From assembly GCA_029265405.1 (NCBI GenBank), contig JAJUJI010000002.1, forward strand, positions 218,680 through 282,679: a stretch of 64,000 nucleotides of DNA, read 5' to 3'. The stretch's first letter is position 1; each line of letters opens with the position of its first letter. Source of the DNA: Clostridiales bacterium. GTDB lineage: Bacteria; Bacillota; Clostridia; Oscillospirales; Oscillospiraceae. Below are positions 1-64,000 of the stretch, in pieces. The notes below the pieces were generated by a model. That model was not told where the DNA came from. It ran no database searches and saw nothing but the letters and a program-made list of their open reading frames with translations. Position numbers and translations under genes: made by a program.

Positions 1-124
1 CTGTCCCACCAACTGGGGCCTAAGCCCCCGCGAGGCGCTTGTCTGGCTGCGTGAGAACATGCTGAAGTATTACCCGCTTGGCATATATAAGGATAAGTAT
101 CCCGAAGGAGGAGAATCGAAATGA
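1..124 (+). CDS. 2-oxoacid:ferredoxin oxidoreductase, TPP-binding beta subunit (C-terminal end only)
   Basis: The open frame enters from the left edge (codons from base 2) and ends in TGA at 122-124. It contains CPTNWGLSP followed by a WLRENMLKYYPLGIYK tail, typical of the end of KorB/VorB-type beta subunits, which bind thiamine pyrophosphate and decarboxylate 2-oxoacids with ferredoxin as acceptor. The stop overlaps the start of the gamma-subunit gene (ATGA), so the two are translationally coupled. The substrate (2-oxoglutarate, branched-chain or other 2-oxoacid) cannot be told from this fragment. Confidence 0.8.
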   Translation, partial: CPTNWGLSPREALVWLRENMLKYYPLGIYKDKYPEGGESK

Positions 125-657
125 GCAAGGACCTCACGCTTCTTCTCGCGGGCTTCGGAGGCCAGGGCCTGCTGTTTGCCGGCAAGGTGGCCGCCTATGC
201 CGGTCTTATAGACGGCAGGGAGATATCCTGGCTCCCCTCCTACGGGCCCGAAATGCGCGGCGGTACGGCAAATTGCAGCGTAACGATCAGCGACTCGCCC
301 ATCGGCTCGCCGCTGATCCTCAATCCCAACGCTTTGATCGTAATGAATCTCCCATCTTACGACAAATATATCGGCTCCGCGGCCCCCGGCGCCACGGCCA
401 TAGTTGACAGCTCTATGATTGACCGTAAAACCGGCCGACACGACATTTCCGTTTTTTATGTTCCCGGCACGAGGCTTGCGGAGGAGGGCGGCATGAAGGG
501 GCTGGCCAATATGATACTGTTGGGCAAGCTGCTTAAGGAAACCGGCTTTACTTCGTTTGAATCCATGGACAAGGCGCTGGTCAAGTGCGTTTCTGCAAAG
601 CACGCCGACCTTTTGGAGCAGAACAGAAAGGCTGTCAAGACGGGGTTCGAGTACTAG
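121..657 (+). CDS. 2-oxoacid:ferredoxin oxidoreductase gamma subunit (KorC/VorC-like)
   Basis: The 178-residue protein is the full usual length of the separate gamma subunit. [15 protein letters not shown] near the N-terminus is the family glycine-rich motif and [13 protein letters not shown] the second conserved block. The subunit completes the cytoplasmic complex that couples CoA-dependent 2-oxoacid oxidation to ferredoxin reduction. It overlaps the beta-subunit gene by 4 nt with GAAGGAGGAGA upstream of the ATG, and it is the last gene of its operon because two hairpins follow. Family is secure, substrate unknown. Confidence 0.9.
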
Positions 658-663
658 CCGAAA

Positions 664-690
664 AAAAGGCGGGCATATGCCCGCCTTTTT
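664..690 (+). terminator. Rho-independent terminator of the oxidoreductase operon
   Basis: Perfect dyad AAAGGCGGGC-AT-GCCCGCCTTT directly after the gamma-subunit stop, running into a T tract at its 3' side. Confidence 0.9.
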
Positions 691-696
691 CATATA

Positions 697-744
697 GACG
701 AACCGGCGGAAAGGTCTTTCCTTTCCGCCGGTTCGTCTTTTTTT
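697..744. terminator. Second, probably bidirectional terminator between convergent genes
   Basis: A 17-bp perfect stem (697-713 with 721-737, 7-nt loop) is followed by a T tract at 738-744. It overlaps the 3' end of the convergent CofE-like gene, so it may serve both strands. Confidence 0.85.
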
Positions 745-1909
745 ACAAGCTCGCGTAATTTGAAAAATAATTCTGGATCAGAATGATCGGCGTGCCTTTG
801 TCGCCATTGCCGCCCGTAAGCTCGCAGAGGCGGCTAAGCAGCTCGGAGTACCGCCGGGGAAATGTGCCTTCAGCGCAGGAAGCCCGGCCTCCGCCAGAGG
901 GATTGCTTATCCGTTCCTTCACGGCGCTGCAAAGCTCTTCGCCGCTAAGGTCCGGAAATTCATCGTCGGCTATCAGCCTGAGCTTCTGCTCGCGCGCCGC
1001 TCCCTCCAAGCCTTCAGTATGGGCAGGATATAACAGCCTCTCTTCAGCACCCGCGGTTTCCTTCAAGCGTCCGTCGCCGTAAAGAAGAACCTCCACCCTT
1101 TTGCCCGTCGCCTCAAGCATAGCCTGACGCAGGCTATTGACAAAGGCCTCGCAGTTTCTCGCAAGCAGCTTCACCCTATCCCGTCCCGCGCTTGAGGAGC
1201 CTAAAAGCCCGTATTTTTCGTTGTAGCCGCTGCCGTCGATTGAACAATTCATGAGCTCGTCCAGGCGTAAGGCTTTCTCCGCGCCGCCGCCCTTCAATAT
1301 GCGGCTTGTGCGCAGGCGCGTATGAATATCGCAATTGACGACATTCCTGGTATAATGCAGTATATATCTGGGGTTATTTGAAAAAATAATATCTATGTTT
1401 CCGCCCAGACTCTTGAAATAGTTTACGTAGTTCACGCCGGTAAAACTGTCAACTGTCTTATCTTTGAATATGGCGCGGAAGCCACGTTCGTCGAAGCTGT
1501 CGGTGTAGGGGTCTATCCCCTTTTCGTCCAGCTCGTCTATTCCGACAAGCATGCTGCCAAGCTCGTCTGCTGGATATGAAAGCTGTATATAAAGCCTGTC
1601 GCAGGCCCTCGAGAAAGCGCGTATCAGGTTGCCAAAGCGGCTGCGGCTGAGCAGCGGAAACAAGACGCCCATGTCCCTGCCGCCAAGCTTTTCCCTTACA
1701 TCCTTTTCGATATTTGCCAAATCGGCGTAGTTGCCCTGCGTCCTGGCAAGGACCGACTCCGTAACGCCTATAACGTCCCCATCCTGAATGGAGAAGCCCT
1801 GGTCCTGCGCAGCCTGCAAAACGCTGCGGCGCACCATTTCAACAAGATTGTCGCCCTGCCTGAAAACAGGCGCCGTAATTCCTCTGGATATTACGCCCGT
1901 GTAACGCAT
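743..1909 (-). CDS. CofE-like (coenzyme F420-0:L-glutamate ligase family) protein
   Basis: Predicted 388-residue cytosolic protein. The N-terminus (MRYTGVISRGITAPVF, then DVIGVTESVLARTQGNYA) resembles the F420-0 gamma-glutamyl ligase fold, which adds glutamate to a cofactor in a GTP-dependent reaction. Many Clostridia without a recognised F420 pathway carry such a long homologue, so the true substrate is uncertain. A TTG start is possible at 1933, but the ATG at 1909 has AGGAAAGGA 9 nt upstream and was chosen. It is a single-gene unit. No other F420 biosynthesis gene occurs in the window. Confidence 0.72.
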   Translation of the reverse strand: MRYTGVISRGITAPVFRQGDNLVEMVRRSVLQAAQDQGFSIQDGDVIGVTESVLARTQGNYADLANIEKDVREKLGGRDMGVLFPLLSRSRFGNLIRAFSRACDRLYIQLSYPADELGSMLVGIDELDEKGIDPYTDSFDERGFRAIFKDKTVDSFTGVNYVNYFKSLGGNIDIIFSNNPRYILHYTRNVVNCDIHTRLRTSRILKGGGAEKALRLDELMNCSIDGSGYNEKYGLLGSSSAGRDRVKLLARNCEAFVNSLRQAMLEATGKRVEVLLYGDGRLKETAGAEERLLYPAHTEGLEGAAREQKLRLIADDEFPDLSGEELCSAVKERISNPSGGGRASCAEGTFPRRYSELLSRLCELTGGNGDKGTPIILIQNYFSNYASL

Positions 1910-2025
1910 CCGAAGCGGTCCTTTCCTCTGCAAATTGAACTATCCGGCAGGAAATAGTATAAACACGGGCAGGGTTGAAGTCAATAATTCCAACTCAGAT
2001 TGCTGGTTAGCGATACATTTTTGGA

Positions 2026-2059
2026 ATAAACCGCGAAATCGATGGATTTCGCGGTTTAT
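2026..2059 (-). terminator. Inverted repeat after the DUF4349 gene, possible terminator
   Basis: Perfect 15-bp stem ATAAACCGCGAAATC / GATTTCGCGGTTTAT with a 4-nt loop, 36 bp downstream of the minus-strand DUF4349 stop. There is no long T tract, so termination is inferred only from stem strength and position. Confidence 0.55.
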
Positions 2060-2095
2060 AATTTGTGCAAGCTTATGATACTATGGGCGCGGTGC

Positions 2096-3148
2096 TCAGG
2101 CCTGTTTGTCCCCGTTCCCCCCTCCCGATTCTCTCCCGGCTTTTTTACGCCTTGACCTGACGGCAAGCCAAACAACGGCGGCTATAACGGCGGGAACCGC
2201 CAGCAGCGGCAAGGCAGACGCGATGATAATGACCGCCCTTTTGCAGGCTTTTACCAGCCATTTCAGGGAACCGCTTACGCCCCCTGCTATCTCCTCCCAG
2301 AAGGTTTTTGCAAGCACGGGCTCGTCGGAAAATTCCTGAACCTCGCTGACGCTCAGCTCAAGGGTAGAATAGCTTATCCTGCTGTCCCAGGCGTTGAGCT
2401 GCGTGGTAAGGCTTTCGATATTGTATCGGACCTGGGAAAGACGGTCCTCGATTGTGATCATGTCGGCTACGGTATCGGCCTTTTCCAGTATTTTCAGCAG
2501 TCTTTCCTCTTCAGTCCTGTACGCCTTGAGCTGCGACTCCGTATCGGTATACTGGGCGGTTACGTTTTGCGCCTGCGTGGAGGTATACGTGACGTTCCCC
2601 AGCTCGGATAAGCCGTTCTGCATTTCCGAAAAGCGGTCTTTGGGTATCCTTGCGACAAAATGCGCCGTGCGGTAGCTCGCCGACTTATAATGCTGAGTTT
2701 TATAGTCGTTGCCCGTAACATACGAGCTTTCGAGGAAACCGCCGTAGCGGTCTATCATCTTATAGACGCTTTCTACGGTCTTGTCAAATTCAAGCGTTTC
2801 TATCTCGGCGTAACCGGTATAGATAATCTTGTCGCCGCTGACGGCGCCCTGCTGAACGGTCAAAACAGAAGCCGAATTTGTCGGCTGCGCCTCGCCGGGC
2901 GCCGGTTGAGGCTTGATGTCTGAAGCCGAGGCGCTCCCATAGCCTCCGCTTTTTTCTATGTATTCGTATCCGCCGTCGACGGACGAGTCGCGCGAAACCG
3001 AGGATTCCTCGGCTTCCCCGTCGTAGCCTAACGGCTCGCTCTTTGAGGATACCGCAGTGTTCGCAGCTTTACCGCAGCCGGCAAAAACTGCGGCTGCAAG
3101 CGCGGCCAAAAGCAGCAGAGCTGCTGTAAAGGATATTTTGCGCTTCAT
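2096..3148 (-). CDS. DUF4349 family membrane-anchored lipoprotein
   Basis: A 350-residue predicted envelope protein. The N-terminus has a lipoprotein signal (hydrophobic run ending VFAGC). A low-complexity Ser/Pro/Ala linker follows, then a DUF4349 core (YTGYAEIETLEFDKTVESVYKM through ISYSTLELSVSEV), whose EERLLKILEKADTVADMI part looks coiled-coil. A transmembrane segment near residue 310 precedes a basic tail. The ATG at 3148 has AAGGGG 10 nt upstream and was preferred over the TTG at 3157. No enzymatic motif is seen and the role is unknown. It stands alone between two hairpins. Confidence 0.85.
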   Translation of the reverse strand: MKRKISFTAALLLLAALAAAVFAGCGKAANTAVSSKSEPLGYDGEAEESSVSRDSSVDGGYEYIEKSGGYGSASASDIKPQPAPGEAQPTNSASVLTVQQGAVSGDKIIYTGYAEIETLEFDKTVESVYKMIDRYGGFLESSYVTGNDYKTQHYKSASYRTAHFVARIPKDRFSEMQNGLSELGNVTYTSTQAQNVTAQYTDTESQLKAYRTEEERLLKILEKADTVADMITIEDRLSQVRYNIESLTTQLNAWDSRISYSTLELSVSEVQEFSDEPVLAKTFWEEIAGGVSGSLKWLVKACKRAVIIIASALPLLAVPAVIAAVVWLAVRSRRKKAGRESGGGNGDKQA

Positions 3149-3194
3149 TTGACTCAATCCCCTTATTCGTAGTGCATATATGACGAACGGCCAT

Positions 3195-3231
3195 TAAAAA
3201 AAGTTCCGGAGGTTCTGCTCCGGAACTTTTT
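3195..3231 (-). terminator. Terminator of proS
   Basis: 12-bp perfect stem (AAAAGTTCCGGA / TCCGGAACTTTT, 8-nt loop). On the minus strand it ends in a T run, 12 bp after the proS stop. Confidence 0.85.
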
Positions 3232-3242
3232 AGCTATAAAAA

Positions 3243-4679
3243 TCAATATGCTATGCCCCAAAGTATGGACTTTCCGGCGGGTTTCCCGCAGACAGGGCAA
3301 ATATCGCCCAGCTTTTCCTGCTCAAAGGGGATGCACCTTGACGATACGCCGGCTATTTCCTTCATCTTATTCTCGCAGTCCGCGCCGCCGCACCACATGG
3401 TTTTGATGAAGCCGCCCTTTTCCCTGATTATATCTCTCGCTTCCTCGGCCGAATATGCGGGGTATATGTTTTCGTCAAGGTTTTTCTTTGCCTTTTTGTA
3501 AAGAGCGCTTTGAATATCGTCCAGCAGCAGCTTTGCTTCGCCTTCCAGCTTATCAAGAGGCACATTGATTTTTACGCCGCTGTCGCGCCGCGCGAGCACG
3601 CACTGATTGTTCTCGATATCCTTCGGGCCCAGCTCCAGCCTCAAAGGCACGCCCTTCATTTCGTATTCGGCAAATTTCCAGCCGGGACTCTGGTCTCCCG
3701 TGTCGGTTTTTACTCTTAAGCCCGCCTGCCTGAGCCTTTCGGCCAGCTTAAGGGCCGTTTCCGTAACGCCCTCCCTATGCGCCGCTACCGGTATTACGAC
3801 GACCTGTATGGGCGCTATTCTCGGAGGCAGAACCAGGCCGCTGTTGTCGCCGTGGGTCATAATAATGCCGCCTATAATGCGCGTCGAAAGTCCCCAGGAG
3901 GTCTGGTGCGGGTATTGCAACGTGTTGTTTTTGTCGTTGAAGGAAATGTCAAAGGCCTTGGCAAAGCCGTCTCCGAAATAATGGCTCGTACCGGCCTGCA
4001 GGGCTTTTCTGTCGTGCATCATGCACTCTATGGTATAAGTATTGACCGCGCCGGCAAATTTCTCCTTATCGGTTTTTACGCCTTTTATAACGGGCATTGC
4101 CAGCCAGTTCTCGGTAAGGTCGGCGTAGACGTTGAGCATGCGCTCGGTTTCTTCCACCGCCTCCTCAGCCGTCGCGTGCAGGGTATGGCCCTCCTGCCAC
4201 AAAAATTCCCGGCCGCGAAGGAAGGGCCGCGTCGTCTTTTCCCAGCGCAGCACCGAGCACCATTGGTTGTACAGGAAGGGCAGGTCGCGCCATGAATGCA
4301 ATACGTGCGACCAATGGTCGCAGAACAGCGTTTCGCTTGTAGGCCTGATGCACAGCTTCTCGGGCAGTTGTTCGGAGCCGCCGATTGTCACCCAGGCGCA
4401 TTCCGGCGCGAAGCCCTCCACATGGTCCTTTTCCTTTTGAAGCAGCGATTCCGGTATTAGCAGGGGCATTGAAACGTTCACATGCCCGGTTGCCTTAAAC
4501 ATGGCGTCAAGTGCGGACTGTATGTTTTCCCATATGGCGTAGCCGTAAGGCCTGAGGATAAAAAGGCCCTTTACCCCGGAATAGTCCACCAGCTCGGCTT
4601 TAGTCACAACGTCTGTGTACCACTGTGCAAAGTCGACCTCCATGTCCGTAATCTGTTGAACCTTTTTATCCTTAGACAT
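3243..4679 (-). CDS. proS: Prolyl-tRNA synthetase, archaeal/eukaryotic-like short form
   Basis: A 478-residue class II aminoacyl-tRNA synthetase that charges tRNA-Pro in the cytoplasm. Motif 2 lies in the [19 protein letters not shown] region, with the typical [23 protein letters not shown] block before it and [24 protein letters not shown] (motif 3 region) after. The length and the C-terminal zinc-type extension ([12 protein letters not shown] ... CPVCGKPAG ... GIAY end) mark the ProRS form without the bacterial INS editing insert. Upstream (4680-4825) I see no T-box specifier or antiterminator sequence. Monocistronic by spacing. Confidence 0.96.
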
Positions 4680-4777
4680 CGTTACGCTCCCTTACCATGT
4701 AAATAATTGATTAGACGAATAACTAAAAAGTCAGCAAATATTGTACACGCTGAAATTTGCGATGTCAATAAAAGACT

Positions 4778-4810
4778 CAAAATACCCGCGCCTTTGGCGC
4801 GGGTATTTTG
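4778..4810 (-). terminator. Terminator after the corrinoid-protein gene
   Basis: 15-bp perfect stem (4778-4792 with 4796-4810) with a 3-nt loop, GC-rich core and A/T ends, 16 bp beyond the corrinoid-protein stop. It closes the one-carbon cluster. Confidence 0.85.
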
Positions 4811-4825
4811 CATGCTGCCGCTTGA

Positions 4826-5479
4826 TTATTTCTTTGCGTCCCACTCGGCCTTGAGCCTCTTGGCAAGCTCGGCCGCGGAGGCGGCGTCTTCGGAATAGCC
4901 GTCGGCTCCGATTTCATCCGCAAAAGCCTGGGTTACTGGAGCGCCGCCGACCATTATCTTGACGGTGTCGCGCAGACCCGAAGCCACTATCGCTTCTATG
5001 GTTTCCTTCATGGCGGGCATTGTCGTCGTCAACAGGGCGGAGAGGGCTACTATCTTGCAGTCCGGATTTTCCTTCATCGCTTCAATGAACTTTTCGGCCG
5101 GAACGTCAACGCCGAGGTCTATTACCTCGAAGCCGGCGCCTTCGATCATCATGCCGACAAGGTTCTTGCCGATGTCGTGCAGGTCGCCTGCGACGGTGCC
5201 GAGTATAAGCTTGCCCTTGGATTCGGTGCCGGCAGCCTTAAGGTAGGGGGTCAGAACCTCGACGCCCTTCTTCATGGCGCGTGCGGCAATGAGCATCTCC
5301 GGAACAAAGATCTCATTGTTCTTGAACTTTTCGCCTACAACCGCCATGGCGCCGATCATACCGATGTTGAGTATGTCGGCGGCGCTTGCGCCCTCATCCA
5401 GAGCTTCCTGCACCAGGCCGGCAACTATCTTTACCTTGCCCTTTTCTACGGCTTCCGCTACTTCTTGGATTTTAGACAT
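4826..5479 (-). CDS. Cobalamin-binding methyltransferase corrinoid protein (MtbC/MttC-like)
   Basis: 217 residues. Residues 1-85 form the methionine-synthase-type helical cap; 88-217 form the B12-binding Rossmann domain with DLHDIG (His101 is the predicted lower axial cobalt ligand), the SALLTTTM loop and GGAPVT. Such proteins carry a methyl group between a substrate-specific methyltransferase and a methyl acceptor. The ATG at 5479 has AGGAGGAG 8 nt upstream; an in-frame upstream start gives 27 unlikely residues. It follows the methyl-THF methyltransferase gene by 130 nt, its probable partner. No MttB/MtaB-type substrate methyltransferase is in the window. Confidence 0.92.
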   Translation of the reverse strand: MSKIQEVAEAVEKGKVKIVAGLVQEALDEGASAADILNIGMIGAMAVVGEKFKNNEIFVPEMLIAARAMKKGVEVLTPYLKAAGTESKGKLILGTVAGDLHDIGKNLVGMMIEGAGFEVIDLGVDVPAEKFIEAMKENPDCKIVALSALLTTTMPAMKETIEAIVASGLRDTVKIMVGGAPVTQAFADEIGADGYSEDAASAAELAKRLKAEWDAKK

Positions 5480-5609
5480 TAATAACTCCTCCTGAACATA
5501 TATTGATAATAAATGTTGATAATGGAACACTTTTCTATATGCTGGGAACGCAAAAAACAAAAAATCAAGCCTTGATTAAAGCCTGCCTCGGCAAAGCATT
5601 GAAAGCCGC

Positions 5610-6428
5610 TTACTTTTTCGCCGGTTTATTGGTGGCGGCGATGCGATCCTCGCGGAAAGCGGTGATATATTCCATGCAAAATTCGTCCCTGCCCAGCAAA
5701 GCCTCGGTCGCGTAAACGACGCCGAGAAGCTGCTTGTCCAGCGGGTCGAATATCGCGCTGTCCATTCCGGCGTTCATGGCGAGAACCACAAAGCCTATGT
5801 TGACTAGCTTCCTCGCGGGAAGGTTGAAGGAGATGTTGCTTACAGCGCCGCTGATATGGATGGTCGGATACTTCTTCTTGATCGTCGTTATGACCTCTAT
5901 GACCATGGCGATGCCGTCTTCGGAAGTGCAGAGCATTTCAACGAGGGGGTCTATGTGTATCCTGTTGGGCGCTATGCCGTATTCCTTTGCCTTTGCCATT
6001 ATGTTGTCAAAAACTCTCAGACGGTCTGCGGCGCTCTTGGGTATTCCCTTATCGTCGCTCAGCAGGGCCATGACCTCCCACTTGGTGTTGGCAATCGCGG
6101 GAAAGACAAGGTCTATCTTATTGCCTTCGCCGGAAACGGAGTTGACAAGACCCGGCTTTTTTACATAGGGGAGAAGCTGGACAAGGCATTCCGCGTTGGG
6201 ACTGTCGACGCTGATGGGGGTATCCGTGGCGTCCTGCACGATGTCAAGCATCCAGCGCATGGTTTCAAATTCCACTTCCGGCGGCACGGAAGCGCAAACG
6301 TCGATGTAGCTTGCGCCCGCCTCGGACTGCTTCACCGCCAAATCGCGGATGAAGGCCTCGTCTCTGGCCGCTATTGCCTTTGCAACGGACGGAATAGAGC
6401 CATTGATTTTTTCGGCAATAATAATCAT
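5610..6428 (-). CDS. Methyltetrahydrofolate:corrinoid protein methyltransferase (AcsE/MtvB-like pterin-binding TIM barrel)
   Basis: 272 residues, the usual size of the stand-alone pterin-binding domain also found in MetH and AcsE. Visible motifs are IIIAEKING at the N-terminus, SVDSPN, LVNSVSGEGNK and the ISGAVSNISFNLPARKLVN block near residue 195. It should transfer methyl groups between methyl-THF and the cobalt of the corrinoid protein encoded next. In the Wood-Ljungdahl pathway the flow is toward cobalt; in methylotrophic use it is toward THF. GAGGTTAAAAGA precedes the ATG. Confidence 0.88.
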   Translation of the reverse strand: MIIIAEKINGSIPSVAKAIAARDEAFIRDLAVKQSEAGASYIDVCASVPPEVEFETMRWMLDIVQDATDTPISVDSPNAECLVQLLPYVKKPGLVNSVSGEGNKIDLVFPAIANTKWEVMALLSDDKGIPKSAADRLRVFDNIMAKAKEYGIAPNRIHIDPLVEMLCTSEDGIAMVIEVITTIKKKYPTIHISGAVSNISFNLPARKLVNIGFVVLAMNAGMDSAIFDPLDKQLLGVVYATEALLGRDEFCMEYITAFREDRIAATNKPAKK

Positions 6429-6675
6429 TCTTTTAACCTCACTGATCTAATTACTGGTAATATTGCTTGCGCTAGGCGCATATTACTCTATTATTGCTGA
6501 TCGCCGCAGCTTGTCCGCAGGCGCATAAAAGGCAGCCTGACAGGCCGCTGCATGCTTTTACTATGCTTCATTTTTTACCGAGAAACATTATAGCAAAGAA
6601 TATTCATTTTAACAACACTATTTTTTCGATTAACCTGCTCATTTGACATTATTTATGAAAGCAGGTTAAGCAAAT

Positions 6676-7524
6676 TCATATGGTCCTCTTCGCGGCCTCT
6701 ATCACATGCTTTACAAGCACGCTCGTAGTAACGGTGCCGACGCCGCCGGGAACCGGAGTTATGGCGGCGACAACAGGCTCGGCGGCGGCAAAATCAACGT
6801 CGCCCTTCATATTACCCTGCTCGTCAAAATTTATGCCCACGTCAATGACAACCTGGCCCGGCTTAAAGAAGCCTTCTCCTACCACGCCGGCCTTGCCCGC
6901 GCAGGCTATGACGACGTCAGCCTCGCGCACGACGGAGGCCATATCCTTGGTCTTTGTATGGCAGACGGTGACGGTGCCGTTTTTCTGTAGGGCCATGATG
7001 GCCGCGGGCTTGCCTACGACGAGGCTGCGGCCGACTATTGCGACCTTCTTGCCCGTCAGGTCTATCCCGAAGTGGTCGAGTATCTCCATGCAGGCCGTAG
7101 GCGTGCATGGAGGAAAGCCCAGCTCGGTGCAGGAGTAGGTGCCGGCCATGCTGAGATCGGTAATCCCGTCCACATCCTTTTCAGGGGCCAGGCGGTTTCT
7201 CACATAGTTTTCGTTGATATGCTTCGGCAGGGGCCTGAAAAGCAGGCAGCCGTGTATGCCCTTGTCGTTGTTGATCTGGTCTATTGCTTTAAGAAGCTCG
7301 TCCTGCGAAGCGTCCGTAGGAAGAACAAAATTCCTGACCGCGACGCCTATGCCCTTGCAGCGGGTCATGGCGCCCTTTTCATAGCTGATATCGTCTCCGC
7401 GCTCGCCGACGCGCACTATGGCAAGAGTGGGCTCCACGCCCTTGGCCTTGAGCGCTTCCACGTCCGCGATCATTTTTTCCTTCATCGCGTCTACGACGTC
7501 TTTGCCTTTTAGAATAGTAGCCAT
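6676..7524 (-). CDS. folD: Methylene-tetrahydrofolate dehydrogenase (FolD family), catalytic-lysine-less variant
   Basis: A 282-residue cytosolic enzyme interconverting methylene- and methenyl-THF with NAD(P). Conserved blocks: KDVDGITDLS, FPPCTPTACMEIL, GRSLVVGKPAA (nucleotide-binding turn) and TPVPGGVGTVTTSVL. The usual Tyr-x3-Lys of bifunctional FolD (Tyr52/Lys56 in human) reads Tyr48-Glu-Lys-Gly-Ala52 here, so the lysine needed for cyclohydrolase activity is absent. A dedicated cyclohydrolase gene (fchA) is the upstream neighbour, which suggests a dehydrogenase-only enzyme. GGAGG lies 8 nt before the ATG. Confidence 0.93.
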   Translation of the reverse strand: MATILKGKDVVDAMKEKMIADVEALKAKGVEPTLAIVRVGERGDDISYEKGAMTRCKGIGVAVRNFVLPTDASQDELLKAIDQINNDKGIHGCLLFRPLPKHINENYVRNRLAPEKDVDGITDLSMAGTYSCTELGFPPCTPTACMEILDHFGIDLTGKKVAIVGRSLVVGKPAAIMALQKNGTVTVCHTKTKDMASVVREADVVIACAGKAGVVGEGFFKPGQVVIDVGINFDEQGNMKGDVDFAAAEPVVAAITPVPGGVGTVTTSVLVKHVIEAAKRTI

Positions 7525-7565
7525 TAATACAACCTCCGTTTAGCTGTCAAATGCCGATCGAAAAA

Positions 7566-7608
7566 ATTTAGTTGCCGGCGGCCGATAACCGGCAGCCGAC
7601 AACTAAAT
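7566..7608 (-). terminator. Terminator or attenuator between fchA and folD
   Basis: 14-bp stem (7566-7579 with 7595-7608, one mismatch). On the minus strand a T-rich tail (complement of AAAAAA at 7561-7566) follows. It lies immediately after the fchA stop, so folD and the genes after it may be expressed at a lower level or from their own promoter. Confidence 0.75.
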
Positions 7609-7612
7609 GATG

Positions 7613-8245
7613 TCAGGCCTTTAGCCTGTCGAACACGCCGTTGTATATCTCGTCGGCCATGGGAACGTATTTTTCCAGCATAGCGTAAGCTTTTTTGTTG
7701 AGCTCATCGGCGTACGCCTTGTCGGTCATGGCCTTGGTGTTGATGAACACGTTCAGGCTGGCGCCCTGCAGAGCGGCGCGGCAGAAGGCGACTCCTACCC
7801 CAGCGTCGCTTATGGCAAGGCTCGAACCCTTGGCCGCAAACTCCTTTTGAAGCTCTATGGCCTCGCAGCACTTAACCATTATTTCCATGGGCACGGAGCA
7901 GGCGTCGCGCAGGCAGGCTTCCATTATGCGTTCCTTTTCGGCCTTCTGCTCCTCGGTATCCTTCGGAAGCCCGTAGGCCTTAGAAAGAGGCTCGAAAACC
8001 ACGGCGTCCTCGTCGATCTGCCTGAGCAGGGCCGCGCGTATCTCCTCGGCCTTCTTCATCAGCTCTATTATCTCGGCTTCCACGTCGGCATACTTCTTTT
8101 TGCCGACGGTAAGGGCTCCGACCATGCTGCCCAGCGCCGTACCTACGGCGCCCACCAGCGCCGACGCCCCCCCGCCTCCGGGCACTGAGGCCTTGGAGGC
8201 GAGGACGTCGGTAAACTCAACAAGATTTTTATCAAGAAAGCTCAT
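7613..8245 (-). CDS. fchA: Methenyl-tetrahydrofolate cyclohydrolase (FTCD cyclodeaminase-like)
   Basis: A 210-residue, mostly helical protein of the formiminotransferase-cyclodeaminase C-domain family. The signature SVPGGGGASALVGAVGTALGSMV lies at residues 19-42, and SDAGVGVAFCRAALQGASLNVFIN is the second block. In acetogens and purinolytic clostridia the stand-alone form hydrolyses methenyl-THF to formyl-THF (or acts on formimino-THF). It lies 25 nt downstream of fhs, which supplies formyl-THF, and upstream of folD, giving the formate-to-methylene-THF sequence in order. Confidence 0.9.
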   Translation of the reverse strand: MSFLDKNLVEFTDVLASKASVPGGGGASALVGAVGTALGSMVGALTVGKKKYADVEAEIIELMKKAEEIRAALLRQIDEDAVVFEPLSKAYGLPKDTEEQKAEKERIMEACLRDACSVPMEIMVKCCEAIELQKEFAAKGSSLAISDAGVGVAFCRAALQGASLNVFINTKAMTDKAYADELNKKAYAMLEKYVPMADEIYNGVFDRLKA

Positions 8246-8270
8246 GGTTTACCCCAATTTTCAGCTGCGC

Positions 8271-10028
8271 TCAGAACAGGCCGCTGACCTTGCCGGTGTT
8301 CACATCGATATCGATGCGGCGGTAGGCCGGGTCTGAGCTGGTGCCTGGCATCATGCTGATGGTGCCGGCCATCGGGCAAAGGAACTTGGCGCCGCTGTAT
8401 ATGAGTATATCTCTGATGGGCAGGCGCCAGCCCTTGGGAACGCCCTTCCAATCGGGCTTGTCGGAGAGCGACAGATGCGTCTTGACCATCATGGTGCAGT
8501 AATCGGCGAACTCGGGGTCGGACTCGAAGCGCTCTGCCTTCTCCATTGCCAGAGGCGCCCAATCCACGCCGTCGGCGCCGTAGATTTCCTTGGCTATCAG
8601 CTCTACGCGCTGACGGAGGGGCATTTCGAGAGGATAGAGATACTTGAAGTCGACGGGCTCGTTGCAGGCGTCAACGACGACTCTGGCAAGCTCGAGAGCT
8701 CCCTCGCCGCCTCTTCTCCAGTGGTCGGAAACCGCGCAGCGGACTCCCTGCTCCTTGCACAGCCTGAGGATGAGCTCGTGCTCGGCGTCGGTATCGGTGT
8801 AGAACTTGTTGATGCAGACGACAGGCTTTATGCCGCTTTTCTTGACGTTGTTGACATGGTGGAACAGGTTGGCGCAGCCCTTCTCAAGCAGCTCCAGATT
8901 CTCGTTCTTGTACTCGTCGGGCAGAGGAGCGCCGGCGACGACAGCCGGGCCGCCGCCGTGCATCTTGAGCGCGCGGACCGTGCAGACGATAATGGATACG
9001 TTCGGCTTCAGGCCGCTGAGGCGGCACTTGACGTTCCAGAACTTTTCAAAGCCGATGTCTGCGGCAAAGCCGGACTCCGTTACATGGTAATCAAACAGCT
9101 TGAGGCCGAGGCGGTCGCCTATGATGGAGGACTGGCCGATGGCTATGTTGGCAAAGGGACCGGCGTGCACGAGGCAGGGCTGGTGCTCCACGGTGTAGCA
9201 GAGGGTGGGATTGATGGTGTTGCGCATCCAGGCGGCCATTGCTCCGTCCACCTCAAGGTCCTTGGTGGTGACGCGGTTGCCCTTCTTGTCGTAGGCGACG
9301 GTAATCTTTCCTATCCTCTCGCGCAGATCCTTCAGGTCGCGGGCGATGGACAGTATGGCCATAAGCTCGGATCCGACGGCTATGCCGAACTTGGAGTTCA
9401 TCTCGAAGCCGTCCTTGTCGCCGCCTATGCCAATGCGAATGTTGCGCAGGCACTGGGCGCAGAAGTCTATGACCCAGCCAACCTCGACTCTTTCGGGGTC
9501 GATGTCCAGCCTTTTCAGGCCGCGCTTGGCAAGACCGGCGTCGCTGTAATTGGCCTCGTGCTGCATGCGGGCGTTCAGGGCAACCATCATCAGGTTGTGC
9601 GCGTTCATGATATCGTTGATGTCGCCCGTCAGTCCGAGGGAGAACTCGGTCATGGGCATGAGCAGAGCGTTGCCGCCGCCGGCCGCCGTACCCTTAACGT
9701 TGAAGGTCGGGCCGCCGGAGGGCTGGCGCAGGCAGCCGCCGACGTTTAGGCCGAGCTTGCCGAGGCCTTCAATGATGCCCAGGGAGGTGGTGGACTTGCC
9801 TTCGCCGAGAGGGGTGGGAGTAATAGCGGTCACTTCAATATACTTTCCGTCGGGCTTGTCCTTCAGGCGCTCCATGACCTTCATGAAGTCTATCTTGGGA
9901 GTCTTGCCGTAAGGAATGACTTCGTCGGGGAGCAGTCCCATTTTCCTGGTAAACTCATCGACGCTTGGAAGCGTCTTTTCAGCTTCCTCGGCAATTTGCC
10001 AGTCTTTGTATATGGTCGGGTCAAGCAT
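8271..10028 (-). CDS. fhs: Formate-tetrahydrofolate ligase
   Basis: 585 residues, slightly longer than the common ~557. It uses ATP to join formate to THF in the cytoplasm, the entry step of the methyl branch of the Wood-Ljungdahl pathway, and is reversible during methyl oxidation. The P-loop [12 protein letters not shown] is at residues 70-81, followed by [33 protein letters not shown] and [14 protein letters not shown]; the C-terminus has [21 protein letters not shown] precedes the ATG and a strong sigma-A-like promoter lies 76 nt upstream. First gene of the one-carbon cluster. Confidence 0.97.
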
Positions 10029-10110
10029 GTTTGGGGTATCCTCCTTGTAAATTTGTTTATATAATGCGAGATTATATAATTTGCATCCTTAGGCATTTTT
10101 TGTCTTAATA

Positions 10111-10139
10111 ATTATACATGTTCGGCTTTTCTTTGTCAA
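10111..10139 (-). promoter_or_regulatory. Predicted sigma-A promoter of fhs
   Basis: On the minus strand TTGACA (10139-10134), a 17-nt spacer and TATAAT (10116-10111), both perfect consensus hexamers. The expected start near 10104 leaves a ~76-nt leader before the fhs ATG. Confidence 0.8.
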
Positions 10140-10482
10140 TTGAGGCCGCTTTGTCACTACCGACAAGAATTATATCCTTAGCAAGCTTTTTACTTGTAAT
10201 TTACACAATGCCGATTTACCGAGGTCAGGGCGCGTTTATATTTTATTAAACTTAATGTTGAATAATCTATGTTAAGCCCAGCCGGAGCTCTTTTATTCTT
10301 TCCCCGCAGCAAGGATAATTGCATGCCTATTGAAGGCTTAAAAGGAATTGCTTGCGATTTATGTATAAATATTAAATTATCAAATAGGTCTATAAAGCAA
10401 ATCAGGGCCTGCATATTTTTGATAAAAATATGCAGGGCGCTTAAAAAGCGCGGCCGCGGCGGGGACGCCGCTCTGCGCGACA

Positions 10483-10509
10483 AAACGCCGCCTAAAAACG
10501 GCGGCGTTT
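10483..10509 (-). terminator. Terminator of gltBD
   Basis: 10-bp perfect stem AAACGCCGCC / GGCGGCGTTT with a 7-nt loop and a TTTT end on the minus strand, 14 bp after the gltD stop. Confidence 0.8.
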
Positions 10510-10522
10510 CGGATGCCTGAAA

Positions 10523-12004
10523 TTAAACTCTGTTGGTATAGCCCATCAGATATTCGTCAACGGCGGCGGCGGCCTCGCGGCCCTCTCGGATAGCCCAAAC
10601 CACAAGCGACTGCCCGCGCCGCATATCGCCTGCGGCAAACACCTTGGGGTTTGCGGTCTGGTAGCCGCCCCTGGTGTCAACGTTTCCCCTTCCGTCCACG
10701 GCCGCGCCGAAGGCCTCGGCCGTTTTCGGGTCGGCCCCTATAAAGCCCGCTGCTATTAGCACGAGCTGGGCTGGCGCCATCCTCTCGCTGCCTTCTACGC
10801 TTACCATATTCAGGCGGCCGGTAGCGGGATCGGTCTTCGGCTCAAGCGAGATAAGCTCCGCTCCGGAAACAAGGCCGGCGGCGTCGGCCGTGAATTTTGT
10901 AACCGTAGTCTGAAATATGCGCGGGTCGCTTCCGAACACGGCGGCTGCCTCCTCCTGGCCGTAGTCCACCTTGTAAAGGCGGGGCCATATGGGCCATTCC
11001 ATGGTTGCGTCCCTGGTTTCGGGCTGCTTTGGCATCATTTCAAGCTGCGTCACCGACCTTGCGCCCTGCCTTATCGCCGTTCCCACGCAGTCGTTGCCGG
11101 TGTCGCCGCCGCCGATGACGAGCACATCCTTGCCCCTTGCGCTATAATCCGGTGCGGGAGGCTTGCCCGAAAGCACGCTTCTTGTCGCCGCGCTCAGGTA
11201 GTCCACGGCAAAATGGATGCCCCGCGCCTCCCTGCCGGGAACCTTTATATCCCTGGTAAGGGCGGTGCCGCAGGCCAGCACTACGGCGTCGTACTCCTTA
11301 AGTATATCCTCAGCCCGGAAGCTTACGCCCGCCTCGCAGCCGGTTTTAAAGACTACGCCCTCATGCTCCATCAGCCTTATCCGGCGCTCGACCACAGCCT
11401 TTTCCAGCTTCATGTTGGGTATGCCGTACATAAGAAGGCCGCCGGGGCGGTCGTTTTTCTCAAATACCGTGACAAGGTGCCCGCGCCTGTTAAGCTGGTC
11501 TGCGGCGGCAAGGCCCGAAGGTCCGGAGCCTATGACCGCCACTTTCTTACCCGTCCTGGCCTTAGGCGGCTTGGGAATAATATAGCCTTCGCGGTAGGCC
11601 GTTTCAACTATATCCAGCTCGTTTTCCTTGATGCTGACCGGCGAGCAGTTCAGCCCGCAGGTGCAGGCCGATTCGCAGGGCGCGGGGCAGACGCGGCCGG
11701 TAAACTCCGGAAAATTATTCGTCTTGCGCAGGCGGCGAACCGCAAGCTCCACATTCCCGGCAAAGAGCAGGTCGTTCCATTCCGGAACAAGGTTTCCGAG
11801 CGGGCAGCCGGAAAGCATTCCGCCTATCATGGCTCCGGACTGGCAGAAGGGCACGCCGCACTCCATGCAGCGGGCCGCCTGCTCCTTTCTTTCCTTCATA
11901 GGCAGCGGCGCGTGAAATTCGTTGAAGTGTTTTATCCTCTCAAGCGGAGACTCGCCCGCATTGTTCTTCCTCTCATATTCCATAAAGCCGGTCGGTTTTC
12001 CCAT
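10523..12004 (-). CDS. gltD: Glutamate synthase small (beta) subunit
   Basis: 493 residues, the standard length. The N-terminal domain binds two 4Fe-4S clusters (CMECGVPFC, GCPLGNLVPEW, GRVCPAPCESACTCG). FAD-binding GSGPSGLAAADQL and NADPH-binding GGGDTGNDCVGTAIRQGA motifs follow; the FAD-closing ATPKVFAAGD-type motif appears as NPKVFAAGDMRRGQSLV. It passes electrons from NADPH to GltB to make glutamate from glutamine and 2-oxoglutarate. It follows gltB by 52 nt with GGAGG before the ATG, so one operon. Confidence 0.96.
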   Translation of the reverse strand: MGKPTGFMEYERKNNAGESPLERIKHFNEFHAPLPMKERKEQAARCMECGVPFCQSGAMIGGMLSGCPLGNLVPEWNDLLFAGNVELAVRRLRKTNNFPEFTGRVCPAPCESACTCGLNCSPVSIKENELDIVETAYREGYIIPKPPKARTGKKVAVIGSGPSGLAAADQLNRRGHLVTVFEKNDRPGGLLMYGIPNMKLEKAVVERRIRLMEHEGVVFKTGCEAGVSFRAEDILKEYDAVVLACGTALTRDIKVPGREARGIHFAVDYLSAATRSVLSGKPPAPDYSARGKDVLVIGGGDTGNDCVGTAIRQGARSVTQLEMMPKQPETRDATMEWPIWPRLYKVDYGQEEAAAVFGSDPRIFQTTVTKFTADAAGLVSGAELISLEPKTDPATGRLNMVSVEGSERMAPAQLVLIAAGFIGADPKTAEAFGAAVDGRGNVDTRGGYQTANPKVFAAGDMRRGQSLVVWAIREGREAAAAVDEYLMGYTNRV

Positions 12005-12056
12005 ATTGGCCTCCTGTATTTATAATTGTCAAGCCTATGTTCATAAAAGGTGCGCT

Positions 12057-15000
12057 TCACTTCTTCGCGTTGGCATAGAAGGCCTGGATAAGCGCTTCCT
12101 CGTGCCCGAGGCCCTTGGCTTCCATGCTCTTTATAGTCGAGAGCATCCTTTCATAGTCATGCGGTATAATTTTCCTGAACTTGGGCAGGTACTCATCAAA
12201 GGAAGCCAGTATGGTTTTGCCCAAAGCGGAGCCGGTCGCCTCGACATGCTCCTCTATCATGGTTTTGAGCTCCTGTACATCCTCCGCTTCGGTGACGTCG
12301 TATACGCTGACAAGCTCCCTGTTGAGCTGCTTGTAAAGCTGGTGGTCCGCGTCTAAGACATAGGCTATGCCTCCGCTCATGCCGGCGGCAAAATTTTTGC
12401 CGGTCTTTCCGAGTATGACCGCGCGGCCGCCGGTCATGTATTCGCAGCCGTGGTCGCCTACTCCCTCGACGACAGCGTAAGCGCCGGAATTCCTTACGCA
12501 GAACCGCTCGCCCGCCACGCCGCGGATGAAGGCCTTGCCTCCGGTGGCTCCGTATAGGGCTACGTTTCCTATGACTATGTTTTCCTCGGGCTTGAATTTC
12601 GAGCCCTTGGGCGGGTATATTATAAGCTTTCCTCCCGAAAGGCCCTTTCCGAAGTAGTCGTTGGCGTCGCCTTCAACCTCAAGAGTCAGGCCTTTGGGGA
12701 TGAAGGCTCCGAAGCTCTGCCCGGCGCTGCCCCTGCAGCGCACGGTAAAGGCGTCCTCCTCAAGGCTTTTGCCGTAGCGCCTCGTTATCTCGGAGCCCAG
12801 TATGGTTCCGAAGGCCCTGTCGGTATTGCTTATTTCAAGCTCCAGGTCTACCCTGCCCTTTTCCTCCAGCTCCTTGAGCTTCGGCAGCAGCACGGTCATG
12901 TCCTTTGTTTTTTCAAGCTCGAAATCGTAGACGTCCTTCGGGTCAAAGGTGCGCTTTTCACCGCTGCCCTCAAACTCGTTGGCAAGTATCCTTGAAAAAT
13001 CCAGGCCTCTGGCCTTGGCCTCGCGCTCCCGCACGGCTATAAGGTCGGTCCTGCCGACTAGCTCGTCTACCGTCCTTACGCCGAGCGCCGCCATATACTC
13101 CCTAAGCTCCTGCGCAACAAAGCGCATGAAGTTTTCCACATATTCCGGTTTGCCTATAAAGCGCTTTCTCAGCTCCGGATTCTGCGTCGCCACGCCCATG
13201 GGGCAGGTATCCAGATTGCAGACGCGCATCATTACGCAGCCCATGGTTATAAGCGGAGCGGTGGCAAAGCCGAATTCCTCGGCGCCAAGCATGGCGGCTA
13301 TCAGGACGTCGAAGCCGGTCATGAGCTTGCCGTCGGTTTCAAGGCGCACCTTGGAGCGCAGGCCGTTGCGCATTAGAGTCTGATGCGTCTCCGATATGCC
13401 GAGCTCCCAGGGAAGCCCGGCGTGGTGGATGGAGCTGCGGGGCGCGGCCCCGGTTCCCCCGTCATAGCCCGAGATGAGTATAAGACCCGCGCCGCCCTTG
13501 GCTACGCCTGAGGCTATCGTGCCTACGCCCGCCTCGGATACAAGCTTTACGCTTATTCTCGCGCCGGTGTTGGCGTTTTTAAGGTCATATATAAGCTGAG
13601 CCAGATCCTCTATCGAGTATATGTCATGGTGGGGCGGCGGGGATATCAGGCTCACGCCGGGAGTTGAATTTCTGGTGTCTCCAATCCAGGGATAGACCTT
13701 TCTTCCGGGCAGATGCCCTCCCTCGCCGGGCTTTGCCCCCTGGGCCATTTTTATCTGTAGCTCCTGCGCGCTGACAAGGTATTCCGAATCTACGCCGAAG
13801 CGGCCTGAAGCAACCTGTTTTATGGCCGAGTTGCGGTTTTCCCCGTCCGGCCCGGGCCCTCTCATGCGCTCGCTCCTCTCGCCGCCCTCGCCGCTGTTGG
13901 ACTTGCCCTTAAGGCGGTTCATGGCGATGGCAAGCGTTTCATGGGCCTCCTGAGATATGGAGCCGTAGGACATTGCGCCCGTCTTGAAGCGCTTGACTAT
14001 CTCCTCAACCGGTTCGACCTCGTCAATCGGTATGCCTTTTTCCGGATACTTCAGGTCAAAAAGGCCCCTGATGAGGGTATGCCGCTGCTCCTCCCGAACC
14101 GCTTGGGAGTACTGCTTAAACAGCCCGTAATCGCCGTATTTTGTCGAGCGCTGGAGCAGCTGTATCGTCACAGGATTGTACAGATGCCTTTCCTCTCGGG
14201 AGCGCATGGTGTGATTTCCGACGGTATCCAGCGTAAGGTCGTTTTCCAGTCCAAGCGGGTCGAAGGCTCTGGAGTGACGCGCTTTTGTCTGCCTCTCCAG
14301 CTCCTCCAGGCTTATGCCCCCTATGCGGCTGACAGTGTCGGGGAAAAAGCTCTCTTGCAGGTCAGGACCTATTCCGACTGCCTCGAAAATTTTAGCGCCC
14401 ATGTAGGACTGGATTGTGGAAATGCCCATTTTGGAGGCGATTTTCAATATTCCGTGCAGTATGGCCGCGTTGTAGGAATCGACAGCCGCGTAAAAGTCTT
14501 TGTCAAGCAGCCCTTCCTCTATGAGCTGATGTATGGTTTCGTGGGCAAGGTAGGGATTTACCGCTGATGCGCCGTAGCCCAGGAGCGTGGCGAAATGGTG
14601 CACGTCCCTCGGCTCGCCTGTTTCCAGCACCAGGGACAGCGAGGTGCGCTTTTTGGCCTTTACAAGATGCTGCTGCAGGGCTGCGGTAGCCAGCAGCGAC
14701 GGGATTGCCGCGTGCTTGGCGTCCACTCCCCTGTCGGATACGACTATTATATTGACTCCCTCGGCGTGTATCCTGTCGGCGTCAAGGCAGAGCCTGTCTA
14801 TGGCGTCCTTAAGCGGCATGTCTACGGGAAAGACGGACGAAATCACTCCGGCCTTCAGACCCGGCAGGTCGAGCGCCTTTATCTTGAGCATGTCTGTATT
14901 GGTCAGAATGGGGTTGTTGATTTTAAGCATGCGGCAGTTCTCGGCCCTTGGGCTGAGCAGGTTGCCGGCCGTACCCAAATATACGTTTGTGGCGGTGACT

Positions 15001-16580
15001 ATTTCCTCCCTCAGGGCGTCTATGGGCGGGTTTGTGACCTGAGCGAAAAGCTGCTTGAAATAATTGAAAAGCGGCTGGTTCATATCCGACAGTACGGCCA
15101 GCGGCGAGTCCACGCCCATGGCTCCGGTAGGCTCATCCCCGCTGGACGCCATCGGAAGTATGGATTTCCTGTATTCCTCATAGGTATAGCCGAAGGCCTT
15201 CTGCAGTCTTGCGCGCAGCTCCGGCTCGGCAACCGGCACTTTTTTATTTGGTATTTTCAGATCCTTCAATTCCTTGAGATTCATGTCGAGCCATTCCCCG
15301 TATGGATAGCGGCTCGCGTAATCCTCCTTAAGGTCCTCGTCGGCTATAATCCTGCCCTTAACAGTATCCACCAGCAGCATCCTTCCGGGACGCAGCCTGT
15401 CCTTTTGCAGCACCGACTCAGGAGAAACGTCCATGACTCCCACCTCGGAGGCGAGTATAAGCTGATCCTCCAGCACGTAATACCTGGATGGGCGAAGCCC
15501 GTTTCTGTCCAGAACGGCCCCCATTACGTCGCCGTCGCTGAAGAGTATGGAGGCGGGCCCGTCCCACGGCTCCAATATGGTGGAATAATACTGGAAAAAG
15601 TCCTTTTTGGACTGCTTCATGGCCTTGTCGTTTATCCACGGCTCCGGTATTGTCACGGCGACAGCGAGAGGCAGCTCCATGCCGCTCATTACGAGAAACT
15701 CAAGCGCGTTGTCCAGCATGGCCGAATCGGAGCCGTCCCTGTCGATTATCGGCATGACCTTGGACATCTGGCCCTTCATGCAGTCCGACTGCAATATCTC
15801 CTCCCTCGCCGACATCTTGTCCACATTGCCGCGTATCGTGTTTATCTCGCCGTTATGGACTATAAAGCGGTTGGGATGCGCGCGCAGCCAGCTTGGGTTG
15901 GTGTTTGTGCTGAAGCGGGAGTGCACAAGAGCTATGGCCGACTCGTAGTCCTCATCCTGAAGATCATCAAAGAAGCTCCTCAACTGGCCGACAAGGAACA
16001 TGCCCTTATATACTATGGTTCGGCTGGACATGGACACCACATAGGCGTCCCTGTTTTGCCGCTCAAACACCCTGCGGGCGATATACAGCCTGCGGTCAAA
16101 ATCGACTCCCTTGGCCACGCCCTCCGGCTTTTTTATAAAGCATTGCATAATGCAAGGCATGCTGGCAAGAGCCTTAGAGCCCAGTATCTCAGGATGCGTC
16201 GGCACAGTCCTCCAGCCTAAAAAGTCCATGCCCTCTAAACGGACGGTTTCCTCCAACAGCTTTTGGGCGACAAGGCGCTTTTTCTCATCCTGGGGCAGAA
16301 AAAACATCCCGACGCCATATTCGCGGGGGGCGCCCAGCCTTATTCCCAGCTCGCCAGCCGCTTTTGAAAAGTATTTATGTGAAATCTGCAATAAAATGCC
16401 GACGCCGTCGCCCGTCCTTCCCTCGGCATCCTTGCCGGCCCTGTGCGCAAGGTTTTCAACGATCTTAAGCGCGTTGTCGACCGTGGCGTGAGTCTGGACG
16501 CCCTTTATGTTTACTACGGCGCCTATTCCGCAGTTGTCGTGCTCGAATCGCTGGTCATACAGCCCGTTGTTGCTTGACAT
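12057..16580 (-). CDS. gltB: Glutamate synthase large (alpha) subunit
   Basis: 1507 residues. It begins with a short propeptide ahead of the nucleophile in FEHDNCGIGAVVNIKG (Cys17 after processing), the class II glutamine amidotransferase domain. A central domain, the FMN-binding synthase domain (GEGGERSERMRGPGPDGENRNSAIKQVASGRFGV ... SGYDGGTGAAPRSSIHHAGLPWE), the 3Fe-4S motif CNLDTCPMGVATQNPELR and a C-terminal GXGXG beta-helix (GDHGCEYMTGGRAVILGKTGKNFAAGMSGG) follow in normal order. It forms the ammonia-channelling glutamate synthase with GltD. A 400-bp leader with a terminator-like hairpin precedes it. Confidence 0.97.
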   Translation of the reverse strand: MSSNNGLYDQRFEHDNCGIGAVVNIKGVQTHATVDNALKIVENLAHRAGKDAEGRTGDGVGILLQISHKYFSKAAGELGIRLGAPREYGVGMFFLPQDEKKRLVAQKLLEETVRLEGMDFLGWRTVPTHPEILGSKALASMPCIMQCFIKKPEGVAKGVDFDRRLYIARRVFERQNRDAYVVSMSSRTIVYKGMFLVGQLRSFFDDLQDEDYESAIALVHSRFSTNTNPSWLRAHPNRFIVHNGEINTIRGNVDKMSAREEILQSDCMKGQMSKVMPIIDRDGSDSAMLDNALEFLVMSGMELPLAVAVTIPEPWINDKAMKQSKKDFFQYYSTILEPWDGPASILFSDGDVMGAVLDRNGLRPSRYYVLEDQLILASEVGVMDVSPESVLQKDRLRPGRMLLVDTVKGRIIADEDLKEDYASRYPYGEWLDMNLKELKDLKIPNKKVPVAEPELRARLQKAFGYTYEEYRKSILPMASSGDEPTGAMGVDSPLAVLSDMNQPLFNYFKQLFAQVTNPPIDALREEIVTATNVYLGTAGNLLSPRAENCRMLKINNPILTNTDMLKIKALDLPGLKAGVISSVFPVDMPLKDAIDRLCLDADRIHAEGVNIIVVSDRGVDAKHAAIPSLLATAALQQHLVKAKKRTSLSLVLETGEPRDVHHFATLLGYGASAVNPYLAHETIHQLIEEGLLDKDFYAAVDSYNAAILHGILKIASKMGISTIQSYMGAKIFEAVGIGPDLQESFFPDTVSRIGGISLEELERQTKARHSRAFDPLGLENDLTLDTVGNHTMRSREERHLYNPVTIQLLQRSTKYGDYGLFKQYSQAVREEQRHTLIRGLFDLKYPEKGIPIDEVEPVEEIVKRFKTGAMSYGSISQEAHETLAIAMNRLKGKSNSGEGGERSERMRGPGPDGENRNSAIKQVASGRFGVDSEYLVSAQELQIKMAQGAKPGEGGHLPGRKVYPWIGDTRNSTPGVSLISPPPHHDIYSIEDLAQLIYDLKNANTGARISVKLVSEAGVGTIASGVAKGGAGLILISGYDGGTGAAPRSSIHHAGLPWELGISETHQTLMRNGLRSKVRLETDGKLMTGFDVLIAAMLGAEEFGFATAPLITMGCVMMRVCNLDTCPMGVATQNPELRKRFIGKPEYVENFMRFVAQELREYMAALGVRTVDELVGRTDLIAVREREAKARGLDFSRILANEFEGSGEKRTFDPKDVYDFELEKTKDMTVLLPKLKELEEKGRVDLELEISNTDRAFGTILGSEITRRYGKSLEEDAFTVRCRGSAGQSFGAFIPKGLTLEVEGDANDYFGKGLSGGKLIIYPPKGSKFKPEENIVIGNVALYGATGGKAFIRGVAGERFCVRNSGAYAVVEGVGDHGCEYMTGGRAVILGKTGKNFAAGMSGGIAYVLDADHQLYKQLNRELVSVYDVTEAEDVQELKTMIEEHVEATGSALGKTILASFDEYLPKFRKIIPHDYERMLSTIKSMEAKGLGHEEALIQAFYANAKK

Positions 16581-16994
16581 TTAACTATCAACCCTTCTTT
16601 GAATCTTCGCCTATAGCGATAAAAAAAAGGACGCGCCCTCCAGACCGCAATCCATGCGGCTGTCGGGAGCACCCTTGCCCCTGCATACAAGAATACGAAA
16701 CACTTGCAGGAAAGTCAATAGCGGATGCAACGAATAATCGCGCAAAAATCGGGCTTTTTATGTTAAGCTGCCGGGATTTAACATACAGGTTTCATTTTAT
16801 TTCAAATATTACGCGTCGGCGCTGGTTGTATTTAACATCATGAATTAAGCGGCATGCACAAATTTCGTTTTTTTTATATTTGCCCGGCTTTTGAAGGCCA
16901 GTCACTTTTTACCGCCCCGCGGAATAGGATGTTCCGACACTAGTCGCCCGGCTGCCGGGCGTTGTGCAATCCATATGTTATGACGGAGGTTTAA
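16581..16994. other. Divergent intergenic region between gltB and the cotJ operon
   Basis: 414 bp. The left part encodes the putative gltB leader. The right part is AT-rich, with a small hairpin GCCCGGC-TGC-GCCGGGC-like dyad around 16946-16960, and the cotJA-B ribosome site CGGAGG at 16984-16989. I could not place a convincing sporulation-sigma promoter. A plus-strand frame at 16574-16843 is not supported by a ribosome site or by its composition. Confidence 0.5.
16621..16676 (-). promoter_or_regulatory. Possible attenuator/terminator hairpin in the gltB leader
   Basis: On the minus strand a branched hairpin (an outer AAGG/CCTT stem with GC pairs, an inner CCGCA/TGCGG hairpin) is followed by eight consecutive T residues (complement of 16621-16628). 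It sits about 40 nt before gltB. A second imperfect stem (CTGCAAG/CTTGCAG with a bulge) lies further upstream at 16681-16709. It matches no riboswitch class I can name. Premature termination control is an inference. Confidence 0.4.
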
Positions 16995-17489
16995 ATGGAA
17001 GAGAAATCAGGCTTTGTGAATGCAGGCTGTGATTATAAAAACGGTTCACTTAACGAGTGCATGCCACTGGCTGTGGCTTACGTGCCCTTTCAGCAGGAAG
17101 GCTCGCCTCAATATAAGGGACAGGACGCGCTGGCGCGCGGCACCCTTTTTCCGGGCCTTGACCTGCCGTGGAAAAACGTTGTAAATGAAAAGGCCGGAGC
17201 CGGTGTGGACACTCCCCTTGGAGAGCTGATGACGCTCTGCTTTATTCTGAACGAGCTGGGCCTGTATCTTGATACCCACAGGAATGACAAGGAAGCTCTC
17301 GACATGTACGTCAAATATTCCGAGCTTTACAAAAAAGGAGCCGAAGCCTTCGCAAAGCGCTACGGGCCGCTTACCCAGTCCCAGGTGACGGCGGAGGGCT
17401 ATACCTGGCTCAACAGCCCCTGGCCCTGGGAATATCATAGCTGGAGCGCGCCGACTGGCGAACTCGAAGCGGAAAGGACGGCTGTCTGA
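16995..17489 (+). CDS. Spore coat protein, CotJA-CotJB fusion
   Basis: 164 residues in one uninterrupted frame. Residues ~22-60 (MPLAVAYVPFQ ... ALARGTLFPGLDLPWK) match CotJA. Residues ~73-150 (LGELMTLCFILNELGLYLDTHRND ... YGPLTQ ... WLNSPWPWEY) match CotJB. These are normally two adjacent small genes. The proteins belong to the inner spore-coat CotJ complex made in the mother cell. CGGAGG lies 6 nt before the ATG. The stop overlaps the cotJC start (TGATG), as expected for the cotJABC operon. Confidence 0.88.
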   Translation: MEEKSGFVNAGCDYKNGSLNECMPLAVAYVPFQQEGSPQYKGQDALARGTLFPGLDLPWKNVVNEKAGAGVDTPLGELMTLCFILNELGLYLDTHRNDKEALDMYVKYSELYKKGAEAFAKRYGPLTQSQVTAEGYTWLNSPWPWEYHSWSAPTGELEAERTAV

Positions 17490-17580
17490 TGTTTATATAC
17501 GAAAAAAAGCTGCAATATCCGATAAAAATAAAGAACACAAACCCAAGGCTCGCGGGAATAATAATCAGCCAATACGGTGG
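17489..17580 (+). pseudogene. cotJC: cotJC 5' fragment (codons 1-30), interrupted by an intervening element
   Basis: Starts at an ATG overlapping the cotJA-B stop. MFIYEKKLQYPIKIKN followed by NPRLAGIIISQYG is the N-terminus of CotJC, the Mn-catalase-like coat protein. Similarity ends at Gly30-Gly31 (17579-17581); beyond that the frame runs to 17749 as unrelated sequence. The remaining 168 codons are at 49112-49618 on the same strand and in the same phase. This fragment alone carries none of the predicted metal ligands. It is labelled pseudogene only because it is incomplete in this arrangement. I interpret it as one half of a gene reconstituted by excision. Confidence 0.9.
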
Positions 17581-17600
17581 ACCGTATTCCGTCGGGCTAC
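17560..17600 (+). other. Left junction (attL) of the cotJC intervening element
   Basis: cotJC half-site up to AATACGGT, central GG (17579-17580), then the element half-site ACCGTATTCCGTCGGGCTAC (17581-17600). AATACGGTGG (17571-17580) is repeated directly at 49104-49113. The element half-site is the inverted counterpart of the right-end half-site (18 of 20 positions). A symmetric site around a 2-bp centre is the hallmark of serine integrase crossover sites. Confidence 0.85.
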
Positions 17601-17639
17601 AACTCCGCAAGCCGCGGGATTATGCCATAAAACGTTTTG

Positions 17640-19649
17640 CTAAAGCAGCCTGCGGTAATACAGCCCGGTCGTGCGGGCTCCGTCATACGCTTGGCCGTTT
17701 TTATGGAGCCTGTAGGCCCTTAGGCAGTCTGCGGCCGATTCCTTTGTGAAATAAAGCAGAGCAAACTCTATGCCCCTTAAGTCCCTGTCTCCTATATAAA
17801 GCGGCGCCGAGTTTAGAATCTCCGAATACTCCCCGTCCCGGCAAAGCACCGTAAAGGACTTCCCCCGCCTGTCAAGCAGCTGCCCGGAGCCGCCGCAGCC
17901 GGGGCGGCAGCCGCCCTTGGATTTCAGCGGACAGTTTCTGCAGAGCATGAGCGGCAGATAGCCGTAGGTTATCAGTCCTCTTGGCAGGCTCCCGCCCAGC
18001 CCTCGCGCATCCTTAAAGCTGATTTCGTAAGACAGCAAAGCGTCCTCAAGTCCCATACCCTCATAGACCTTCAGCGCTTTCGTATTCATTATGTTAAGGT
18101 CGAAGCCGCCGCTGACCCGGAAGCCAAGTCTCCGTGCCAGCCTGACGGTTCCTATATTCCCCGCGCAGACTCTTGACAGGCCCTTTTCTTTCAAACCCGA
18201 AAGCAGCTTTTCCAGCTTTGCTTCCCCAAGGGGATAAACCAGCCTGGGAAGCTCTCCGACGAGCTTGTCTCCCCATCCGCCGATAAGCTCGGCGTCGATT
18301 TCCCCTACGGGAACATATATCGTTTCCTCGCCTATGCCCTCAAACATCTGCTCCTTTTTTGCAAACCTCAGCCTGAGCTCCGGCTCCCGCTCTGAATACC
18401 TCGCTTCAGGCTTCTCAAGATCTCCAATGAAGCTCCACGGCTTTACCTTGCTCCTGAGCTCCAGCAGCTTTTCCAGGGCCTGCCTTCGCAGCGGATTGAG
18501 CTTTGACGTATAACCGTTTTCAATATCAGTCCTGCAGCTCCTAAGGACAAAGGGAGTGCCTCCCGTCCTCCTGAGGCTGTCCTCGGCTCTGATTTCATTC
18601 CTCTCCGCTCTTTCGGGCAAATCGCCCCATACGATCGCCGCCTCTTTGCCGTCGGTAACGGTCAGCCGCGCGGGTTCGCCCGGTTTGATTGTAAGCTCCA
18701 TGTCTACCGGCGCCCTGGACAGCTCCCTTCTGTAAAGCTCCCTTACTCCGGCTATCTCCTCCATGCTTTCCGCAGCGTTTTCCTCGGTTCTGCGGCCGAA
18801 CATGTCAAGGCCGCGCTTTCCCGTAAGATAGCCGTCTGTAAAGCCGCCTCTGGAGAAAATCCTCCCAAGCCTGTCCATATCCGGCTTTTCGCCCCGCAGG
18901 GCCCTGACGCAGGCGTCAGTCGCCGCGGCAACGTACTCGGGCCGCTTCATCCTACCCTCTATTTTCAGGGAAACCACGCCAGCCGTCTCAAGCTCGCGCA
19001 AATGCCCTATATAGCTCATATCCTTGAGAGACAGCGCGTAGGGCCTGCCTCCAGCCCTGAAGTCAAGTCTGCAGGGCTGGGCGCATAAGCCTCTGTTGCC
19101 ACTTCGGCCCCCAAGCATGGAGGAAAGCCCGCACTGGCCGGAAACGCTCATGCATAAGGCGCCGTGTACAAAGCATTCAAGCTCGATGTCCGTCTTTTCG
19201 GCTATTGTTCTTATCTCCCTAAGTGTCAGCTCCCTGGCCAGCACCACTCGTGAAAAGCCCAGCTCCCTGGCGGCCTTCGCGCCCTCGGCGTTGTGTACCG
19301 TCATTTGCGTCGAGGCGTGGCGCGGCATATCCGGAAGATGCTCCCTGAACAGGGCCATTACCCCCAGGTCCTGTATAATTACCGCATCTGCCCCGCTTTG
19401 GGCCACGCTCCGCATCAGCCCGTAAAGCTCCTCCGTTTCGGAATCCTTCAAAAGGGTGTTTATAGTTACATATACCCTTACGCCGCGCCCACGGCAATAG
19501 GCTGCGGCCGCGCTCAAGTCCTCAGCGGCAAAATTCTGCGCGTTGCGCCTTGCGTTGAAAGCGCCGGCCCCCAGATATACCGCGTCGGCGCCCGAGCGCA
19601 CGGCGGCTATAAGCTGCTCCCAGCCTCCGGCCGGAGCGAGAATCTCCAT
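17640..19649 (-). CDS. U32 family peptidase-like protein (RlhA/DUF3656-type)
   Basis: 669 residues. The N-terminal TIM-barrel-like U32 domain begins ILAPAGGWEQLIAAVRSGADAVYLG and contains the family signature ECFVHGALCMSVSGQCGLSS near residue 160, then RGLCAQPC. The middle and C-terminal part matches the long U32 form with a DUF3656-like insert and a late Cys cluster (CRNCPLKSKGGCRPGC) that may bind an Fe-S cluster. Long U32 proteins of this type include 23S rRNA cytidine hydroxylases; others are called collagenase-like, so the reaction is uncertain. The stop lies only 60 bp inside the left junction. Confidence 0.85.
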   Translation of the reverse strand: MEILAPAGGWEQLIAAVRSGADAVYLGAGAFNARRNAQNFAAEDLSAAAAYCRGRGVRVYVTINTLLKDSETEELYGLMRSVAQSGADAVIIQDLGVMALFREHLPDMPRHASTQMTVHNAEGAKAARELGFSRVVLARELTLREIRTIAEKTDIELECFVHGALCMSVSGQCGLSSMLGGRSGNRGLCAQPCRLDFRAGGRPYALSLKDMSYIGHLRELETAGVVSLKIEGRMKRPEYVAAATDACVRALRGEKPDMDRLGRIFSRGGFTDGYLTGKRGLDMFGRRTEENAAESMEEIAGVRELYRRELSRAPVDMELTIKPGEPARLTVTDGKEAAIVWGDLPERAERNEIRAEDSLRRTGGTPFVLRSCRTDIENGYTSKLNPLRRQALEKLLELRSKVKPWSFIGDLEKPEARYSEREPELRLRFAKKEQMFEGIGEETIYVPVGEIDAELIGGWGDKLVGELPRLVYPLGEAKLEKLLSGLKEKGLSRVCAGNIGTVRLARRLGFRVSGGFDLNIMNTKALKVYEGMGLEDALLSYEISFKDARGLGGSLPRGLITYGYLPLMLCRNCPLKSKGGCRPGCGGSGQLLDRRGKSFTVLCRDGEYSEILNSAPLYIGDRDLRGIEFALLYFTKESAADCLRAYRLHKNGQAYDGARTTGLYYRRLL

Positions 19650-19741
19650 ATTTGATTGAATGCCTCCCTTCGGGCGCCGAGCGCCTTGCGTCCTTTAGCG
19701 CCGCGGACAATATAGCACATTTGCAGAACCGAAAAAAGTGT

Positions 19742-19770
19742 TTAACATAATTATTAATTTGTGATATATT
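19742..19770 (+). promoter_or_regulatory. Predicted promoter of the glycyl radical enzyme gene
   Basis: TTAACA, a 17-nt AT-rich spacer and TATATT. A GCGCGAA/TTCGCGC hairpin follows in the 5' leader (19781-19801) before the GGAAGGAG ribosome site. Confidence 0.6.
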
Positions 19771-19834
19771 ACTAGCGTAGCGCGAATGCCGAATTCGCGC
19801 AAATATCAGAGCGTGCGGGAAGGAGCGTCGCCAA

Positions 19835-22324
19835 ATGTACGAATTGAAGCCGATATCCGACCGGGTGGCGAGGATGCGTTCCAAATACAGGAACACTAAG
19901 CCGGAAATTTGCCTTGCCAGATACAGGCTCATAACCGAGTTTTACATGGATCCGGAATATCAGAAGCTGAGCGGCATAATGAAGCGCGCGAAAGCGCTGC
20001 ATCATATCCTGTCAAATATCCCCATACGGATAGACGAGGGCGAAGTTATCGTAGGCGCGCAGTCGGCAAAATACAGGGCCTGCGCCCTCTATCCGGAAAA
20101 CAGCGTAAGCTGGCTGATAGACGAGGTGAAGAGCGGCTTTATTTCCACAAGGGATATAGACCCGTATATAATATCCGAGGAGGACCGCCGTTATTTTCTG
20201 GAAACCGCCGATTTCTGGCTGCACGAGTGCATGTCGGCCAAGATGGACGCCATGATGCCCGACGGCTTCATGAACCGCATAGGCAGCGGCATAACCATGT
20301 TCGGGCCGAAAGACGCCTGCCAGTCTCCCGTGGGCCACTTTTGCACCGGCTATAAGACCGCCTGCGAAAAGGGCTTCGCCGCAATCAGGAAGGAAGCCCG
20401 CGATAAAATAGCCGAGCTTGAGGAGAACGGCATTTTCGGCGACTCGATAAACAAATACAACTTCTACAGGGCCGTAGACATAGTTTGCGACGGCATAATA
20501 ATCCTTACAAAGCGCTACGCCAGGCTGGCCGAGGAAAAGATGGCGGCCGAAACCGACCCGGTAAGGAAAAAGGAGCTGGCCGCAATGGCGGACACTCTCA
20601 ACTGGACGGTTGAAAAACCCTGCCGAGGCTTCCTTGACGCTCTGCAGTGCATATTCATGTATCAGACCGCCATGTGCCTTGACGCAAACATGCACGGCAT
20701 AAGCTTCGGCCGCATCGACCAGTATTTGGGCCCCTATTATGAAAAGGATATAGCCGAGGGCAGGCTAACCCCGGAATACGCCCAGGAGCTCATGGACTTA
20801 TTCTATCTTAAAGTGGCCGAAATGAACAAGCCCTGGAGCTACGCCGCCACGCAGTCCAACCCCGGCTACAACAGCGGCCAGCTAATGACGCTCGGAGGCG
20901 TGGACAAGGACGGCAACGACGCAACAAACCCCGTCACCTTTATGATGCTCCAGACCTCCGGACGTCTGCTGCTGCATGACCCGCCGCAGGCGCTGAGGAT
21001 ACATAAAAATACTCCTCCTGAGCTTTGGGAGGCGGCGATAGAAACTACAAAGAGAGCCGGAGGAGTGCCGACCTTTGAAAACGACGACATCATCATACCG
21101 GCGCTGATGAGCCGAGGCCTTTCGCTGGAAAGCGCCAGAAACTACGCCCTGATCGGCTGCGTGGAGCCCGCCGGCTGCGGCGACGAGTGGCCCGCCTGCG
21201 GCGGCACCGGCACTGAAACGTATTGGAATATGGCAAACGCCCTGATTCTGGCCATCAACGACGGAAAGCAGCCGCTCAAGCTGCTGGGGCGCAAAATAGG
21301 CAGCGAGGCCGTCCTGCCGTCAGAGAAGCGCGCCGGTCCTCCTTTGCCGAGCATGGGCCCCGACTTCCGCTGCGGCCTGCCCACCGGCTATCTGTATGAA
21401 ATGACTGACTTCCAGCAGGTGCTGGACGCCTTCGAGGCTCAGGTCAAGCTTTTTGTCAAGTGGCACGCAAGCTGCATCAACGCCTTTGAATACGTGGCCC
21501 GGGAAATACTGCCGCTTCCCATCGTCTCCTGTACGATGGACGGCTGCATGGAAAAGGGCATGGACGTCATGCACGGAGGCGCGCGCTACAACTCCACCGG
21601 CATAGCGGGCATCGCCATAGGCAATGTGGCCGACAGCCTCAACATGATAAAGCACCTCTGCTTCGACACAAAAAAGTGCACGACCCGCGAGCTTTACGAC
21701 GCAGTTATGAATAACTGGCAGGGTTACGAGGATCTCCGCAGCTATATTATCAACGAGGCCCCGCATTACGGAAACGGCATAGACGAGGCGGACAAGTACG
21801 CTCGCTGGGCCGCCAAGGTTTTCGCCGACGCCGTCAACTCCTGCACCGGACCCAGGGGACGCTTCAGCGCCGGGCTGTATCCCGTAACTACCAACGTCAT
21901 TTTCGGAAAAATGACTATAGCCACTCCCGACGGACGCTATATGGGCGAGCCGCTTTCCGACGGAATATCGGCAGTACAGGGCAGGGACGTCAGCGGCCCG
22001 ACGAATATCCTGCACTCGGTGAGTAAAATTGACCAAAGCCAGTACCCAAACGGCACGCTGTTCAATATGAAATTCCACCCCACCTCGCTCAACGGAGAGG
22101 AAGGAACGGTAAAGCTTTCCCAGCTCATCCAGACTTATTTCGACATGGGAGGCATGGAAATCCAGATAAACATAATAAGCTCGGACACGCTGAAAAAGGC
22201 CATGGAAAGGCCGGAGGAATACAAGGACCTTATAGTCCGTGTGGCCGGCTTCTCGGCTTATTTCGTTGAGCTGCACATCGACGGGCAGAGGGATCTTATA
22301 AGAAGGACAGAGCTGGCGCTTTAA
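19835..22324 (+). CDS. Glycyl radical enzyme of the PflD/dehydratase type, substrate unknown
   Basis: 829 residues, the full length of the family. The active-site loop reads NYALIGCVEPAGCGDEW, with the thiyl Cys and general-base Glu in GCVEP. The C-terminal glycyl-radical motif is RVAGFSAYF at ~residue 803. The Glu after the Cys resembles dehydratases and C-X lyases (glycerol, propanediol, hydroxyproline, choline, isethionate types) rather than pyruvate formate-lyase, which has CC. The surrounding residues (CGGTGTETYWNM) fit none of those I can name with confidence. These enzymes need a radical-SAM activase; none is encoded in this window. Confidence 0.88.
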   Translation: MYELKPISDRVARMRSKYRNTKPEICLARYRLITEFYMDPEYQKLSGIMKRAKALHHILSNIPIRIDEGEVIVGAQSAKYRACALYPENSVSWLIDEVKSGFISTRDIDPYIISEEDRRYFLETADFWLHECMSAKMDAMMPDGFMNRIGSGITMFGPKDACQSPVGHFCTGYKTACEKGFAAIRKEARDKIAELEENGIFGDSINKYNFYRAVDIVCDGIIILTKRYARLAEEKMAAETDPVRKKELAAMADTLNWTVEKPCRGFLDALQCIFMYQTAMCLDANMHGISFGRIDQYLGPYYEKDIAEGRLTPEYAQELMDLFYLKVAEMNKPWSYAATQSNPGYNSGQLMTLGGVDKDGNDATNPVTFMMLQTSGRLLLHDPPQALRIHKNTPPELWEAAIETTKRAGGVPTFENDDIIIPALMSRGLSLESARNYALIGCVEPAGCGDEWPACGGTGTETYWNMANALILAINDGKQPLKLLGRKIGSEAVLPSEKRAGPPLPSMGPDFRCGLPTGYLYEMTDFQQVLDAFEAQVKLFVKWHASCINAFEYVAREILPLPIVSCTMDGCMEKGMDVMHGGARYNSTGIAGIAIGNVADSLNMIKHLCFDTKKCTTRELYDAVMNNWQGYEDLRSYIINEAPHYGNGIDEADKYARWAAKVFADAVNSCTGPRGRFSAGLYPVTTNVIFGKMTIATPDGRYMGEPLSDGISAVQGRDVSGPTNILHSVSKIDQSQYPNGTLFNMKFHPTSLNGEEGTVKLSQLIQTYFDMGGMEIQINIISSDTLKKAMERPEEYKDLIVRVAGFSAYFVELHIDGQRDLIRRTELAL

Positions 22325-22354
22325 GCCGGGCCGCATGATAAAAAGGCGCTGGGC

Positions 22355-23332
22355 TCAATAGAGCTCCAGCACCTTTTTTGTATATTCCTTCATTTGAGCG
22401 GCCACATCCTCGGGCCAGGCTATCCTCGCCTCGGCCCCGAAGCCGAATACCCAGGCGAAAAACTGAGGACTTACCGCAACGCTCACCGTAACCGAAAAAC
22501 AGCCCTCCGGCTTCGGAACCAGCACCGCCTCCTTGCCGAAACGGTCTATGACCGCGTGCGCCAGACGCTCCGCAAACTCTATCTTCACAAGACGCTCCCG
22601 GCCTGTGAACATTCCGAAAATTCTGTCGGCGTATGAGGACATGTCCACGGCTTTAAACGCTTCAGCGCCTTCACGCTTGTTCCTTTCCAGCCTTATTTCA
22701 GCCATCTTGTCAACGCGGTAATGCTTCAGCTTATCCTCGGCGTCGTCGAAAGCCACAAGATAGTAATTTTCGTTGTCCCATATCAGCGCATACGGACTGA
22801 CTGAATAGCGCTTGCCGCCCTTGCGGTATACTCTGTTTTTATAAACATTGTAATCAAAATAAAGGAAGCTTATTTTCCTGTCCACGGCTATCGCCTTATG
22901 CAGCCTGTCCACATTGTAATAGATGCTCTCGTTCATGCTTTTTATCCGCTTGACCACATAGACCTGCCTGTGGAGCTGAGCCGCCTGGTTGTCGCCGGCC
23001 AGCTTTTCTATCTTGGCAATAAGCGAGTCGCTCTTTTTCCGGGTTATGAATTTTGAAGCCTGGACGCTGTCGGCCAGCAGCTTCAGCTCTGCCAGCTCGA
23101 AATCCCTGGAGCCTAGATAGTAGCCGCCCTTTTTTGACGCAATTATATCAAGACCGTAAAGCCTGAGAGCCTCAATATCGTCGTAGATTGCCTTTCTTTC
23201 TGCGCTTATGCCTTTCTTCTCCAAATAGTTGATAATATCCGACGAGGTAGCGGCATGCTCCTCGTCCGTTTGCCTTTCGAGCAGTTCCTTTACATATAGA
23301 AGCCGCAGCTTCTGATTTGGTGTTTTTGCCAT
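22355..23332 (-). CDS. WYL-domain transcriptional regulator (HTH_11-WYL)
   Basis: 325 residues. N-terminal winged helix (LRLLYVKELLERQTDEEHAATSSDIINYLEKKGI ... IYDDIEALRLYG), a helical linker, then a WYL domain (KISFLYFDYNVYKNRVYRKGGKRYSVSPYALIWDNENYYLVAF) and the C-terminal WCX extension. Members bind ligands or nucleic acid and control nearby genes. It converges on the glycyl radical enzyme gene with a 30-bp gap, making that enzyme a plausible target. GGAGG lies 8 nt before the ATG. Confidence 0.9.
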   Translation of the reverse strand: MAKTPNQKLRLLYVKELLERQTDEEHAATSSDIINYLEKKGISAERKAIYDDIEALRLYGLDIIASKKGGYYLGSRDFELAELKLLADSVQASKFITRKKSDSLIAKIEKLAGDNQAAQLHRQVYVVKRIKSMNESIYYNVDRLHKAIAVDRKISFLYFDYNVYKNRVYRKGGKRYSVSPYALIWDNENYYLVAFDDAEDKLKHYRVDKMAEIRLERNKREGAEAFKAVDMSSYADRIFGMFTGRERLVKIEFAERLAHAVIDRFGKEAVLVPKPEGCFSVTVSVAVSPQFFAWVFGFGAEARIAWPEDVAAQMKEYTKKVLELY

Positions 23333-23556
23333 GCGTTACGCCTCCGCAAGATTTCAAAGCCGCTCCCAGAGCAATTAAATTTTAACACATTGACAGCTAA
23401 GCGGCAAGCATTTATAATTTATGTTTGTTGAACCCCAGTTTGCTGCAGAATCGCTCCCCAAGCGCAAATAAGCTTTAACAAGCGCTGCGCATTGCTCATA
23501 AAAGCATTTAAACTATTAATTTATTCGGATTCCTGTGCGGCGGAGGGACGGTTTAT

Positions 23557-24051
23557 ATGCCAAACGGGCTTTGCTGTTTTACCGGCCACAGATATATAGA
23601 GCCTTCTTTGCTGCCGCTTTTGAGGGCACGGCTGAGAAAAGCAGCCGAAGACCTGGCTCTCGGCGGCATCGGCGGCTTCATATGCGGCGGCGCTCTGGGC
23701 TTTGATACCATTGCCGCCGAGACGGTGCTCAGGCTTAAGAACCGGCTGCCGGAACTGACCCTGACTCTTGTCCTGCCTTACCGCGGCCAAAGCGACAGAT
23801 GGTCCAGGGCGGACAGAGAGCGATACGCCGCCATCATGGATATGGCCGACGAGGTAATCTGCCTCTCCGAGGAGTATACTCCTTACTGCATGATAAAGCG
23901 CAACAGATTCATGGTAGAGCGCAGTTCTGTTTGCGTATGCTGGCTTACGCAAGCCAGCGGAGGGACCGCTTATACGGTTTCCTATGCCGCTTCCCGCGGC
24001 CTTAAAGTTATCAATCTTGCCATGGGATTGCAGACAGCTTTGGGAGGTTAA
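23557..24051 (+). CDS. SLOG-family (YpsA/DUF1273-like) nucleotide-binding protein
   Basis: 164 residues beginning CCFTGHRYI, then FICGGALGFDTIAAETVLRLK, PYRGQSDRW and a late CVCWLTQASGGTAYTVSYAASRGLKVINL, the order of motifs in the YpsA-like SLOG Rossmann fold. Such proteins bind nucleotide-derived ligands; the cellular role is unknown. CGGAGGGAC precedes the ATG. Four nt separate it from the next gene, an aldo/keto reductase, so they are probably cotranscribed. Confidence 0.8.
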   Translation: MPNGLCCFTGHRYIEPSLLPLLRARLRKAAEDLALGGIGGFICGGALGFDTIAAETVLRLKNRLPELTLTLVLPYRGQSDRWSRADRERYAAIMDMADEVICLSEEYTPYCMIKRNRFMVERSSVCVCWLTQASGGTAYTVSYAASRGLKVINLAMGLQTALGG

Positions 24052-24055
24052 TATA

Positions 24056-25186
24056 ATGTCGGATTTTTTTGGTAAAAATATTAAAGAGCTTGGCTTCGGA
24101 CTGATGCGGCTTCCCGTAGTTCCGGGCGGAGAGCAGAAGGACATCGATTTTGAGCAGGTTCAAAAAATGGTCGATTTATTTATAGAGCGCGGGTTTTCAT
24201 ATTTCGACACCGCGTATCTGTATCACAACGGCTATTCGGAAACAGTGGTTAAAAGATGCCTTGTGGACAAGTACCCCCGTGGCTCCTTCCAGGTGGTGGA
24301 TAAGATGCCGCTGTGGAACATAAAGGGCAAGGAGGATTATGAAAAGATATTCCGTACCCAGCTTGAGCGAACCGGTCTTGAATATTTCGACGTATATTAT
24401 CTGCACGGCATAGGCGTCGGCAGCCTGGATCTGCTGGACAAAACCGGCGGCTGGGAGTATCTGAGATCCCTGAAAGATAGAGGGCTTGCAAAGCATATCG
24501 GCTTCAGCTACCACTCCCCGGCCGAGCCGCTGAACAGGATACTTGACAGCCATCCCGAGGTGGAGCTGGTGCAGCTCCAAATAAATTATGTTGACTGGGA
24601 CAGCGAATCGGTGCAATCGCGCCTGTGCTACGAGGCATGCCGCAGCCGCGGGGTAAGGGTAGCCGTCATGGAGCCCGTCAAGGGCGGCTCGCTTGCCAAT
24701 CCACACCCAAACATACAGAAAATTTTCAAGGATTATAATCCCGAAGCTTCCGTGGCATCCTGGGCCATACGCTTCGCCGCCTCGCTCGAGGGGGTAGTAT
24801 CGGTGCTTTCCGGCATGTCATCTCTTGAGCAGGTGGACGACAACACGAAAACTATGTCGGATTTCAAACCTCTTACCGAGGCAGAACGCGCAAAGATCGC
24901 CGAGGCTGTAAGCGCCTTTGCGAAAATACCGACGATACCCTGCACCTCCTGCAAATACTGCATGGATGAGTGCCCGAAAAAGATCAACATACCCTCCATA
25001 TTAGGCATGCTCAATGAATACGAGAAATACCAGAGCGCGGCTAACCAGAAGTTTGGCTATTCCATGATGACGGCCATGGGCGGCAAGGCCTCCTCCTGCG
25101 TCGGCTGCAGGCTCTGCGAAAAGCATTGCCCCCAGAATATACCGATCACCTCGCATTTGAAAAAAGCGGCCAAGCTGTTTGAATAA
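24056..25186 (+). CDS. Aldo/keto reductase with C-terminal 2x[4Fe-4S] domain
   Basis: 376 residues. The AKR barrel contains GFGLMRLP, FDTAYLYHNGYSE (catalytic Asp/Tyr) and YYLHGI (His). The C-terminal ~90 residues carry two ferredoxin-like cysteine clusters, CTSCKYCMDECP and CVGCRLCEKHCP. Anaerobes have many such fusions, probably cytoplasmic redox enzymes linking ferredoxin and a carbonyl substrate. The ATG at 24056 has GGGAGG 9 nt upstream; a longer in-frame start would overlap the SLOG gene. Confidence 0.92.
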   Translation: MSDFFGKNIKELGFGLMRLPVVPGGEQKDIDFEQVQKMVDLFIERGFSYFDTAYLYHNGYSETVVKRCLVDKYPRGSFQVVDKMPLWNIKGKEDYEKIFRTQLERTGLEYFDVYYLHGIGVGSLDLLDKTGGWEYLRSLKDRGLAKHIGFSYHSPAEPLNRILDSHPEVELVQLQINYVDWDSESVQSRLCYEACRSRGVRVAVMEPVKGGSLANPHPNIQKIFKDYNPEASVASWAIRFAASLEGVVSVLSGMSSLEQVDDNTKTMSDFKPLTEAERAKIAEAVSAFAKIPTIPCTSCKYCMDECPKKINIPSILGMLNEYEKYQSAANQKFGYSMMTAMGGKASSCVGCRLCEKHCPQNIPITSHLKKAAKLFE

Positions 25187-25862
25187 ACTTTTTCAGGCGG
25201 GCATATTCCCGCCAACAATTCAAATATTCGGATTATGAGCCTTTCAGGCTCTGTTTAGCGGCGGCCGAAAACAGCCGATTCAACCGGCCGAGCCCAAAAA
25301 CGTGGACCGCTGGAAAACTCGCGCGAACTTTTTATTTTAACGTTTTTTCTTTTTTGCGTAAGTATTCGAGTTTTTCAGCTAGCCCTGATTAGTCTGTAGT
25401 TTTTCAACAAAACCGGCGTATTGCACTTTATGTTTGCTTGACATATTGCAATACGCCGGTTCTTTTTGCGCTAATAAACGGTTTTTTAACTCAAGTAATG
25501 TTATTAACATTACATTAATAATTTAGCATTGAAATTCTCGTTACCTCGGCTACTTTAATTTGATATATCGTTTTATATATAATATTTTCAAATTTCAGCG
25601 CAACCTTGCTTTACATAATTTTCTATTTATATTATTTTGCAAATTTAACAATTAAAAATATGCAATTAATTATTTAATGCAAAAGTGCGATATTACGGGC
25701 GTCATTGCGCGGAAGGCAATGTCCGCCAATTTTATGGCGCTTATTTAATGGAATTATTGTCGCTGTTGCACATAGTCTATATTTGAATAAGTAATATTTG
25801 CTTAGTGCTGTTATGCCCGAAAAGGGCGTTGGCATATACCAGTAATAATAGGAGGAAACCCG
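25187..25862. other. Long AT-rich intergenic region upstream of the DUF4430 surface protein
   Basis: 676 bp without a supported gene. Left part: a short GGCGGG/CCCGCC hairpin (25197-25213) and a strong terminator (25411-25466). The right 380 bp are very AT-rich, with an ATTGC-GCGGAAG-GCAAT dyad around 25703-25719 and the AGGAGGAAA ribosome site at 25851-25859. I looked for a cobalamin-riboswitch B12 box because of the downstream genes and did not find one. Confidence 0.6.
25411..25466 (+). terminator. Strong stem-loop terminator
   Basis: 15-bp perfect stem AACCGGCGTATTGCA / TGCAATACGCCGGTT with a 21-nt loop and a CTTTTT tail. It probably ends transcripts from the aldo/keto reductase operon, 225 bp after its stop. 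Confidence 0.75.
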
Positions 25863-28130
25863 ATGAAAAAGGCACTCGCAATAGCCGTTGCCGTTTTACT
25901 GCTGGCGGCAATGGCGCCCGTCGCGCTGGCGGCCGGAACGACCGTAAATGTCAGCGTCAGCGTTGACGGAAAGCTCTTGGTAGCCGCCGAACCCGTTACG
26001 GTGGATAACGCGACCGTAGACGCCGTCATAAGGGCGGCGCACGCAGCGTTTTATTCCGGCGGGGAAAGCGGCTATACCGCGGGAATCGACGCGACATGGA
26101 ACATGTTCCTTATCACACAGTGCTGGGGCGTCGCCACTACCCCATACGTAATTTTGAACGACGCGCCCCTGACTGCGACCGCCGACACCGCTCCCGTTGC
26201 AAACGGCGACAACCTGATTATTTGCCTGAGCAGCGACAGAAACACCACGCCTTCACCGCTTTCGCTGAAAGCCTCCGTATCCGGCAGCTCGGCGACGGTG
26301 ACGGCCAACCTGTGGACGCTGGATTTTTCGACCTTTACTTATTCCTCCTCGCCCTTCGGCGGAGCTAAGGTAATAGATCCGGCGACGGGTTCTTCGCTCG
26401 GCACTACCGACGCCAACGGCAGTGCGACCGTCACCGTTCCCGCCAGCGGAAAAATAGCGATTGACGGGCTGGCCGCAATAAAGGTGGAGGGCGCTGCCGC
26501 CGGCGGGCAATCGGCTCCGGCCGCAGCCGATACACAGGAAAGCTCGGCCGGCCAGCAAGCATCCTCAGCCTCGGCTGGCGGCGCCGAGTCAGCGAGCGGC
26601 CCTTCCGCCTCAGAAGCTGCTCCGGCTGCAAACGCCTCCTCCTCCGCCCCCGCTGCGTCCGTATCAACCGATTCGGTTTTCTTCAGCATAAGCGTTGACG
26701 GAGTGCTTCAGGTTGCCGCCCAGCCTATGCCTCTCCCCGCCGATGCCACGGTCAACGGAGTATTGGCGGCTGCGCATGAAAAGTTTTACTCCGGAGGGGC
26801 TTCCGGCTATACCGCCGGCATAGACTCGACCTGGAACATGTTTCTTATAACGAAGTGCTGGGGCGTGACAGCCACCCCCTATGTTATGGTAAACGGAGTC
26901 GTCCTTGGCTCTACCACCTATAATCAGACGGCCGACAAGGCGCCGATAAAGGCCGGTGACAATATCATTGTATCGCTTTCAAGCGACTCTACCAAGCCCG
27001 CCCAGGCTATATCGCTTACGGCTGATGTAGCCGACGGCTCGGCCACCGTTACGGCCACCTCATGGGTGCTTAATTTCTCAACCTTCACATACACCTCCTC
27101 TCCCCTTGCAGGCGCTAATGTAATCGACCCCGTATCCGGCAAATCCCTCGGCACCACCGACGCCAACGGCCAGATAGTCGTTCCCGCGACAGGCGTCGCG
27201 GCTATAGAGGGTCTTGCCGCAATACCCGTGGACGGCAGCACCTGCGCCACTTCCGCCACTTCCGCCACCTCCGCTTCCGCCCCTGCTCCCGCAGACTCCG
27301 CAGGCGGCTCAACCACCGCTCCCGCCGCCCCAACCGGCGAGCCCACAACGGTGTATGTCACAATAAGCATAGACGGCGTGCTCCAGATAGCGGCCCAGCC
27401 CGTCACTACGACGACTTTGACCGTAGACGGAGCTTTGAAGGCTGCGCATGAAAAGTACTATTCCGGCGGCGCGGCTGGCTACCACGGCGGCAACGCCTCC
27501 TTCGGCTACATGATCGACACCATTTGGGGAGTTCAGACGACGCCTTACGTTATCATAGGCGGCGCGCCTCTCGGCTCGCAGAAGGGCGAGTACTCTGCTT
27601 ATGTCAGCGTAGACCAGTGCCCGATAAAGGAGGGCGACAATATAGTATGCGTCTTTTCCGCTACGGGCGCGACTATGCCTGTCGTTTCATTGTCCTTCGA
27701 TGAGGACGGCTACATTGTTGCCACAAGCTGGTCGCTTGATTTTACAACCTTCACTTATACGCAAGCCACTTATGTCGACGCCGATGTGATTGATGCCGAA
27801 ACCGGCGAGGTTCTGGGCAAGACCGACGCCTTCGGAAAGATCAAGCTTAAAAAGACTCCCGCATGCGGCGTGGCTGCAATCACCGGCCTTTCCGCCATTC
27901 CCGTCGGCGAGGTCAAATCCTTCACAGCCTACGACGGCAAGTATACCCCCCCAGCGCACGACTACAGCATCTTCGGCGGCAAGGACGGAAGGCACCTGCT
28001 TATTATAGTCGTTGTGGCTCTCGCATTTGCAATACCGCTCGGCATAGTTGTCGCCTACGCTCAAAACAAGGAGCTGAAAAACAAGGGTGTAAAATATGCG
28101 GACGTTTCCAGAGCCAATAAAAAACGCTGA
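25863..28130 (+). CDS. Surface protein with three DUF4430-like (transcobalamin-type) repeats
   Basis: 755 residues. Signal peptide (MKKALAIAVAVLLLAAMAP ... ALAA), three ~190-residue repeats starting near residues 26, 274 and 495, Ala/Ser/Pro linkers between them, and a C-terminal transmembrane helix (HLLIIVVVALAFAIPLGIVVAY) with a basic tail. Each repeat starts with V-x-V/I-S-V/I-D-G and contains K/H-x-x-Y-Y/F-S-G-G-x-x-G-Y, then W-G-V-x-x-T-P-Y-V and a late D-F-T/S-T-F-T-Y. The pattern suggests DUF4430/transcobalamin-like ligand-binding domains, but this was judged by eye. It lies 27 bp before an ABC transporter gene, so it is probably its extracellular binding partner. Confidence 0.68.
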   Translation: MKKALAIAVAVLLLAAMAPVALAAGTTVNVSVSVDGKLLVAAEPVTVDNATVDAVIRAAHAAFYSGGESGYTAGIDATWNMFLITQCWGVATTPYVILNDAPLTATADTAPVANGDNLIICLSSDRNTTPSPLSLKASVSGSSATVTANLWTLDFSTFTYSSSPFGGAKVIDPATGSSLGTTDANGSATVTVPASGKIAIDGLAAIKVEGAAAGGQSAPAAADTQESSAGQQASSASAGGAESASGPSASEAAPAANASSSAPAASVSTDSVFFSISVDGVLQVAAQPMPLPADATVNGVLAAAHEKFYSGGASGYTAGIDSTWNMFLITKCWGVTATPYVMVNGVVLGSTTYNQTADKAPIKAGDNIIVSLSSDSTKPAQAISLTADVADGSATVTATSWVLNFSTFTYTSSPLAGANVIDPVSGKSLGTTDANGQIVVPATGVAAIEGLAAIPVDGSTCATSATSATSASAPAPADSAGGSTTAPAAPTGEPTTVYVTISIDGVLQIAAQPVTTTTLTVDGALKAAHEKYYSGGAAGYHGGNASFGYMIDTIWGVQTTPYVIIGGAPLGSQKGEYSAYVSVDQCPIKEGDNIVCVFSATGATMPVVSLSFDEDGYIVATSWSLDFTTFTYTQATYVDADVIDAETGEVLGKTDAFGKIKLKKTPACGVAAITGLSAIPVGEVKSFTAYDGKYTPPAHDYSIFGGKDGRHLLIIVVVALAFAIPLGIVVAYAQNKELKNKGVKYADVSRANKKR

Positions 28131-28157
28131 CCGCAAGAGGAGGATATGTAACATTTT

Positions 28158-29906
28158 ATGAAAAAGCAAAATTGGAAGGAAGTCATCCGCCGCATATGGA
28201 AGATGGCCGCTCCTTATTGGACCCAGTCGGACGAGAAATGGGGCAGCCTGGCCCTATTGCTGGTCAACATCTCAATCATGGTTCTCAACGTTCAGGTCGG
28301 CGTCCGCTTCACGATTTGGAACAGGGACTGGACAAACGCCTTCACCAACCACGATATCCAGCTTTGGCAGCAGAACCTTTGGATATTCTTCATCCTCGGC
28401 ATGTCCATGATCTTCACCGGAACCTTCAACACATACATAACCGGCTGGATCAACATACGCTGGAGAAGGTGGATGACCGCCCGCTACATCAATTTCTGGA
28501 TGGCAAACAGCAACCACTACAAGATGCAGCTCACCGGAAATGAAACCGACAACCCTGACCAGCGTATTCAGGACGATATATCCGGCTTTCTCGGCAGCAC
28601 CTGGACCTATACGTTCTCCTTTGTACAGAATATTTATACGCTTGTAAACTACATCATAATGCTGCTCCAGCTTTCGGCTACCGTTCCCCTGGTTGTAGGC
28701 AAATATGACATATCCTTCCCCGGCTACTTTGTGGTTATCGCCATAATATGGGTGACAATAACCACCACGCTTACACACCTTGTCGGCAAGCCGCTGGCTC
28801 GCCTGAACTACAACCAGCAGATGTACGACGCGAACTTCCGTTTTTCCCTTGTGCGTGTGAGAGAATGCACCGAGCAGATAGCCCTTCTTAAAGGCGAGGA
28901 TGTCGAGCACACCCGCCTGATGGGTGTCTTCGGAGACTGCGTTATCAATACGTTCAAAATTATGGGCAGGAACCTGAAGTTCGGCATAGTATCGCAGTTC
29001 CTGGCTTATGGCGACGCCATGATGTTTTCCATCATCCTCGGCCCTGCCTACTTTTTCACCGGCGCCATCCCCGGCTACGGAACCTTCATGCAGCTTGCCA
29101 CCGCCTTCCAAAACGTGGTTAACGGCTTCAAATGGTTCCAGAACTCGTACGGCGGACTGGCTACGTATGTGGCAGTTATAGACCGTCTCTACGCCTTCAA
29201 CGCCAACTATGAGAGGACAAAGGACATACAGGAGAAATCCGCCATCAAGATAACCGAAGGCGACGCCGACCAGATCGATATCAAGCAGCTCGACGTATAC
29301 CTGCCCACAGGGTTCAAGCAGATTTCCGCAAAGGATCTTGTTATAAAGCACGGCGAAAAGGTGCTTATCAAAGGCAAGACAGGCGCCGGCAAAACGACGC
29401 TGTTCAGGGTGCTGGCCGGCATATGGCCCTTCGGCGCCGGCGAAATCGTGCTGCCCAAAGACAAGAAGGTCATCGTGTTGCCGCAGAAGCCCTACTTCCC
29501 GATAGGCACGCTTATGGAGGCCGTCAGCTATCCCGCACCTCCGGACACCTATACGCGCGAAGAGGTCATACAGGCCTTGCGCGACGTGGGCATGCCTCAG
29601 CTTGTTAGCAGGCTGGACGAGGTCGCCCACTGGAACCTCATGCTCTCCGGAGGCGAACAGCAGCGCCTGGGCATAGCCAGAGCCATGCTCTATAAGCCGG
29701 ACTACCTGTTCTTTGACGAGGCCACCGCTTCCATAGACGAGCCCTCCGAGGAGGCTCTGTATAAGATGATCCTTGAAAGAATGAAGGATACCACCATCAT
29801 TTCCATAGGACACCGCTTCTCCCTCGAGCAGTTCCACAAGCGCATAGTCACAGCCGAGCAGCAGCCCTCGGGTTCCTTCCTTTTTGTTGAAACCTCCAAG
29901 GTTTGA
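28158..29906 (+). CDS. BacA/SbmA-type ABC transporter, fused permease-ATPase
   Basis: 582 residues. The N-terminal half has six predicted membrane helices with the WNRDWTNAF ... NIRWRRWMTARYINFWM ... NPDQRIQDDISGF pattern of the SbmA/BacA and YddA/Rv1819c family. The C-terminal ATPase has Walker A GKTGAGKTT, signature LSGGEQQRLGIARAML and Walker B YLFFDEATASID. Relatives move peptides, very-long-chain fatty acids or, for Rv1819c, cobalamin. Paired with the DUF4430 surface protein just upstream, corrinoid or another small ligand is a reasonable guess; direction of transport cannot be read from sequence. Confidence 0.85.
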   Translation: MKKQNWKEVIRRIWKMAAPYWTQSDEKWGSLALLLVNISIMVLNVQVGVRFTIWNRDWTNAFTNHDIQLWQQNLWIFFILGMSMIFTGTFNTYITGWINIRWRRWMTARYINFWMANSNHYKMQLTGNETDNPDQRIQDDISGFLGSTWTYTFSFVQNIYTLVNYIIMLLQLSATVPLVVGKYDISFPGYFVVIAIIWVTITTTLTHLVGKPLARLNYNQQMYDANFRFSLVRVRECTEQIALLKGEDVEHTRLMGVFGDCVINTFKIMGRNLKFGIVSQFLAYGDAMMFSIILGPAYFFTGAIPGYGTFMQLATAFQNVVNGFKWFQNSYGGLATYVAVIDRLYAFNANYERTKDIQEKSAIKITEGDADQIDIKQLDVYLPTGFKQISAKDLVIKHGEKVLIKGKTGAGKTTLFRVLAGIWPFGAGEIVLPKDKKVIVLPQKPYFPIGTLMEAVSYPAPPDTYTREEVIQALRDVGMPQLVSRLDEVAHWNLMLSGGEQQRLGIARAMLYKPDYLFFDEATASIDEPSEEALYKMILERMKDTTIISIGHRFSLEQFHKRIVTAEQQPSGSFLFVETSKV

Positions 29907-29922
29907 CGGAGACGATTTGATT

Positions 29923-29977
29923 GCAAAACGAAATCTCGGGCAATTGAGCCCGAGATTTCGTTTTGCCGTTTTTTTTT
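29923..29977. terminator. Bidirectional terminator between the ABC transporter and the flavin oxidoreductase genes
   Basis: 18-bp perfect stem (29923-29940 with 29949-29966, 8-nt loop) followed by a run of ten T residues. It lies between convergent genes. Confidence 0.92.
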
Positions 29978-31860
29978 TAAATATTCATGGCGGCATAGAA
30001 GCCTTCCCGCACAGCAGAGGTTATATTCCCGCGCCGGTTTGCGCAATCGCCTATGAAATAAGCTTCGTCGCATATGCCGGCAAACCTTTCAAGCATTTCC
30101 GTTCTTGGCCTTACTCCCAAGGACAGCGCCACGGTGTCGCAGAAAAGCATGACCTCGCTTCCGTCCTCGCCTTCCGCCAAAACGCCCTCGGGTCTTATTT
30201 CGGTAAGCTTCAGCCCTTCGATAAACCGTGCGCCATGCTTTGCGGCCAATTCATGCGCCCATTTAACATTTTTATCACGCTTGCGTATTTCCTCAAGAGA
30301 CAGCAGGTCGATAACCGTCACTTCGTGACCCGCCATGGAGAGCGCAGCGGCGGTCTCGCTTCCGGTGAGGCCCGCGCCCACGATCACCACTTTTCTTCCC
30401 GGCTTTATTATCCCCAAATCAACATCTACCGCAAAGCAGACGTTCGCGCCGTCTGCCCCTTTGACATTCGGCTTTATCTGTTCGCTGCCCACGGCCACTA
30501 TAAGCGCTTCAGGCTTCTCTGCCAGCACAAGCTCGCGCGTAGCTTCGGTCCCAAGGCGCAGGTCTATGCCCTCAGTCTTTTCCGTCATGCCGACGGACCA
30601 GCGGGTATAGCGCCTTATGTCTGACTTCAAAGGATTTGCCCCGGCAAGTATAAGGCTTCCGCCGAGCCTTGCTTCCTTTTCAAACAGCACGGGCTTATGA
30701 CCCCTCTCGGCAAGCCTGCGCGCGGCCTCCATGCCCGCGCAGCCGCCGCCTATTACGACTACCTTTTTCGGACGCTCCGCACTCTCAATTTTGTCAAACA
30801 GGGGATGCCTGCCCTGCACAGGGTTGACTGTGCAGCGCAGCGGCCTTGGGCAGCCGTGCGGATCCTCGCCCGTGCATACGTTGCATCTGATGCAAGGGCG
30901 TATCTCTTCCTCCCTGCCCAGCCTGGCCTTGTTTACCTGTTCCGGGTCGGCTATGAAGGCGCGAATCATCGCTATTATATCGGCTTTGCCTTCGGCCAGC
31001 GCCCTTTCGGCAAGCTCCATGTCGAAGCTGCCCACACTTGTTACAGGGATGCCCAGTCCGGCTTTCTTGAATTCAGCCGCAAGATGCAGGTTTGCAGCCC
31101 TTGGCATATATGTATGCTGTATGGTGTAGCCCATGGTTCGCGGGTCGTACATGCTGCCAGCACTTATATGCAGCAAATCGATTTTTTTCGATATTTCTTT
31201 CGCGAACATCAAAGCTTCCTCAAGGTGTACGCCTTCGGGATATATCTCATCGCCGCTCATTCGTATCTCTATCGCCATATCCGGCCCTATTTTCGCTCTT
31301 ACCGCGTCTATAAGCTCGTTTGCAAAGCGGCAGCGGCTTTCAAAGGTTGAAGCGCCGTATCCGTCTGTCCTTTTATTCAAATGCCTGGAATAAAATGATG
31401 AAGCAAAATGGCCGTGCCCGAAATGCAGCATCACCATGTCAAAGCCCGCCTGCCGGCAGCGCTCCGCAGAAACGGCAAAGTCTTTTATTACGCCTTTTAT
31501 TTCATCGATCGCAAGCTCCTCGGGCCTTCTCTCGTCGCGCAAGTTCAGCTCTATAGAGGCAAGCGCGTTGTACCGGTGAATTGCGTCGGTCAGCTTTGCC
31601 AGGCCGTGCACAACGTATTTATCCGAAAGATTTACGACAAAATGATTTGCATCCGCATAGGCCTTGTTTACGGGGCTGTCCCCCACCGTGACTATGCCCG
31701 CTCCGCCTCTTGCCATTGCCGAGGTGAAGGCTATAAACTCGTCTGTCACAAGCCCGTCCCTGGTGCATAAAAACGGCTCGGCCGGGGAGACTTCAATCCT
31801 GTTTTTTGCGGTAAGAGGACCTATTTTAATAGGCTGGAATACGTGCGCAAAACGGTTCAT
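29977..31860 (-). CDS. Old-yellow-enzyme-type NADH:flavin oxidoreductase with Fe-S and FAD domains (enoate reductase family)
   Basis: 627 residues. Residues 1-330 form the FMN-binding barrel (FQPIKIGPLTAKNRIEVSP; HFGHGHFASSFYSRHLNKRTDGYG). A 4Fe-4S motif CIRCNVC-x12-CTVNP follows; the C-terminal half has FAD-binding VVIGGGCAGMEAARRLAERG and a second dinucleotide motif VVIVGAGLTGSETAAALSMAG. Homologues reduce 2-enoates, 2,4-dienoyl-CoA or bile-acid intermediates in anaerobes. The ATG at 31860 has AGGAAA upstream; an in-frame ATG at 31878 lacks one. Substrate unknown. Confidence 0.9.
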   Translation of the reverse strand: MNRFAHVFQPIKIGPLTAKNRIEVSPAEPFLCTRDGLVTDEFIAFTSAMARGGAGIVTVGDSPVNKAYADANHFVVNLSDKYVVHGLAKLTDAIHRYNALASIELNLRDERRPEELAIDEIKGVIKDFAVSAERCRQAGFDMVMLHFGHGHFASSFYSRHLNKRTDGYGASTFESRCRFANELIDAVRAKIGPDMAIEIRMSGDEIYPEGVHLEEALMFAKEISKKIDLLHISAGSMYDPRTMGYTIQHTYMPRAANLHLAAEFKKAGLGIPVTSVGSFDMELAERALAEGKADIIAMIRAFIADPEQVNKARLGREEEIRPCIRCNVCTGEDPHGCPRPLRCTVNPVQGRHPLFDKIESAERPKKVVVIGGGCAGMEAARRLAERGHKPVLFEKEARLGGSLILAGANPLKSDIRRYTRWSVGMTEKTEGIDLRLGTEATRELVLAEKPEALIVAVGSEQIKPNVKGADGANVCFAVDVDLGIIKPGRKVVIVGAGLTGSETAAALSMAGHEVTVIDLLSLEEIRKRDKNVKWAHELAAKHGARFIEGLKLTEIRPEGVLAEGEDGSEVMLFCDTVALSLGVRPRTEMLERFAGICDEAYFIGDCANRRGNITSAVREGFYAAMNI

Positions 31861-32014
31861 TCGGCATTTCCTTTCCATGTGCGATCTTGCATAATGCTAT
31901 ATCAACTATACCACACTGAGCTATAAATTTCAGCAGGCGCTTGTAAAAAACAGGCCAATGTACTAAAATATTTATATAATGCCTAATCTGCCAGCAGAAA
32001 GGACTGAGTGCAAT

Positions 32015-32695
32015 ATGAAAGTAATTGCCATAAACGGCGCCGCGCGCAAAAACGGCAACACAACGGCCCTTCTCAAGTCCGCCCTTGAAGGTGCGGCGTC
32101 CGCAGGAGCTGAAACCAAGCTTGTTTACCTCTACGACCTGGACTACAAGGGCTGCACCGGCTGCGTCGCCTGCAAGCTGCTTGGAGGCAAAAGCTTCGGC
32201 CGCTGCGCCCAGCGGGACGGCATATCCGACCTTCTCGAGGAGTGCATCGGGGCCGACGTTTTGTTGTTCGGCTCGCCTATATATTTCAACGAGGTTACCG
32301 GTCAGCTTCGCTCCTTTCTCGAGCGCCTTTGGTTTCCCAACATAACCTATACCAAAGATATGCGCAAGACCTATCCGAAGCAGATACGCTGCGGCTGGTT
32401 CTTCACCACCAACGCCCCGCTCGAAACATACCTGGATTGGTTTAAGCGGCAGAACATGTCCTCTTTCTTCCTTATGGGGCCTTCGGAGTGGATGGCAGCC
32501 ACGGAAACTCTGCAATTTGACGATTACTCAAAGTACGCGGCCGATATGTTCGACGCGGCGGCCCGCAAGCGCCGTCACGATGAGGTGTTTCCGGAGGATT
32601 GCAGGAGAGCCTTCGAGCTGGGTCGTAACCTGGCCACGCCCGAATACGAGATCAAGCCGGACTTTTCCGCAATGCCGCCCATGCCCAAGCCTTAA
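32015..32695 (+). CDS. Flavodoxin-fold NAD(P)H-dependent FMN reductase / iron-sulfur flavoprotein-like
   Basis: 226 residues beginning MKVIAINGAARKNGNTTALL, the FMN phosphate-binding loop. The Cys cluster CTGCVACKLLGG resembles that of iron-sulfur flavoproteins. GSPIYFNEVTGQLRSFLERL is the second FMN-contact motif. A small cytosolic electron carrier or quinone/FMN reductase; the partner is unknown. AGAAAGGA precedes the ATG at 32015. It diverges from the enoate-reductase-like gene (154 bp apart), which may share regulation. Confidence 0.85.
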   Translation: MKVIAINGAARKNGNTTALLKSALEGAASAGAETKLVYLYDLDYKGCTGCVACKLLGGKSFGRCAQRDGISDLLEECIGADVLLFGSPIYFNEVTGQLRSFLERLWFPNITYTKDMRKTYPKQIRCGWFFTTNAPLETYLDWFKRQNMSSFFLMGPSEWMAATETLQFDDYSKYAADMFDAAARKRRHDEVFPEDCRRAFELGRNLATPEYEIKPDFSAMPPMPKP

Positions 32696-32757
32696 AACCC
32701 GGCAAGCGCCTGCCGCGCTTTCATAATGCATAACACAAAATAAAGGCAGAACCGTAA

Positions 32758-33915
32758 ATGACCGAAAAATTATACTATGCGGACAGCCATTTGAAGACAT
32801 TCATGGCACGCGTCCTATCCTGCGATAGAGCGGACAGGGGCTGGGCGGTTATATTGGACAGGACGGCCTTTTTTCCCGAAGGAGGAGGCCAGCCTGCCGA
32901 TACGGGTTTTCTCGGCGGGGTCCGCGTTTTGGATGTGCGCGAATGCGGCGAGGATATCCTGCACTATACTGACGGGCCTCTTGAAATCGGCAGCCCGGTT
33001 TTCGGAGAGCTGGACTGGGACAAGCGCTTTCGCCGCATGCAGAACCATAGCGGCGAGCACCTTGTTTCCGGTCTTGTCTACAGGCTCTACGGTTTCAGCA
33101 ACGTCGGCTTCCATATGGGTGCCGATTGCGTTACCGTGGATTTCGACGGAGAACTTGACAGAGAAGCCCTAGACAAGATAGAGACGCTCGCCAATATCGC
33201 GGTGGGTGAAAATCTGCCTGTGAAGGCGTACTTCCCCTCCCCTTCCGCGCTCAAAAGACTTAAATACCGAAGCAAGCTGGAGCTGGCCGAGCACGTCAGG
33301 ATAGTGAAAATTAAGGGATACGATGTCTGCGCCTGTTGCGCTCCCCACGTTTCAAGGACGGGAGAAATAGGCGCTATAAAACTCCTTGAGCATGAGCGCC
33401 ACCGCGGCGGCGTCAGGATAAGCATGCTTTGCGGTCTGGACGCCCTTGAGGACTACCGCAAACGCTATGCAAGCACTGCGGAGATTTCGGCGCTGCTTTC
33501 GGCAAAACACCACGAGGTCGCCGCAGCGGTGCGGCGGGTGCTTGACGATTTAGGAGCTCTGAAGCTGGGCCTTGCCGAAGCGCGAAAACAGCTTGTTCTA
33601 GCCAAGGCCGCCCTGCTGCCCGAAACGGACGGAAATCTTTGCCTTTTCGAGCCGCAGCTGGACACGGACTCGCTAAGGGAGCTTGTAACTCTGGGCATGG
33701 AAAGGTGCGGAGGCGTATGCGCGGGCTTTACCGGCGTCGAGTGCGACTGGAAATATGTGATAGGCAGCAGGCACGCGGATTTGCGCAAGGCCGCAAAAAA
33801 TATAAATAGAGCGCTGAACGGAAGGGGCGGAGGCAGGCCGGAAATGATACAGGGCGCTGTTTCCTGCTCGAAAAAAGACATAGAGGAATATTTCAATGGC
33901 AAAGCTATATTTTAA
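32758..33915 (+). CDS. Alanyl-tRNA editing protein AlaX, long form with DHHA1-like tail
   Basis: 385 residues. N-terminal region (FFPEGGGQPADTG) and zinc-editing motifs HSGEH (residues ~100-104) and CCAPHV (near 197) match the AlaRS editing domain; the C-terminal half resembles the DHHA1 domain (CAGFTGVECDWKYVIGSRHADLRKAAKNINRALNGRGGGRPEMIQGAV). Such proteins hydrolyse Ser- or Gly-mischarged tRNA-Ala in trans. The 3' end overlaps tdk by 20 nt, so it leads the nucleoside-salvage operon, an unexpected partner. Confidence 0.92.
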   Translation: MTEKLYYADSHLKTFMARVLSCDRADRGWAVILDRTAFFPEGGGQPADTGFLGGVRVLDVRECGEDILHYTDGPLEIGSPVFGELDWDKRFRRMQNHSGEHLVSGLVYRLYGFSNVGFHMGADCVTVDFDGELDREALDKIETLANIAVGENLPVKAYFPSPSALKRLKYRSKLELAEHVRIVKIKGYDVCACCAPHVSRTGEIGAIKLLEHERHRGGVRISMLCGLDALEDYRKRYASTAEISALLSAKHHEVAAAVRRVLDDLGALKLGLAEARKQLVLAKAALLPETDGNLCLFEPQLDTDSLRELVTLGMERCGGVCAGFTGVECDWKYVIGSRHADLRKAAKNINRALNGRGGGRPEMIQGAVSCSKKDIEEYFNGKAIF

Positions 33916-34483
33916 ATACGGCGCGATGGGCAGCTCAAAAACCGCCCAGGCCCTGATTACAAAGTTCAACTACGAAGAGCGCGGAATGCGGGTCTGGCTT
34001 ATCAAGCCCTCCGTAGACGACCGTTATGGGGCCGGTATGATAGAATCAAGGGTGGGCTTGAAGGCTCCGGCGGACAATATTGCGCCTTCTTCCGACATCC
34101 GCGCTCTTTTCGCGCGGCGCGGAGGCGCCGACGTTGTAATCGCAGACGAAGCGCAGTTTTTCACTCCCGAGCAGATAGAGGCTTTTCGCGGCATCGTTGA
34201 CGAGCTGGGCGTGCCGGTGCTGTGCTTCGGGCTTAGGACCGACTTTTTGACACATACCTTTCCCGGCAGCAAGCGGTTGCTTGAACTGGCCGATTCCATA
34301 ACGGAGATTAAAACGATTTGCGAGTGCGGTTCCAAGGCCACCGTCAATGCGCGCTTATCGCCCGACGGGAAAATCGTCACCGAGGGGGAGCAAGTCTTCA
34401 TCGGCGGCAACGACAGCTATATGGCCATGTGCCACGCTTGCTGGAAGCGAAAAATAAAGGAGCAAGCAAATGGAATTGAATGA
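33896..34483 (+). CDS. tdk: Thymidine kinase (type II)
   Basis: 195 residues. YFKYGAMGSSKTAQAL is the P-loop (GAMGSSKT), VVIADEAQFF the Walker-B-like DEAQFF, FGLRTDF the lasso-adjacent motif. Zinc-binding cysteines appear as CECGSKA and CHAC. It phosphorylates thymidine with ATP for dTMP salvage. It overlaps alaX upstream and deoC downstream by 14 nt, so the genes are translationally coupled. Confidence 0.95.
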   Translation: MAKLYFKYGAMGSSKTAQALITKFNYEERGMRVWLIKPSVDDRYGAGMIESRVGLKAPADNIAPSSDIRALFARRGGADVVIADEAQFFTPEQIEAFRGIVDELGVPVLCFGLRTDFLTHTFPGSKRLLELADSITEIKTICECGSKATVNARLSPDGKIVTEGEQVFIGGNDSYMAMCHACWKRKIKEQANGIE

Positions 34484-35135
34484 AATATTGTCCAAGGTAG
34501 ACCACACATTATTGTCGCCGACCGCGACTTGGGAGGAAATAAGGCGGCTCTGCGACGAGGGTTTGAAATTCGGCGTCGCTTCCGTATGCCTGCCCCCCTC
34601 CTATGTCGGGCAGGCCGCGCGATACCTGTCCGGAAGGCTGCCCGTCTGCACAGTCATAGGCTTCCCGAACGGCTATTGCGCCAGTGAGGTAAAGCGTTTT
34701 GAAGCGCGGCTTGCGCTTGACAGCGGAGCCGCAGAAATTGACATGGTGATTAACCTTGGCTGGGTAAAGGACCGCTTGTTTGACAATGTATTAGGCGAAA
34801 TAAAGGCTGTAAAGGCTGAATGCGGCCAGCGTGTACTAAAGGTGATTGTCGAAACCTGCCTGCTGACGGACGATGAAAAAATACGCCTTTGTTCCCTGGT
34901 TTCCGAAGCGGGGGCCGATTATATCAAGACATCGACGGGCTTTTCGACCGGCGGCGCGACTAAGGCCGACGTCGCCCTTCTTGCGGCGCACGCACCCTCC
35001 GGCCTGAAGGTGAAGGCTTCGGGAGGCATTGCTACGCTAGACGACGCCGAGGAATTCATAAGACTGGGCGCTTCTCGCCTGGGCACAAGCAAAATAGTAA
35101 AAATAGCAGCGGGGCTGCAAGGAGGAAACTATTGA
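34470..35135 (+). CDS. deoC: Deoxyribose-phosphate aldolase
   Basis: 221 residues. MELNEILSKVDHTLLSPTATWEEI is the N-terminal signature; EIDMVINLGWVKDRLFD, LKVIVETCLL (catalytic Lys strand) and ADYIKTSTGFSTGGAT (Schiff-base Lys in YIKTSTGF) follow. It splits deoxyribose 5-phosphate into glyceraldehyde 3-phosphate and acetaldehyde, allowing use of nucleoside sugar as carbon source. Its stop overlaps the deoD start (TGATG). Confidence 0.96.
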   Translation: MELNEILSKVDHTLLSPTATWEEIRRLCDEGLKFGVASVCLPPSYVGQAARYLSGRLPVCTVIGFPNGYCASEVKRFEARLALDSGAAEIDMVINLGWVKDRLFDNVLGEIKAVKAECGQRVLKVIVETCLLTDDEKIRLCSLVSEAGADYIKTSTGFSTGGATKADVALLAAHAPSGLKVKASGGIATLDDAEEFIRLGASRLGTSKIVKIAAGLQGGNY

Positions 35136-35854
35136 TGCCATATCCCACTCCGCACAATGAAGGCTCGCCGGAGGATTTTGCCAAGACCGTCTTGATGCCG
35201 GGCGATCCGCTCAGGGCTAAATTTGTATCCGAAACCTATCTTGAAAACCCCAGGCTTGTCAACAACATACGCGGCATTCAGGGCTGGACCGGAACCTACA
35301 GAGGCTTTCCCGTTTCAGTGATGGGCAGCGGCATGGGCATGCCCTCGATCGGAATATACAGCTACGAGCTGTTTAATTTCTACGGCGTCGAAAACATAAT
35401 CAGGATAGGCTCGGCCGGAGGCCTTAATGAAAAAGTAAAGCTGCGCGATATCGTATTCGGAATGGGAGCCTGCACCGATTCCAATTTTGCCGCACAGTAC
35501 AGGCTGCCCGGAAGCTTCGCGCCCATAGCGAGCTGGGAGCTGCTTTTGGCGGCTGCGGAGGCGGCAAGGAAAACAGGAGCGGCATATCACGTGGGCAGCC
35601 TTTTATCCTCCGACCATTTCTATAACGACGACCCTGAAGCAGCGTTATGCTGGGCCAAGATGGGCGTTCTGGCGGTTGAGATGGAAAGCGCAGCTTTATA
35701 TATGAACGCCGCGCGAGCCGGCAAAAATGCTCTGGCTATCTGCACCATATCCGACCATCTTATAACCGGCGAAGCCGTCGGCGCGGACGAGCGGAGGACA
35801 GCTTTTACGCAGATGATGGAGATAGCCCTTCAAATTGCAATAAATTTTGCATAA
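35135..35854 (+). CDS. deoD: Purine-nucleoside phosphorylase, DeoD type
   Basis: 239 residues: MPYPTPHNEGSPEDFAKTVLMPGDPLRAKFVSETYL, GSGMGMPSIGIYSYELF, RIGSAGG and VEMESAALYMNA are the hexameric PNP signatures. SDH (SDHLITGE) carries the catalytic Asp. It releases purine bases and (deoxy)ribose 1-phosphate, feeding deoC. The ATG at 35135 overlaps the deoC stop; GGAGG lies 10 nt upstream. Confidence 0.96.
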   Translation: MPYPTPHNEGSPEDFAKTVLMPGDPLRAKFVSETYLENPRLVNNIRGIQGWTGTYRGFPVSVMGSGMGMPSIGIYSYELFNFYGVENIIRIGSAGGLNEKVKLRDIVFGMGACTDSNFAAQYRLPGSFAPIASWELLLAAAEAARKTGAAYHVGSLLSSDHFYNDDPEAALCWAKMGVLAVEMESAALYMNAARAGKNALAICTISDHLITGEAVGADERRTAFTQMMEIALQIAINFA

Positions 35855-35889
35855 ATTGCTTCATTTGGTTTCCAGACTGTTTATTTGAG

Positions 35890-35918
35890 TTGATTTTTAT
35901 CGGAAAAAGTGCTAATAT
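35890..35918 (+). promoter_or_regulatory. Predicted promoter of the nucleoside-uptake operon
   Basis: TTGATT (35890-35895), 17-nt spacer, TAATAT (35913-35918), in the 129-bp gap between deoD and the binding-protein gene. It would let the transporter be made independently of the tdk-deoCD genes. Confidence 0.5.
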
Positions 35919-35983
35919 TCTTTTGGTTTAGATAACGGCAATATTTGCTATAGCAATATTGTCTTTAAATGGAGGAAAGAGTA

Positions 35984-37093
35984 ATGAAAAAGAAACTAGC
36001 CCTGTTGATGGTTTTGGCGCTAGCCTTCACAGCGTTTGCAGGCTGCTCCGGCAAGAAAACCGGCGGCGCTTCAGAATCCAACCTCAACAAAGACGGTACC
36101 TATGAGCTCGTCCTCGTTACGGACGTAGGCAACATTGACGACCAGTCCTTCAACCAGTCCTGCTGGGAAGCCGTGAAGCAGTTCGGCATTGACAACGGCA
36201 TCGATTACGCGTATTACCGTCCTTCGGAGGACTCGACAGAGGCTCGCATAGAGGCCATGACCACGGCCATAGACAAGGGTGCCGAAACCATAGTTTGCCC
36301 CGGCTATCTTTTCGAGGACGCGGTATATGAGATGCAGACCAAGTATCCCAATGTAAATTTCATCCTTATCGACGGGGAGCCCCATACCTCCGACTATTCC
36401 ACATACAATACCGAGAAGAACACCCACTGCATATTGTATCAGGAAGAGCAGGCCGGTTATCTGGCCGGTTATGCCGTTGTTAAGGACGGGTATACGGAGC
36501 TCGGCTTCTGCGGCGGAATGGCTGTTCCCGCCGTTGTGCGCTACGGCTACGGCTTTATTCAGGGTGCGGAAGCTGCCGCGGCCGAAACCGGAGCCAAGGT
36601 CAACATCAAATATTACTACTGCGGGGCCTTCGGTCCTTCCGACGACCTGCAGACCAAGATGTCGAGCTGGTATACGGAAGGCACACAGATCGTGTTCGCC
36701 TGCGGCGGCAGCCTGTATCTGAGCGTCGTAGCCGCGGCCGAAGCGGCGGGCAAAAAGGTCATAGGCGTGGACGTGGATCAGTCTTATATATCCGACACTA
36801 TAGTGACCTCCGCCATGAAGCAGCTTAAGACCTCCTGCCTGATAGCCCTTAAGGCTTTGTATGACAACGGCGGCGTCTGGCCCGAAGCCTATGCCGGCAC
36901 CACCGACCATCTTGGAGCCGCTCAGGATTGTGTGGGTCTCCCCACTGACGAAGGCTCCTGGAGGTTTACCAAGTTCACGACCGACGAATATAAGGCCGTA
37001 TTCGATAAGCTCGTGTCCGGCGAGATAGTCGTTTCCAACGACATCAACAACGCGCCCGCCGTCACTAATGTCACCGTCGATTACCAGGGCTGA
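35984..37093 (+). CDS. BMP/PnrA-family nucleoside-binding lipoprotein
   Basis: 369 residues. Lipoprotein signal ending AFAGC (lipobox Cys near residue 21), then the BMP fold: LVLVTDVGNIDDQSFNQSCWEAVKQF, PGYLFEDAVYEMQTKYPNVNFILIDG, EEQAGYLAGY and GVDVDQSYISDTIVTSAMKQL. PnrA and BmpA-type proteins bind purine nucleosides outside the membrane and deliver them to the ABC transporter encoded just downstream. The ATG at 35984 has TGGAGGAAAGAG before it; an upstream in-frame ATG overlaps that site and is unlikely. Terminator-like hairpin at 37112 follows. Confidence 0.93.
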   Translation: MKKKLALLMVLALAFTAFAGCSGKKTGGASESNLNKDGTYELVLVTDVGNIDDQSFNQSCWEAVKQFGIDNGIDYAYYRPSEDSTEARIEAMTTAIDKGAETIVCPGYLFEDAVYEMQTKYPNVNFILIDGEPHTSDYSTYNTEKNTHCILYQEEQAGYLAGYAVVKDGYTELGFCGGMAVPAVVRYGYGFIQGAEAAAAETGAKVNIKYYYCGAFGPSDDLQTKMSSWYTEGTQIVFACGGSLYLSVVAAAEAAGKKVIGVDVDQSYISDTIVTSAMKQLKTSCLIALKALYDNGGVWPEAYAGTTDHLGAAQDCVGLPTDEGSWRFTKFTTDEYKAVFDKLVSGEIVVSNDINNAPAVTNVTVDYQG

Positions 37094-37111
37094 ATACAAG
37101 CTTAAAGCATC

Positions 37112-37165
37112 AAAGGGCAAGCGAACATGCCGCGAAGCAAACCGAGCGGAAAGGGCTTGCCCTTT
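37112..37165 (+). terminator. Stem-loop after the nucleoside-binding protein gene
   Basis: AAAGGGCAAGC pairs with GCTTGCCCTTT across a 32-nt loop and runs into TTCTTT. Partial termination here would give more binding protein than transporter, a common arrangement. Confidence 0.75.
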
Positions 37166-37247
37166 TCTTTATTGATGCCGGCTTGACTTAGGAAAGCATA
37201 TACAATTAACAATAAATAGTTAAAATGAATTGATATGGAGTGACGGC

Positions 37248-38801
37248 ATGGACGACTATGTGATAGAAATGCTTGGCATAACCAAGGTATTTCCCGGCAT
37301 CGTCGCAAACGACGGCATAGACCTGCGCCTCCGCAGAGGCGAGGTCCACGCTCTGCTCGGGGAAAACGGCGCCGGCAAGTCCACGCTTATGAGCGTTCTC
37401 TTTGGGCTTTACCAGCCGGAAGCAGGCATAATCAAGAAAAACGGAAAAGTCGTGCAGATCAAAAACCCGAACGACGCCACCGCGCTCAATATAGGCATGG
37501 TGCATCAGCATTTCAAGCTGGTTGATGTATTTACGGTACTTGACAACATTATCCTGGGCGTTGAGCCGGTAAGAAACGGTTTTTTATACAAAAAGGAAGC
37601 CCGCAGGAAAGTTCTTGAGCTTTCTGAAAAATACGGGCTTCGCGTCGACCCGGACGCCAAAATCGAGGATATATCCGTCGGCATGCAGCAGCGGGTAGAG
37701 ATACTCAAAATGCTCTATCGTGAAAACGAAATTTTAATTTTTGACGAGCCGACGGCCGTATTGACGCCGCAAGAAATTAAAGAGCTGATGGCGACAATGC
37801 GCAGCTTTACCGCCGAGGGCAAGTCCATACTGTTTATCACGCATAAGCTTGCCGAAATCATGGAGGTGGCCGACCGATGCACGGTTCTCCGCAAAGGGAA
37901 GCATGTGGGTACCGTAAACGTCAAGGAAACGACTAAAGAAGAGCTTTCCCGAATGATGGTGGGCCGCGAGGTAAGCTTTACTGTCGAGAAGGGCAGATTC
38001 AGGCCGGGCGGCGTGGAGCTTGACGTCAGGCATCTGACGGTGCCCTCTAAGCTGCACAAAAACAATGCGGTAAAGGATGTTTCATTCCAGGTAAGGGCTG
38101 GGGAAATAGTCTGCATAGCCGGCATAGACGGCAACGGACAGACCGAGCTTACCCACGCGCTTACAGGACTGGATTCGCAAAGCCAGGGCACGATCACTCT
38201 GGGCGGAGTCGACATCTCCAAGGCCAGAATACGTGAACGCTCCAGGCTCGGCATGAGCCATATTCCGGAGGACAGGCATAAGCACGGCCTCGTCCTTTCG
38301 TTTACGCTTATGGAAAATTTGGTTCTTCAGCGCTACTGGGAACCTCAGTTTCAAAACAACGGCTTTATCAACAAAAACGCGGTCCGCGCCTATTCGGACA
38401 AGCTTATACGGCAATACGACATACGCAGCGGGCAGGGTTCCGACACCATAGCTCGCTCTATGTCGGGAGGCAACCAGCAGAAGGCCATAGTTGCCCGCGA
38501 GATAGACAAAAACCCGCGTCTTCTTGTTGCCATTCAGCCGACAAGGGGGCTTGACGTAGGAGCCATTGAATATATACACAAGCAGCTTGTAGCCCAGAGA
38601 GACGCCGGAAGGGCCGTTCTGCTGGTCTCCTTTGAGCTTGACGAGGTCATGAGCCTGGCCGACCGAATACTCGTCATGTACAACGGCGAGATAGTCGGGG
38701 AGTTTGACCCCCGCAAAGTTACGGTGGAAGAGCTGGGTCTTTATATGGCGGGAGCCAAACGAATGGACATAAGGAATATCGGAAAGGAGAATAAGGCATG
38801 A
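37248..38801 (+). CDS. Nucleoside ABC transporter, double ATP-binding subunit (NupA/RbsA-like)
   Basis: 517 residues with two ABC domains. The first has GENGAGKSTLM, a signature-like ISVGMQQRVEILKML and ILIFDEPTAVL; the second has a degenerate P-loop (GIDGNGQTEL), SGGNQQKAIVAREID and LLVAIQPTRGLDVGA. This layout is typical of the CUT2-like ATPases of BMP-dependent nucleoside importers. The ATG at 37248 has GGAG 7 nt upstream. Its end overlaps the first permease start by 4 nt. Confidence 0.94.
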   Translation: MDDYVIEMLGITKVFPGIVANDGIDLRLRRGEVHALLGENGAGKSTLMSVLFGLYQPEAGIIKKNGKVVQIKNPNDATALNIGMVHQHFKLVDVFTVLDNIILGVEPVRNGFLYKKEARRKVLELSEKYGLRVDPDAKIEDISVGMQQRVEILKMLYRENEILIFDEPTAVLTPQEIKELMATMRSFTAEGKSILFITHKLAEIMEVADRCTVLRKGKHVGTVNVKETTKEELSRMMVGREVSFTVEKGRFRPGGVELDVRHLTVPSKLHKNNAVKDVSFQVRAGEIVCIAGIDGNGQTELTHALTGLDSQSQGTITLGGVDISKARIRERSRLGMSHIPEDRHKHGLVLSFTLMENLVLQRYWEPQFQNNGFINKNAVRAYSDKLIRQYDIRSGQGSDTIARSMSGGNQQKAIVAREIDKNPRLLVAIQPTRGLDVGAIEYIHKQLVAQRDAGRAVLLVSFELDEVMSLADRILVMYNGEIVGEFDPRKVTVEELGLYMAGAKRMDIRNIGKENKA

Positions 38802-39931
38802 AAAAAAGCGTTTTGAAAAGCGAAGGCGCCATCAGCTTCATGTCCTCGCTTATTTCCATATTCTGCGGTCTGCTCGTAGGCTATATCCTGCTCTGGGTCT
38901 TCAACCCGAAATACGCAAACTATGGGCTTGGCTGCCTTGTTACGGCCGGCTTCAGCTCTCCCGCAAAGCTGGCTAAGGTGCTTTATCAGGCGGCTCCGCT
39001 GATACTGACCGGCCTTTCGGTAGGCTTTGCCTTTAAAACGGGGCTGTTCAATATCGGCGCTTCCGGCCAATATACCGTAGGAGCCTTCTGCGCCTTGATT
39101 TGCGGCATAGTATTCAAGCTTCCGTGGTGGGTCTGCCTGCTCGCGGCCATGGCGGGCGGTGCGGTTTGGGGCTTTTTCCCCGGCTTTTTCAAGGCCATGT
39201 TCAATGTCAACGAGGTCATAACCTCCATAATGTTCAACTGGATAGGCATGTTCGCGGTAAACGTCGTCTTTGCCAACATACCCTCCGCCCTCGACAATTT
39301 TTACGGAGCCTCCAACGCAGACCGTACAGCGGGGCTCGACGCGGCCAATCCCGGAGCGATTATACCCAGAGCCGGCCTGGACAGGCTCTTCGGTTCAACG
39401 TATATGAATATAAGCATTTTTCTGGCGGCCGTTATAGCGGTTATAATTTATATCGTTATCAAAAAAACCGTGTTTGGCTACGAGCTCAGAGCCTGCGGAA
39501 GCAACCGCGACGCCAGCCTTTACGCCGGCATCAACGCCAAGCGCAGCATCATTCTTTCCATGGCTATAGCCGGCGCGCTTTCCGGGATAGGCGGCGCGAT
39601 ATACTATCTTGCCGGAACGGGAAAATATACCCTTGAAAAATCTTTACTTGCCATGGGCTTCAACGGCATCCCCGTCGCCCTGCTGGCAAGCTCCAATCCG
39701 ATAGGCACCATCTTTTCCGCCCTGTTCATCTCATATATACAGGTAGGCGGAGACGCCATGCAGCCGGAATTTGCAGTCGAAACCATAGATATTATACTGG
39801 CGGTCATAATTTACATGTCGGCCTTTTCGCTGCTTATGAAATCCGTCGTATCAAAACTCATCGGCGGCAGGTTCAGGCGCAAGACGCGCGGGGCAGTACT
39901 AGACAAGGAGCAGGAGGGTGAGGCTCAATGA
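38798..39931 (+). CDS. Nucleoside ABC transporter permease 1 (NupB-like)
   Basis: 377 residues, about eight to ten predicted membrane helices. GLSVGFAFKTGLFNIGASGQY, FNVNEVITSIMFNWI and VFGYELRACGSNRDASLYAGINAKR are characteristic of the BMP-type branched permease family. It forms the inner-membrane channel with the next permease; ATPase and permease genes overlap by 4 nt at both ends, so expression is tightly coupled. Confidence 0.93.
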   Translation: MKKSVLKSEGAISFMSSLISIFCGLLVGYILLWVFNPKYANYGLGCLVTAGFSSPAKLAKVLYQAAPLILTGLSVGFAFKTGLFNIGASGQYTVGAFCALICGIVFKLPWWVCLLAAMAGGAVWGFFPGFFKAMFNVNEVITSIMFNWIGMFAVNVVFANIPSALDNFYGASNADRTAGLDAANPGAIIPRAGLDRLFGSTYMNISIFLAAVIAVIIYIVIKKTVFGYELRACGSNRDASLYAGINAKRSIILSMAIAGALSGIGGAIYYLAGTGKYTLEKSLLAMGFNGIPVALLASSNPIGTIFSALFISYIQVGGDAMQPEFAVETIDIILAVIIYMSAFSLLMKSVVSKLIGGRFRRKTRGAVLDKEQEGEAQ

Positions 39932-40902
39932 ACATTATTGCCGACGTTTTAGGCTCCACCATAATTTTCGCCGTTCCGCTGCTGCTTGTGGCGCTCGGCG
40001 GCATGTTCTCGGAGCGGAGCGGAATAGTCAACATAGCCCTGGAAGGAATTATGATAATCGGGGCTCTGGTATCGTGCCTTTTTTTGAAAACGGCAAACGA
40101 GGCCGGCCGGGGAGCTTCCTCCCCGCAGCTTACAGTACTGCTGGCGATACTTATCGCGGCAGCTTCGGGCATGATATTTTCACTGCTGTTGGCCTTCGCC
40201 TCCATCAAGCTGAAGGCGGACCAGACGATAGGCGGTACTGCGCTCAATACGCTGGCCCCCGCCTTTGCCATAGTCCTGACCTGGGCGGTCCAGGGGCAGG
40301 GGCAAACAAACATAATGCTCCCAACCTGGGTGCGCATAAGCGGCATAAGCGCCGAGTCGGGCTTTTTTGCGCGTGTGTTCCTTAAAAATTCCTACCTGAC
40401 TACTCCTGTCGCAGCCTTGCTGCTTATCGTATCGATAATACTGCTGTATAAGACCCGTTTCGGCCTCAGACTGCGGGCCTGCGGGGAGCATCCCCACGCC
40501 GCCGATTCTGTCGGCGTCAACGTGGCAAGGATGCGCTATGCCGGCGTCATGATATCCGGCTTCCTTGGAGGCATAGGAGGACTTGCCTTCACGCTTGCGG
40601 CGGGCTCCGGCTTTTCCTCGACGGTCGCCGGTTACGGCTTCCTTGCTCTTGCCGTAATGATATTCGGCAACTGGAAGCCCCTTAATATCTTGGGCGCTTC
40701 ATTGTTTTTCGCACTGTTCAAGGTTGTCGGAAACTACGCCAGCAGCCTGCCCTTCCTTCCTGATTTTACCGGCGTAAAAAGCTCGACATACATTTATCAA
40801 ATGCTGCCCTATATCGTTACCATGATAATCCTTATCTTTACCTCCAAAAAATCGCGAGCCCCAAAGGCGGAGGGCATACCCTACGACAAGGGGCAGAGGT
40901 GA
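39928..40902 (+). CDS. Nucleoside ABC transporter permease 2 (NupC-like)
   Basis: 324 residues with multiple membrane helices. LGGMFSERSGIVNIALEGIMIIGAL and FGLRLRACGEHPHAADSVGVNVARMRYAGVMISGFLGGIGG are the family signatures. It partners permease 1. The start overlaps the upstream stop by 4 nt; 37 nt separate its stop from udk. Confidence 0.93.
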   Translation: MNIIADVLGSTIIFAVPLLLVALGGMFSERSGIVNIALEGIMIIGALVSCLFLKTANEAGRGASSPQLTVLLAILIAAASGMIFSLLLAFASIKLKADQTIGGTALNTLAPAFAIVLTWAVQGQGQTNIMLPTWVRISGISAESGFFARVFLKNSYLTTPVAALLLIVSIILLYKTRFGLRLRACGEHPHAADSVGVNVARMRYAGVMISGFLGGIGGLAFTLAAGSGFSSTVAGYGFLALAVMIFGNWKPLNILGASLFFALFKVVGNYASSLPFLPDFTGVKSSTYIYQMLPYIVTMIILIFTSKKSRAPKAEGIPYDKGQR

Positions 40903-40939
40903 GGCGGGATCGTTTTTATGCTTTCAGGGAGGCTAAAGG

Positions 40940-41572
40940 ATGAATACGCTTGTAATCGGCATTGCGGGAGGCTCCGGCAGCGGAAAAACGACGCTTACAC
41001 GCCGTCTTGTCGAAGAATTCGGCGGCTATATCACCGTAATCAGCCATGACGACTATTACCGGAGCCATGACGAGCTGACCATGGAGGAGCGCTCCCGCCT
41101 GAATTACGACCATCCCGACGCCTTCGACACCGCTTTGATGTGCGAGCATCTCAGGCTGCTTAAAAACGGCATAGCCGTAGACTCCCCGGTATACGACTAT
41201 GCCGTCCACAACCGCTCGGGCAGGACTTCGCATGTGCTTCCCAATCTTGTTATCATCGTCGAGGGAATACTGATTTTTACCAGCGAGGAGCTGTGCAGCC
41301 TGCTGGACATAAAGGTTTACGTCGAGGCGGACGCGGATTTGAGGCTCATTCGCCGCATATTGCGCGATACGCAGGAGCGCGCCCGGAGCCTGCAATCCGT
41401 GCTGAACCAATATGTAAATACGGTCAAGCCCATGCACGAGCTTTACGTAGAGCCCAGCCGGAAAAAAGCGGACCTGGTCGTACCCACCTTCCGAGAAAAC
41501 CCGGTTGCCCTGGAAATGCTCATTGCAAGAGTGAGAAGCCATGTGCTGGCAAACACCGGCAATCCATCTTAA
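40940..41572 (+). CDS. udk: Uridine kinase
   Basis: 210 residues. P-loop GGSGSGKTT (residues 10-18), VISHDDYYRS, NYDHPDAFDTALM, PVYDYAVHNRS and VIIVEGILIF are classic Udk motifs. It phosphorylates uridine or cytidine with ATP or GTP, trapping nucleosides imported by the transporter encoded just before it. AGGGAGG precedes the ATG. Last gene of the salvage block, followed by a terminator. Confidence 0.94.
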   Translation: MNTLVIGIAGGSGSGKTTLTRRLVEEFGGYITVISHDDYYRSHDELTMEERSRLNYDHPDAFDTALMCEHLRLLKNGIAVDSPVYDYAVHNRSGRTSHVLPNLVIIVEGILIFTSEELCSLLDIKVYVEADADLRLIRRILRDTQERARSLQSVLNQYVNTVKPMHELYVEPSRKKADLVVPTFRENPVALEMLIARVRSHVLANTGNPS

Positions 41573-41605
41573 GTCAAAGCTGCATCGCATTAATATTTTG
41601 GCTGT

Positions 41606-41648
41606 AAAGCGCGGAAAAACGGACCAAACCGTCTTCCCGCGTTTTTTT
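41606..41648 (+). terminator. Terminator after udk
   Basis: Imperfect 13-bp stem (CGCGG-AAAAACGG with CCGTCTTCCCGCG) followed by seven T residues, overlapping the 3' end of the convergent gene. Confidence 0.8.
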
Positions 41649-42606
41649 AACCTATTCCGGCCCTTCTTCGCTTCGACGGCCTCAAAAACGCATATGCAAG
41701 CAGCAGCAGGGCTCCGAAGGCGAGCAGGCAAAATCCGTAGAGGGACAATTTATCCAGCATTAACGACGCAAGGAGCGTTATTGCAGGCCGGCTTAGCTGT
41801 GCGGCAAACGCCGCGGCGGGCGCCGCAAGGACAAACGGCAGTGAGGCAATGACGCTTGACGCGCCCCACCAGGCGAGGCCCGCTCGGCTCCTTTTGAACA
41901 GAAGCACAAGAAGCAGGCCCAGAACAAAGCTTAAAGAGGCCAGTATGGCAAAGGCCGTCCGGCTGAGGGCAAGCCTGAGAAGCCCTGCGGCCTCCGGCGA
42001 AACGCCCGCTTTGCTTTCGATCGCGCCGGGAAAGCTTCTGATGCCATCCGAAATGGCGGGCGCGGCCTCGGCAATATATGTCTCGGCCGCTTCCCTGTCG
42101 AATCCGCTTTTAATGTCCGCCGGAAGCTCGTCAAGCGCCGATTTGAGTGCGGAAGCTATTTCATTTTCGTCCGGCAGGTCGGACTTGCCTCCTCTTATGG
42201 CCGAGGCAAGCGCTTCAGAGGCGTATTTGCTTATAAAAGCCGCAGCGGCGTCGGTTTTTAAAACGGCCCGCGCCGTCTCGCCCGCCTTGCTTGGATCCAG
42301 ACCGAGCCTGCCCGCATTTTCCCGAAGCAGCTCCTCAAGCGCGTCCGTTAAGCTGCCTGCGCTTAATATATCTTCAATTGCGTCGCCGCCCTCGCTGCCG
42401 CCGCCCGGGTATGCCCATGACGCCCCGAGCAAAACCGGCGCTTTGAGCCTGGAGTGCGCGGATAAAACGCCGCTCTTGCTCAGCGCTTCAGCGATAGACT
42501 CGGCGGACAGCAGATCCCTAGCCGCCTTAGCCGCCAGAGCGGCGGACTGGAGGCAGATTAGCAGCATGGATATGATGAGTGCCGCGAATATTTTTATAGC
42601 CTTCAT
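41647..42606 (-). CDS. Hypothetical membrane protein, Ala/Ser-rich extracytoplasmic domain
   Basis: 319 residues, not recognised. N-terminal signal or anchor helix (IFAALIISMLLICLQSAALA), a ~180-residue helical, Ala/Ser/Glu-rich region predicted outside, then three strongly hydrophobic segments (FAILASLSFVLGLLLVLLF, SVIASLPFVLAAPAAAFAA, LYGFCLLAFGALLLLAYAF) and a basic C-terminus. AAGGAAAAAT precedes the ATG. It lies 59 nt after dnaE on the same strand and may be cotranscribed, but no functional link is evident. Confidence 0.65.
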   Translation of the reverse strand: MKAIKIFAALIISMLLICLQSAALAAKAARDLLSAESIAEALSKSGVLSAHSRLKAPVLLGASWAYPGGGSEGGDAIEDILSAGSLTDALEELLRENAGRLGLDPSKAGETARAVLKTDAAAAFISKYASEALASAIRGGKSDLPDENEIASALKSALDELPADIKSGFDREAAETYIAEAAPAISDGIRSFPGAIESKAGVSPEAAGLLRLALSRTAFAILASLSFVLGLLLVLLFKRSRAGLAWWGASSVIASLPFVLAAPAAAFAAQLSRPAITLLASLMLDKLSLYGFCLLAFGALLLLAYAFLRPSKRRRAGIG

Positions 42607-42665
42607 ATTTTTCCTTGCCTTCCTTCATTTGGAATTCTTTCTGTTTGCCGGCGGCATTTAAGGCG

Positions 42666-45600
42666 CTATTTTACGGCCACGTTCTCCGGCCCCAGCATTT
42701 CAGTCAGCTCTCTGACAAATGAAGGGTGTATCCAGCAGGTGGAGGCGGCGCGCTTGCCGGTGTCGGAAAATACGACCACTATCCTTTCCTCGCCGATGAA
42801 CATGGTTTTGACGAGCTGCAGGCGCCTGTATTCCGGTGAATCCATGGAAGGAAGCTTTACATAGAGTGTTTTTGCGGAAGTGCTTAGCCCGGGCATGTCC
42901 GCCTTGCCGGCGCCGCCATTTCTAATGGTCTTGGCGTCCTGCACAACTCCGGTCTGCCCTCCGTCGTTTTCGGCGGCGTTTCCCTCTAACGGAGCCATCG
43001 CGTCGCAGATAAGCTGCGGTTCCTTTTCATCCCTAACGGATATTTTTCCTCTGGCCAACACAGGCGTCCCTTCCGAAATAAGCCGGCCCGCATCGTTCAG
43101 CGTACGCTGAAAAACAAGCAGCTCTATTGAGCCGCCGCCGTCCTCAAGAGTAACGTAGGCCATAAGGCTGTTGTTTTTGGTTGTCTTTGTCTTTACCGAG
43201 GATATGATGCCCGCTATCGTTATCTGCTGCCCGTCCCTGAACTCCCCGCTTTCCTCATCCTGCGCGCCTCCAAAGGCCGACAGCACGTCGCCTATCGAAA
43301 CCGCTCCGGCCCTTCGCGCAAGGTCTCTGTAGTCGTCCATGGGATGGCCTGAAAGATACAGGCCTGTTACTTCCTTTTCCATAAGCATGCGCTCCATGGC
43401 GCTGTACTCCTCGAGCTCCGGCAGCGGAGTGTCACGGTAATGCTCCTCGTCTCCGAAGAGGCTGATCTGACCTTCAAGTCTTCCCTTCCGTTCTTCCGCC
43501 GCGTTGTCAAGAGCCTGCGGGAAGATTTGCATAAGCCGGCTCCTGTAAACTCCGAGGCTGTCGAAGGCCCCGGCCTTTATCAGGCTTTCCAGGGTGCGCT
43601 TGTTCATTTCAGCGCCGCACAGCCTGCGGCAAAAATCATCGAAGCTTTTAAACGGGCCTTTGTCAGCGCGCTCGGCCTCCAGCGTTTTTACAAAATTCCG
43701 GCCTATGCCCTTGATGGCCACCAGCCCGAAGCGTATGCCGGAAGGGGTTACAGTGAAGCCCTCCCCGGATTCGTTTATATCGGGCGGCAGCACGCTGATG
43801 CCGTTCTGGCGGCATTCGGCTATGTATTCGGATATCTTGCCGCTGCTGTCCTGCACGGAGCTGAGCAGCGCGGCCATATATTCCTTCGGGTAGTAGCATT
43901 TCAAATAAGCTGTCTGATAGGCAATAATAGCGTAGGATACGGCATGGGACTTGTTGAAGGCGTAGTTTGCAAAATCAAGTATTTCGTCGTAGATCTCCAT
44001 GGCGACTTCTGCCGGCACTCCGTTTGCGACGGCTCCGGGTATGCCCCTTGCAGGGTCGCCCTCTATGAAGGTCTTGCGCTCCTTGACTATCTCCGACTGC
44101 TTTTTCTTCGACATGGCGCGGCGTATCATATCCGCTTGCCCCAGAGAGAAGCCCGCCAGCTTTCTGAATATTTCTATTACCTGCTCCTGATAGACTATGC
44201 AGCCATAGGTGACTTCCAGTATATCCTTCAAAAGCGGATGCTTGTACTTGATGCGCTCGGGGTGGTGCTTGCAGTCTATAAAGCGGGGGATGCTGTCCAT
44301 AGGCCCCGGGCGGTACAGGGCAATAATAGCCGTAATGTCTTCAATGCTGCCGGGCCTCAGCCCCACGCACACTCCGGTCATCCCAGCCGATTCCATCTGG
44401 AACACTCCTGAGGTCTTTCCGGCGGTAAGCATCGCAAATACGTTTTGGTCGTCCTCCGGTATATCCTTCAGCTCAAAATCCGGCCTCGTTCTTTTTATGA
44501 GCCTTACGGCCTCATGCAGGACCGTCAGGTTGCGCAGGCCGAGGAAATCCATTTTAAGGAGCCCGATTTCCTCGACGGTTCCCATAGGGTATTGGATTAC
44601 GGTCACTTCGTCGTTTCGGGCAAGCGGAGCGTATTCGTATACCGGCTTTTTGGTTATTACTATCCCGGCGGCATGTGTGGAGGCATGGCGCGGCATGCCC
44701 TCCAAAGCTCTGGCCGTGTCGATAAGCCTTTTTATCTCCTCGCTGCCGTCGTAGAGGTCCTTGAGGGGCTTTGAAATGCGCAGCGCGTCGTCAAGCTTCA
44801 TATTGAGCGCGGCCGGTATAAGCTTTGCTACCCGGTCGGCCTCGCCGTAGCTGATGCCCTGCGCGCGCGCCACATCGCGCACCGCCGCCCGTGCCGCCAT
44901 CGTGCCGAAGGTGACAATCTGCGCCACATGATCCGAGCCGTATTTTTTGTTTACATATTCAATTACCTCGCCTCTGCGGGCTTCGCAAAAATCCATGTCT
45001 ATATCCGGCATGCTTACGCGCTCCGGGTTAAGGAAGCGCTCGAACAGCAGGCCGTACCTGATGGGATCCACATCGGTTATTCCGAGGGCGTAGCTTACAA
45101 TGCTGCCGGCCGCCGAGCCGCGCCCGGGCCCGACGGGGATGTCCCTGGACCTGGCGTAGCCGACATAGTCGGCCACTATGAGGAAATAATCGGTAAAGCC
45201 CATTTTTTCTATCAGCGCCAGCTCATAATCCAGCCTGGGCTTCATATCCGGCGCCTTATTTCCGTAGCGGCGGGCAAGCCCTTCCTCGCAGAGCCGACGC
45301 AGGTAGCTTTGCGGGTCGCTTTCGCCTTCGGGCAGCGGAAATTCAGGCAGATGGTATTCGCCGAAGGCAAATTCTAAAGAGCACATATCTGCGATTTTAA
45401 CTGTATTGTCGGCAGCCTCAGGATAATCCGGAAACAGCGAGCGCATCTGCGCTTCCGATTTAAGGTAAAATTCCTCGGAGCCGAACCGGAGCCTGTCGGC
45501 ATCGTTCACGTTTTTTTGCGTCTGTATGCACATCAGGATGTCTTGAGCGTAAGCGTCTTCCCTGTCGATATAGTGGGCGTCGTTTGTGAGCACAAGAGGC

Positions 45601-46193
45601 AGCCCGGTTTCCCTGTGCAGGCGCAGAATACCGGCGTTTACGGGCTTTTGCTCCGGCAAGGAATGGTCCTGGAGCTCAAGATAGAAGCAGTCCCTGCCGA
45701 AAAGCGCGGCGTATTCCAGCGCCGCGCTCTTGGCCCTCTCATATTCGCCTCTCGCCATAAGGCGGGGTATCTCTCCCGCAAGGCAGGCGGATAATGCAAT
45801 CAGGCCCTCGCTCCGGCTACGCAGCAGCTCCTTATCTATTCTTGGCTTGACATAGAAGCCTTCAAGATAAGCTTGCGATACAAGGTAGCATAAATTTTTA
45901 TATCCTGTTTCGTTTCTGCACAGGAGCACAAGATGGTTCGATTCGCTGTCTATGCCGTGCTCCTTATCGGTCATTCGGCGGGGCGCAACATAAACCTCAC
46001 AGCCTATGACGGGCTTGATTCCGGCCTTCTTTGCCGCTTTATAAAAGGCAATGGCGCCGTACATGACGCCGTGGTCCGTTACGGCGACGGCCGTCTGACC
46101 CAGCTCGGCGGCGCGCCCGACGAGCCGCTCCAACCGGCACGCTCCGTCCAAAAGGCTGTATTCGCTATGGACATGAAGATGAACGAAGGACAT
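42666..46193 (-). CDS. dnaE: DNA polymerase III alpha subunit (DnaE)
   Basis: 1175 residues. Order of domains: PHP (FVHLHVHSEYSLLDGACR), polymerase core with PDIDMDF and the GPGRGSAAGSIVSY block, helix-hairpin-helix region and an OB-fold (ITIAGIISSVKTKTTKNNSLMAYVTLEDGGGSIELLVF). No embedded 3'-5' exonuclease, so DnaE1/DnaE3-like and not PolC. Clostridia normally use PolC plus DnaE; PolC is not in the window. GGGGAG precedes the ATG. Its position inside the cotJC-interrupting element is remarkable because dnaE is normally essential. Confidence 0.97.
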   Translation of the reverse strand: MSFVHLHVHSEYSLLDGACRLERLVGRAAELGQTAVAVTDHGVMYGAIAFYKAAKKAGIKPVIGCEVYVAPRRMTDKEHGIDSESNHLVLLCRNETGYKNLCYLVSQAYLEGFYVKPRIDKELLRSRSEGLIALSACLAGEIPRLMARGEYERAKSAALEYAALFGRDCFYLELQDHSLPEQKPVNAGILRLHRETGLPLVLTNDAHYIDREDAYAQDILMCIQTQKNVNDADRLRFGSEEFYLKSEAQMRSLFPDYPEAADNTVKIADMCSLEFAFGEYHLPEFPLPEGESDPQSYLRRLCEEGLARRYGNKAPDMKPRLDYELALIEKMGFTDYFLIVADYVGYARSRDIPVGPGRGSAAGSIVSYALGITDVDPIRYGLLFERFLNPERVSMPDIDMDFCEARRGEVIEYVNKKYGSDHVAQIVTFGTMAARAAVRDVARAQGISYGEADRVAKLIPAALNMKLDDALRISKPLKDLYDGSEEIKRLIDTARALEGMPRHASTHAAGIVITKKPVYEYAPLARNDEVTVIQYPMGTVEEIGLLKMDFLGLRNLTVLHEAVRLIKRTRPDFELKDIPEDDQNVFAMLTAGKTSGVFQMESAGMTGVCVGLRPGSIEDITAIIALYRPGPMDSIPRFIDCKHHPERIKYKHPLLKDILEVTYGCIVYQEQVIEIFRKLAGFSLGQADMIRRAMSKKKQSEIVKERKTFIEGDPARGIPGAVANGVPAEVAMEIYDEILDFANYAFNKSHAVSYAIIAYQTAYLKCYYPKEYMAALLSSVQDSSGKISEYIAECRQNGISVLPPDINESGEGFTVTPSGIRFGLVAIKGIGRNFVKTLEAERADKGPFKSFDDFCRRLCGAEMNKRTLESLIKAGAFDSLGVYRSRLMQIFPQALDNAAEERKGRLEGQISLFGDEEHYRDTPLPELEEYSAMERMLMEKEVTGLYLSGHPMDDYRDLARRAGAVSIGDVLSAFGGAQDEESGEFRDGQQITIAGIISSVKTKTTKNNSLMAYVTLEDGGGSIELLVFQRTLNDAGRLISEGTPVLARGKISVRDEKEPQLICDAMAPLEGNAAENDGGQTGVVQDAKTIRNGGAGKADMPGLSTSAKTLYVKLPSMDSPEYRRLQLVKTMFIGEERIVVVFSDTGKRAASTCWIHPSFVRELTEMLGPENVAVK

Positions 46194-46253
46194 GGCTGCA
46201 TACTCCCCGCGGCTGCTTTCAAATTAATGCAAGACGCTTGCTCAGCGGCCGGT

Positions 46254-47486
46254 TCAATAAACCGATTCGCGGATGCGCTCCGCCCAGGCTTCGTAGTAGG
46301 CCGCTTTTAGATGGATCCCGTCAAAGGTAGCCTCACGCGGCAGGCTCCCGCCCGAGTCGAATATAGTATGGACATCTATCAGATAAGCGCCCTTATCGCG
46401 GGCAAGACGGTCTATGGTCCGGTTTATTTCCACCACATTCTCATTGTTGAAGGAGGATGGGCATTCGGCAATTCCCTCGTTTACAGGCGGAACGTTGTTT
46501 AGATATACGGCCGAAGCAGGCTGCTCCTTCCTTACCCTGTCAATCAAAGCACCGTAGCTTTTATAAAAAGATTCCATATCAGAAGCCATTTCGTTTGTAC
46601 CGAATACGAGTATAACTATTTTGTAATTTCCGGAGCTCAGAGCCTCGTCCAGCCCGACCTTAATCCCGCCGCTCCCCGAAAAGTCGGCGCCGTCCGCCCC
46701 GTACACAGAAACTCCGTTGCAGTAGAAGCACGCCGCCCCGCCCAGTCCGCCGTAGGCGGCAAGCCCTCCGGCCAGCGAATTGCCTATAATTAAAGCCTCC
46801 GAGAAGCGCCCGTCTCCCGTTTCAAATCCGCCAGCCGATACATATTTCATCATGGGGCTGCGCTGGCTTTCTTCAAAGAGCCTCAGCATGATCTGCGCAG
46901 ATTGCGCTCTGGTAAGCCTGTCCTCTCCGTGAAAGCTGCCGTCGTCATAGCCGTTCATAAGCCCCAGGGCGCAGACTTTTACCACCGCGTCACGGTATTC
47001 TGCAGGCATCGAATAAAGATCCTCAAGCCCGGCCCTGACAGAGGCCGTATCCGGCACTGCCGCAAAGCCTTCCGGCGCCGAGGCTTTAATATGAAGACCG
47101 CAAAGCAGCAGAGCCGCGTTGTATCTGTCGAGAGGCAGCTCCATTGCGGCTTCCGAAAGCGCGCTGACTTCTATCATGCCGGCCGAAACGCCCGCCTCGT
47201 AGTAGGGACGCCACCACTCCTCGCCTTCCGCGCGGGTCAGCTCAGTATCGTAAAAAAGCATTTTGATAAACTGCGCGGCCGTCAGCGTTTCGCCGGGGTG
47301 AAAATTGCCGTCGTCAAATCCGTTTATTACGCCAGTTTTCCTAAGCTTTGTAACCGCGCCGTAATACCAGGCGCCTTCAGCCACGTCCGGAAAGCTTCCT
47401 CCCGCATTCATCGCATAGGCGCAGGTTGCGGCGGCTGCCGCCGCTACCGCAACCGCCAATAAAATAACAAGTCTAAACCTTTTCAT
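46254..47486 (-). CDS. SLH-domain surface protein with SGNH/GDSL-type hydrolase domain
   Basis: 410 residues. Signal peptide (LVILLAVAVAAAAAATCAYA), then about three S-layer-homology units (FPDVAEGAWYYGAVTKLRKTGVINGFDDGNFHPGETLTAAQFIKML; a middle degenerate one; VKVCALGLMNGYDDGSFHGEDRLTRAQSAQIML). The C-terminal ~190 residues look like an SGNH hydrolase: ALIIGNSLAGGL (nucleophile Ser in GNS), FGTNEM and DGIHLKAAYYEAWA (Asp/His). It probably binds the cell wall and deacylates an envelope polymer. Divergent from the recombinase gene across 103 bp. Confidence 0.85.
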   Translation of the reverse strand: MKRFRLVILLAVAVAAAAAATCAYAMNAGGSFPDVAEGAWYYGAVTKLRKTGVINGFDDGNFHPGETLTAAQFIKMLFYDTELTRAEGEEWWRPYYEAGVSAGMIEVSALSEAAMELPLDRYNAALLLCGLHIKASAPEGFAAVPDTASVRAGLEDLYSMPAEYRDAVVKVCALGLMNGYDDGSFHGEDRLTRAQSAQIMLRLFEESQRSPMMKYVSAGGFETGDGRFSEALIIGNSLAGGLAAYGGLGGAACFYCNGVSVYGADGADFSGSGGIKVGLDEALSSGNYKIVILVFGTNEMASDMESFYKSYGALIDRVRKEQPASAVYLNNVPPVNEGIAECPSSFNNENVVEINRTIDRLARDKGAYLIDVHTIFDSGGSLPREATFDGIHLKAAYYEAWAERIRESVY

Positions 47487-47510
47487 AACGACAATTATTC
47501 TACTCCTTCA

Positions 47511-47519
47511 TCATATAAT
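47511..47519 (+). promoter_or_regulatory. Candidate sigma-E-type -10 element upstream of the recombinase gene
   Basis: TCATATAAT fits the mother-cell sigma-E -10 pattern (ATA core with AT-rich end), 70 nt before the recombinase ATG. The -35 region (around 47491-47497, ACAATTA) matches poorly. The motif is short and AT-rich, so this is only a suggestion of sporulation-time control. Confidence 0.25.
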
Positions 47520-47589
47520 TATCAAGCCTATCCCCTTTTACAAAGGAGCGCGTGTATGATGCTATTTTAAATTTTAAGAGGTGGCGGCC

Positions 47590-49059
47590 ATGTCCGGCAA
47601 CGCATGCGGCAGCCTTCGCCCGGCGGCGGCCTACATAAGAGTATCTACCGAGGACCAGACGGAGTACTCGCCCGACGCGCAGCTTTCCGAAATACGGAAA
47701 TACGCCGCCCGCGAAGGCTTTATCATTTTGCCTCAGCATATTTATGTGGACGAGGGCATATCGGGCAAGGATGCAAAAAAGCGCGACGCCTTCAACCTTA
47801 TGATAAGCGCTTCCAAAACCCGGCCGAAGCCCTTCGACGCGATTCTGGTATGGAAATTTTCACGCTTTGCCCGCTCTCGCGAGGACAGCGTCATTTACAA
47901 ATCCCTGCTCCGCCGTGAGCTGGGCATAGACGTGATATCCGTAACAGAGCCGCTGTCCGATGAGAAGACCAGCGTGATATTGGAAGCGGTAATCGAGGCT
48001 ATGGACGAGTACTATTCGTTGAATCTTTCCGAGGAGGTAAAGCGCGGCATGACTGAGGCGGCAAGACGAGGCAAGCTGCAAGGAACGGCAAGCTTCGGCT
48101 ACAGGAGCGAAAACGGGGCGCTTGTCCCCGATAACGGAGAGGCCGCGCTTGTGCGCGAAATCTTCACGCTCTTTGCTGAAGGCGAGAGCTTTTTTTCAAT
48201 AGCAAAACGGCTGAACGATACCGGCGCGCGAACCCGCAGGGGAAATGCCTTTGAAAACAGGACCATTGAATATATTTTGCGCAATCCCGTTTATATAGGA
48301 AAAATGCGCTGGAATCCGACAGGCCCAACCCGCCGCGACTTTTCAAACCCCGGCATAATCACAGCCGACTCAAGCCATATGCCCCTGGTCGATGCCGAGC
48401 TTTGGGAGGCGGTCCAGAGGCGGTTAGCCGAAATCAAGCCGCGGCGCAAGCCGCACGGCCGTCCGGCGCAGGAATTGAGGGATTGGCCCTCGGGTCTTGT
48501 CCGCTGCTCGGCCTGCAAAAGTTTTTTGATACACTCGGCTCCACATTATTACAAATGCGGCGGCTATGCCCGGGGCCGCTGCGCCGCATCTCAGCATATC
48601 CCCTCGGAAGTCTTGAAGGAAGCCATAATCGCCCGGCTTGAGGACGACGCTTCAAGCGCCCCAAGCCCGTCCTACGATTTGATAAGGACTCGCGACGCCG
48701 CCGCCGAGCGGCTGCGCATATATGAAAAGGCACTTGCGGAAAACGAGCGCAGGGCCTCCCGACTGCGGGAGGCCTACCTGGCGGGGGCCGAAAGTCTAGC
48801 CTCCTACGTAAAAATAAAAGCTTCACTTGATGAAGACGCCGTCCGTGTCAGAGAGCTTCTCTCAAAGGAAATCAGCCTTGCCGCCGAGGACGAAGGCAGC
48901 CATGCTTTGAAGAGTTCCATTGAAGCGGCCCTCAGCTCTCTCGCCCGCGCCGCCGCAACAACCGCGGAAAAGCACGAAGCCGCCGCTTCGATCATCAGGG
49001 AGGCCGTGTATGACAAGCAGTCCAATTTATTGACTATATATTACAGGTTTTCCTTGTAA
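47590..49059 (+). CDS. Large serine recombinase of the cotJC intervening element
   Basis: 489 residues. N-terminal resolvase catalytic domain with AAYIRVSTEDQ (nucleophile Ser19), FSRFARSREDS and ITRVSE-like segments; then the recombinase DNA-binding domain (GYRSENGALVPDNGEAALVREIF ... YILRNPVYIGKMRWN), a zinc ribbon (CSACKS ... YKCGGYARGRC, ~residues 304-335) and a coiled-coil region (~375-440) typical of large serine integrases. The ATG at 47590 has AGAGGTGG upstream; the GTG at 47581 overlaps that site. It reads toward the right junction, 44 bp from the core, as in SpoIVCA-type elements. Confidence 0.93.
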   Translation: MSGNACGSLRPAAAYIRVSTEDQTEYSPDAQLSEIRKYAAREGFIILPQHIYVDEGISGKDAKKRDAFNLMISASKTRPKPFDAILVWKFSRFARSREDSVIYKSLLRRELGIDVISVTEPLSDEKTSVILEAVIEAMDEYYSLNLSEEVKRGMTEAARRGKLQGTASFGYRSENGALVPDNGEAALVREIFTLFAEGESFFSIAKRLNDTGARTRRGNAFENRTIEYILRNPVYIGKMRWNPTGPTRRDFSNPGIITADSSHMPLVDAELWEAVQRRLAEIKPRRKPHGRPAQELRDWPSGLVRCSACKSFLIHSAPHYYKCGGYARGRCAASQHIPSEVLKEAIIARLEDDASSAPSPSYDLIRTRDAAAERLRIYEKALAENERRASRLREAYLAGAESLASYVKIKASLDEDAVRVRELLSKEISLAAEDEGSHALKSSIEAALSSLARAAATTAEKHEAAASIIREAVYDKQSNLLTIYYRFSL

Positions 49060-49091
49060 ATAATTGGCACATTATGCGTGAGCGGCAAATC

Positions 49092-49130
49092 ATAGCCTGA
49101 CGGAATACGGTGGGCCGGATGGCGAGCTGG
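49092..49130 (+). other. Right junction (attR) of the cotJC intervening element
   Basis: Element half-site ATAGCCTGACGGAATACGGT (49092-49111), central GG (49112-49113), then cotJC sequence GCCGGATGGCGAGC. AATACGGTGG (49104-49113) repeats the left core. Read on the opposite strand the half-site is ACCGTATTCCGTCAGGCTAT, differing from the left half-site at two of 20 positions. Confidence 0.85.
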
Positions 49131-49618
49131 GAGCTTCGCTGCGCTATTTAAGCCAGCGCTACACCATGCCCTACGACGAGCTCAAAGGGCTTCTTACCGA
49201 CATAGGAACCGAGGAATTGGGACATCTGGAAATGATAGGCACGCTTGTCCACCAGCTTACCCGCAACCTGAGCGAAGAGCAATTGAAGGCCGACGGCTAC
49301 GACGCCTACTTTGTAGACCATACCGCCGGCGTGTATCCGACGGCGGCCTCAGGCACGCCATGGAGCGCGGCGGGAATGCAGGTTAAAGGGGATCTGATAG
49401 CCGACTTAACCGAGGACATGGCGGCGGAGCAAAAGGCCCGCGTTACATACGACAATATACTCAGGCTCAGCGACGATCCGGACGTAAACAATGTCATACG
49501 CTTCCTGCGCGAAAGGGAGATAGTGCATTTCCAGCGCTTTGGCGAAGGGCTCAGGCTGGCGCTGGACAGACTTAATCAGAAGAACGTATATGTTATGAAC
49601 CCAAGCTTCGACAGATAG
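49112..49618 (+). pseudogene. cotJC: cotJC 3' fragment (codons 31-198), Mn-catalase-like spore coat protein
   Basis: 168 codons continuing CotJC from GPDGELGASLRYLSQRY to the end. GLLTDIGTEELGHLEM, DLTEDMAAEQKARVTYDNI and FLREREIVHFQRF give the di-manganese ligands. In the joined protein these are Glu35, Glu65, His68, Glu136 and His169. The frame is open leftward only to a TGA at 49079; the first internal ATG (49166, codon 49) would omit Glu35, and no ribosome site supports it. No stop or frameshift occurs along the fragment, which argues that it is still under selection. The joined length of 198 is normal for CotJC. Confidence 0.92.
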
Positions 49619-49959
49619 GAGATTAACATATTTTAAAGAAAGCTGCGCTTTCGGCAAAGCGAAAGGCAAATACGGCGCCGCGCGCCTCCGAACCATAAAG
49701 CTGCGGAGCTTTTTGAAGCTAAAGAGCGCGCTCATGCCCGCGCAGACCAGACGCCCGGCCGCAGCGGATGCCGCCGCGGCCTTTGGCGACCGTCCCCGCC
49801 ATATTTATACAAACCCGGCTCCGGCCGGGTCTTTTAATTAAGCTTAGTGCCCGGGCAGGCAGTCTTAAGCATATTTGCCTGCGATTTAACGCGGAGTTTA
49901 CATTATGTTAACCCAATCAAACTGTAAATTTGCTATACTGCCTTCAGGGTGATGCGTTG
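49619..49959. other. Intergenic region after cotJC
   Basis: 341 bp without a supported gene; a minus-strand frame at 49406-49735 is a shadow of cotJC. It contains an AAAGCT-GCGG-AGCTTT hairpin with T run near 49697-49714, a second terminator at 49813-49835 and AT-rich sequence before the next gene. Confidence 0.6.
49813..49835 (+). terminator. Terminator downstream of cotJC
   Basis: ACCCGGC-TCCG-GCCGGGT stem-loop followed by CTTTT. Confidence 0.75.
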
Positions 49960-50574
49960 ATGATAAAAGAGTCGCACGTCATCGTAGGCGGCGCGGTTTT
50001 GGACTATTTGAAGAAGAAGGGCATTCTGCTCGATAAGGCGGGCTTTCTGGCTGGCTGTGTGCTTCCCGATATAAATCGATATTACGGCATCGTTCATCCG
50101 CATTTCCCGTCCGTCAGCATGGGCTTTGTAAACAAGGAAACCTCCCGGCTGGCCGAGATATACCCTGAAATCGAAAATGGAACGATTAATTACGAATACT
50201 GCCTGAAGCTGGGCATAATCGTTCATTACTGGGCCGACTTTTTCTGCCATTCCCACAGCTCGGGATACCGGCAGCTTATAATAAACCATGTAAAGTATGA
50301 GCGCCGCTTGCATAATTATCTTAGAAACAACCTTGAGCGCATTATGGAGGGCATCGAATACATTGAAGGCGCATGCGTCTCCCCGGGTGACATAAATATA
50401 AGCATGGCCATGCTTCACGCCGAATACTGCGGAAGGAAGCGTTCGCTTGAAACCGACATTACATATATTCTCCTGGCCTGCGCCCATTCGGCCCTTTCAA
50501 TCATACGGTGCTCCGGCAGATGTTTAGCGGCCGATGAAAAACTCCTTTCACCTTTGCCCGCGGGCGTTTGTTAG
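49960..50574 (+). CDS. Zinc-dependent phospholipase C family protein
   Basis: 204 residues. Family features are SHVIVGGAVLDYL, AGFLAGCVLPDINRYY, KLGIIVHYWADFFCHSHSSGYR (His/Asp metal ligands) and a late HAEYCGRKRSLETDITYILLAC. No signal peptide is visible, so it is probably cytoplasmic and of unknown substrate, unlike secreted alpha-toxin-type phospholipases. The ATG at 49960 has AGGGTGA upstream. Monocistronic. Confidence 0.8.
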   Translation: MIKESHVIVGGAVLDYLKKKGILLDKAGFLAGCVLPDINRYYGIVHPHFPSVSMGFVNKETSRLAEIYPEIENGTINYEYCLKLGIIVHYWADFFCHSHSSGYRQLIINHVKYERRLHNYLRNNLERIMEGIEYIEGACVSPGDINISMAMLHAEYCGRKRSLETDITYILLACAHSALSIIRCSGRCLAADEKLLSPLPAGVC

Positions 50575-50680
50575 CCTGACAGGTCCGCTGCGGCAGTTTC
50601 ATATTCTTTTTTCTCCACTTCCCAATTCCCCGAAAAACGTCCGCAGATCAAAGGATATGCGGGCGTTTTTCGTTTTTTTA

Positions 50681-50711
50681 TTGACATTGACTCTGCGTAA
50701 AGCTGTATAAT
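50681..50711 (+). promoter_or_regulatory. Promoter of the MerR-type regulator, 19-bp spacer
   Basis: TTGACA (50681-50686), 19-nt spacer, TATAAT (50706-50711). Perfect hexamers with an over-long spacer are typical of promoters that MerR-family regulators untwist to activate, so this may be autoregulated. Confidence 0.75.
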
Positions 50712-50728
50712 AGCTCCCGGTGAAGGAT

Positions 50729-51418
50729 ATGGAAAAGCTTACCGGCATAATTCAGGCATGTAAAAGGTATAAGACGACATCAAGGACCCTGCGCTATTAC
50801 GAGGAGAGGGGGCTTATTAAAAGCGTCAGGCAAAACGGCGGAGGACTTAGGCTATATGAGCGCGCGGAGCTTGAAAAGCTTGAAAAAATCTTGTTTCTTC
50901 GCGCGCTGGGCTTGTCCCTGGAGGATGTCAAGGCAGTCGTAGGAGCCGGCGAGAACACAAACGCCGTATTGAAGGCCAAGTCGGCGCAGCTATGCGCGGA
51001 GCTTGAAAGGCTGAAAAAAAAGCTCAGGCTCATCGAGGAGGCGCTGAGCGTGGCACAGGCCGACGGAGACATATATTCCATAAACGCCGAAGCCCCTTTT
51101 GAGCACTGCAAAAGCAGCTTCATAGAAACGGCCGACGCCTGCACCGCATTGTTCCTTCGCGGCAGGTTTGAAGAGATAAGAGGGTATTTCAGCGACGACC
51201 TAAAGGTTTATCTGCCTCTGGAAGCGTTGGAAAAGGCGTGGCTGGAAACCGTCGGAGTATGCGGCGGCTTTTTAAAGCTCGGAAAGAAGGAGATTGAGGA
51301 CAACACTGTGACGCAATACCTGTTTTTCGAAAAAATAGGCGTGACGATCAGATATGTGTTCAACAACCTACAGCTTACAGGCTTATGGCTGAATTATTTT
51401 TCCAAGGATGAGGGCTGA
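50729..51418 (+). CDS. MerR-family transcriptional regulator with C-terminal DUF3887-like domain
   Basis: 229 residues from this ATG (a GTG at 50720 adds three). N-terminal MerR helix-turn-helix and wing: YKTTSRTLRYYEERGLIKSVRQNGGGLRLYERAELEKLEKILFLRALGLSLEDVKAVV, then a dimerisation coiled coil (~residues 75-105). The last ~95 residues (ALFLRGRFEEIRGYFSDDLKVYLPLEALEKAW ... GVTIRYVFNNLQLTGLWLNYF) resemble DUF3887. The same domain occurs in the lipoprotein encoded 1 nt downstream, so the two probably share a ligand or substrate type. The predicted start of transcription is only ~11 nt before the ATG. Confidence 0.85.
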   Translation: MEKLTGIIQACKRYKTTSRTLRYYEERGLIKSVRQNGGGLRLYERAELEKLEKILFLRALGLSLEDVKAVVGAGENTNAVLKAKSAQLCAELERLKKKLRLIEEALSVAQADGDIYSINAEAPFEHCKSSFIETADACTALFLRGRFEEIRGYFSDDLKVYLPLEALEKAWLETVGVCGGFLKLGKKEIEDNTVTQYLFFEKIGVTIRYVFNNLQLTGLWLNYFSKDEG

Positions 51419-51419
51419 T

Positions 51420-52814
51420 ATGAAAAAAACCGTCACAGCATTGCTAACTCTTTCCATAATGTTAAGCATGACCGCCTGTTCTAACAGAGGAACGGATATG
51501 AATGAAAGCAATATTACTTCAAGCGGCGCTGTTGACACGCAGGAGCCGAAAAACGGAGAAAATGAAACCGGCGGCGATCTGGCCTCGCTTGCCGAAAAGC
51601 TGAGCGGCCAGATGGCCGGCGGTGATTTTTCCGAAACCTGCTCACTTTTTACCGACGCCGTAGCGGCTCAGCTTGATGAAAAAGCCTTAAAGGACGCCTG
51701 GGAAAAAACGGTAGCCGGCATAGGAGCTTACATCGGCTATCATAGTACCGAAGCGACCGCAAAAGGCGGAAGCACTATAGTCAAGTCCATACTTGAATAT
51801 GAAAAAAGCGGCCTTACCGTGCTTTTTACCTTCAACGAGTACGGGAAAATAGACGGGCTTTGGCTGAATTACTGCACCATACCCGCCGCAGCGGAATCAA
51901 CTGCCTCCTATACCGAAATACCGGTTGAAATAGGGGAATACGGCCTTGACGGCCTGCTCACGCTGCCCAGCGGTGCAGAAAAGCCGCCGGTTATAATAAT
52001 GCTTCAGGGCTCCGGCCAGCACGATTATGACGAAACCATAGGCGCGGCGCAAAACAAGCCCTTCAGGGATATAGCGCGCGGCCTTGCCGAGCGCGGCATA
52101 GCCACCTTGCGCTACAACAAGCGCTATTATCAATATCCGGAAAAGGCGTCAGCCGACATCACTATAGAGGATGAGGCGACCGAGGACGCCGCCGCAGCCA
52201 TAGCCTTTGCCAAAGGCAGGGACGAGGTGGACGGCGATAAGATAATAATACTGGGCCACAGCCTCGGAGGCATGCTGGCGCCAAGAATCGCTGCGGAAAA
52301 TGCAGACGTGAAGGGCATAATATCGCTTGCCGGCAGCCCAAGGAATCTGGCGGACATAATATTGGACCAAAATACAGACGCGTTGAACGCCTCCTCCATT
52401 TCCAAAGACGAGAAAGAGAAAAAACTCGAGCAGGTCCGGGCAGAGACGGAAAGGATAAAGAGCCTGACGGAACAAAACGTCGGTGAAAGCAAGGCCATTT
52501 TCGGCATAAGCGCCGTTTACTGGCTCAGCCTCAACAAGAGCGTAGGCGCCGATTTTGTCGGCTCTCTTAACCTGCCTATGCTGTTTTTGCAGGGCGGCTC
52601 TGATTTTCAGGTTAAGCCCGAAACCGATTTCAAGGCCTGGCAGGATATCCTCTCGGGCAAGAAGCGCTGCTCCTTCAAGCTTTACGACGGATTGAACCAC
52701 CTGTTTATGAAAACCAACGGCAAGACCGATATAACTGAGTACGACCCGGCCGGCAGCGTGGACGAAGCCGTGCTTGACGATATAGCCGGCTGGATAAACG
52801 AAGCATTTAAATAA
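51420..52814 (+). CDS. Lipoprotein with DUF3887 and alpha/beta-hydrolase domains
   Basis: 464 residues. Lipobox MLSMTACSN near residue 20, Asn/Ser/Glu linker, DUF3887 domain (~residues 55-155: LAEKLSGQMAGGDFSETCSLFTDAVAAQLDEKALKDAW ... YGKIDGLWLNYC), then a hydrolase fold: oxyanion-side LQGSGQHDYDE, nucleophile elbow GHSLGG, late Asp in QGGSDFQVKPETD and His in DGLNHLF. It is probably an extracytoplasmic esterase or peptidase. The ATG at 51420 is 1 nt past the MerR-gene stop. Confidence 0.88.
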   Translation: MKKTVTALLTLSIMLSMTACSNRGTDMNESNITSSGAVDTQEPKNGENETGGDLASLAEKLSGQMAGGDFSETCSLFTDAVAAQLDEKALKDAWEKTVAGIGAYIGYHSTEATAKGGSTIVKSILEYEKSGLTVLFTFNEYGKIDGLWLNYCTIPAAAESTASYTEIPVEIGEYGLDGLLTLPSGAEKPPVIIMLQGSGQHDYDETIGAAQNKPFRDIARGLAERGIATLRYNKRYYQYPEKASADITIEDEATEDAAAAIAFAKGRDEVDGDKIIILGHSLGGMLAPRIAAENADVKGIISLAGSPRNLADIILDQNTDALNASSISKDEKEKKLEQVRAETERIKSLTEQNVGESKAIFGISAVYWLSLNKSVGADFVGSLNLPMLFLQGGSDFQVKPETDFKAWQDILSGKKRCSFKLYDGLNHLFMKTNGKTDITEYDPAGSVDEAVLDDIAGWINEAFK

Positions 52815-53046
52815 TACCAATAAATGCATTAATATAACAAACAATTGTGCTTCGTTATTAATTATATTATTTTGTTATTTTATAATTTGCGGCCTGCGAG
52901 GGGCGTTTACGGCCTCTCGGGGCCGATATTTATTATATTTTTTATTTGCCTCCCGTATAAGCCAAATTAAAAAAACGGCGATAAATATGAATGTGGTTCT
53001 TTGGTTCCCTAAAATTCATTAAGTTTAATGAACGGAGATTCGGATT

Positions 53047-54858
53047 ATGCGCTGGTACAGAAACAGAAAGATATCGGCCAAGCTTATGATCGGGTTTGCG
53101 ATCGTAGCGTTTTTAGCCGCCTTGATAGGCATTGTTGGCGCCGTTAATCTGAGCGCCGTCAGCAAGGCCGGAAGGGTCATGTACGAAGACAAGGCGCTGG
53201 GCCTGCAGTATACGGGCCAAGCAACAACGTACTATCAAAGGGTGCGCTATAATGCCATAAAGGGCCTCTTGGCGGAAAATGAGGAGTCCATGCAAGAGTG
53301 CTTTGACAAAATATCCAATTATGAGCCTTTGGTGCTTGAAAACCTTAATAGTCTGAATGGCTGCATGCTTAGCGACGAAGATAAGGCTCTTTACGACGCC
53401 GTTTCGCCCGCCTGGGAGGCTTATACCGCTCTGATAGACAAGCTCATCGCTCTTGCGCTGGACGGCAAAAAGAAGGAGGCCGTCGCCCTTGTATACGGCG
53501 ATATCCAAGACGCCGGCAATACCCTGCAGCAGGCTTTGGACGATCTGACAGCCCACGTTGCTGAAAGCGCCGGCGCGGCAGCCGAAAACAACGATAAAAA
53601 GGCGGTTGCGACGCAGGTATTTATGCTCGCGATTACCCTGGCTTGCGTAATCGTCTCCGTCTTGCTTGGCACAATCATATCGCGCATGATAGGCCGCCCC
53701 ATTTCAGATATAACTCTTGCGGCGGACAGGCTGGCTTTGGGCGATGTTGACTTTACCCTTGACATTTCCACAAAAGACGAGGTTGGGCGGCTTTCCGACG
53801 CCTTCAACAGGGTCATTACCGCCAGCAGGCGTCAGGCCGAGGAGATAATGCGATTGTCCGAAGGCGATCTTACGGTCGAATCGAGCGTTCGTTCCGAAAA
53901 GGACATACTCAATAAAAGCCTCGGTTTGCTTATTAGCAACCTTAATGAGCTTGTATCCTCAATAAAGGGAGCGTCCGAGCAGGTGCTGTCGGGTGCCAAG
54001 CTTATCGCCGATTCGAGCGTCCATCTGTCGGAAGGCGCCACCGAGCAGGCAAGCTCCGTCGAGCAGCTCACGGCCTCAATACAGGAGATCGCCTCCCAGA
54101 CAGGCTTGAACGCGGAGAACGCCGAAAGCGCCAGCTTGCTAGTCAATGAAGCAAAACTCGACGCCGAAAACGGAAATCGCAAAATGCACGAGATGCTGGA
54201 GGCTATGGAAAGGATTAACAATTCTTCAAGCAGTATAAACAAAATAATAAAGGTTATCGACGACATAGCCTTCCAGACAAATATACTCGCTCTTAACGCG
54301 GCAGTGGAAGCAGCCCGGGCCGGCCAGCACGGAAAGGGTTTTGCCGTCGTGGCCGAAGAGGTCAGGAACCTCTCCGCCAAATCCTCGCAGGCCGCAAAGG
54401 AAACCAACGATCTTATCGAGGAATCCTTCCGCAGCGTTGAAACTGGCGCCAGAATAGCCGCCGAAACCGCGGAAACTCTCAATACGATAGTTGGCAAGGT
54501 TTCAAAGGCCGCGGAGTTGGCTGCGATTATCGCCACAGCCTCAAAAGAGCAGGCGTCGGCCGTAGAGCAGATAAATCAGGGCGTAACGCAGATATCCGCG
54601 GTAGTACAGGGCAACGCCGCAACCGCCGAGGAAAGCGCCGCCGCCAGCGAGGAGCTTTCCGGACAGGCCGCACGGCTCAATGAGCTTATCGGCGCATTCA
54701 GAATAAAGAAAAGCCATATGGCTCAGGGCAAGGCCGAGCAAGCGGTACAAGCGGTAAGCGTAAAGCAAGGCCTCAATGAAGCCGGAACAAAGAGCTCTCC
54801 GCACGCCAATCCCAAAAGAAGCATAGAGCTTGATATCGGCGGCTTCGGCAAATACTGA
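53047..54858 (+). CDS. Methyl-accepting chemotaxis protein
   Basis: 603 residues. Helix 1 (LMIGFAIVAFLAALIGIVGAV), an extracellular four-helix-bundle sensor (~35-190), helix 2 (VFMLAITLACVIVSVLLGTII), HAMP (RMIGRPISDITLAADRLALGDVDFTLDI) and a cytoplasmic signalling domain with the hairpin tip KVIDDIAFQTNILALNAAVEAARAGQHGKGFAVVAEEVRNLS. It relays ligand sensing to CheA/CheW. GGAG precedes the ATG. The 232 bp upstream are AT-rich and hold no gene I can support. No other chemotaxis gene is nearby. Confidence 0.96.
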   Translation: MRWYRNRKISAKLMIGFAIVAFLAALIGIVGAVNLSAVSKAGRVMYEDKALGLQYTGQATTYYQRVRYNAIKGLLAENEESMQECFDKISNYEPLVLENLNSLNGCMLSDEDKALYDAVSPAWEAYTALIDKLIALALDGKKKEAVALVYGDIQDAGNTLQQALDDLTAHVAESAGAAAENNDKKAVATQVFMLAITLACVIVSVLLGTIISRMIGRPISDITLAADRLALGDVDFTLDISTKDEVGRLSDAFNRVITASRRQAEEIMRLSEGDLTVESSVRSEKDILNKSLGLLISNLNELVSSIKGASEQVLSGAKLIADSSVHLSEGATEQASSVEQLTASIQEIASQTGLNAENAESASLLVNEAKLDAENGNRKMHEMLEAMERINNSSSSINKIIKVIDDIAFQTNILALNAAVEAARAGQHGKGFAVVAEEVRNLSAKSSQAAKETNDLIEESFRSVETGARIAAETAETLNTIVGKVSKAAELAAIIATASKEQASAVEQINQGVTQISAVVQGNAATAEESAAASEELSGQAARLNELIGAFRIKKSHMAQGKAEQAVQAVSVKQGLNEAGTKSSPHANPKRSIELDIGGFGKY

Positions 54859-54883
54859 GCGCTCTCTCCGGCTGCTTACCAAG

Positions 54884-55522
54884 CTATTCTTTCTCAAGAA
54901 ATATGTCAACCTTCAACGATTGATTATTATATGCAATAGCAGCTTCTATGCATGAAGCGCGATAGCCGTGCAATACGGAACATAGCTTGTAATTTCCCGG
55001 GCGGACTCCGTAAAACAGGTACTGTCCGTCGCTGTTTGTCGAAGCGGTATAATAAGTCTCGGGCCATTTTCCCTTAAGCGCGCAGGCCGCTCCCCGGAGC
55101 GGTCTGCCGCTTTCCTTTTCCCGCACCGTCCCGTATATTGTCCCGTTGCGGAAAAGAAAGCTTTCTTTCAGTGAAAACGACAGGCGGGTGTTCACGCATG
55201 GGCGTATGTAAAGCTTTTTTATCGGCGAAGCCTTATATCCCTTAGCCGACGCCGCAGCATTATACGGGCCCGGTTTAAGCCCATAAACGGCATATTTCCC
55301 TTTTTCATCGGAAACGGCGCGGCAAACCGGTATTTTGCGCTTATCCATGACAAGAATGGACGCTCCCTTGACGGGGCGGAGTCCGCAAAGGATCCGTCCC
55401 GTCAGCAGAGTTTTGCAGCAGGGAGGCTTTTTTCGCAGCCGCAGATTTATTGCGGCCTCCTCCCTGCCTTCGATTTTAAAGGGCTTGCTCGCGCTCAATC
55501 CGTATATTTCATGCGTTCCCAT
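54884..55522 (-). CDS. Carboxypeptidase-regulatory-like (CnaB-type) repeat protein, short
   Basis: 212 residues, no signal peptide. Two beta-sandwich repeats: TGRILCGLRPVKGASILVMDKRKIPVCRAVSDEKGKYAVYGLKPGPY and YGTVREKESGRPLRGAACALKGK ... TNSDGQYLFYGVRPGNYKL. Cysteine-rich and basic compared with its neighbour. It starts 4 nt after the upstream gene, whose opening (VGYSPEFGITGREEKTENLNL) resembles its own (YGLSASKPFKIEGREEAAINLRL), so the pair arose by duplication. Function unknown; a structural spore or envelope role is possible. Confidence 0.72.
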   Translation of the reverse strand: MGTHEIYGLSASKPFKIEGREEAAINLRLRKKPPCCKTLLTGRILCGLRPVKGASILVMDKRKIPVCRAVSDEKGKYAVYGLKPGPYNAAASAKGYKASPIKKLYIRPCVNTRLSFSLKESFLFRNGTIYGTVREKESGRPLRGAACALKGKWPETYYTASTNSDGQYLFYGVRPGNYKLCSVLHGYRASCIEAAIAYNNQSLKVDIFLEKE

Positions 55523-55526
55523 TATT

Positions 55527-56381
55527 CTAAACCGTCTGCTGCTTGGTGGATTTTACAAGGTAAGTGCCGGGATTGACATTGGCAAACAGGTACATTCCGT
55601 TCGCGTTTGTTCTTGTCGTGTCCACTACCGTCTCGGAACCGCCCGAAAGCAGATAAAGCGCGACTCCTGCATCCTGTATGGGCAGACCCGTAACGGCATC
55701 TCTAATAAAGCCGCTCACGGTGCCGGTATTTGCCTGGCTGTCCTCAACCAGGGCCAGGTTGCTTCCCACTATGCTTTTAGCGCCTATTGAAAATACGGCC
55801 GTTGTTCCGGTATAATAGCCCAGCTTCGAAGCGGACACATAGTAGTCGCCCGGCGGGATCAGGCCGAAAATATACTGTCCCTTGTCGTTCGTCGAGGCGC
55901 TGATAAACATCGTGGGTTCAGGCTGGGTATCCTGGTAAAGGCTTACGTTGGCATGCTCAAGAGGCGCTCCGGAGCTTGACTTGATTATGCCGTATACTAC
56001 GCTAAGGCTGTCCTCGGGGTCGGGCGTAATGTCAATATTTGCGGTCGAGGATTTGTTTGCCTGGATTACAACCGGCGTCGGCAAAGGCAGCAAAAAGCCG
56101 TCCTTGACTGCGGTAACTTTATATGAGCCGGCAGGCAAGTTCGCGATGGTGTACTGCCCGTTGCCTCCGGTATTTGTGTGCTCCACCGGAAGATCATTTA
56201 TATCGTAAACCTTGACTGTGGCCCCGCTCACCCCTGAGCCGCCGGAGGTGACGGTGCCCGTCAGGTTTCCGCTGTTGACTACCGGATTTTGCGCCAGATT
56301 CAGGTTTTCGGTTTTTTCTTCCCTTCCCGTAATGCCGAACTCAGGTGAGTAGCCGACGGTATAGAGATCAATAAAAGCCAT
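55527..56381 (-). CDS. Carboxypeptidase-regulatory-like (CnaB-type) repeat protein, three repeats
   Basis: 284 residues, acidic, no signal peptide. Three repeats of the pattern G-x-V/I ... G-x-x-V/I-x-x-A-x-V-x-(V/L)-Y ... T-(N/G)-x-x-G-x-Y-x-(I/F)-x-x-(L/V/I)-P-(P/A)-G-x-Y, at ~residues 38-115, 128-210 and 218-283. They are carboxypeptidase-D regulatory-like or CnaB-type folds. GAAAGGACATAAACG precedes the ATG. Operon with the shorter paralogue downstream. No catalytic residues seen. Confidence 0.78.
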   Translation of the reverse strand: MAFIDLYTVGYSPEFGITGREEKTENLNLAQNPVVNSGNLTGTVTSGGSGVSGATVKVYDINDLPVEHTNTGGNGQYTIANLPAGSYKVTAVKDGFLLPLPTPVVIQANKSSTANIDITPDPEDSLSVVYGIIKSSSGAPLEHANVSLYQDTQPEPTMFISASTNDKGQYIFGLIPPGDYYVSASKLGYYTGTTAVFSIGAKSIVGSNLALVEDSQANTGTVSGFIRDAVTGLPIQDAGVALYLLSGGSETVVDTTRTNANGMYLFANVNPGTYLVKSTKQQTV

Positions 56382-56515
56382 CGTTTATGTCCTTTCATCA
56401 ATTATTCATAAACCGCAAGCCTGGCGGCCCGGATTTATGTAGCCCGTATATGCTATGTAAGCATGCGGACGCTTGTGAAACTCGGCAGACGCCTAACCTT
56501 GCTTTATACGCGCAT

Positions 56516-56555
56516 GCAGGGGCCCGCTGCAGCTCCATCTGCCGCGGGCCCCTGC
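56516..56555 (-). terminator. Strong hairpin after purC
   Basis: 12-bp perfect GC-rich stem (56516-56527 with 56544-56555), 16-nt loop, 16 bp after the purC stop. No T tract on either side, so it may be an mRNA-end stabiliser instead of a terminator. Confidence 0.55.
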
Positions 56556-56571
56556 AATATTCAACCGAATT

Positions 56572-57414
56572 TCAGCCTGTAATGCGCTCAAGGCACTCCC
56601 GGTATATCTCCTCGGTCCTTTTCACGACCTCCGGAGGTATCCTGTCGAATTGGTACTCGCCGTTTTTCTTATTGTCGGCAAGCCAGTCTCGTATTAGCTG
56701 CTTGTCGTAGGATTTGGGCGAAGAACCGACCCTGTACTCCGCAAGATTCCAAAAGCGGCTGGAGTCGGGCGTTAATATTTCGTCGGCAAGGACCAGCTCG
56801 CCGCTTTCGTCCAGCCCGAACTCAAATTTCGTGTCGGCTATTATGATGCCTTTTGACAGCGCGTATTCGCCGCATTCCTTATATAGCCTGAGCGAAACTT
56901 CCTTGATTTTGTCCGTCAGCTCCGCGCCTATGGCGTTTTTTACATAGTCTAGGCTGACATACTCGTCATGGCCCGTTTCGGCCTTGGTCGAGGGCGTCAG
57001 TATCGGCGCTGCAAGCTTCTGGGCCATCTTGTAGTCCCCTTCTATTTTCAAGCCGCAGAAGGGCTCCCCCGCCTTGTAAGCGTTCCACATGTTTCCGAAG
57101 ATATAGCCCCTTACGATAAATTCAAAGGGCAGCATCTTCAGCTTTTTTACCATAACCGTCCGCCCCTTGAAGCCGTCCTGGCGGAAAAATTGCGGCATTT
57201 GCATTACGTCATCCGTAATGACATGATTTTTGACGATGCTCTCCGTCCTTTTAAACCAGAAATTGGACAGCTTATTCAATACTATACCCTTGCCGTTTAT
57301 CAGCACCGGCAATATTACGTCGTAGGCCGACATCCTGTCGGTCGTGACTATGACCATGCTGCTTTCGGATACGTCATAAATGTCGCGCACCTTGCCCCTG
57401 TATCTCGGTTCCAT
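56572..57414 (-). CDS. purC: Phosphoribosylaminoimidazole-succinocarboxamide synthase
   Basis: 280 residues. YRGKVRDIYDVSES (nucleotide loop), TDRMSAYDVILPVLINGKGIVLNKLSNFWF, VVRGYI-like FIVRGYIFGNMWNAYK, and IIADTKFEFGL with DEILTPDSSRFW are SAICAR synthase motifs. It couples CAIR and aspartate with ATP in purine biosynthesis. The ATG at 57414 has GGAGG 8 nt upstream. It lies 16 nt after the MBL gene and probably shares the lysC-MBL transcript; other pur genes are absent here. Confidence 0.95.
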   Translation of the reverse strand: MEPRYRGKVRDIYDVSESSMVIVTTDRMSAYDVILPVLINGKGIVLNKLSNFWFKRTESIVKNHVITDDVMQMPQFFRQDGFKGRTVMVKKLKMLPFEFIVRGYIFGNMWNAYKAGEPFCGLKIEGDYKMAQKLAAPILTPSTKAETGHDEYVSLDYVKNAIGAELTDKIKEVSLRLYKECGEYALSKGIIIADTKFEFGLDESGELVLADEILTPDSSRFWNLAEYRVGSSPKSYDKQLIRDWLADNKKNGEYQFDRIPPEVVKRTEEIYRECLERITG

Positions 57415-57430
57415 AGCAGTAACCTCCGTC

Positions 57431-58330
57431 TTACTTTTCAAATTCCTTTATCACCATCGGAATCAGATTGCCGGCGTTAAGATAAAACGCTTTAGGCGGC
57501 TGAAGCTTCCTGAGGCTCTCAGTAAAAAAAGCTTCCTCGTAATGCTTAGTGATTTCATCCAAGGTTCTGCCGCGCCGGTGATCCTCAAGTATCAGATCCT
57601 TGAGCAGCTCGGCCGAGCGAAGCGCGTCCCCGATCAGCGCGCGGCATTTTTCATGTCCTATTATCAAGCCTTGATGGGGCATAAGCAGCATTTCAATATC
57701 CATATCCAGCAGGCGTTTCATATAATCCACGGACATCTGATAGCCCACCAGATAGGCCGGGGCAACCAGTCCGGGCCCGGCTATGCAGCCTATGGTTTCG
57801 CAGGACAAAAGCAGCTTTTTCTCCGGAATATAAAAGGAAAGGCAGCATTTGGTGTGGCCCGGGGCTTCCATGACAGTCAAGGTTAAGCCGCCCAGGCTTA
57901 TAATATCGCCCTCGGCAACCTGCTTGTCCACGTCGATGGCGCCCATCGGCTCGCCCTTATCCCAGCCGAAATGCCCGGCGGCGCTTTCGTTCATTTCCCG
58001 CATGACCTCCAGCGCAGAAGGCTTGGTCAGTATCTTCGCCGCATAGGCGCTTGCCGCTGTTTTCACATCGCCCCATTTTCTTTTAATGAAATACGCGCCC
58101 GAGGCGTGGTCGTAGTGGGAGTGAGTAAGCAGCACGTATTCCAGACTGGCGCCTTGAAGCTCCGATTCAAGGTTTTCCAAAAGCTTCACTGCGCAAAAGG
58201 AGAAGCCGGCTTCCAGCAGCGCGGCCTTGGAGCCCGCCTTAATTAAAAATGCGTCTCCGCCCCCGACCGCGCCGACGTTCTTTACGCTTATGCCATCTCC
58301 GCGATATTCAGGTACAGCATCGTAAGTCAT
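57431..58330 (-). CDS. Metallo-beta-lactamase-fold hydrolase
   Basis: 299 residues. The zinc motif is LLTHSHYDHASG (HxHxDH), with further ligands in APGHTKCC, SCETIG and LMPHQGLI. Resembles glyoxalase-II-like or lactone-type MBL enzymes without a distinguishing domain. Its ATG overlaps the lysC stop (ATGA) and purC follows closely, so it is translationally coupled to aspartate kinase. Substrate unknown. Confidence 0.88.
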   Translation of the reverse strand: MTYDAVPEYRGDGISVKNVGAVGGGDAFLIKAGSKAALLEAGFSFCAVKLLENLESELQGASLEYVLLTHSHYDHASGAYFIKRKWGDVKTAASAYAAKILTKPSALEVMREMNESAAGHFGWDKGEPMGAIDVDKQVAEGDIISLGGLTLTVMEAPGHTKCCLSFYIPEKKLLLSCETIGCIAGPGLVAPAYLVGYQMSVDYMKRLLDMDIEMLLMPHQGLIIGHEKCRALIGDALRSAELLKDLILEDHRRGRTLDEITKHYEEAFFTESLRKLQPPKAFYLNAGNLIPMVIKEFEK

Positions 58331-59670
58331 AATATGAAAGCCTTATAGAGAGCCTTAACGGCGTTTTCGCTGTCGTTGTTTTTTACGCCTATTATAATGT
58401 TGTTCTGTGATGCGCCCTGGCAGACGACTATGATGTTGATATACTGGTCTGAAATGGCGCTGCATATGCGCGCAAGTATGCCTATCCTGTTGTTCATATT
58501 TTCGCCGACTATAGCTACAAGAGCTATGTTCTTATCGACCATCAGCTCGTCTACCTCAAGCTCGCTTTCAATCCTGCCGACAATCTTTTCCAGCTTCCCG
58601 CCGATGTTTTCCTGCTTCACTATTACGGACACGCTGTCTATGCTTGTCGGCAAATGCTCTATGGAGACGCCCTCCTCATAGAATATGTCCATGAGCTTTT
58701 TCAGAAAGCCTATTTCCTTGTTCATCAGCCGCTTGTACATCGTGATGCCGATGAAATCCTTGTTGCAGGCGATTCCCGTTATTACGTCGCTCTGGTTTTT
58801 TTCGCCGGATATTATCGTCCCGCCGTGGTCAGGATTGTTGGTATTGAGAAGATGGATCGGGATCCCGGCCTTCTCCGCCGGGAGCAGCGCCTCGTCATGC
58901 AAAACGGAGAAGCCGGAATATGACAGCTCCCTCATTTCGTTATATGTAATCGAATAAATTGGCTTCGGATTCTTCACCGTTCTGGGACTTACCGTGTATA
59001 TATAGTCAACGTCGGTAAAGTTTTCATAAACCTCGGCGCCAACGGCTGCGGCAAGGATGGCTCCGGTTATGTCCGAGCCGCCCCTTGGGAAGGTAACTAC
59101 CCTGCCCTTGGGAGAAAAGCCGAAAAAGCCGGGAAAGACTATTATCTCGTCAGCGCGGAGAGCGCTTTTCATGGCCCTATATGAGGACTCGGGAACCTTT
59201 ACGCTCCCGTTTTCAACGCTCAGTATAAGACCGGCTTCCTTTGGGGATACATATTTAGCCTTCAAGCCAATCGAGCACAGGCACTGTGCCACCAGCTTCG
59301 CGGAATTGTCCTCGCCGGCAGCCTTCATGCTGTCCATAAATTCCTCGTCTGACAGGTCCTGCGCGTCAAGCCTCTTATTAAGGTCTGCCGCGATGGCTTC
59401 TATTATCTCATTCCCCAGACCGAAGCCCTCGGCGATATTCCTGTATTTTCTTATTATTTTATTGAGAGCCTCGCTAAAATCCGCGCCCTTTTTCTTTTTC
59501 TCCGCGCAATCGATGAGCAAATCGGTTATTTTTATATCATCGTCGTTTATCTTCCCGGGTGCGGATACCACCACTATTTTTCTTTCTCTGTCCTTTCCTA
59601 CTATGCCGCAGACCTTTCTGACCTGATTGGCGTCCGCCAGCGAGGAGCCGCCGAATTTGCATACCTTCAT
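58327..59670 (-). CDS. lysC: Aspartate kinase with two ACT domains
   Basis: 447 residues. KVCKFGGSSLADA (kinase loop), FPGFFGFSPKGRVVTFPRGGSDITGAILAAAVGAEVYENFTDVDYIYTVSPR and SYSGFSVLHDEALLPAEKAGIPI mark the amino-acid kinase domain; the C-terminal ~140 residues form two ACT modules (feedback control). First step of lysine, threonine and methionine synthesis. The ATG at 59670 has GAAGG 8 nt upstream and is preferred over the TTG at 59685. Confidence 0.95.
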   Translation of the reverse strand: MKVCKFGGSSLADANQVRKVCGIVGKDRERKIVVVSAPGKINDDDIKITDLLIDCAEKKKKGADFSEALNKIIRKYRNIAEGFGLGNEIIEAIAADLNKRLDAQDLSDEEFMDSMKAAGEDNSAKLVAQCLCSIGLKAKYVSPKEAGLILSVENGSVKVPESSYRAMKSALRADEIIVFPGFFGFSPKGRVVTFPRGGSDITGAILAAAVGAEVYENFTDVDYIYTVSPRTVKNPKPIYSITYNEMRELSYSGFSVLHDEALLPAEKAGIPIHLLNTNNPDHGGTIISGEKNQSDVITGIACNKDFIGITMYKRLMNKEIGFLKKLMDIFYEEGVSIEHLPTSIDSVSVIVKQENIGGKLEKIVGRIESELEVDELMVDKNIALVAIVGENMNNRIGILARICSAISDQYINIIVVCQGASQNNIIIGVKNNDSENAVKALYKAFIL

Positions 59671-59838
59671 ATCATTGACCTTCAATCATTAAAATCAATA
59701 AAATTTCCTGTAATTATATTAAAAGCATACTATCTTGTCAATCCGATATGCGTTCAAGGCGCTATTTTCGATAAAACCGTCAAAGTTTTAATGCTATGAC
59801 GTATTTAATTGTAGCATATGCAAAACATAAGGGCTGCT

Positions 59839-60036
59839 TTATCTTCTGCCCTTTCTAACGGCTTTTAAAATCGCGTCATAGGCAAGCTTTCCGAAAAAGC
59901 CGCCGACAATATATAGAGGAAGGTCGCCGCTTCTTGACGGAACATGGTTCACGGCGAATAAAAGCTGCATCACCGCCGCAAATATCAACGCGAAAGCCGC
60001 AGCGGAAAGCAAATATTTCAATACCCTTGACGGCAT
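59839..60036 (-). CDS. Small membrane protein, 65 residues
   Basis: Not recognised. One or two predicted membrane segments (YLLSAAAFALIFAAVMQLLFAV; LYIVGGFFGKLAYDAIL) and a basic C-terminus (KAVRKGRR). GGAGG sits 9 nt before the ATG, so a real gene is likely. It stands alone between lysC and znuA, on the same strand as both. Confidence 0.65.
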   Translation of the reverse strand: MPSRVLKYLLSAAAFALIFAAVMQLLFAVNHVPSRSGDLPLYIVGGFFGKLAYDAILKAVRKGRR

Positions 60037-60111
60037 GGACTAAAACCTCCACATATTTTTGCTGCCGATACATAATACCGCGCTTGCGGAGCGCTATCAA
60101 CCTCCGCGCAG

Positions 60112-60150
60112 CAAAAAAAGCGGCCCGACGCCTTCCGCGCGGACCGCCGC
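60112..60150 (-). terminator. Terminator of znuA
   Basis: On the minus strand a GC-rich imperfect hairpin (GCGGC ... GCCGC outer pairs) is followed by seven T residues (complement of 60113-60119), 14 bp past the znuA stop. Confidence 0.65.
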
Positions 60151-60163
60151 CTTCGATTTGAGC

Positions 60164-61078
60164 TTATTCTGACAGACTTGCGTAAATTTTATTCAGGTTA
60201 TCCTCCATGCGTTCAAGATAGCTCTTTCCGTCCTCGGCGGAAGCCATGGTATATATTGTATCGACTTTTGCGCCTATTTCTTCAGCCAGGGTTCGCGATA
60301 CCTCCGGACTGACCATTTTTTCGGCGAATATCACGGTCACGTTTTCCTCCCTGCAATAGTCAGCAAGCTCCGCAAGCTGCCTCGGGCCGGGCTCTCCTTC
60401 GGCAAAAACGTCCTCCACGCTTTTTTGGGTCAGCCCAAAGTCGCGGCATAAATATGCGAAGGCCGCGTGGCCGGTGACAAAGCTCTTTTTATTTAGGCCT
60501 TCTAATTTTTCGCAATACGTTTTGTAGAGCTTCTCCAGCTTTTCGACATAATTGCTGCAGTTGGCCTCATAGTAATCCTTGTTTTCCGGGTCGGCCTTGA
60601 TAAGCCCGTCCTTAATATTTTGAGCTTCAATTTCCGCGCCCTTCAAGCTGAGCCAGAGATGAGGATCATATTTACCATGCTCCTTCTCCCCGGCCTGAGA
60701 GGTTTCTATAGCGTCGGCCCCGTCGGAAGCGTCGACGGCAATCAGGCTGTCGTTTTTTGCAGCCGCAATAGCCTCCTCGGCCCAAGGCTCCATTCCCAGG
60801 CCGTTGTATATAAAGACCTTAGCCCTGCTCAGCGCCGCCAGGTCCTGGGCCTTGGGCTCAAAATCATGCGGTTCCATCCCGTCAGGGATTACGGTCGCCA
60901 CTTCTATCTTATCCCCGCCGACCGCCTCGGCAAATTCCTTCATCGCGTTAAACGTCGCCACAACCGCAACCTTGCCGGCTTCAGAATTTTTATTCAAATC
61001 ACGCTTGCCCGAGCAGCCGGCAAGGCTTAAAATAATAAGGCACATTAATAGCGCCATCAGCTTATTATAGTCGCGCAT
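60164..61078 (-). CDS. znuA: Zinc ABC transporter substrate-binding lipoprotein (ZnuA-like)
   Basis: 304 residues. Lipobox LSLAGCSGK near residue 21, then the cluster A-I metal-binding fold: PDGMEPHDFEPKAQDLA (metal His), YDPHLWLSLKGAE, SFVTGHAAFAYLCRDFGLTQ (His) and FAEKMVSPEVSRTLAEEIGAKVDTI (late acidic ligand). Zinc or manganese is expected; the divergent znuC-znuB pair and the operator favour zinc. The ATG at 61078 has TGGAGGGG upstream; the ATG at 61105 lies in the operator region and is unlikely. Confidence 0.9.
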   Translation of the reverse strand: MRDYNKLMALLMCLIILSLAGCSGKRDLNKNSEAGKVAVVATFNAMKEFAEAVGGDKIEVATVIPDGMEPHDFEPKAQDLAALSRAKVFIYNGLGMEPWAEEAIAAAKNDSLIAVDASDGADAIETSQAGEKEHGKYDPHLWLSLKGAEIEAQNIKDGLIKADPENKDYYEANCSNYVEKLEKLYKTYCEKLEGLNKKSFVTGHAAFAYLCRDFGLTQKSVEDVFAEGEPGPRQLAELADYCREENVTVIFAEKMVSPEVSRTLAEEIGAKVDTIYTMASAEDGKSYLERMEDNLNKIYASLSE

Positions 61079-61099
61079 GAAGTACCCCTCCATAATATA

Positions 61100-61122
61100 T
61101 TGCAAATGAGTTGCATTTGCAA
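61100..61122. promoter_or_regulatory. Palindromic operator between divergent znuA and znuCB, probably Zur/Fur-family
   Basis: Perfect 8-bp half-sites TTGCAAAT and ATTTGCAA separated by GAGTTGC (61108-61114). It lies immediately downstream of the predicted znuA -10 box and 51 bp before znuC, a position that could repress both. Zur binding is inferred from position and symmetry only. Confidence 0.7.
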
Positions 61123-61124
61123 TT

Positions 61125-61154
61125 ATAATAAGCGCAAAAGGTACTATTTGTCAA
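61125..61154 (-). promoter_or_regulatory. Predicted promoter of znuA
   Basis: On the minus strand TTGACA (61154-61149), 18-nt spacer, TATTAT (61130-61125). The operator covers the expected start site. Confidence 0.6.
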
Positions 61155-61172
61155 TACTTAAGGCGGATCAAA

Positions 61173-61850
61173 ATGATAAAAACTGAAAACCTTACTTTTT
61201 CATACACCGGCCTTAGACCGTATATTCTTGACGGAATAGACATGGAAATAAAGGACGGCGAATACGTTTCCATAGTGGGCGACAACGGAAGCGGTAAGAG
61301 CACGCTTGTGCGGCTTATTTTAAAGCTTCTTAAGCCGACGCGCGGGCGCGTGGAAACGACCGCAAATCGGATAGGCTATGTTCCGCAGAGGAGCGATTTC
61401 AGCGGCTCCGGCTTCCCTATTACGATTTACGAAATGCTCGCCTCATATATGAAGCTTCTGAAAATATACGATAAGCGTGCTCTTGATGAAATACTCAGGC
61501 TGGTGGGTCTTGAAAAGCATTCCGGCGCGCTGGCGGGCTCCCTATCGGGCGGTCAGAGCCAAAAGGCTCTCATAGCCCGCGCCCTGCTGGGCGGTCCCGA
61601 GCTTATCGTATTGGACGAGCCTTCCTCCGGCGTAGACAACGACAGTCAGCGGGAGCTATATGGTCTAATTAAGAAGCTTAACATTGAAAAAGGGATCACT
61701 ATAATATCGGTCGAGCACAACCTTGAGGCCGCCGTCGCCAATTCAACGCTTATATATCACCTGTCCGGGGGGCGCGGGCATTTCTGCACCCCTCAAAATT
61801 ACGCGGCCGAATATTTAAATCCCGGCGGAAAGGAAAATAAGAATGCTTAA
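61173..61850 (+). CDS. znuC: Zinc ABC transporter ATP-binding protein (ZnuC-like)
   Basis: 225 residues. Walker A GDNGSGKSTL, Q-loop VPQRSDF, signature SLSGGQSQKALIARALLG, Walker B LIVLDEPSSGVD and switch VEHNLE. The sequence pattern fits the Mn/Zn/Fe ATPase family. It overlaps the permease gene by 8 nt. Confidence 0.93.
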   Translation: MIKTENLTFSYTGLRPYILDGIDMEIKDGEYVSIVGDNGSGKSTLVRLILKLLKPTRGRVETTANRIGYVPQRSDFSGSGFPITIYEMLASYMKLLKIYDKRALDEILRLVGLEKHSGALAGSLSGGQSQKALIARALLGGPELIVLDEPSSGVDNDSQRELYGLIKKLNIEKGITIISVEHNLEAAVANSTLIYHLSGGRGHFCTPQNYAAEYLNPGGKENKNA

Positions 61851-62670
61851 CTATGATTTCATGCGCAACGCGCTGGCCGCTTCCCTTTTTGTCTCAATCC
61901 TGTGCCCCTGCATAGGTATTTTTCTCGTACTTAGGCGCTACTCCATGATAGGCGACACACTCTCGCACGCTTCTCTCGCCGGGGTCACGCTTAGTTTGCT
62001 GTGCGGGCAAAACCCGGTGCTTGGCGCGTTTATTTTTACCTCCCTCAGCGGCGCTCTAATTGAATTTTTGCGCGGCTATTTTAAAAAGCATACCGATCTT
62101 ATATTGGCTGTCGTGCTATCGCTCAGCGTCGGGACGGCCATTACCCTAATAAGCTCCGGCAAGCTCCATGCCAATGCGGATTCGTTTTTATTTGGCAGCG
62201 TATTGACGGTTACGAGGACCGATATGATTTTAATTGCCGCGCTTAGCCTTGTTTCCGTATCCGCGCTGATTTTTATGTACCATAGTCTGGTATATATCGC
62301 CTATGACGAGGAGGCTGCCGTTATAGCAGGAGTCAAGGTGAAGCTGATAAGCTATATTTTTTCCATACTCGTGGCTTCGGCTATTTCCGTATCCATCAGG
62401 ATAGTCGGAGTCCTTGTACTCAGCTCCATGATAGCCCTCCCCGTCGCAACAGCGCTTCAGCTTGGAAAAGGCTTTAAATGCACACTTATTCTGTCGATAA
62501 TATTCAGTATAATAGATATTATGGCGGGACTCATCTCATCTTATTACCTTAACGTGGCGCCCGGCGGCTTTACCGCGCTTGTTTCGGCTGCGGTATTAGC
62601 TCTCGTTCTTGCCGCTAAGCAAATCAGCTCCGCGATCAGGACCACCGCGACGGCCCGCCATACTTCTTAA
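61843..62670 (+). CDS. znuB: Zinc ABC transporter permease (ZnuB-like)
   Basis: 275 residues with about eight membrane helices. FMRNALAASLFVSILCPCIGIFLVLRRYSMIGDTLSHASLAGVTL and VKLISYIFSILVASAISVSIRIVGVLVLSSMIALPVATA are the ABC-3 family signatures. Forms the importer with ZnuC and ZnuA. Its stop lies 19 nt before the subtilase-like gene, so the latter may belong to the zinc-regulated operon. Confidence 0.93.
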   Translation: MLNYDFMRNALAASLFVSILCPCIGIFLVLRRYSMIGDTLSHASLAGVTLSLLCGQNPVLGAFIFTSLSGALIEFLRGYFKKHTDLILAVVLSLSVGTAITLISSGKLHANADSFLFGSVLTVTRTDMILIAALSLVSVSALIFMYHSLVYIAYDEEAAVIAGVKVKLISYIFSILVASAISVSIRIVGVLVLSSMIALPVATALQLGKGFKCTLILSIIFSIIDIMAGLISSYYLNVAPGGFTALVSAAVLALVLAAKQISSAIRTTATARHTS

Positions 62671-62689
62671 GCGCAAGGAGGCGTTGTTT

Positions 62690-63793
62690 GTGAAAAAAGC
62701 GGCTTTTTTCCTTTTCGGTACGCTGCTGCTCTTAACCTCGGCTTGCGGCAGGGACTCGGCCTCTACCGAGGCCGGCCGTATCGCTCCCTACAGCGACGTT
62801 CGAGTATTCAAGGATCTTGACGATATAGAAAAGCCGAAGCCTTCGAAGGGCAATTATTCGGCGGAAGATATCAAGACCTTTTGGTTCAATTCAAACACTG
62901 AATTTCCCGGCAACGAGAAGCTTGCTGCGGATATTTTGGAAAACGGAAAAAATCCCGGGCTTGGCGTTCGCTCTTTGCATGAAAAGGGCATAACGGGAAA
63001 AGGCGTAAATATCGCCGTTGTCGACGCCAACCTTGCCCAGCCCTACCATTCCGAATACTACGGGAGTATAGTCGAGTATACCGACGTCGGGACTGGCCAG
63101 TCAACAAACCAGGGCTCCATGCGCGGGCCCATAGCCGCCAGCCTGCTTGCGGGACGGAGCTGCGGCGTAGCTCCCGGGGCTGAGCTTTATTACGCTGCAG
63201 TCCCCTCTTGGAACAAGGACAGCTCATACTACGCGGCTGCTCTCCGCTGGGTCAGGACCGTCAATGAAAAGCTGCCGGAAGGCGACAAGATCCGCCTTAT
63301 AGCCATACCGGCCGCCCCCTCGGGCGAAGGCTCCGTCTTTGAAAAGAACCTTGAGATGTACGATAAGGCCGTACTGGAAGCCGAGGCCGCCGGCATCATG
63401 GTATTGGATTGCAGGTATGGCGAGGATACCGGCTTTGTCATGCCCGGCTATTATGACCCCGAGTCGCCCGAGGACCCGGCCCTATTCAAAACCGGCTTTC
63501 CCAACCAGCCGGTGGAACGGGAAATGAAGGGCTTTATTTTCTCTCCCGCCTCCGGCAGGACCGCTGCGGAGCAGTACAGCCCTCAGTATGAATCGTATCA
63601 ATACTCCGGTCTCGGAGGACAGAGCTGGGCGGTGCCCTATGTGGCGGGCGTGCTTGCTCTCGGCTGGCAGGTTGACCCGGAGCTTTCAAACGAAGAAATT
63701 TTGGAGCTGCTTTTTGAAAGCGCCTATACGGACGCCGCAAATAATAAGATTATAAACCCCGGCGGCTTCATCAAGGCGATAATGGACAGATGA
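62690..63793 (+). CDS. Subtilase-like (S8) lipoprotein with altered catalytic triad
   Basis: 367 residues from a GTG with AAGGAGG 8 nt upstream. Lipobox LLTSACGRD. Subtilisin-type strands are clear: GKGVNIAVVDAN (Asp present), GSMRGPIAASLLAGRSCGVAPGAELYYAAV where HGTHVA-I is expected, and GQSWAVPYVAGVLAL (Ser present) in place of GTSMA-P-VAG. The His of the triad reads Arg. It is probably an inactive or repurposed protease anchored outside the cell, and may belong to the znuCB operon. Confidence 0.85.
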   Translation: MKKAAFFLFGTLLLLTSACGRDSASTEAGRIAPYSDVRVFKDLDDIEKPKPSKGNYSAEDIKTFWFNSNTEFPGNEKLAADILENGKNPGLGVRSLHEKGITGKGVNIAVVDANLAQPYHSEYYGSIVEYTDVGTGQSTNQGSMRGPIAASLLAGRSCGVAPGAELYYAAVPSWNKDSSYYAAALRWVRTVNEKLPEGDKIRLIAIPAAPSGEGSVFEKNLEMYDKAVLEAEAAGIMVLDCRYGEDTGFVMPGYYDPESPEDPALFKTGFPNQPVEREMKGFIFSPASGRTAAEQYSPQYESYQYSGLGGQSWAVPYVAGVLALGWQVDPELSNEEILELLFESAYTDAANNKIINPGGFIKAIMDR

Positions 63794-63863
63794 GGCGCGG
63801 CGGCGCGGCGGTCTTGGCTTAGCCGCTTTGCATATCGGATAACTACGCGCCATCTTTTTCTCT

Positions 63864-64000
63864 AAGGAACCGCTGATTTAATCGTACAATGAAACCCAAG
63901 TATGGTAAAATAGAAGAAAAAGCGCAGGCGGTGGCGGAATGAGTCAGCAGAGCTTCAGCGATATGGAATACAGCCTTCGGAAACGAACAACGAAGCGGGA
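63864..64000 (+). mobile_element. IS5-type insertion sequence, left end, cut by the window edge
   Basis: AAGGAACCGCTGATTTAATCG (from 63864; 21 bp) resembles the terminal repeats of IS5-family elements. It is followed by a transposase start at 63939. The right end is outside the window. Confidence 0.6.
63939..64000 (+). CDS. IS5-family transposase, N-terminus only
   Basis: The first 20 codons include SFSDMEYSLRKRTTKR, which resembles the start of IS5-family DDE transposases (F-x-D/E-x-E-Y-x-x-R-K-R-x-T-x-R). The frame is open to the window edge. A GTG at 63931 leads to an immediate stop, so the ATG at 63939 is the start. Confidence 0.7.
   Translation, partial: MSQQSFSDMEYSLRKRTTKR

Follow-up and report, generated by a model that had tools for sequence, protein, structure and literature searches.

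In the 64-kb stretch of DNA analysed here (the window), cotJC is divided into two parts, and we propose, at a probability of about three in four, that it is the new target gene of a skin-like rejoining system whose interval has taken in indispensable chromosome. The two parts lie on the same strand and in frame, 31,533 bp apart, behind a partner gene:

16995..17489, plus strand, fused cotJA-cotJB gene, upstream partner of cotJC (Pfam CotJB 5.4e-24, CotJA 8.5e-14)
17489..17578, plus strand, cotJC 5′ part, codons 1-30
49112..49618, plus strand, cotJC 3′ part, codons 31-198 (Pfam Mn_catalase 3.5e-41)

The stop of the fused gene overlaps the cotJC start. Joining 17489-17578 (90 nt) to 49112-49618 (507 nt) yields 198 residues with a terminal stop only. 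At the family position the 3′ part lacks a start codon; its frame is open to the terminal stop, and GG stands at both cotJC ends (17579-17580 and 49112-49113). Thus, the initial annotation was correct in describing two halves 31.5 kb apart in the same strand and phase, an uninterrupted joined product, a 3′ part free of stops and frameshifts though lacking a start, and a repeated core at both break points. A search of the organism's own genome (98.8% complete, 20 contigs) for another intact cotJC found none at E 0.001, the C part giving one match. From its family, we take cotJC to be a spore-coat gene with a role in sporulation.

The break points are bounded by predicted attachment sites, and a recombinase gene stands at the right edge of the interval:

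17559..17604, no strand, predicted attL (cotJC side, GG core 17579-17580, interval-side arm 17581-17604)
47581..49059, plus strand, large serine recombinase (Pfam Resolvase, Recombinase and Zn_ribbon; PHROG_95 integrase 1.9e-97)
49088..49113, no strand, predicted attR (interval-side arm 49088-49111, GG core 49112-49113)

The interval-side 24-nt arms of attL and attR are inverted repeats identical at 20 of 24 positions, whereas 500,000 pairs of 24-mers drawn at random from the interval gave no match better than 18. When joined, the predicted arms have the layout of a phage attP. The recombinase, whose presence at this edge had also been noted from the sequence, has a second in-frame ATG start at 47590, and its frame is open over all three domains, which lie in one protein of several hundred residues as in other large serine recombinases. 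The best PDB relative of its family is SprA (YokA; 9dxh, E 2.3e-29). In viral contigs, a palindrome of the predicted attP layout is found 22-37 bp past the gene of a recombinase relative. Among the 58 of 80 viral loci with usable frame and flank that were examined, 18 passed the cut, nine with a GG centre and six with CC. Among the six with CC, one sequence occurs twice, and three have a cotJ match near by and so may be something other than free phage.

The remainder of the interval is of a different kind:

17640..19649, minus strand, U32 peptidase family gene, first in the interval, 60 bp from the core (Pfam Peptidase_U32 7.2e-73)
33896..41572, plus strand, nucleoside salvage and uptake genes (Pfam; NCBIfam equivalogs)
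42666..46193, minus strand, dnaE, DNA polymerase III alpha subunit (NCBIfam NF005298 equivalog, 1620 bits)
46254..47486, minus strand, SLH-domain GDSL hydrolase (Pfam)

The nucleoside genes encode thymidine kinase, DeoC, DeoD, a Bmp lipoprotein, an ABC ATPase, two permeases and uridine kinase, with tdk, deoC, deoD and udk equivalogs over cut-off. dnaE is probably indispensable to growing cells, and no gene of this genome other than the interval copy gave a full DnaE-type match; the same search matched a frame of 1331 residues on contig C8, of PolC size, weakly and in part. The SLH-domain hydrolase also adjoins dnaE in three relatives (G010, G002 and G023). Comparison of 20 interval frames with PHROGs found no head or packaging gene, and the sole tail match was weak (1.1e-4) and to the SLH gene. 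A tRNA and Rfam scan of the 64-kb window found nothing. Tetranucleotide usage of the interval halves correlates with that of the flanks at r 0.67-0.78, versus at most 0.66 for either half with 14 stretches of other genomes. By its sequence, the 31.5-kb interval looks like host chromosome rather than prophage, the exceptions being the recombinase and the pair of att arms, which look element-derived. An argument from synteny, for an interval that stood beside cotJC ancestrally, was dropped because G029 and G028 have dnaE and cotJC on one contig but no other window gene linking them.

The recombinase family is tied to cotJC well beyond this genome. A genome scan left 80 recombinase loci for comparison. 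In 74 of them the locus ends no more than 250 bp from a cotJC half, with the recombinase placed to the right in 41 and to the left in 33; the other six adjoin no such half. Inversion of the interior was considered as the cause of the left and right placements; an attP with either a GG or a CC centre is the simpler account. Of 295 genomes of the order that were sampled separately, 24 carry the recombinase and 22 of these have it adjoining cotJC (18 of 20 when four model rows are set aside). With full CotJC as query, separate 5′ and 3′ pieces were found in 37 of 38 genome entries picked for carrying the recombinase, or 35 of 36 without two repeats. Piece pairs on the same contig are direct in 24 cases and opposed in two (the window, G016 and G058 included). 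By eye, the cotJC elements range from 2.3-kb remnants to prophages of 23-40 kb. It should also be noted that the stop codons flagged when the C part was matched in G062, G108 and G227 fall within the arm that precedes GG and are not part of the joined gene.

Other relatives also carry chromosomal genes between the pieces. In one genome the cotJC halves enclose proC and a gene resembling that of DNA polymerase IV. In Pseudoflavonifractor phocaeensis, ddl, murF, prfA and tsaC lie between the first two pieces, with one RF1 over cut-off in the genome and matching arms 40 kb apart. There the 3′ part is cut again, the last piece lying 57 kb away in the opposite direction; because the 3′ part is itself cut, a single excision would not restore the gene.

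The split halves of relatives show the marks of constraint. Right-placed C halves with a long enough match number 27, the window included. Four unsaturated pairs, of nine tried, give dN/dS of 0.017-0.053, which indicates that split C halves in relatives are under purifying selection; both pairs tried with the window's cotJC were saturated. For the window's own halves it is identity that suggests selection: the 3′ half has a mean of 76.6% identity to nine intact copies, which have mean identities of 64-76% to each other, in a comparison that used nine of the 24 loci with a full C part (plus strand, one N-terminal pattern only).

There is also a candidate for the directionality factor of a skin-type system. 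It is a family of proteins of about 70 residues; in 23 of 79 loci a member is encoded upstream of the recombinase on the opposite strand, and in G023, G060, G065, G028 and G019 it lies near the recombinase. The family has no match in the 64-kb window; its match in the same genome (E 6e-17) is a protein of about 65 residues on contig C14 (C14:92127-92324). Seven of 11 genomes with the recombinase have the candidate factor (four of the seven are model rows), as against none of three without a close relative of the recombinase; the four carriers that lack it are G001, G016, G051 and G058. A sigma-E/SpoIIID-like promoter pair precedes 12 of 28 candidate-factor genes, versus 0.025 in shuffles, with a pattern drawn up after the sequences had been viewed and a trained model fitted to them. 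The same pair is found upstream of none of 77 recombinase genes, where sporulation sigma motifs are not enriched. The C14 copy itself has a weak promoter match (109 of 2000 shuffles as good), and spoIIID is present in the genome. The genome also has a second recombinase, on C18, which could be the partner of the C14 protein. The candidate factor has no Pfam or PHROG match; its predicted structure is a hairpin plus helix (mean pLDDT 81.7, pTM 0.54), for which a PDB fold search returned nothing below E 0.7, and its best viral matches are small, mostly uncharacterised phage proteins, none better than E 0.07. What makes it a candidate for the directionality role is its position, its size, its co-occurrence with the recombinase and its promoter.

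Published systems provide the frame for this reading. In Clostridioides difficile, the skin element is described as splitting sigK, with CD1231 as recombinase and CD1234, a 72-residue protein under sigma-E and SpoIIID, as directionality factor, the recombinase not being sporulation-specific (PMC5025042). The cotJC locus is likewise a sporulation gene split by a serine-recombinase element, although the target there is a sigma factor, whereas the cotJC interval is host-like, includes dnaE and does not encode the candidate factor. In Bacillus subtilis, SPbeta, a full phage, occupies the spore-envelope gene spsM, which is rejoined in the mother cell through SprA and SprB (PMC4191935). The kind of target and the kinship of SprA with the cotJC-linked recombinases are shared, whereas here the target gene is a different one and dnaE is in the interval. 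The B. cereus gin element in gerE is non-phage DNA of similar size (28.6 kb), but is reported as a low-GC island of exogenous origin that carries three recombinases, while the cotJC interval has host composition and one recombinase was found (PMC5595907). The yin element in yabG of C. botulinum also carries a recombinase and splits a sporulation gene, but it is prophage-like and reported from one strain, unlike the cotJC family, which spans many genera (PMC10747680).

The skin-like excision proposed in the initial annotation therefore stands in part. The sporulation gene is in two parts that read in frame when joined, and the recombinase gene lies inside an interval with matching att sites at both ends; the exogenous, usually prophage-like content and the internally encoded directionality factor of skin-type elements are not seen here. 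It is the comparative evidence that supports the reading, because the recombinase family is tied to cotJC, viral attP sites have the same layout, split halves are under purifying selection, and the candidate factor has a sporulation-type promoter in many relatives. From this we infer excision and mother-cell timing.

In the proposed mechanism, the recombinase, probably activated by the directionality factor, would join the cotJC halves during sporulation and cut out 31.5 kb of chromosome, with attL x attR recombination at GG restoring codon 31 and releasing a circle. The directionality factor would be the C14 protein, now acting in trans, and its production under sigma-E and SpoIIID would confine joining to the mother cell, which could afford to lose dnaE because it dies. 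A growing cell that joined the halves would probably die, and the lock must therefore be tight. The locus may have originated from a phage integrated in cotJC, the interior of which was lost and replaced by chromosome through rearrangement.

Could the split simply be dead, a phage having entered cotJC and a rearrangement having trapped chromosome between halves that never rejoin? We consider this unlikely. Joined cotJC is known from no observation, the candidate factor no longer stands beside the recombinase and its promoter match here is weak; moreover, G016 has a truncated recombinase frame that leads onto a cotJC half without a recognisable arm, so that system does look dead. Nevertheless, the window's 3′ half has neither stop nor frameshift and is as near to intact copies as those are to each other, four close pairs of split halves have very low dN/dS, the distant arms still match, and the recombinase frame remains open. 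Less probable still is that the rejoining happens only when the element exits, as in phage induction, with no tie to sporulation: recombinase relatives are common in viral contigs and G062, G067, G074, G108 and G228 look by eye like full prophages, but the interval has no detected head or packaging gene, exit would remove dnaE, the elements of G070 (2.3 kb) and G238 (4.1 kb) are a recombinase plus one or two other frames, and the promoter pair at the candidate factor is of sporulation type in many relatives. A real att-bounded element whose interior was joined to an unrelated chromosome stretch in assembly or binning is equally improbable, and misassembly unlikely, given that interval and flanks are alike in tetranucleotide usage and that two further genomes have other genes between their cotJC pieces (essential ones in P. 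phocaeensis), even though this genome is in 20 contigs and dnaE sits elsewhere in relatives.

The skin-like rejoining reading can be taken further, to a view that we hold to be about evenly balanced: cotJC in these Clostridia would not be a gene that carries an insert but one that is split, its halves separated by indispensable chromosome and the factor acting from elsewhere, and rejoining by excision or inversion would amount to a programmed, irreversible break-up of the mother-cell chromosome. With the same even balance, the indispensable spacer would be dnaE here and prfA, murF and ddl in P. phocaeensis; Oscillibacter valericigenes might as readily as not rejoin cotJC by inversion; and the whole could be a bacterial counterpart of somatic DNA elimination, with the spore's germline copy untouched, a comparison that we judge just as finely poised.

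If the rejoining is real, a spore-coat gene becomes one of the few sporulation genes that are reassembled through DNA recombination, and cotJC is the target of one recombinase family across an order, cut at several sites. The case suggests how a phage could give rise to a small domesticated element and this in turn to a split gene with indispensable chromosome between its halves, and a new candidate directionality-factor family is offered. With essential genes in the interval, a cell that rejoined cotJC too early would die; this could account for the fixation of the splits, and it allows the tightness of the switch to be tested cleanly.

The two parts of cotJC in the window read as one protein when joined, as the initial annotation had claimed: the joined reading gives 198 residues with a single, terminal stop. 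The large serine recombinase that it had placed at the right edge of the 31.5-kb interval precedes codons 31-198, and the C part has a single match in the window's own genome (G000). The features concerned are as follows.

17489-17578: cotJC 5' part, codons 1-30, directly after the cotJA-cotJB gene
49112-49618: cotJC 3' part, codons 31-198, following the large serine recombinase
G000:C14:92127-92324 (fetched locus L232:8127-8324): candidate directionality factor of the same genome, standing alone on contig C14

An ATG at 49166, inside the 3' part, would yield 150 residues without the ELGAS stretch, which we take to hold the first metal ligand in Mn catalases. No internal stop was found in any of 27 C halves, and the stops flagged in three genomes (G062, G108 and G227) fall in the arm before the GG core. 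dN/dS of the split C halves is 0.024, 0.026, 0.053 and 0.017 in the four unsaturated pairs of nine tried; of the other five, four were saturated, including both window pairs, and one was missing. The window's 3' half has a mean identity of 76.6% to nine intact cotJC copies, which among themselves average 64-76%. That genes lacking a start codon stay so well conserved presumably means that they are joined and put to use.

A species-genome collection scanned with seven recombinases gave at least 453 relatives, of which the best 80 were kept (one of these, L121, being a query row). Among these best 80 of at least 453, 74 recombinase genes end no more than 250 bp from one of the cotJC halves (the 3' part in 41, the 5' part in 33); two of the 6 by neither sit at contig ends. 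A further 295 genomes of the order were sampled separately, with the top five candidates scored per genome at a cut-off of E 1e-95. The recombinase was found in 24 of them (our own included), and in 22 of these it abuts cotJC, or in 18/20 when the four that are model rows are left out. At least two genomes are common to both sets. Full-length CotJC was then queried in 38 genome handles selected for having the recombinase, 18 from the best 80 loci and 20 from the 24 sampled genomes, with G145 and G202 repeating G065 and G066. In 37/38 the 5' and 3' pieces are separate; in the exception, G169, the 3' matches were too weak to interpret. When the window, G016 and G058 are included, halves that share a contig point the same way in 24 cases and are opposed in 2, all other cases lying on different contigs. 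Since the sites are opposed in Oscillibacter valericigenes Sjm18-20 (L118, a closed genome; halves 10.3 kb apart) and in G227:C3 (108 kb apart), rejoining there would proceed by inversion, not excision. Further cuts lie near codons 64, 135 and 177 in some genomes (L141, L177, L160, L159), probably made by other recombinases, and G266:C1:205516-274919 carries cotJC in four pieces that span 69 kb, in order and all on one strand. The window's genome has a second serine recombinase, with 30% identity, at G000:C18:1129-2508. Recombinase and cotJC identities are correlated (Mantel rho 0.39; as high in 1/999 permutations), which fits partly vertical descent.

At both junctions GG forms bases 1-2 of a conserved glycine codon. 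The interval-side arms, AATCATAGCCTGACGGAATACGGT (right) and AGTTGTAGCCCGACGGAATACGGT (left, reverse complement), are identical at 20/24 positions, a level reached by 0/500,000 random pairs, and the interval ends would form a near-palindrome centred on GG if circularised. The same layout occurs 22-37 bp beyond the gene in viral contigs with recombinase relatives: 58 contigs (from 80 loci) were examined and 18 of them passed the palindrome cut, with centres of GG in 9, CC in 6 (two identical to each other, three having a nearby cotJ match) and AT, TT or CA in the other 3. The recombinase adjoins the 5' half about as often as the 3' half, and placement flips between close relatives, switching about 20 times or more on the recombinase tree (in which one placement label, L148, is wrong). 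A CC-centred palindromic attP, the predicted circle or phage site, must integrate reversed to match GG in cotJC, so that the recombinase comes to lie beside the 5' half in some genomes and the 3' half in others; GG versus CC centres would thus explain the two placements.

The interval in the window is chromosome. Its genes include a U32 peptidase, a glycyl radical enzyme, transporters, a nucleoside salvage cluster, dnaE and an SLH-GDSL gene, and its composition matches the flanks. Of 20 interval frames searched against PHROGs, none matched a head or packaging family; the matches are to enzymes and transporters common to hosts, and the SLH gene has one weak match (1.1e-4) to a tail family. A 755-residue frame (25863-28130) matched no Pfam or PHROG family. 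The dnaE is the sole full DnaE-type match in the genome, weak partial matches lying in a PolC-size frame on contig C8; DnaE is essential in B. subtilis. Because dnaE was found in 60/60 relatives searched and the SLH-GDSL gene adjoins it in G010, G002 and G023, the pair is old host DNA. Only the arms, the recombinase and roughly 95 bp preceding it are element-like.

In Pseudoflavonifractor phocaeensis An569, ddl, murF, prfA and tsaC lie between the first two cotJC pieces, 40 kb apart, and the arms match each other across that distance; prfA had no second match above the family cut-off in the genome. A further cut, near codon 135, divides the 3' part, whose last piece lies 57 kb off in the opposite direction, so full restoration needs a second event. 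The G016 interval (<5 kb) holds proC and a DNA polymerase IV-like gene, below curated cut-offs; as the recombinase frame is truncated directly before the 3' half (L103, G016:C72), this system is probably dead or dying. Other contents were judged by eye from translations, mostly without family search, the labels being our own: five elements of 23-40 kb appear prophage-like (G062, G067, G074, G108, G228) and that of G068 conjugative, while the smallest comprise, among frames of the size listed, the recombinase plus one or two more (G070, 2.3 kb; G064, 3.6 kb; G238, 4.1 kb).

Profile searches of fetched flanks found a protein of about 70 residues, on the opposite strand upstream of the recombinase, in 23/79 loci; the members tested matched no Pfam or PHROG family. 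In 14 genomes searched (E 1e-16 or better), this candidate directionality factor was present in 7/11 with the recombinase and 0/3 without a close recombinase relative. Four of the seven (G023, G028, G060, G065) are model rows, hence the independent finds are G000, G019 and G063. In P. phocaeensis and the window's genome, the two whose intervals contain essential genes, it lies on a different contig; near our copy are a SASP gene (about 1 kb off), hsp90 and a transposase-type gene.

Upstream of the candidate factor recurs [CA]ATAGGACAA, 9-10 bp, CATAGRNTG, a pattern composed after these upstream sequences were seen. One block occurs in 16/28 factor upstreams versus 0.94 in shuffles (recombinase genes, 4/77 versus 2.19), and both blocks in 12/28 versus 0.025 (recombinase genes, 0/77); a model trained on 27 upstreams recovered the motif in 21 of those same 27 at a spacing of 9-10 bp. 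The site in our own genome is weak (TTTAGGAAAAC, 9 bp, AATATGGTAT; 109/2000 shuffles equally good). TAGGACAA fits what we take to be the SpoIIID box; the window's genome carries spoIIID. If the -10 element starts two bases before CATA, the spacing can be reconciled with the sigma-E promoter as PMC517825 depicts it, in logos rather than letters. The skin directionality factor of C. difficile has 72 residues and is under sigma-E and SpoIIID (PMC5025042). No description of a cotJC intervening element was recognised in searches of the open-access PMC library; the nearest case found there (PMC11222575) is prophage phi027 of C. difficile R20291, in another lineage, with its attR next to a CotJC-like gene for a Mn catalase.

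We propose that the recombinase would be present in the growing cell but idle for excision until the small factor is produced under sigma-E and SpoIIID. Recombination between attL and attR, the predicted sites at the interval's ends, would then restore cotJC and release a 31.5-kb circle carrying dnaE, in a cell past its last division. The forespore copy of cotJC would remain split.
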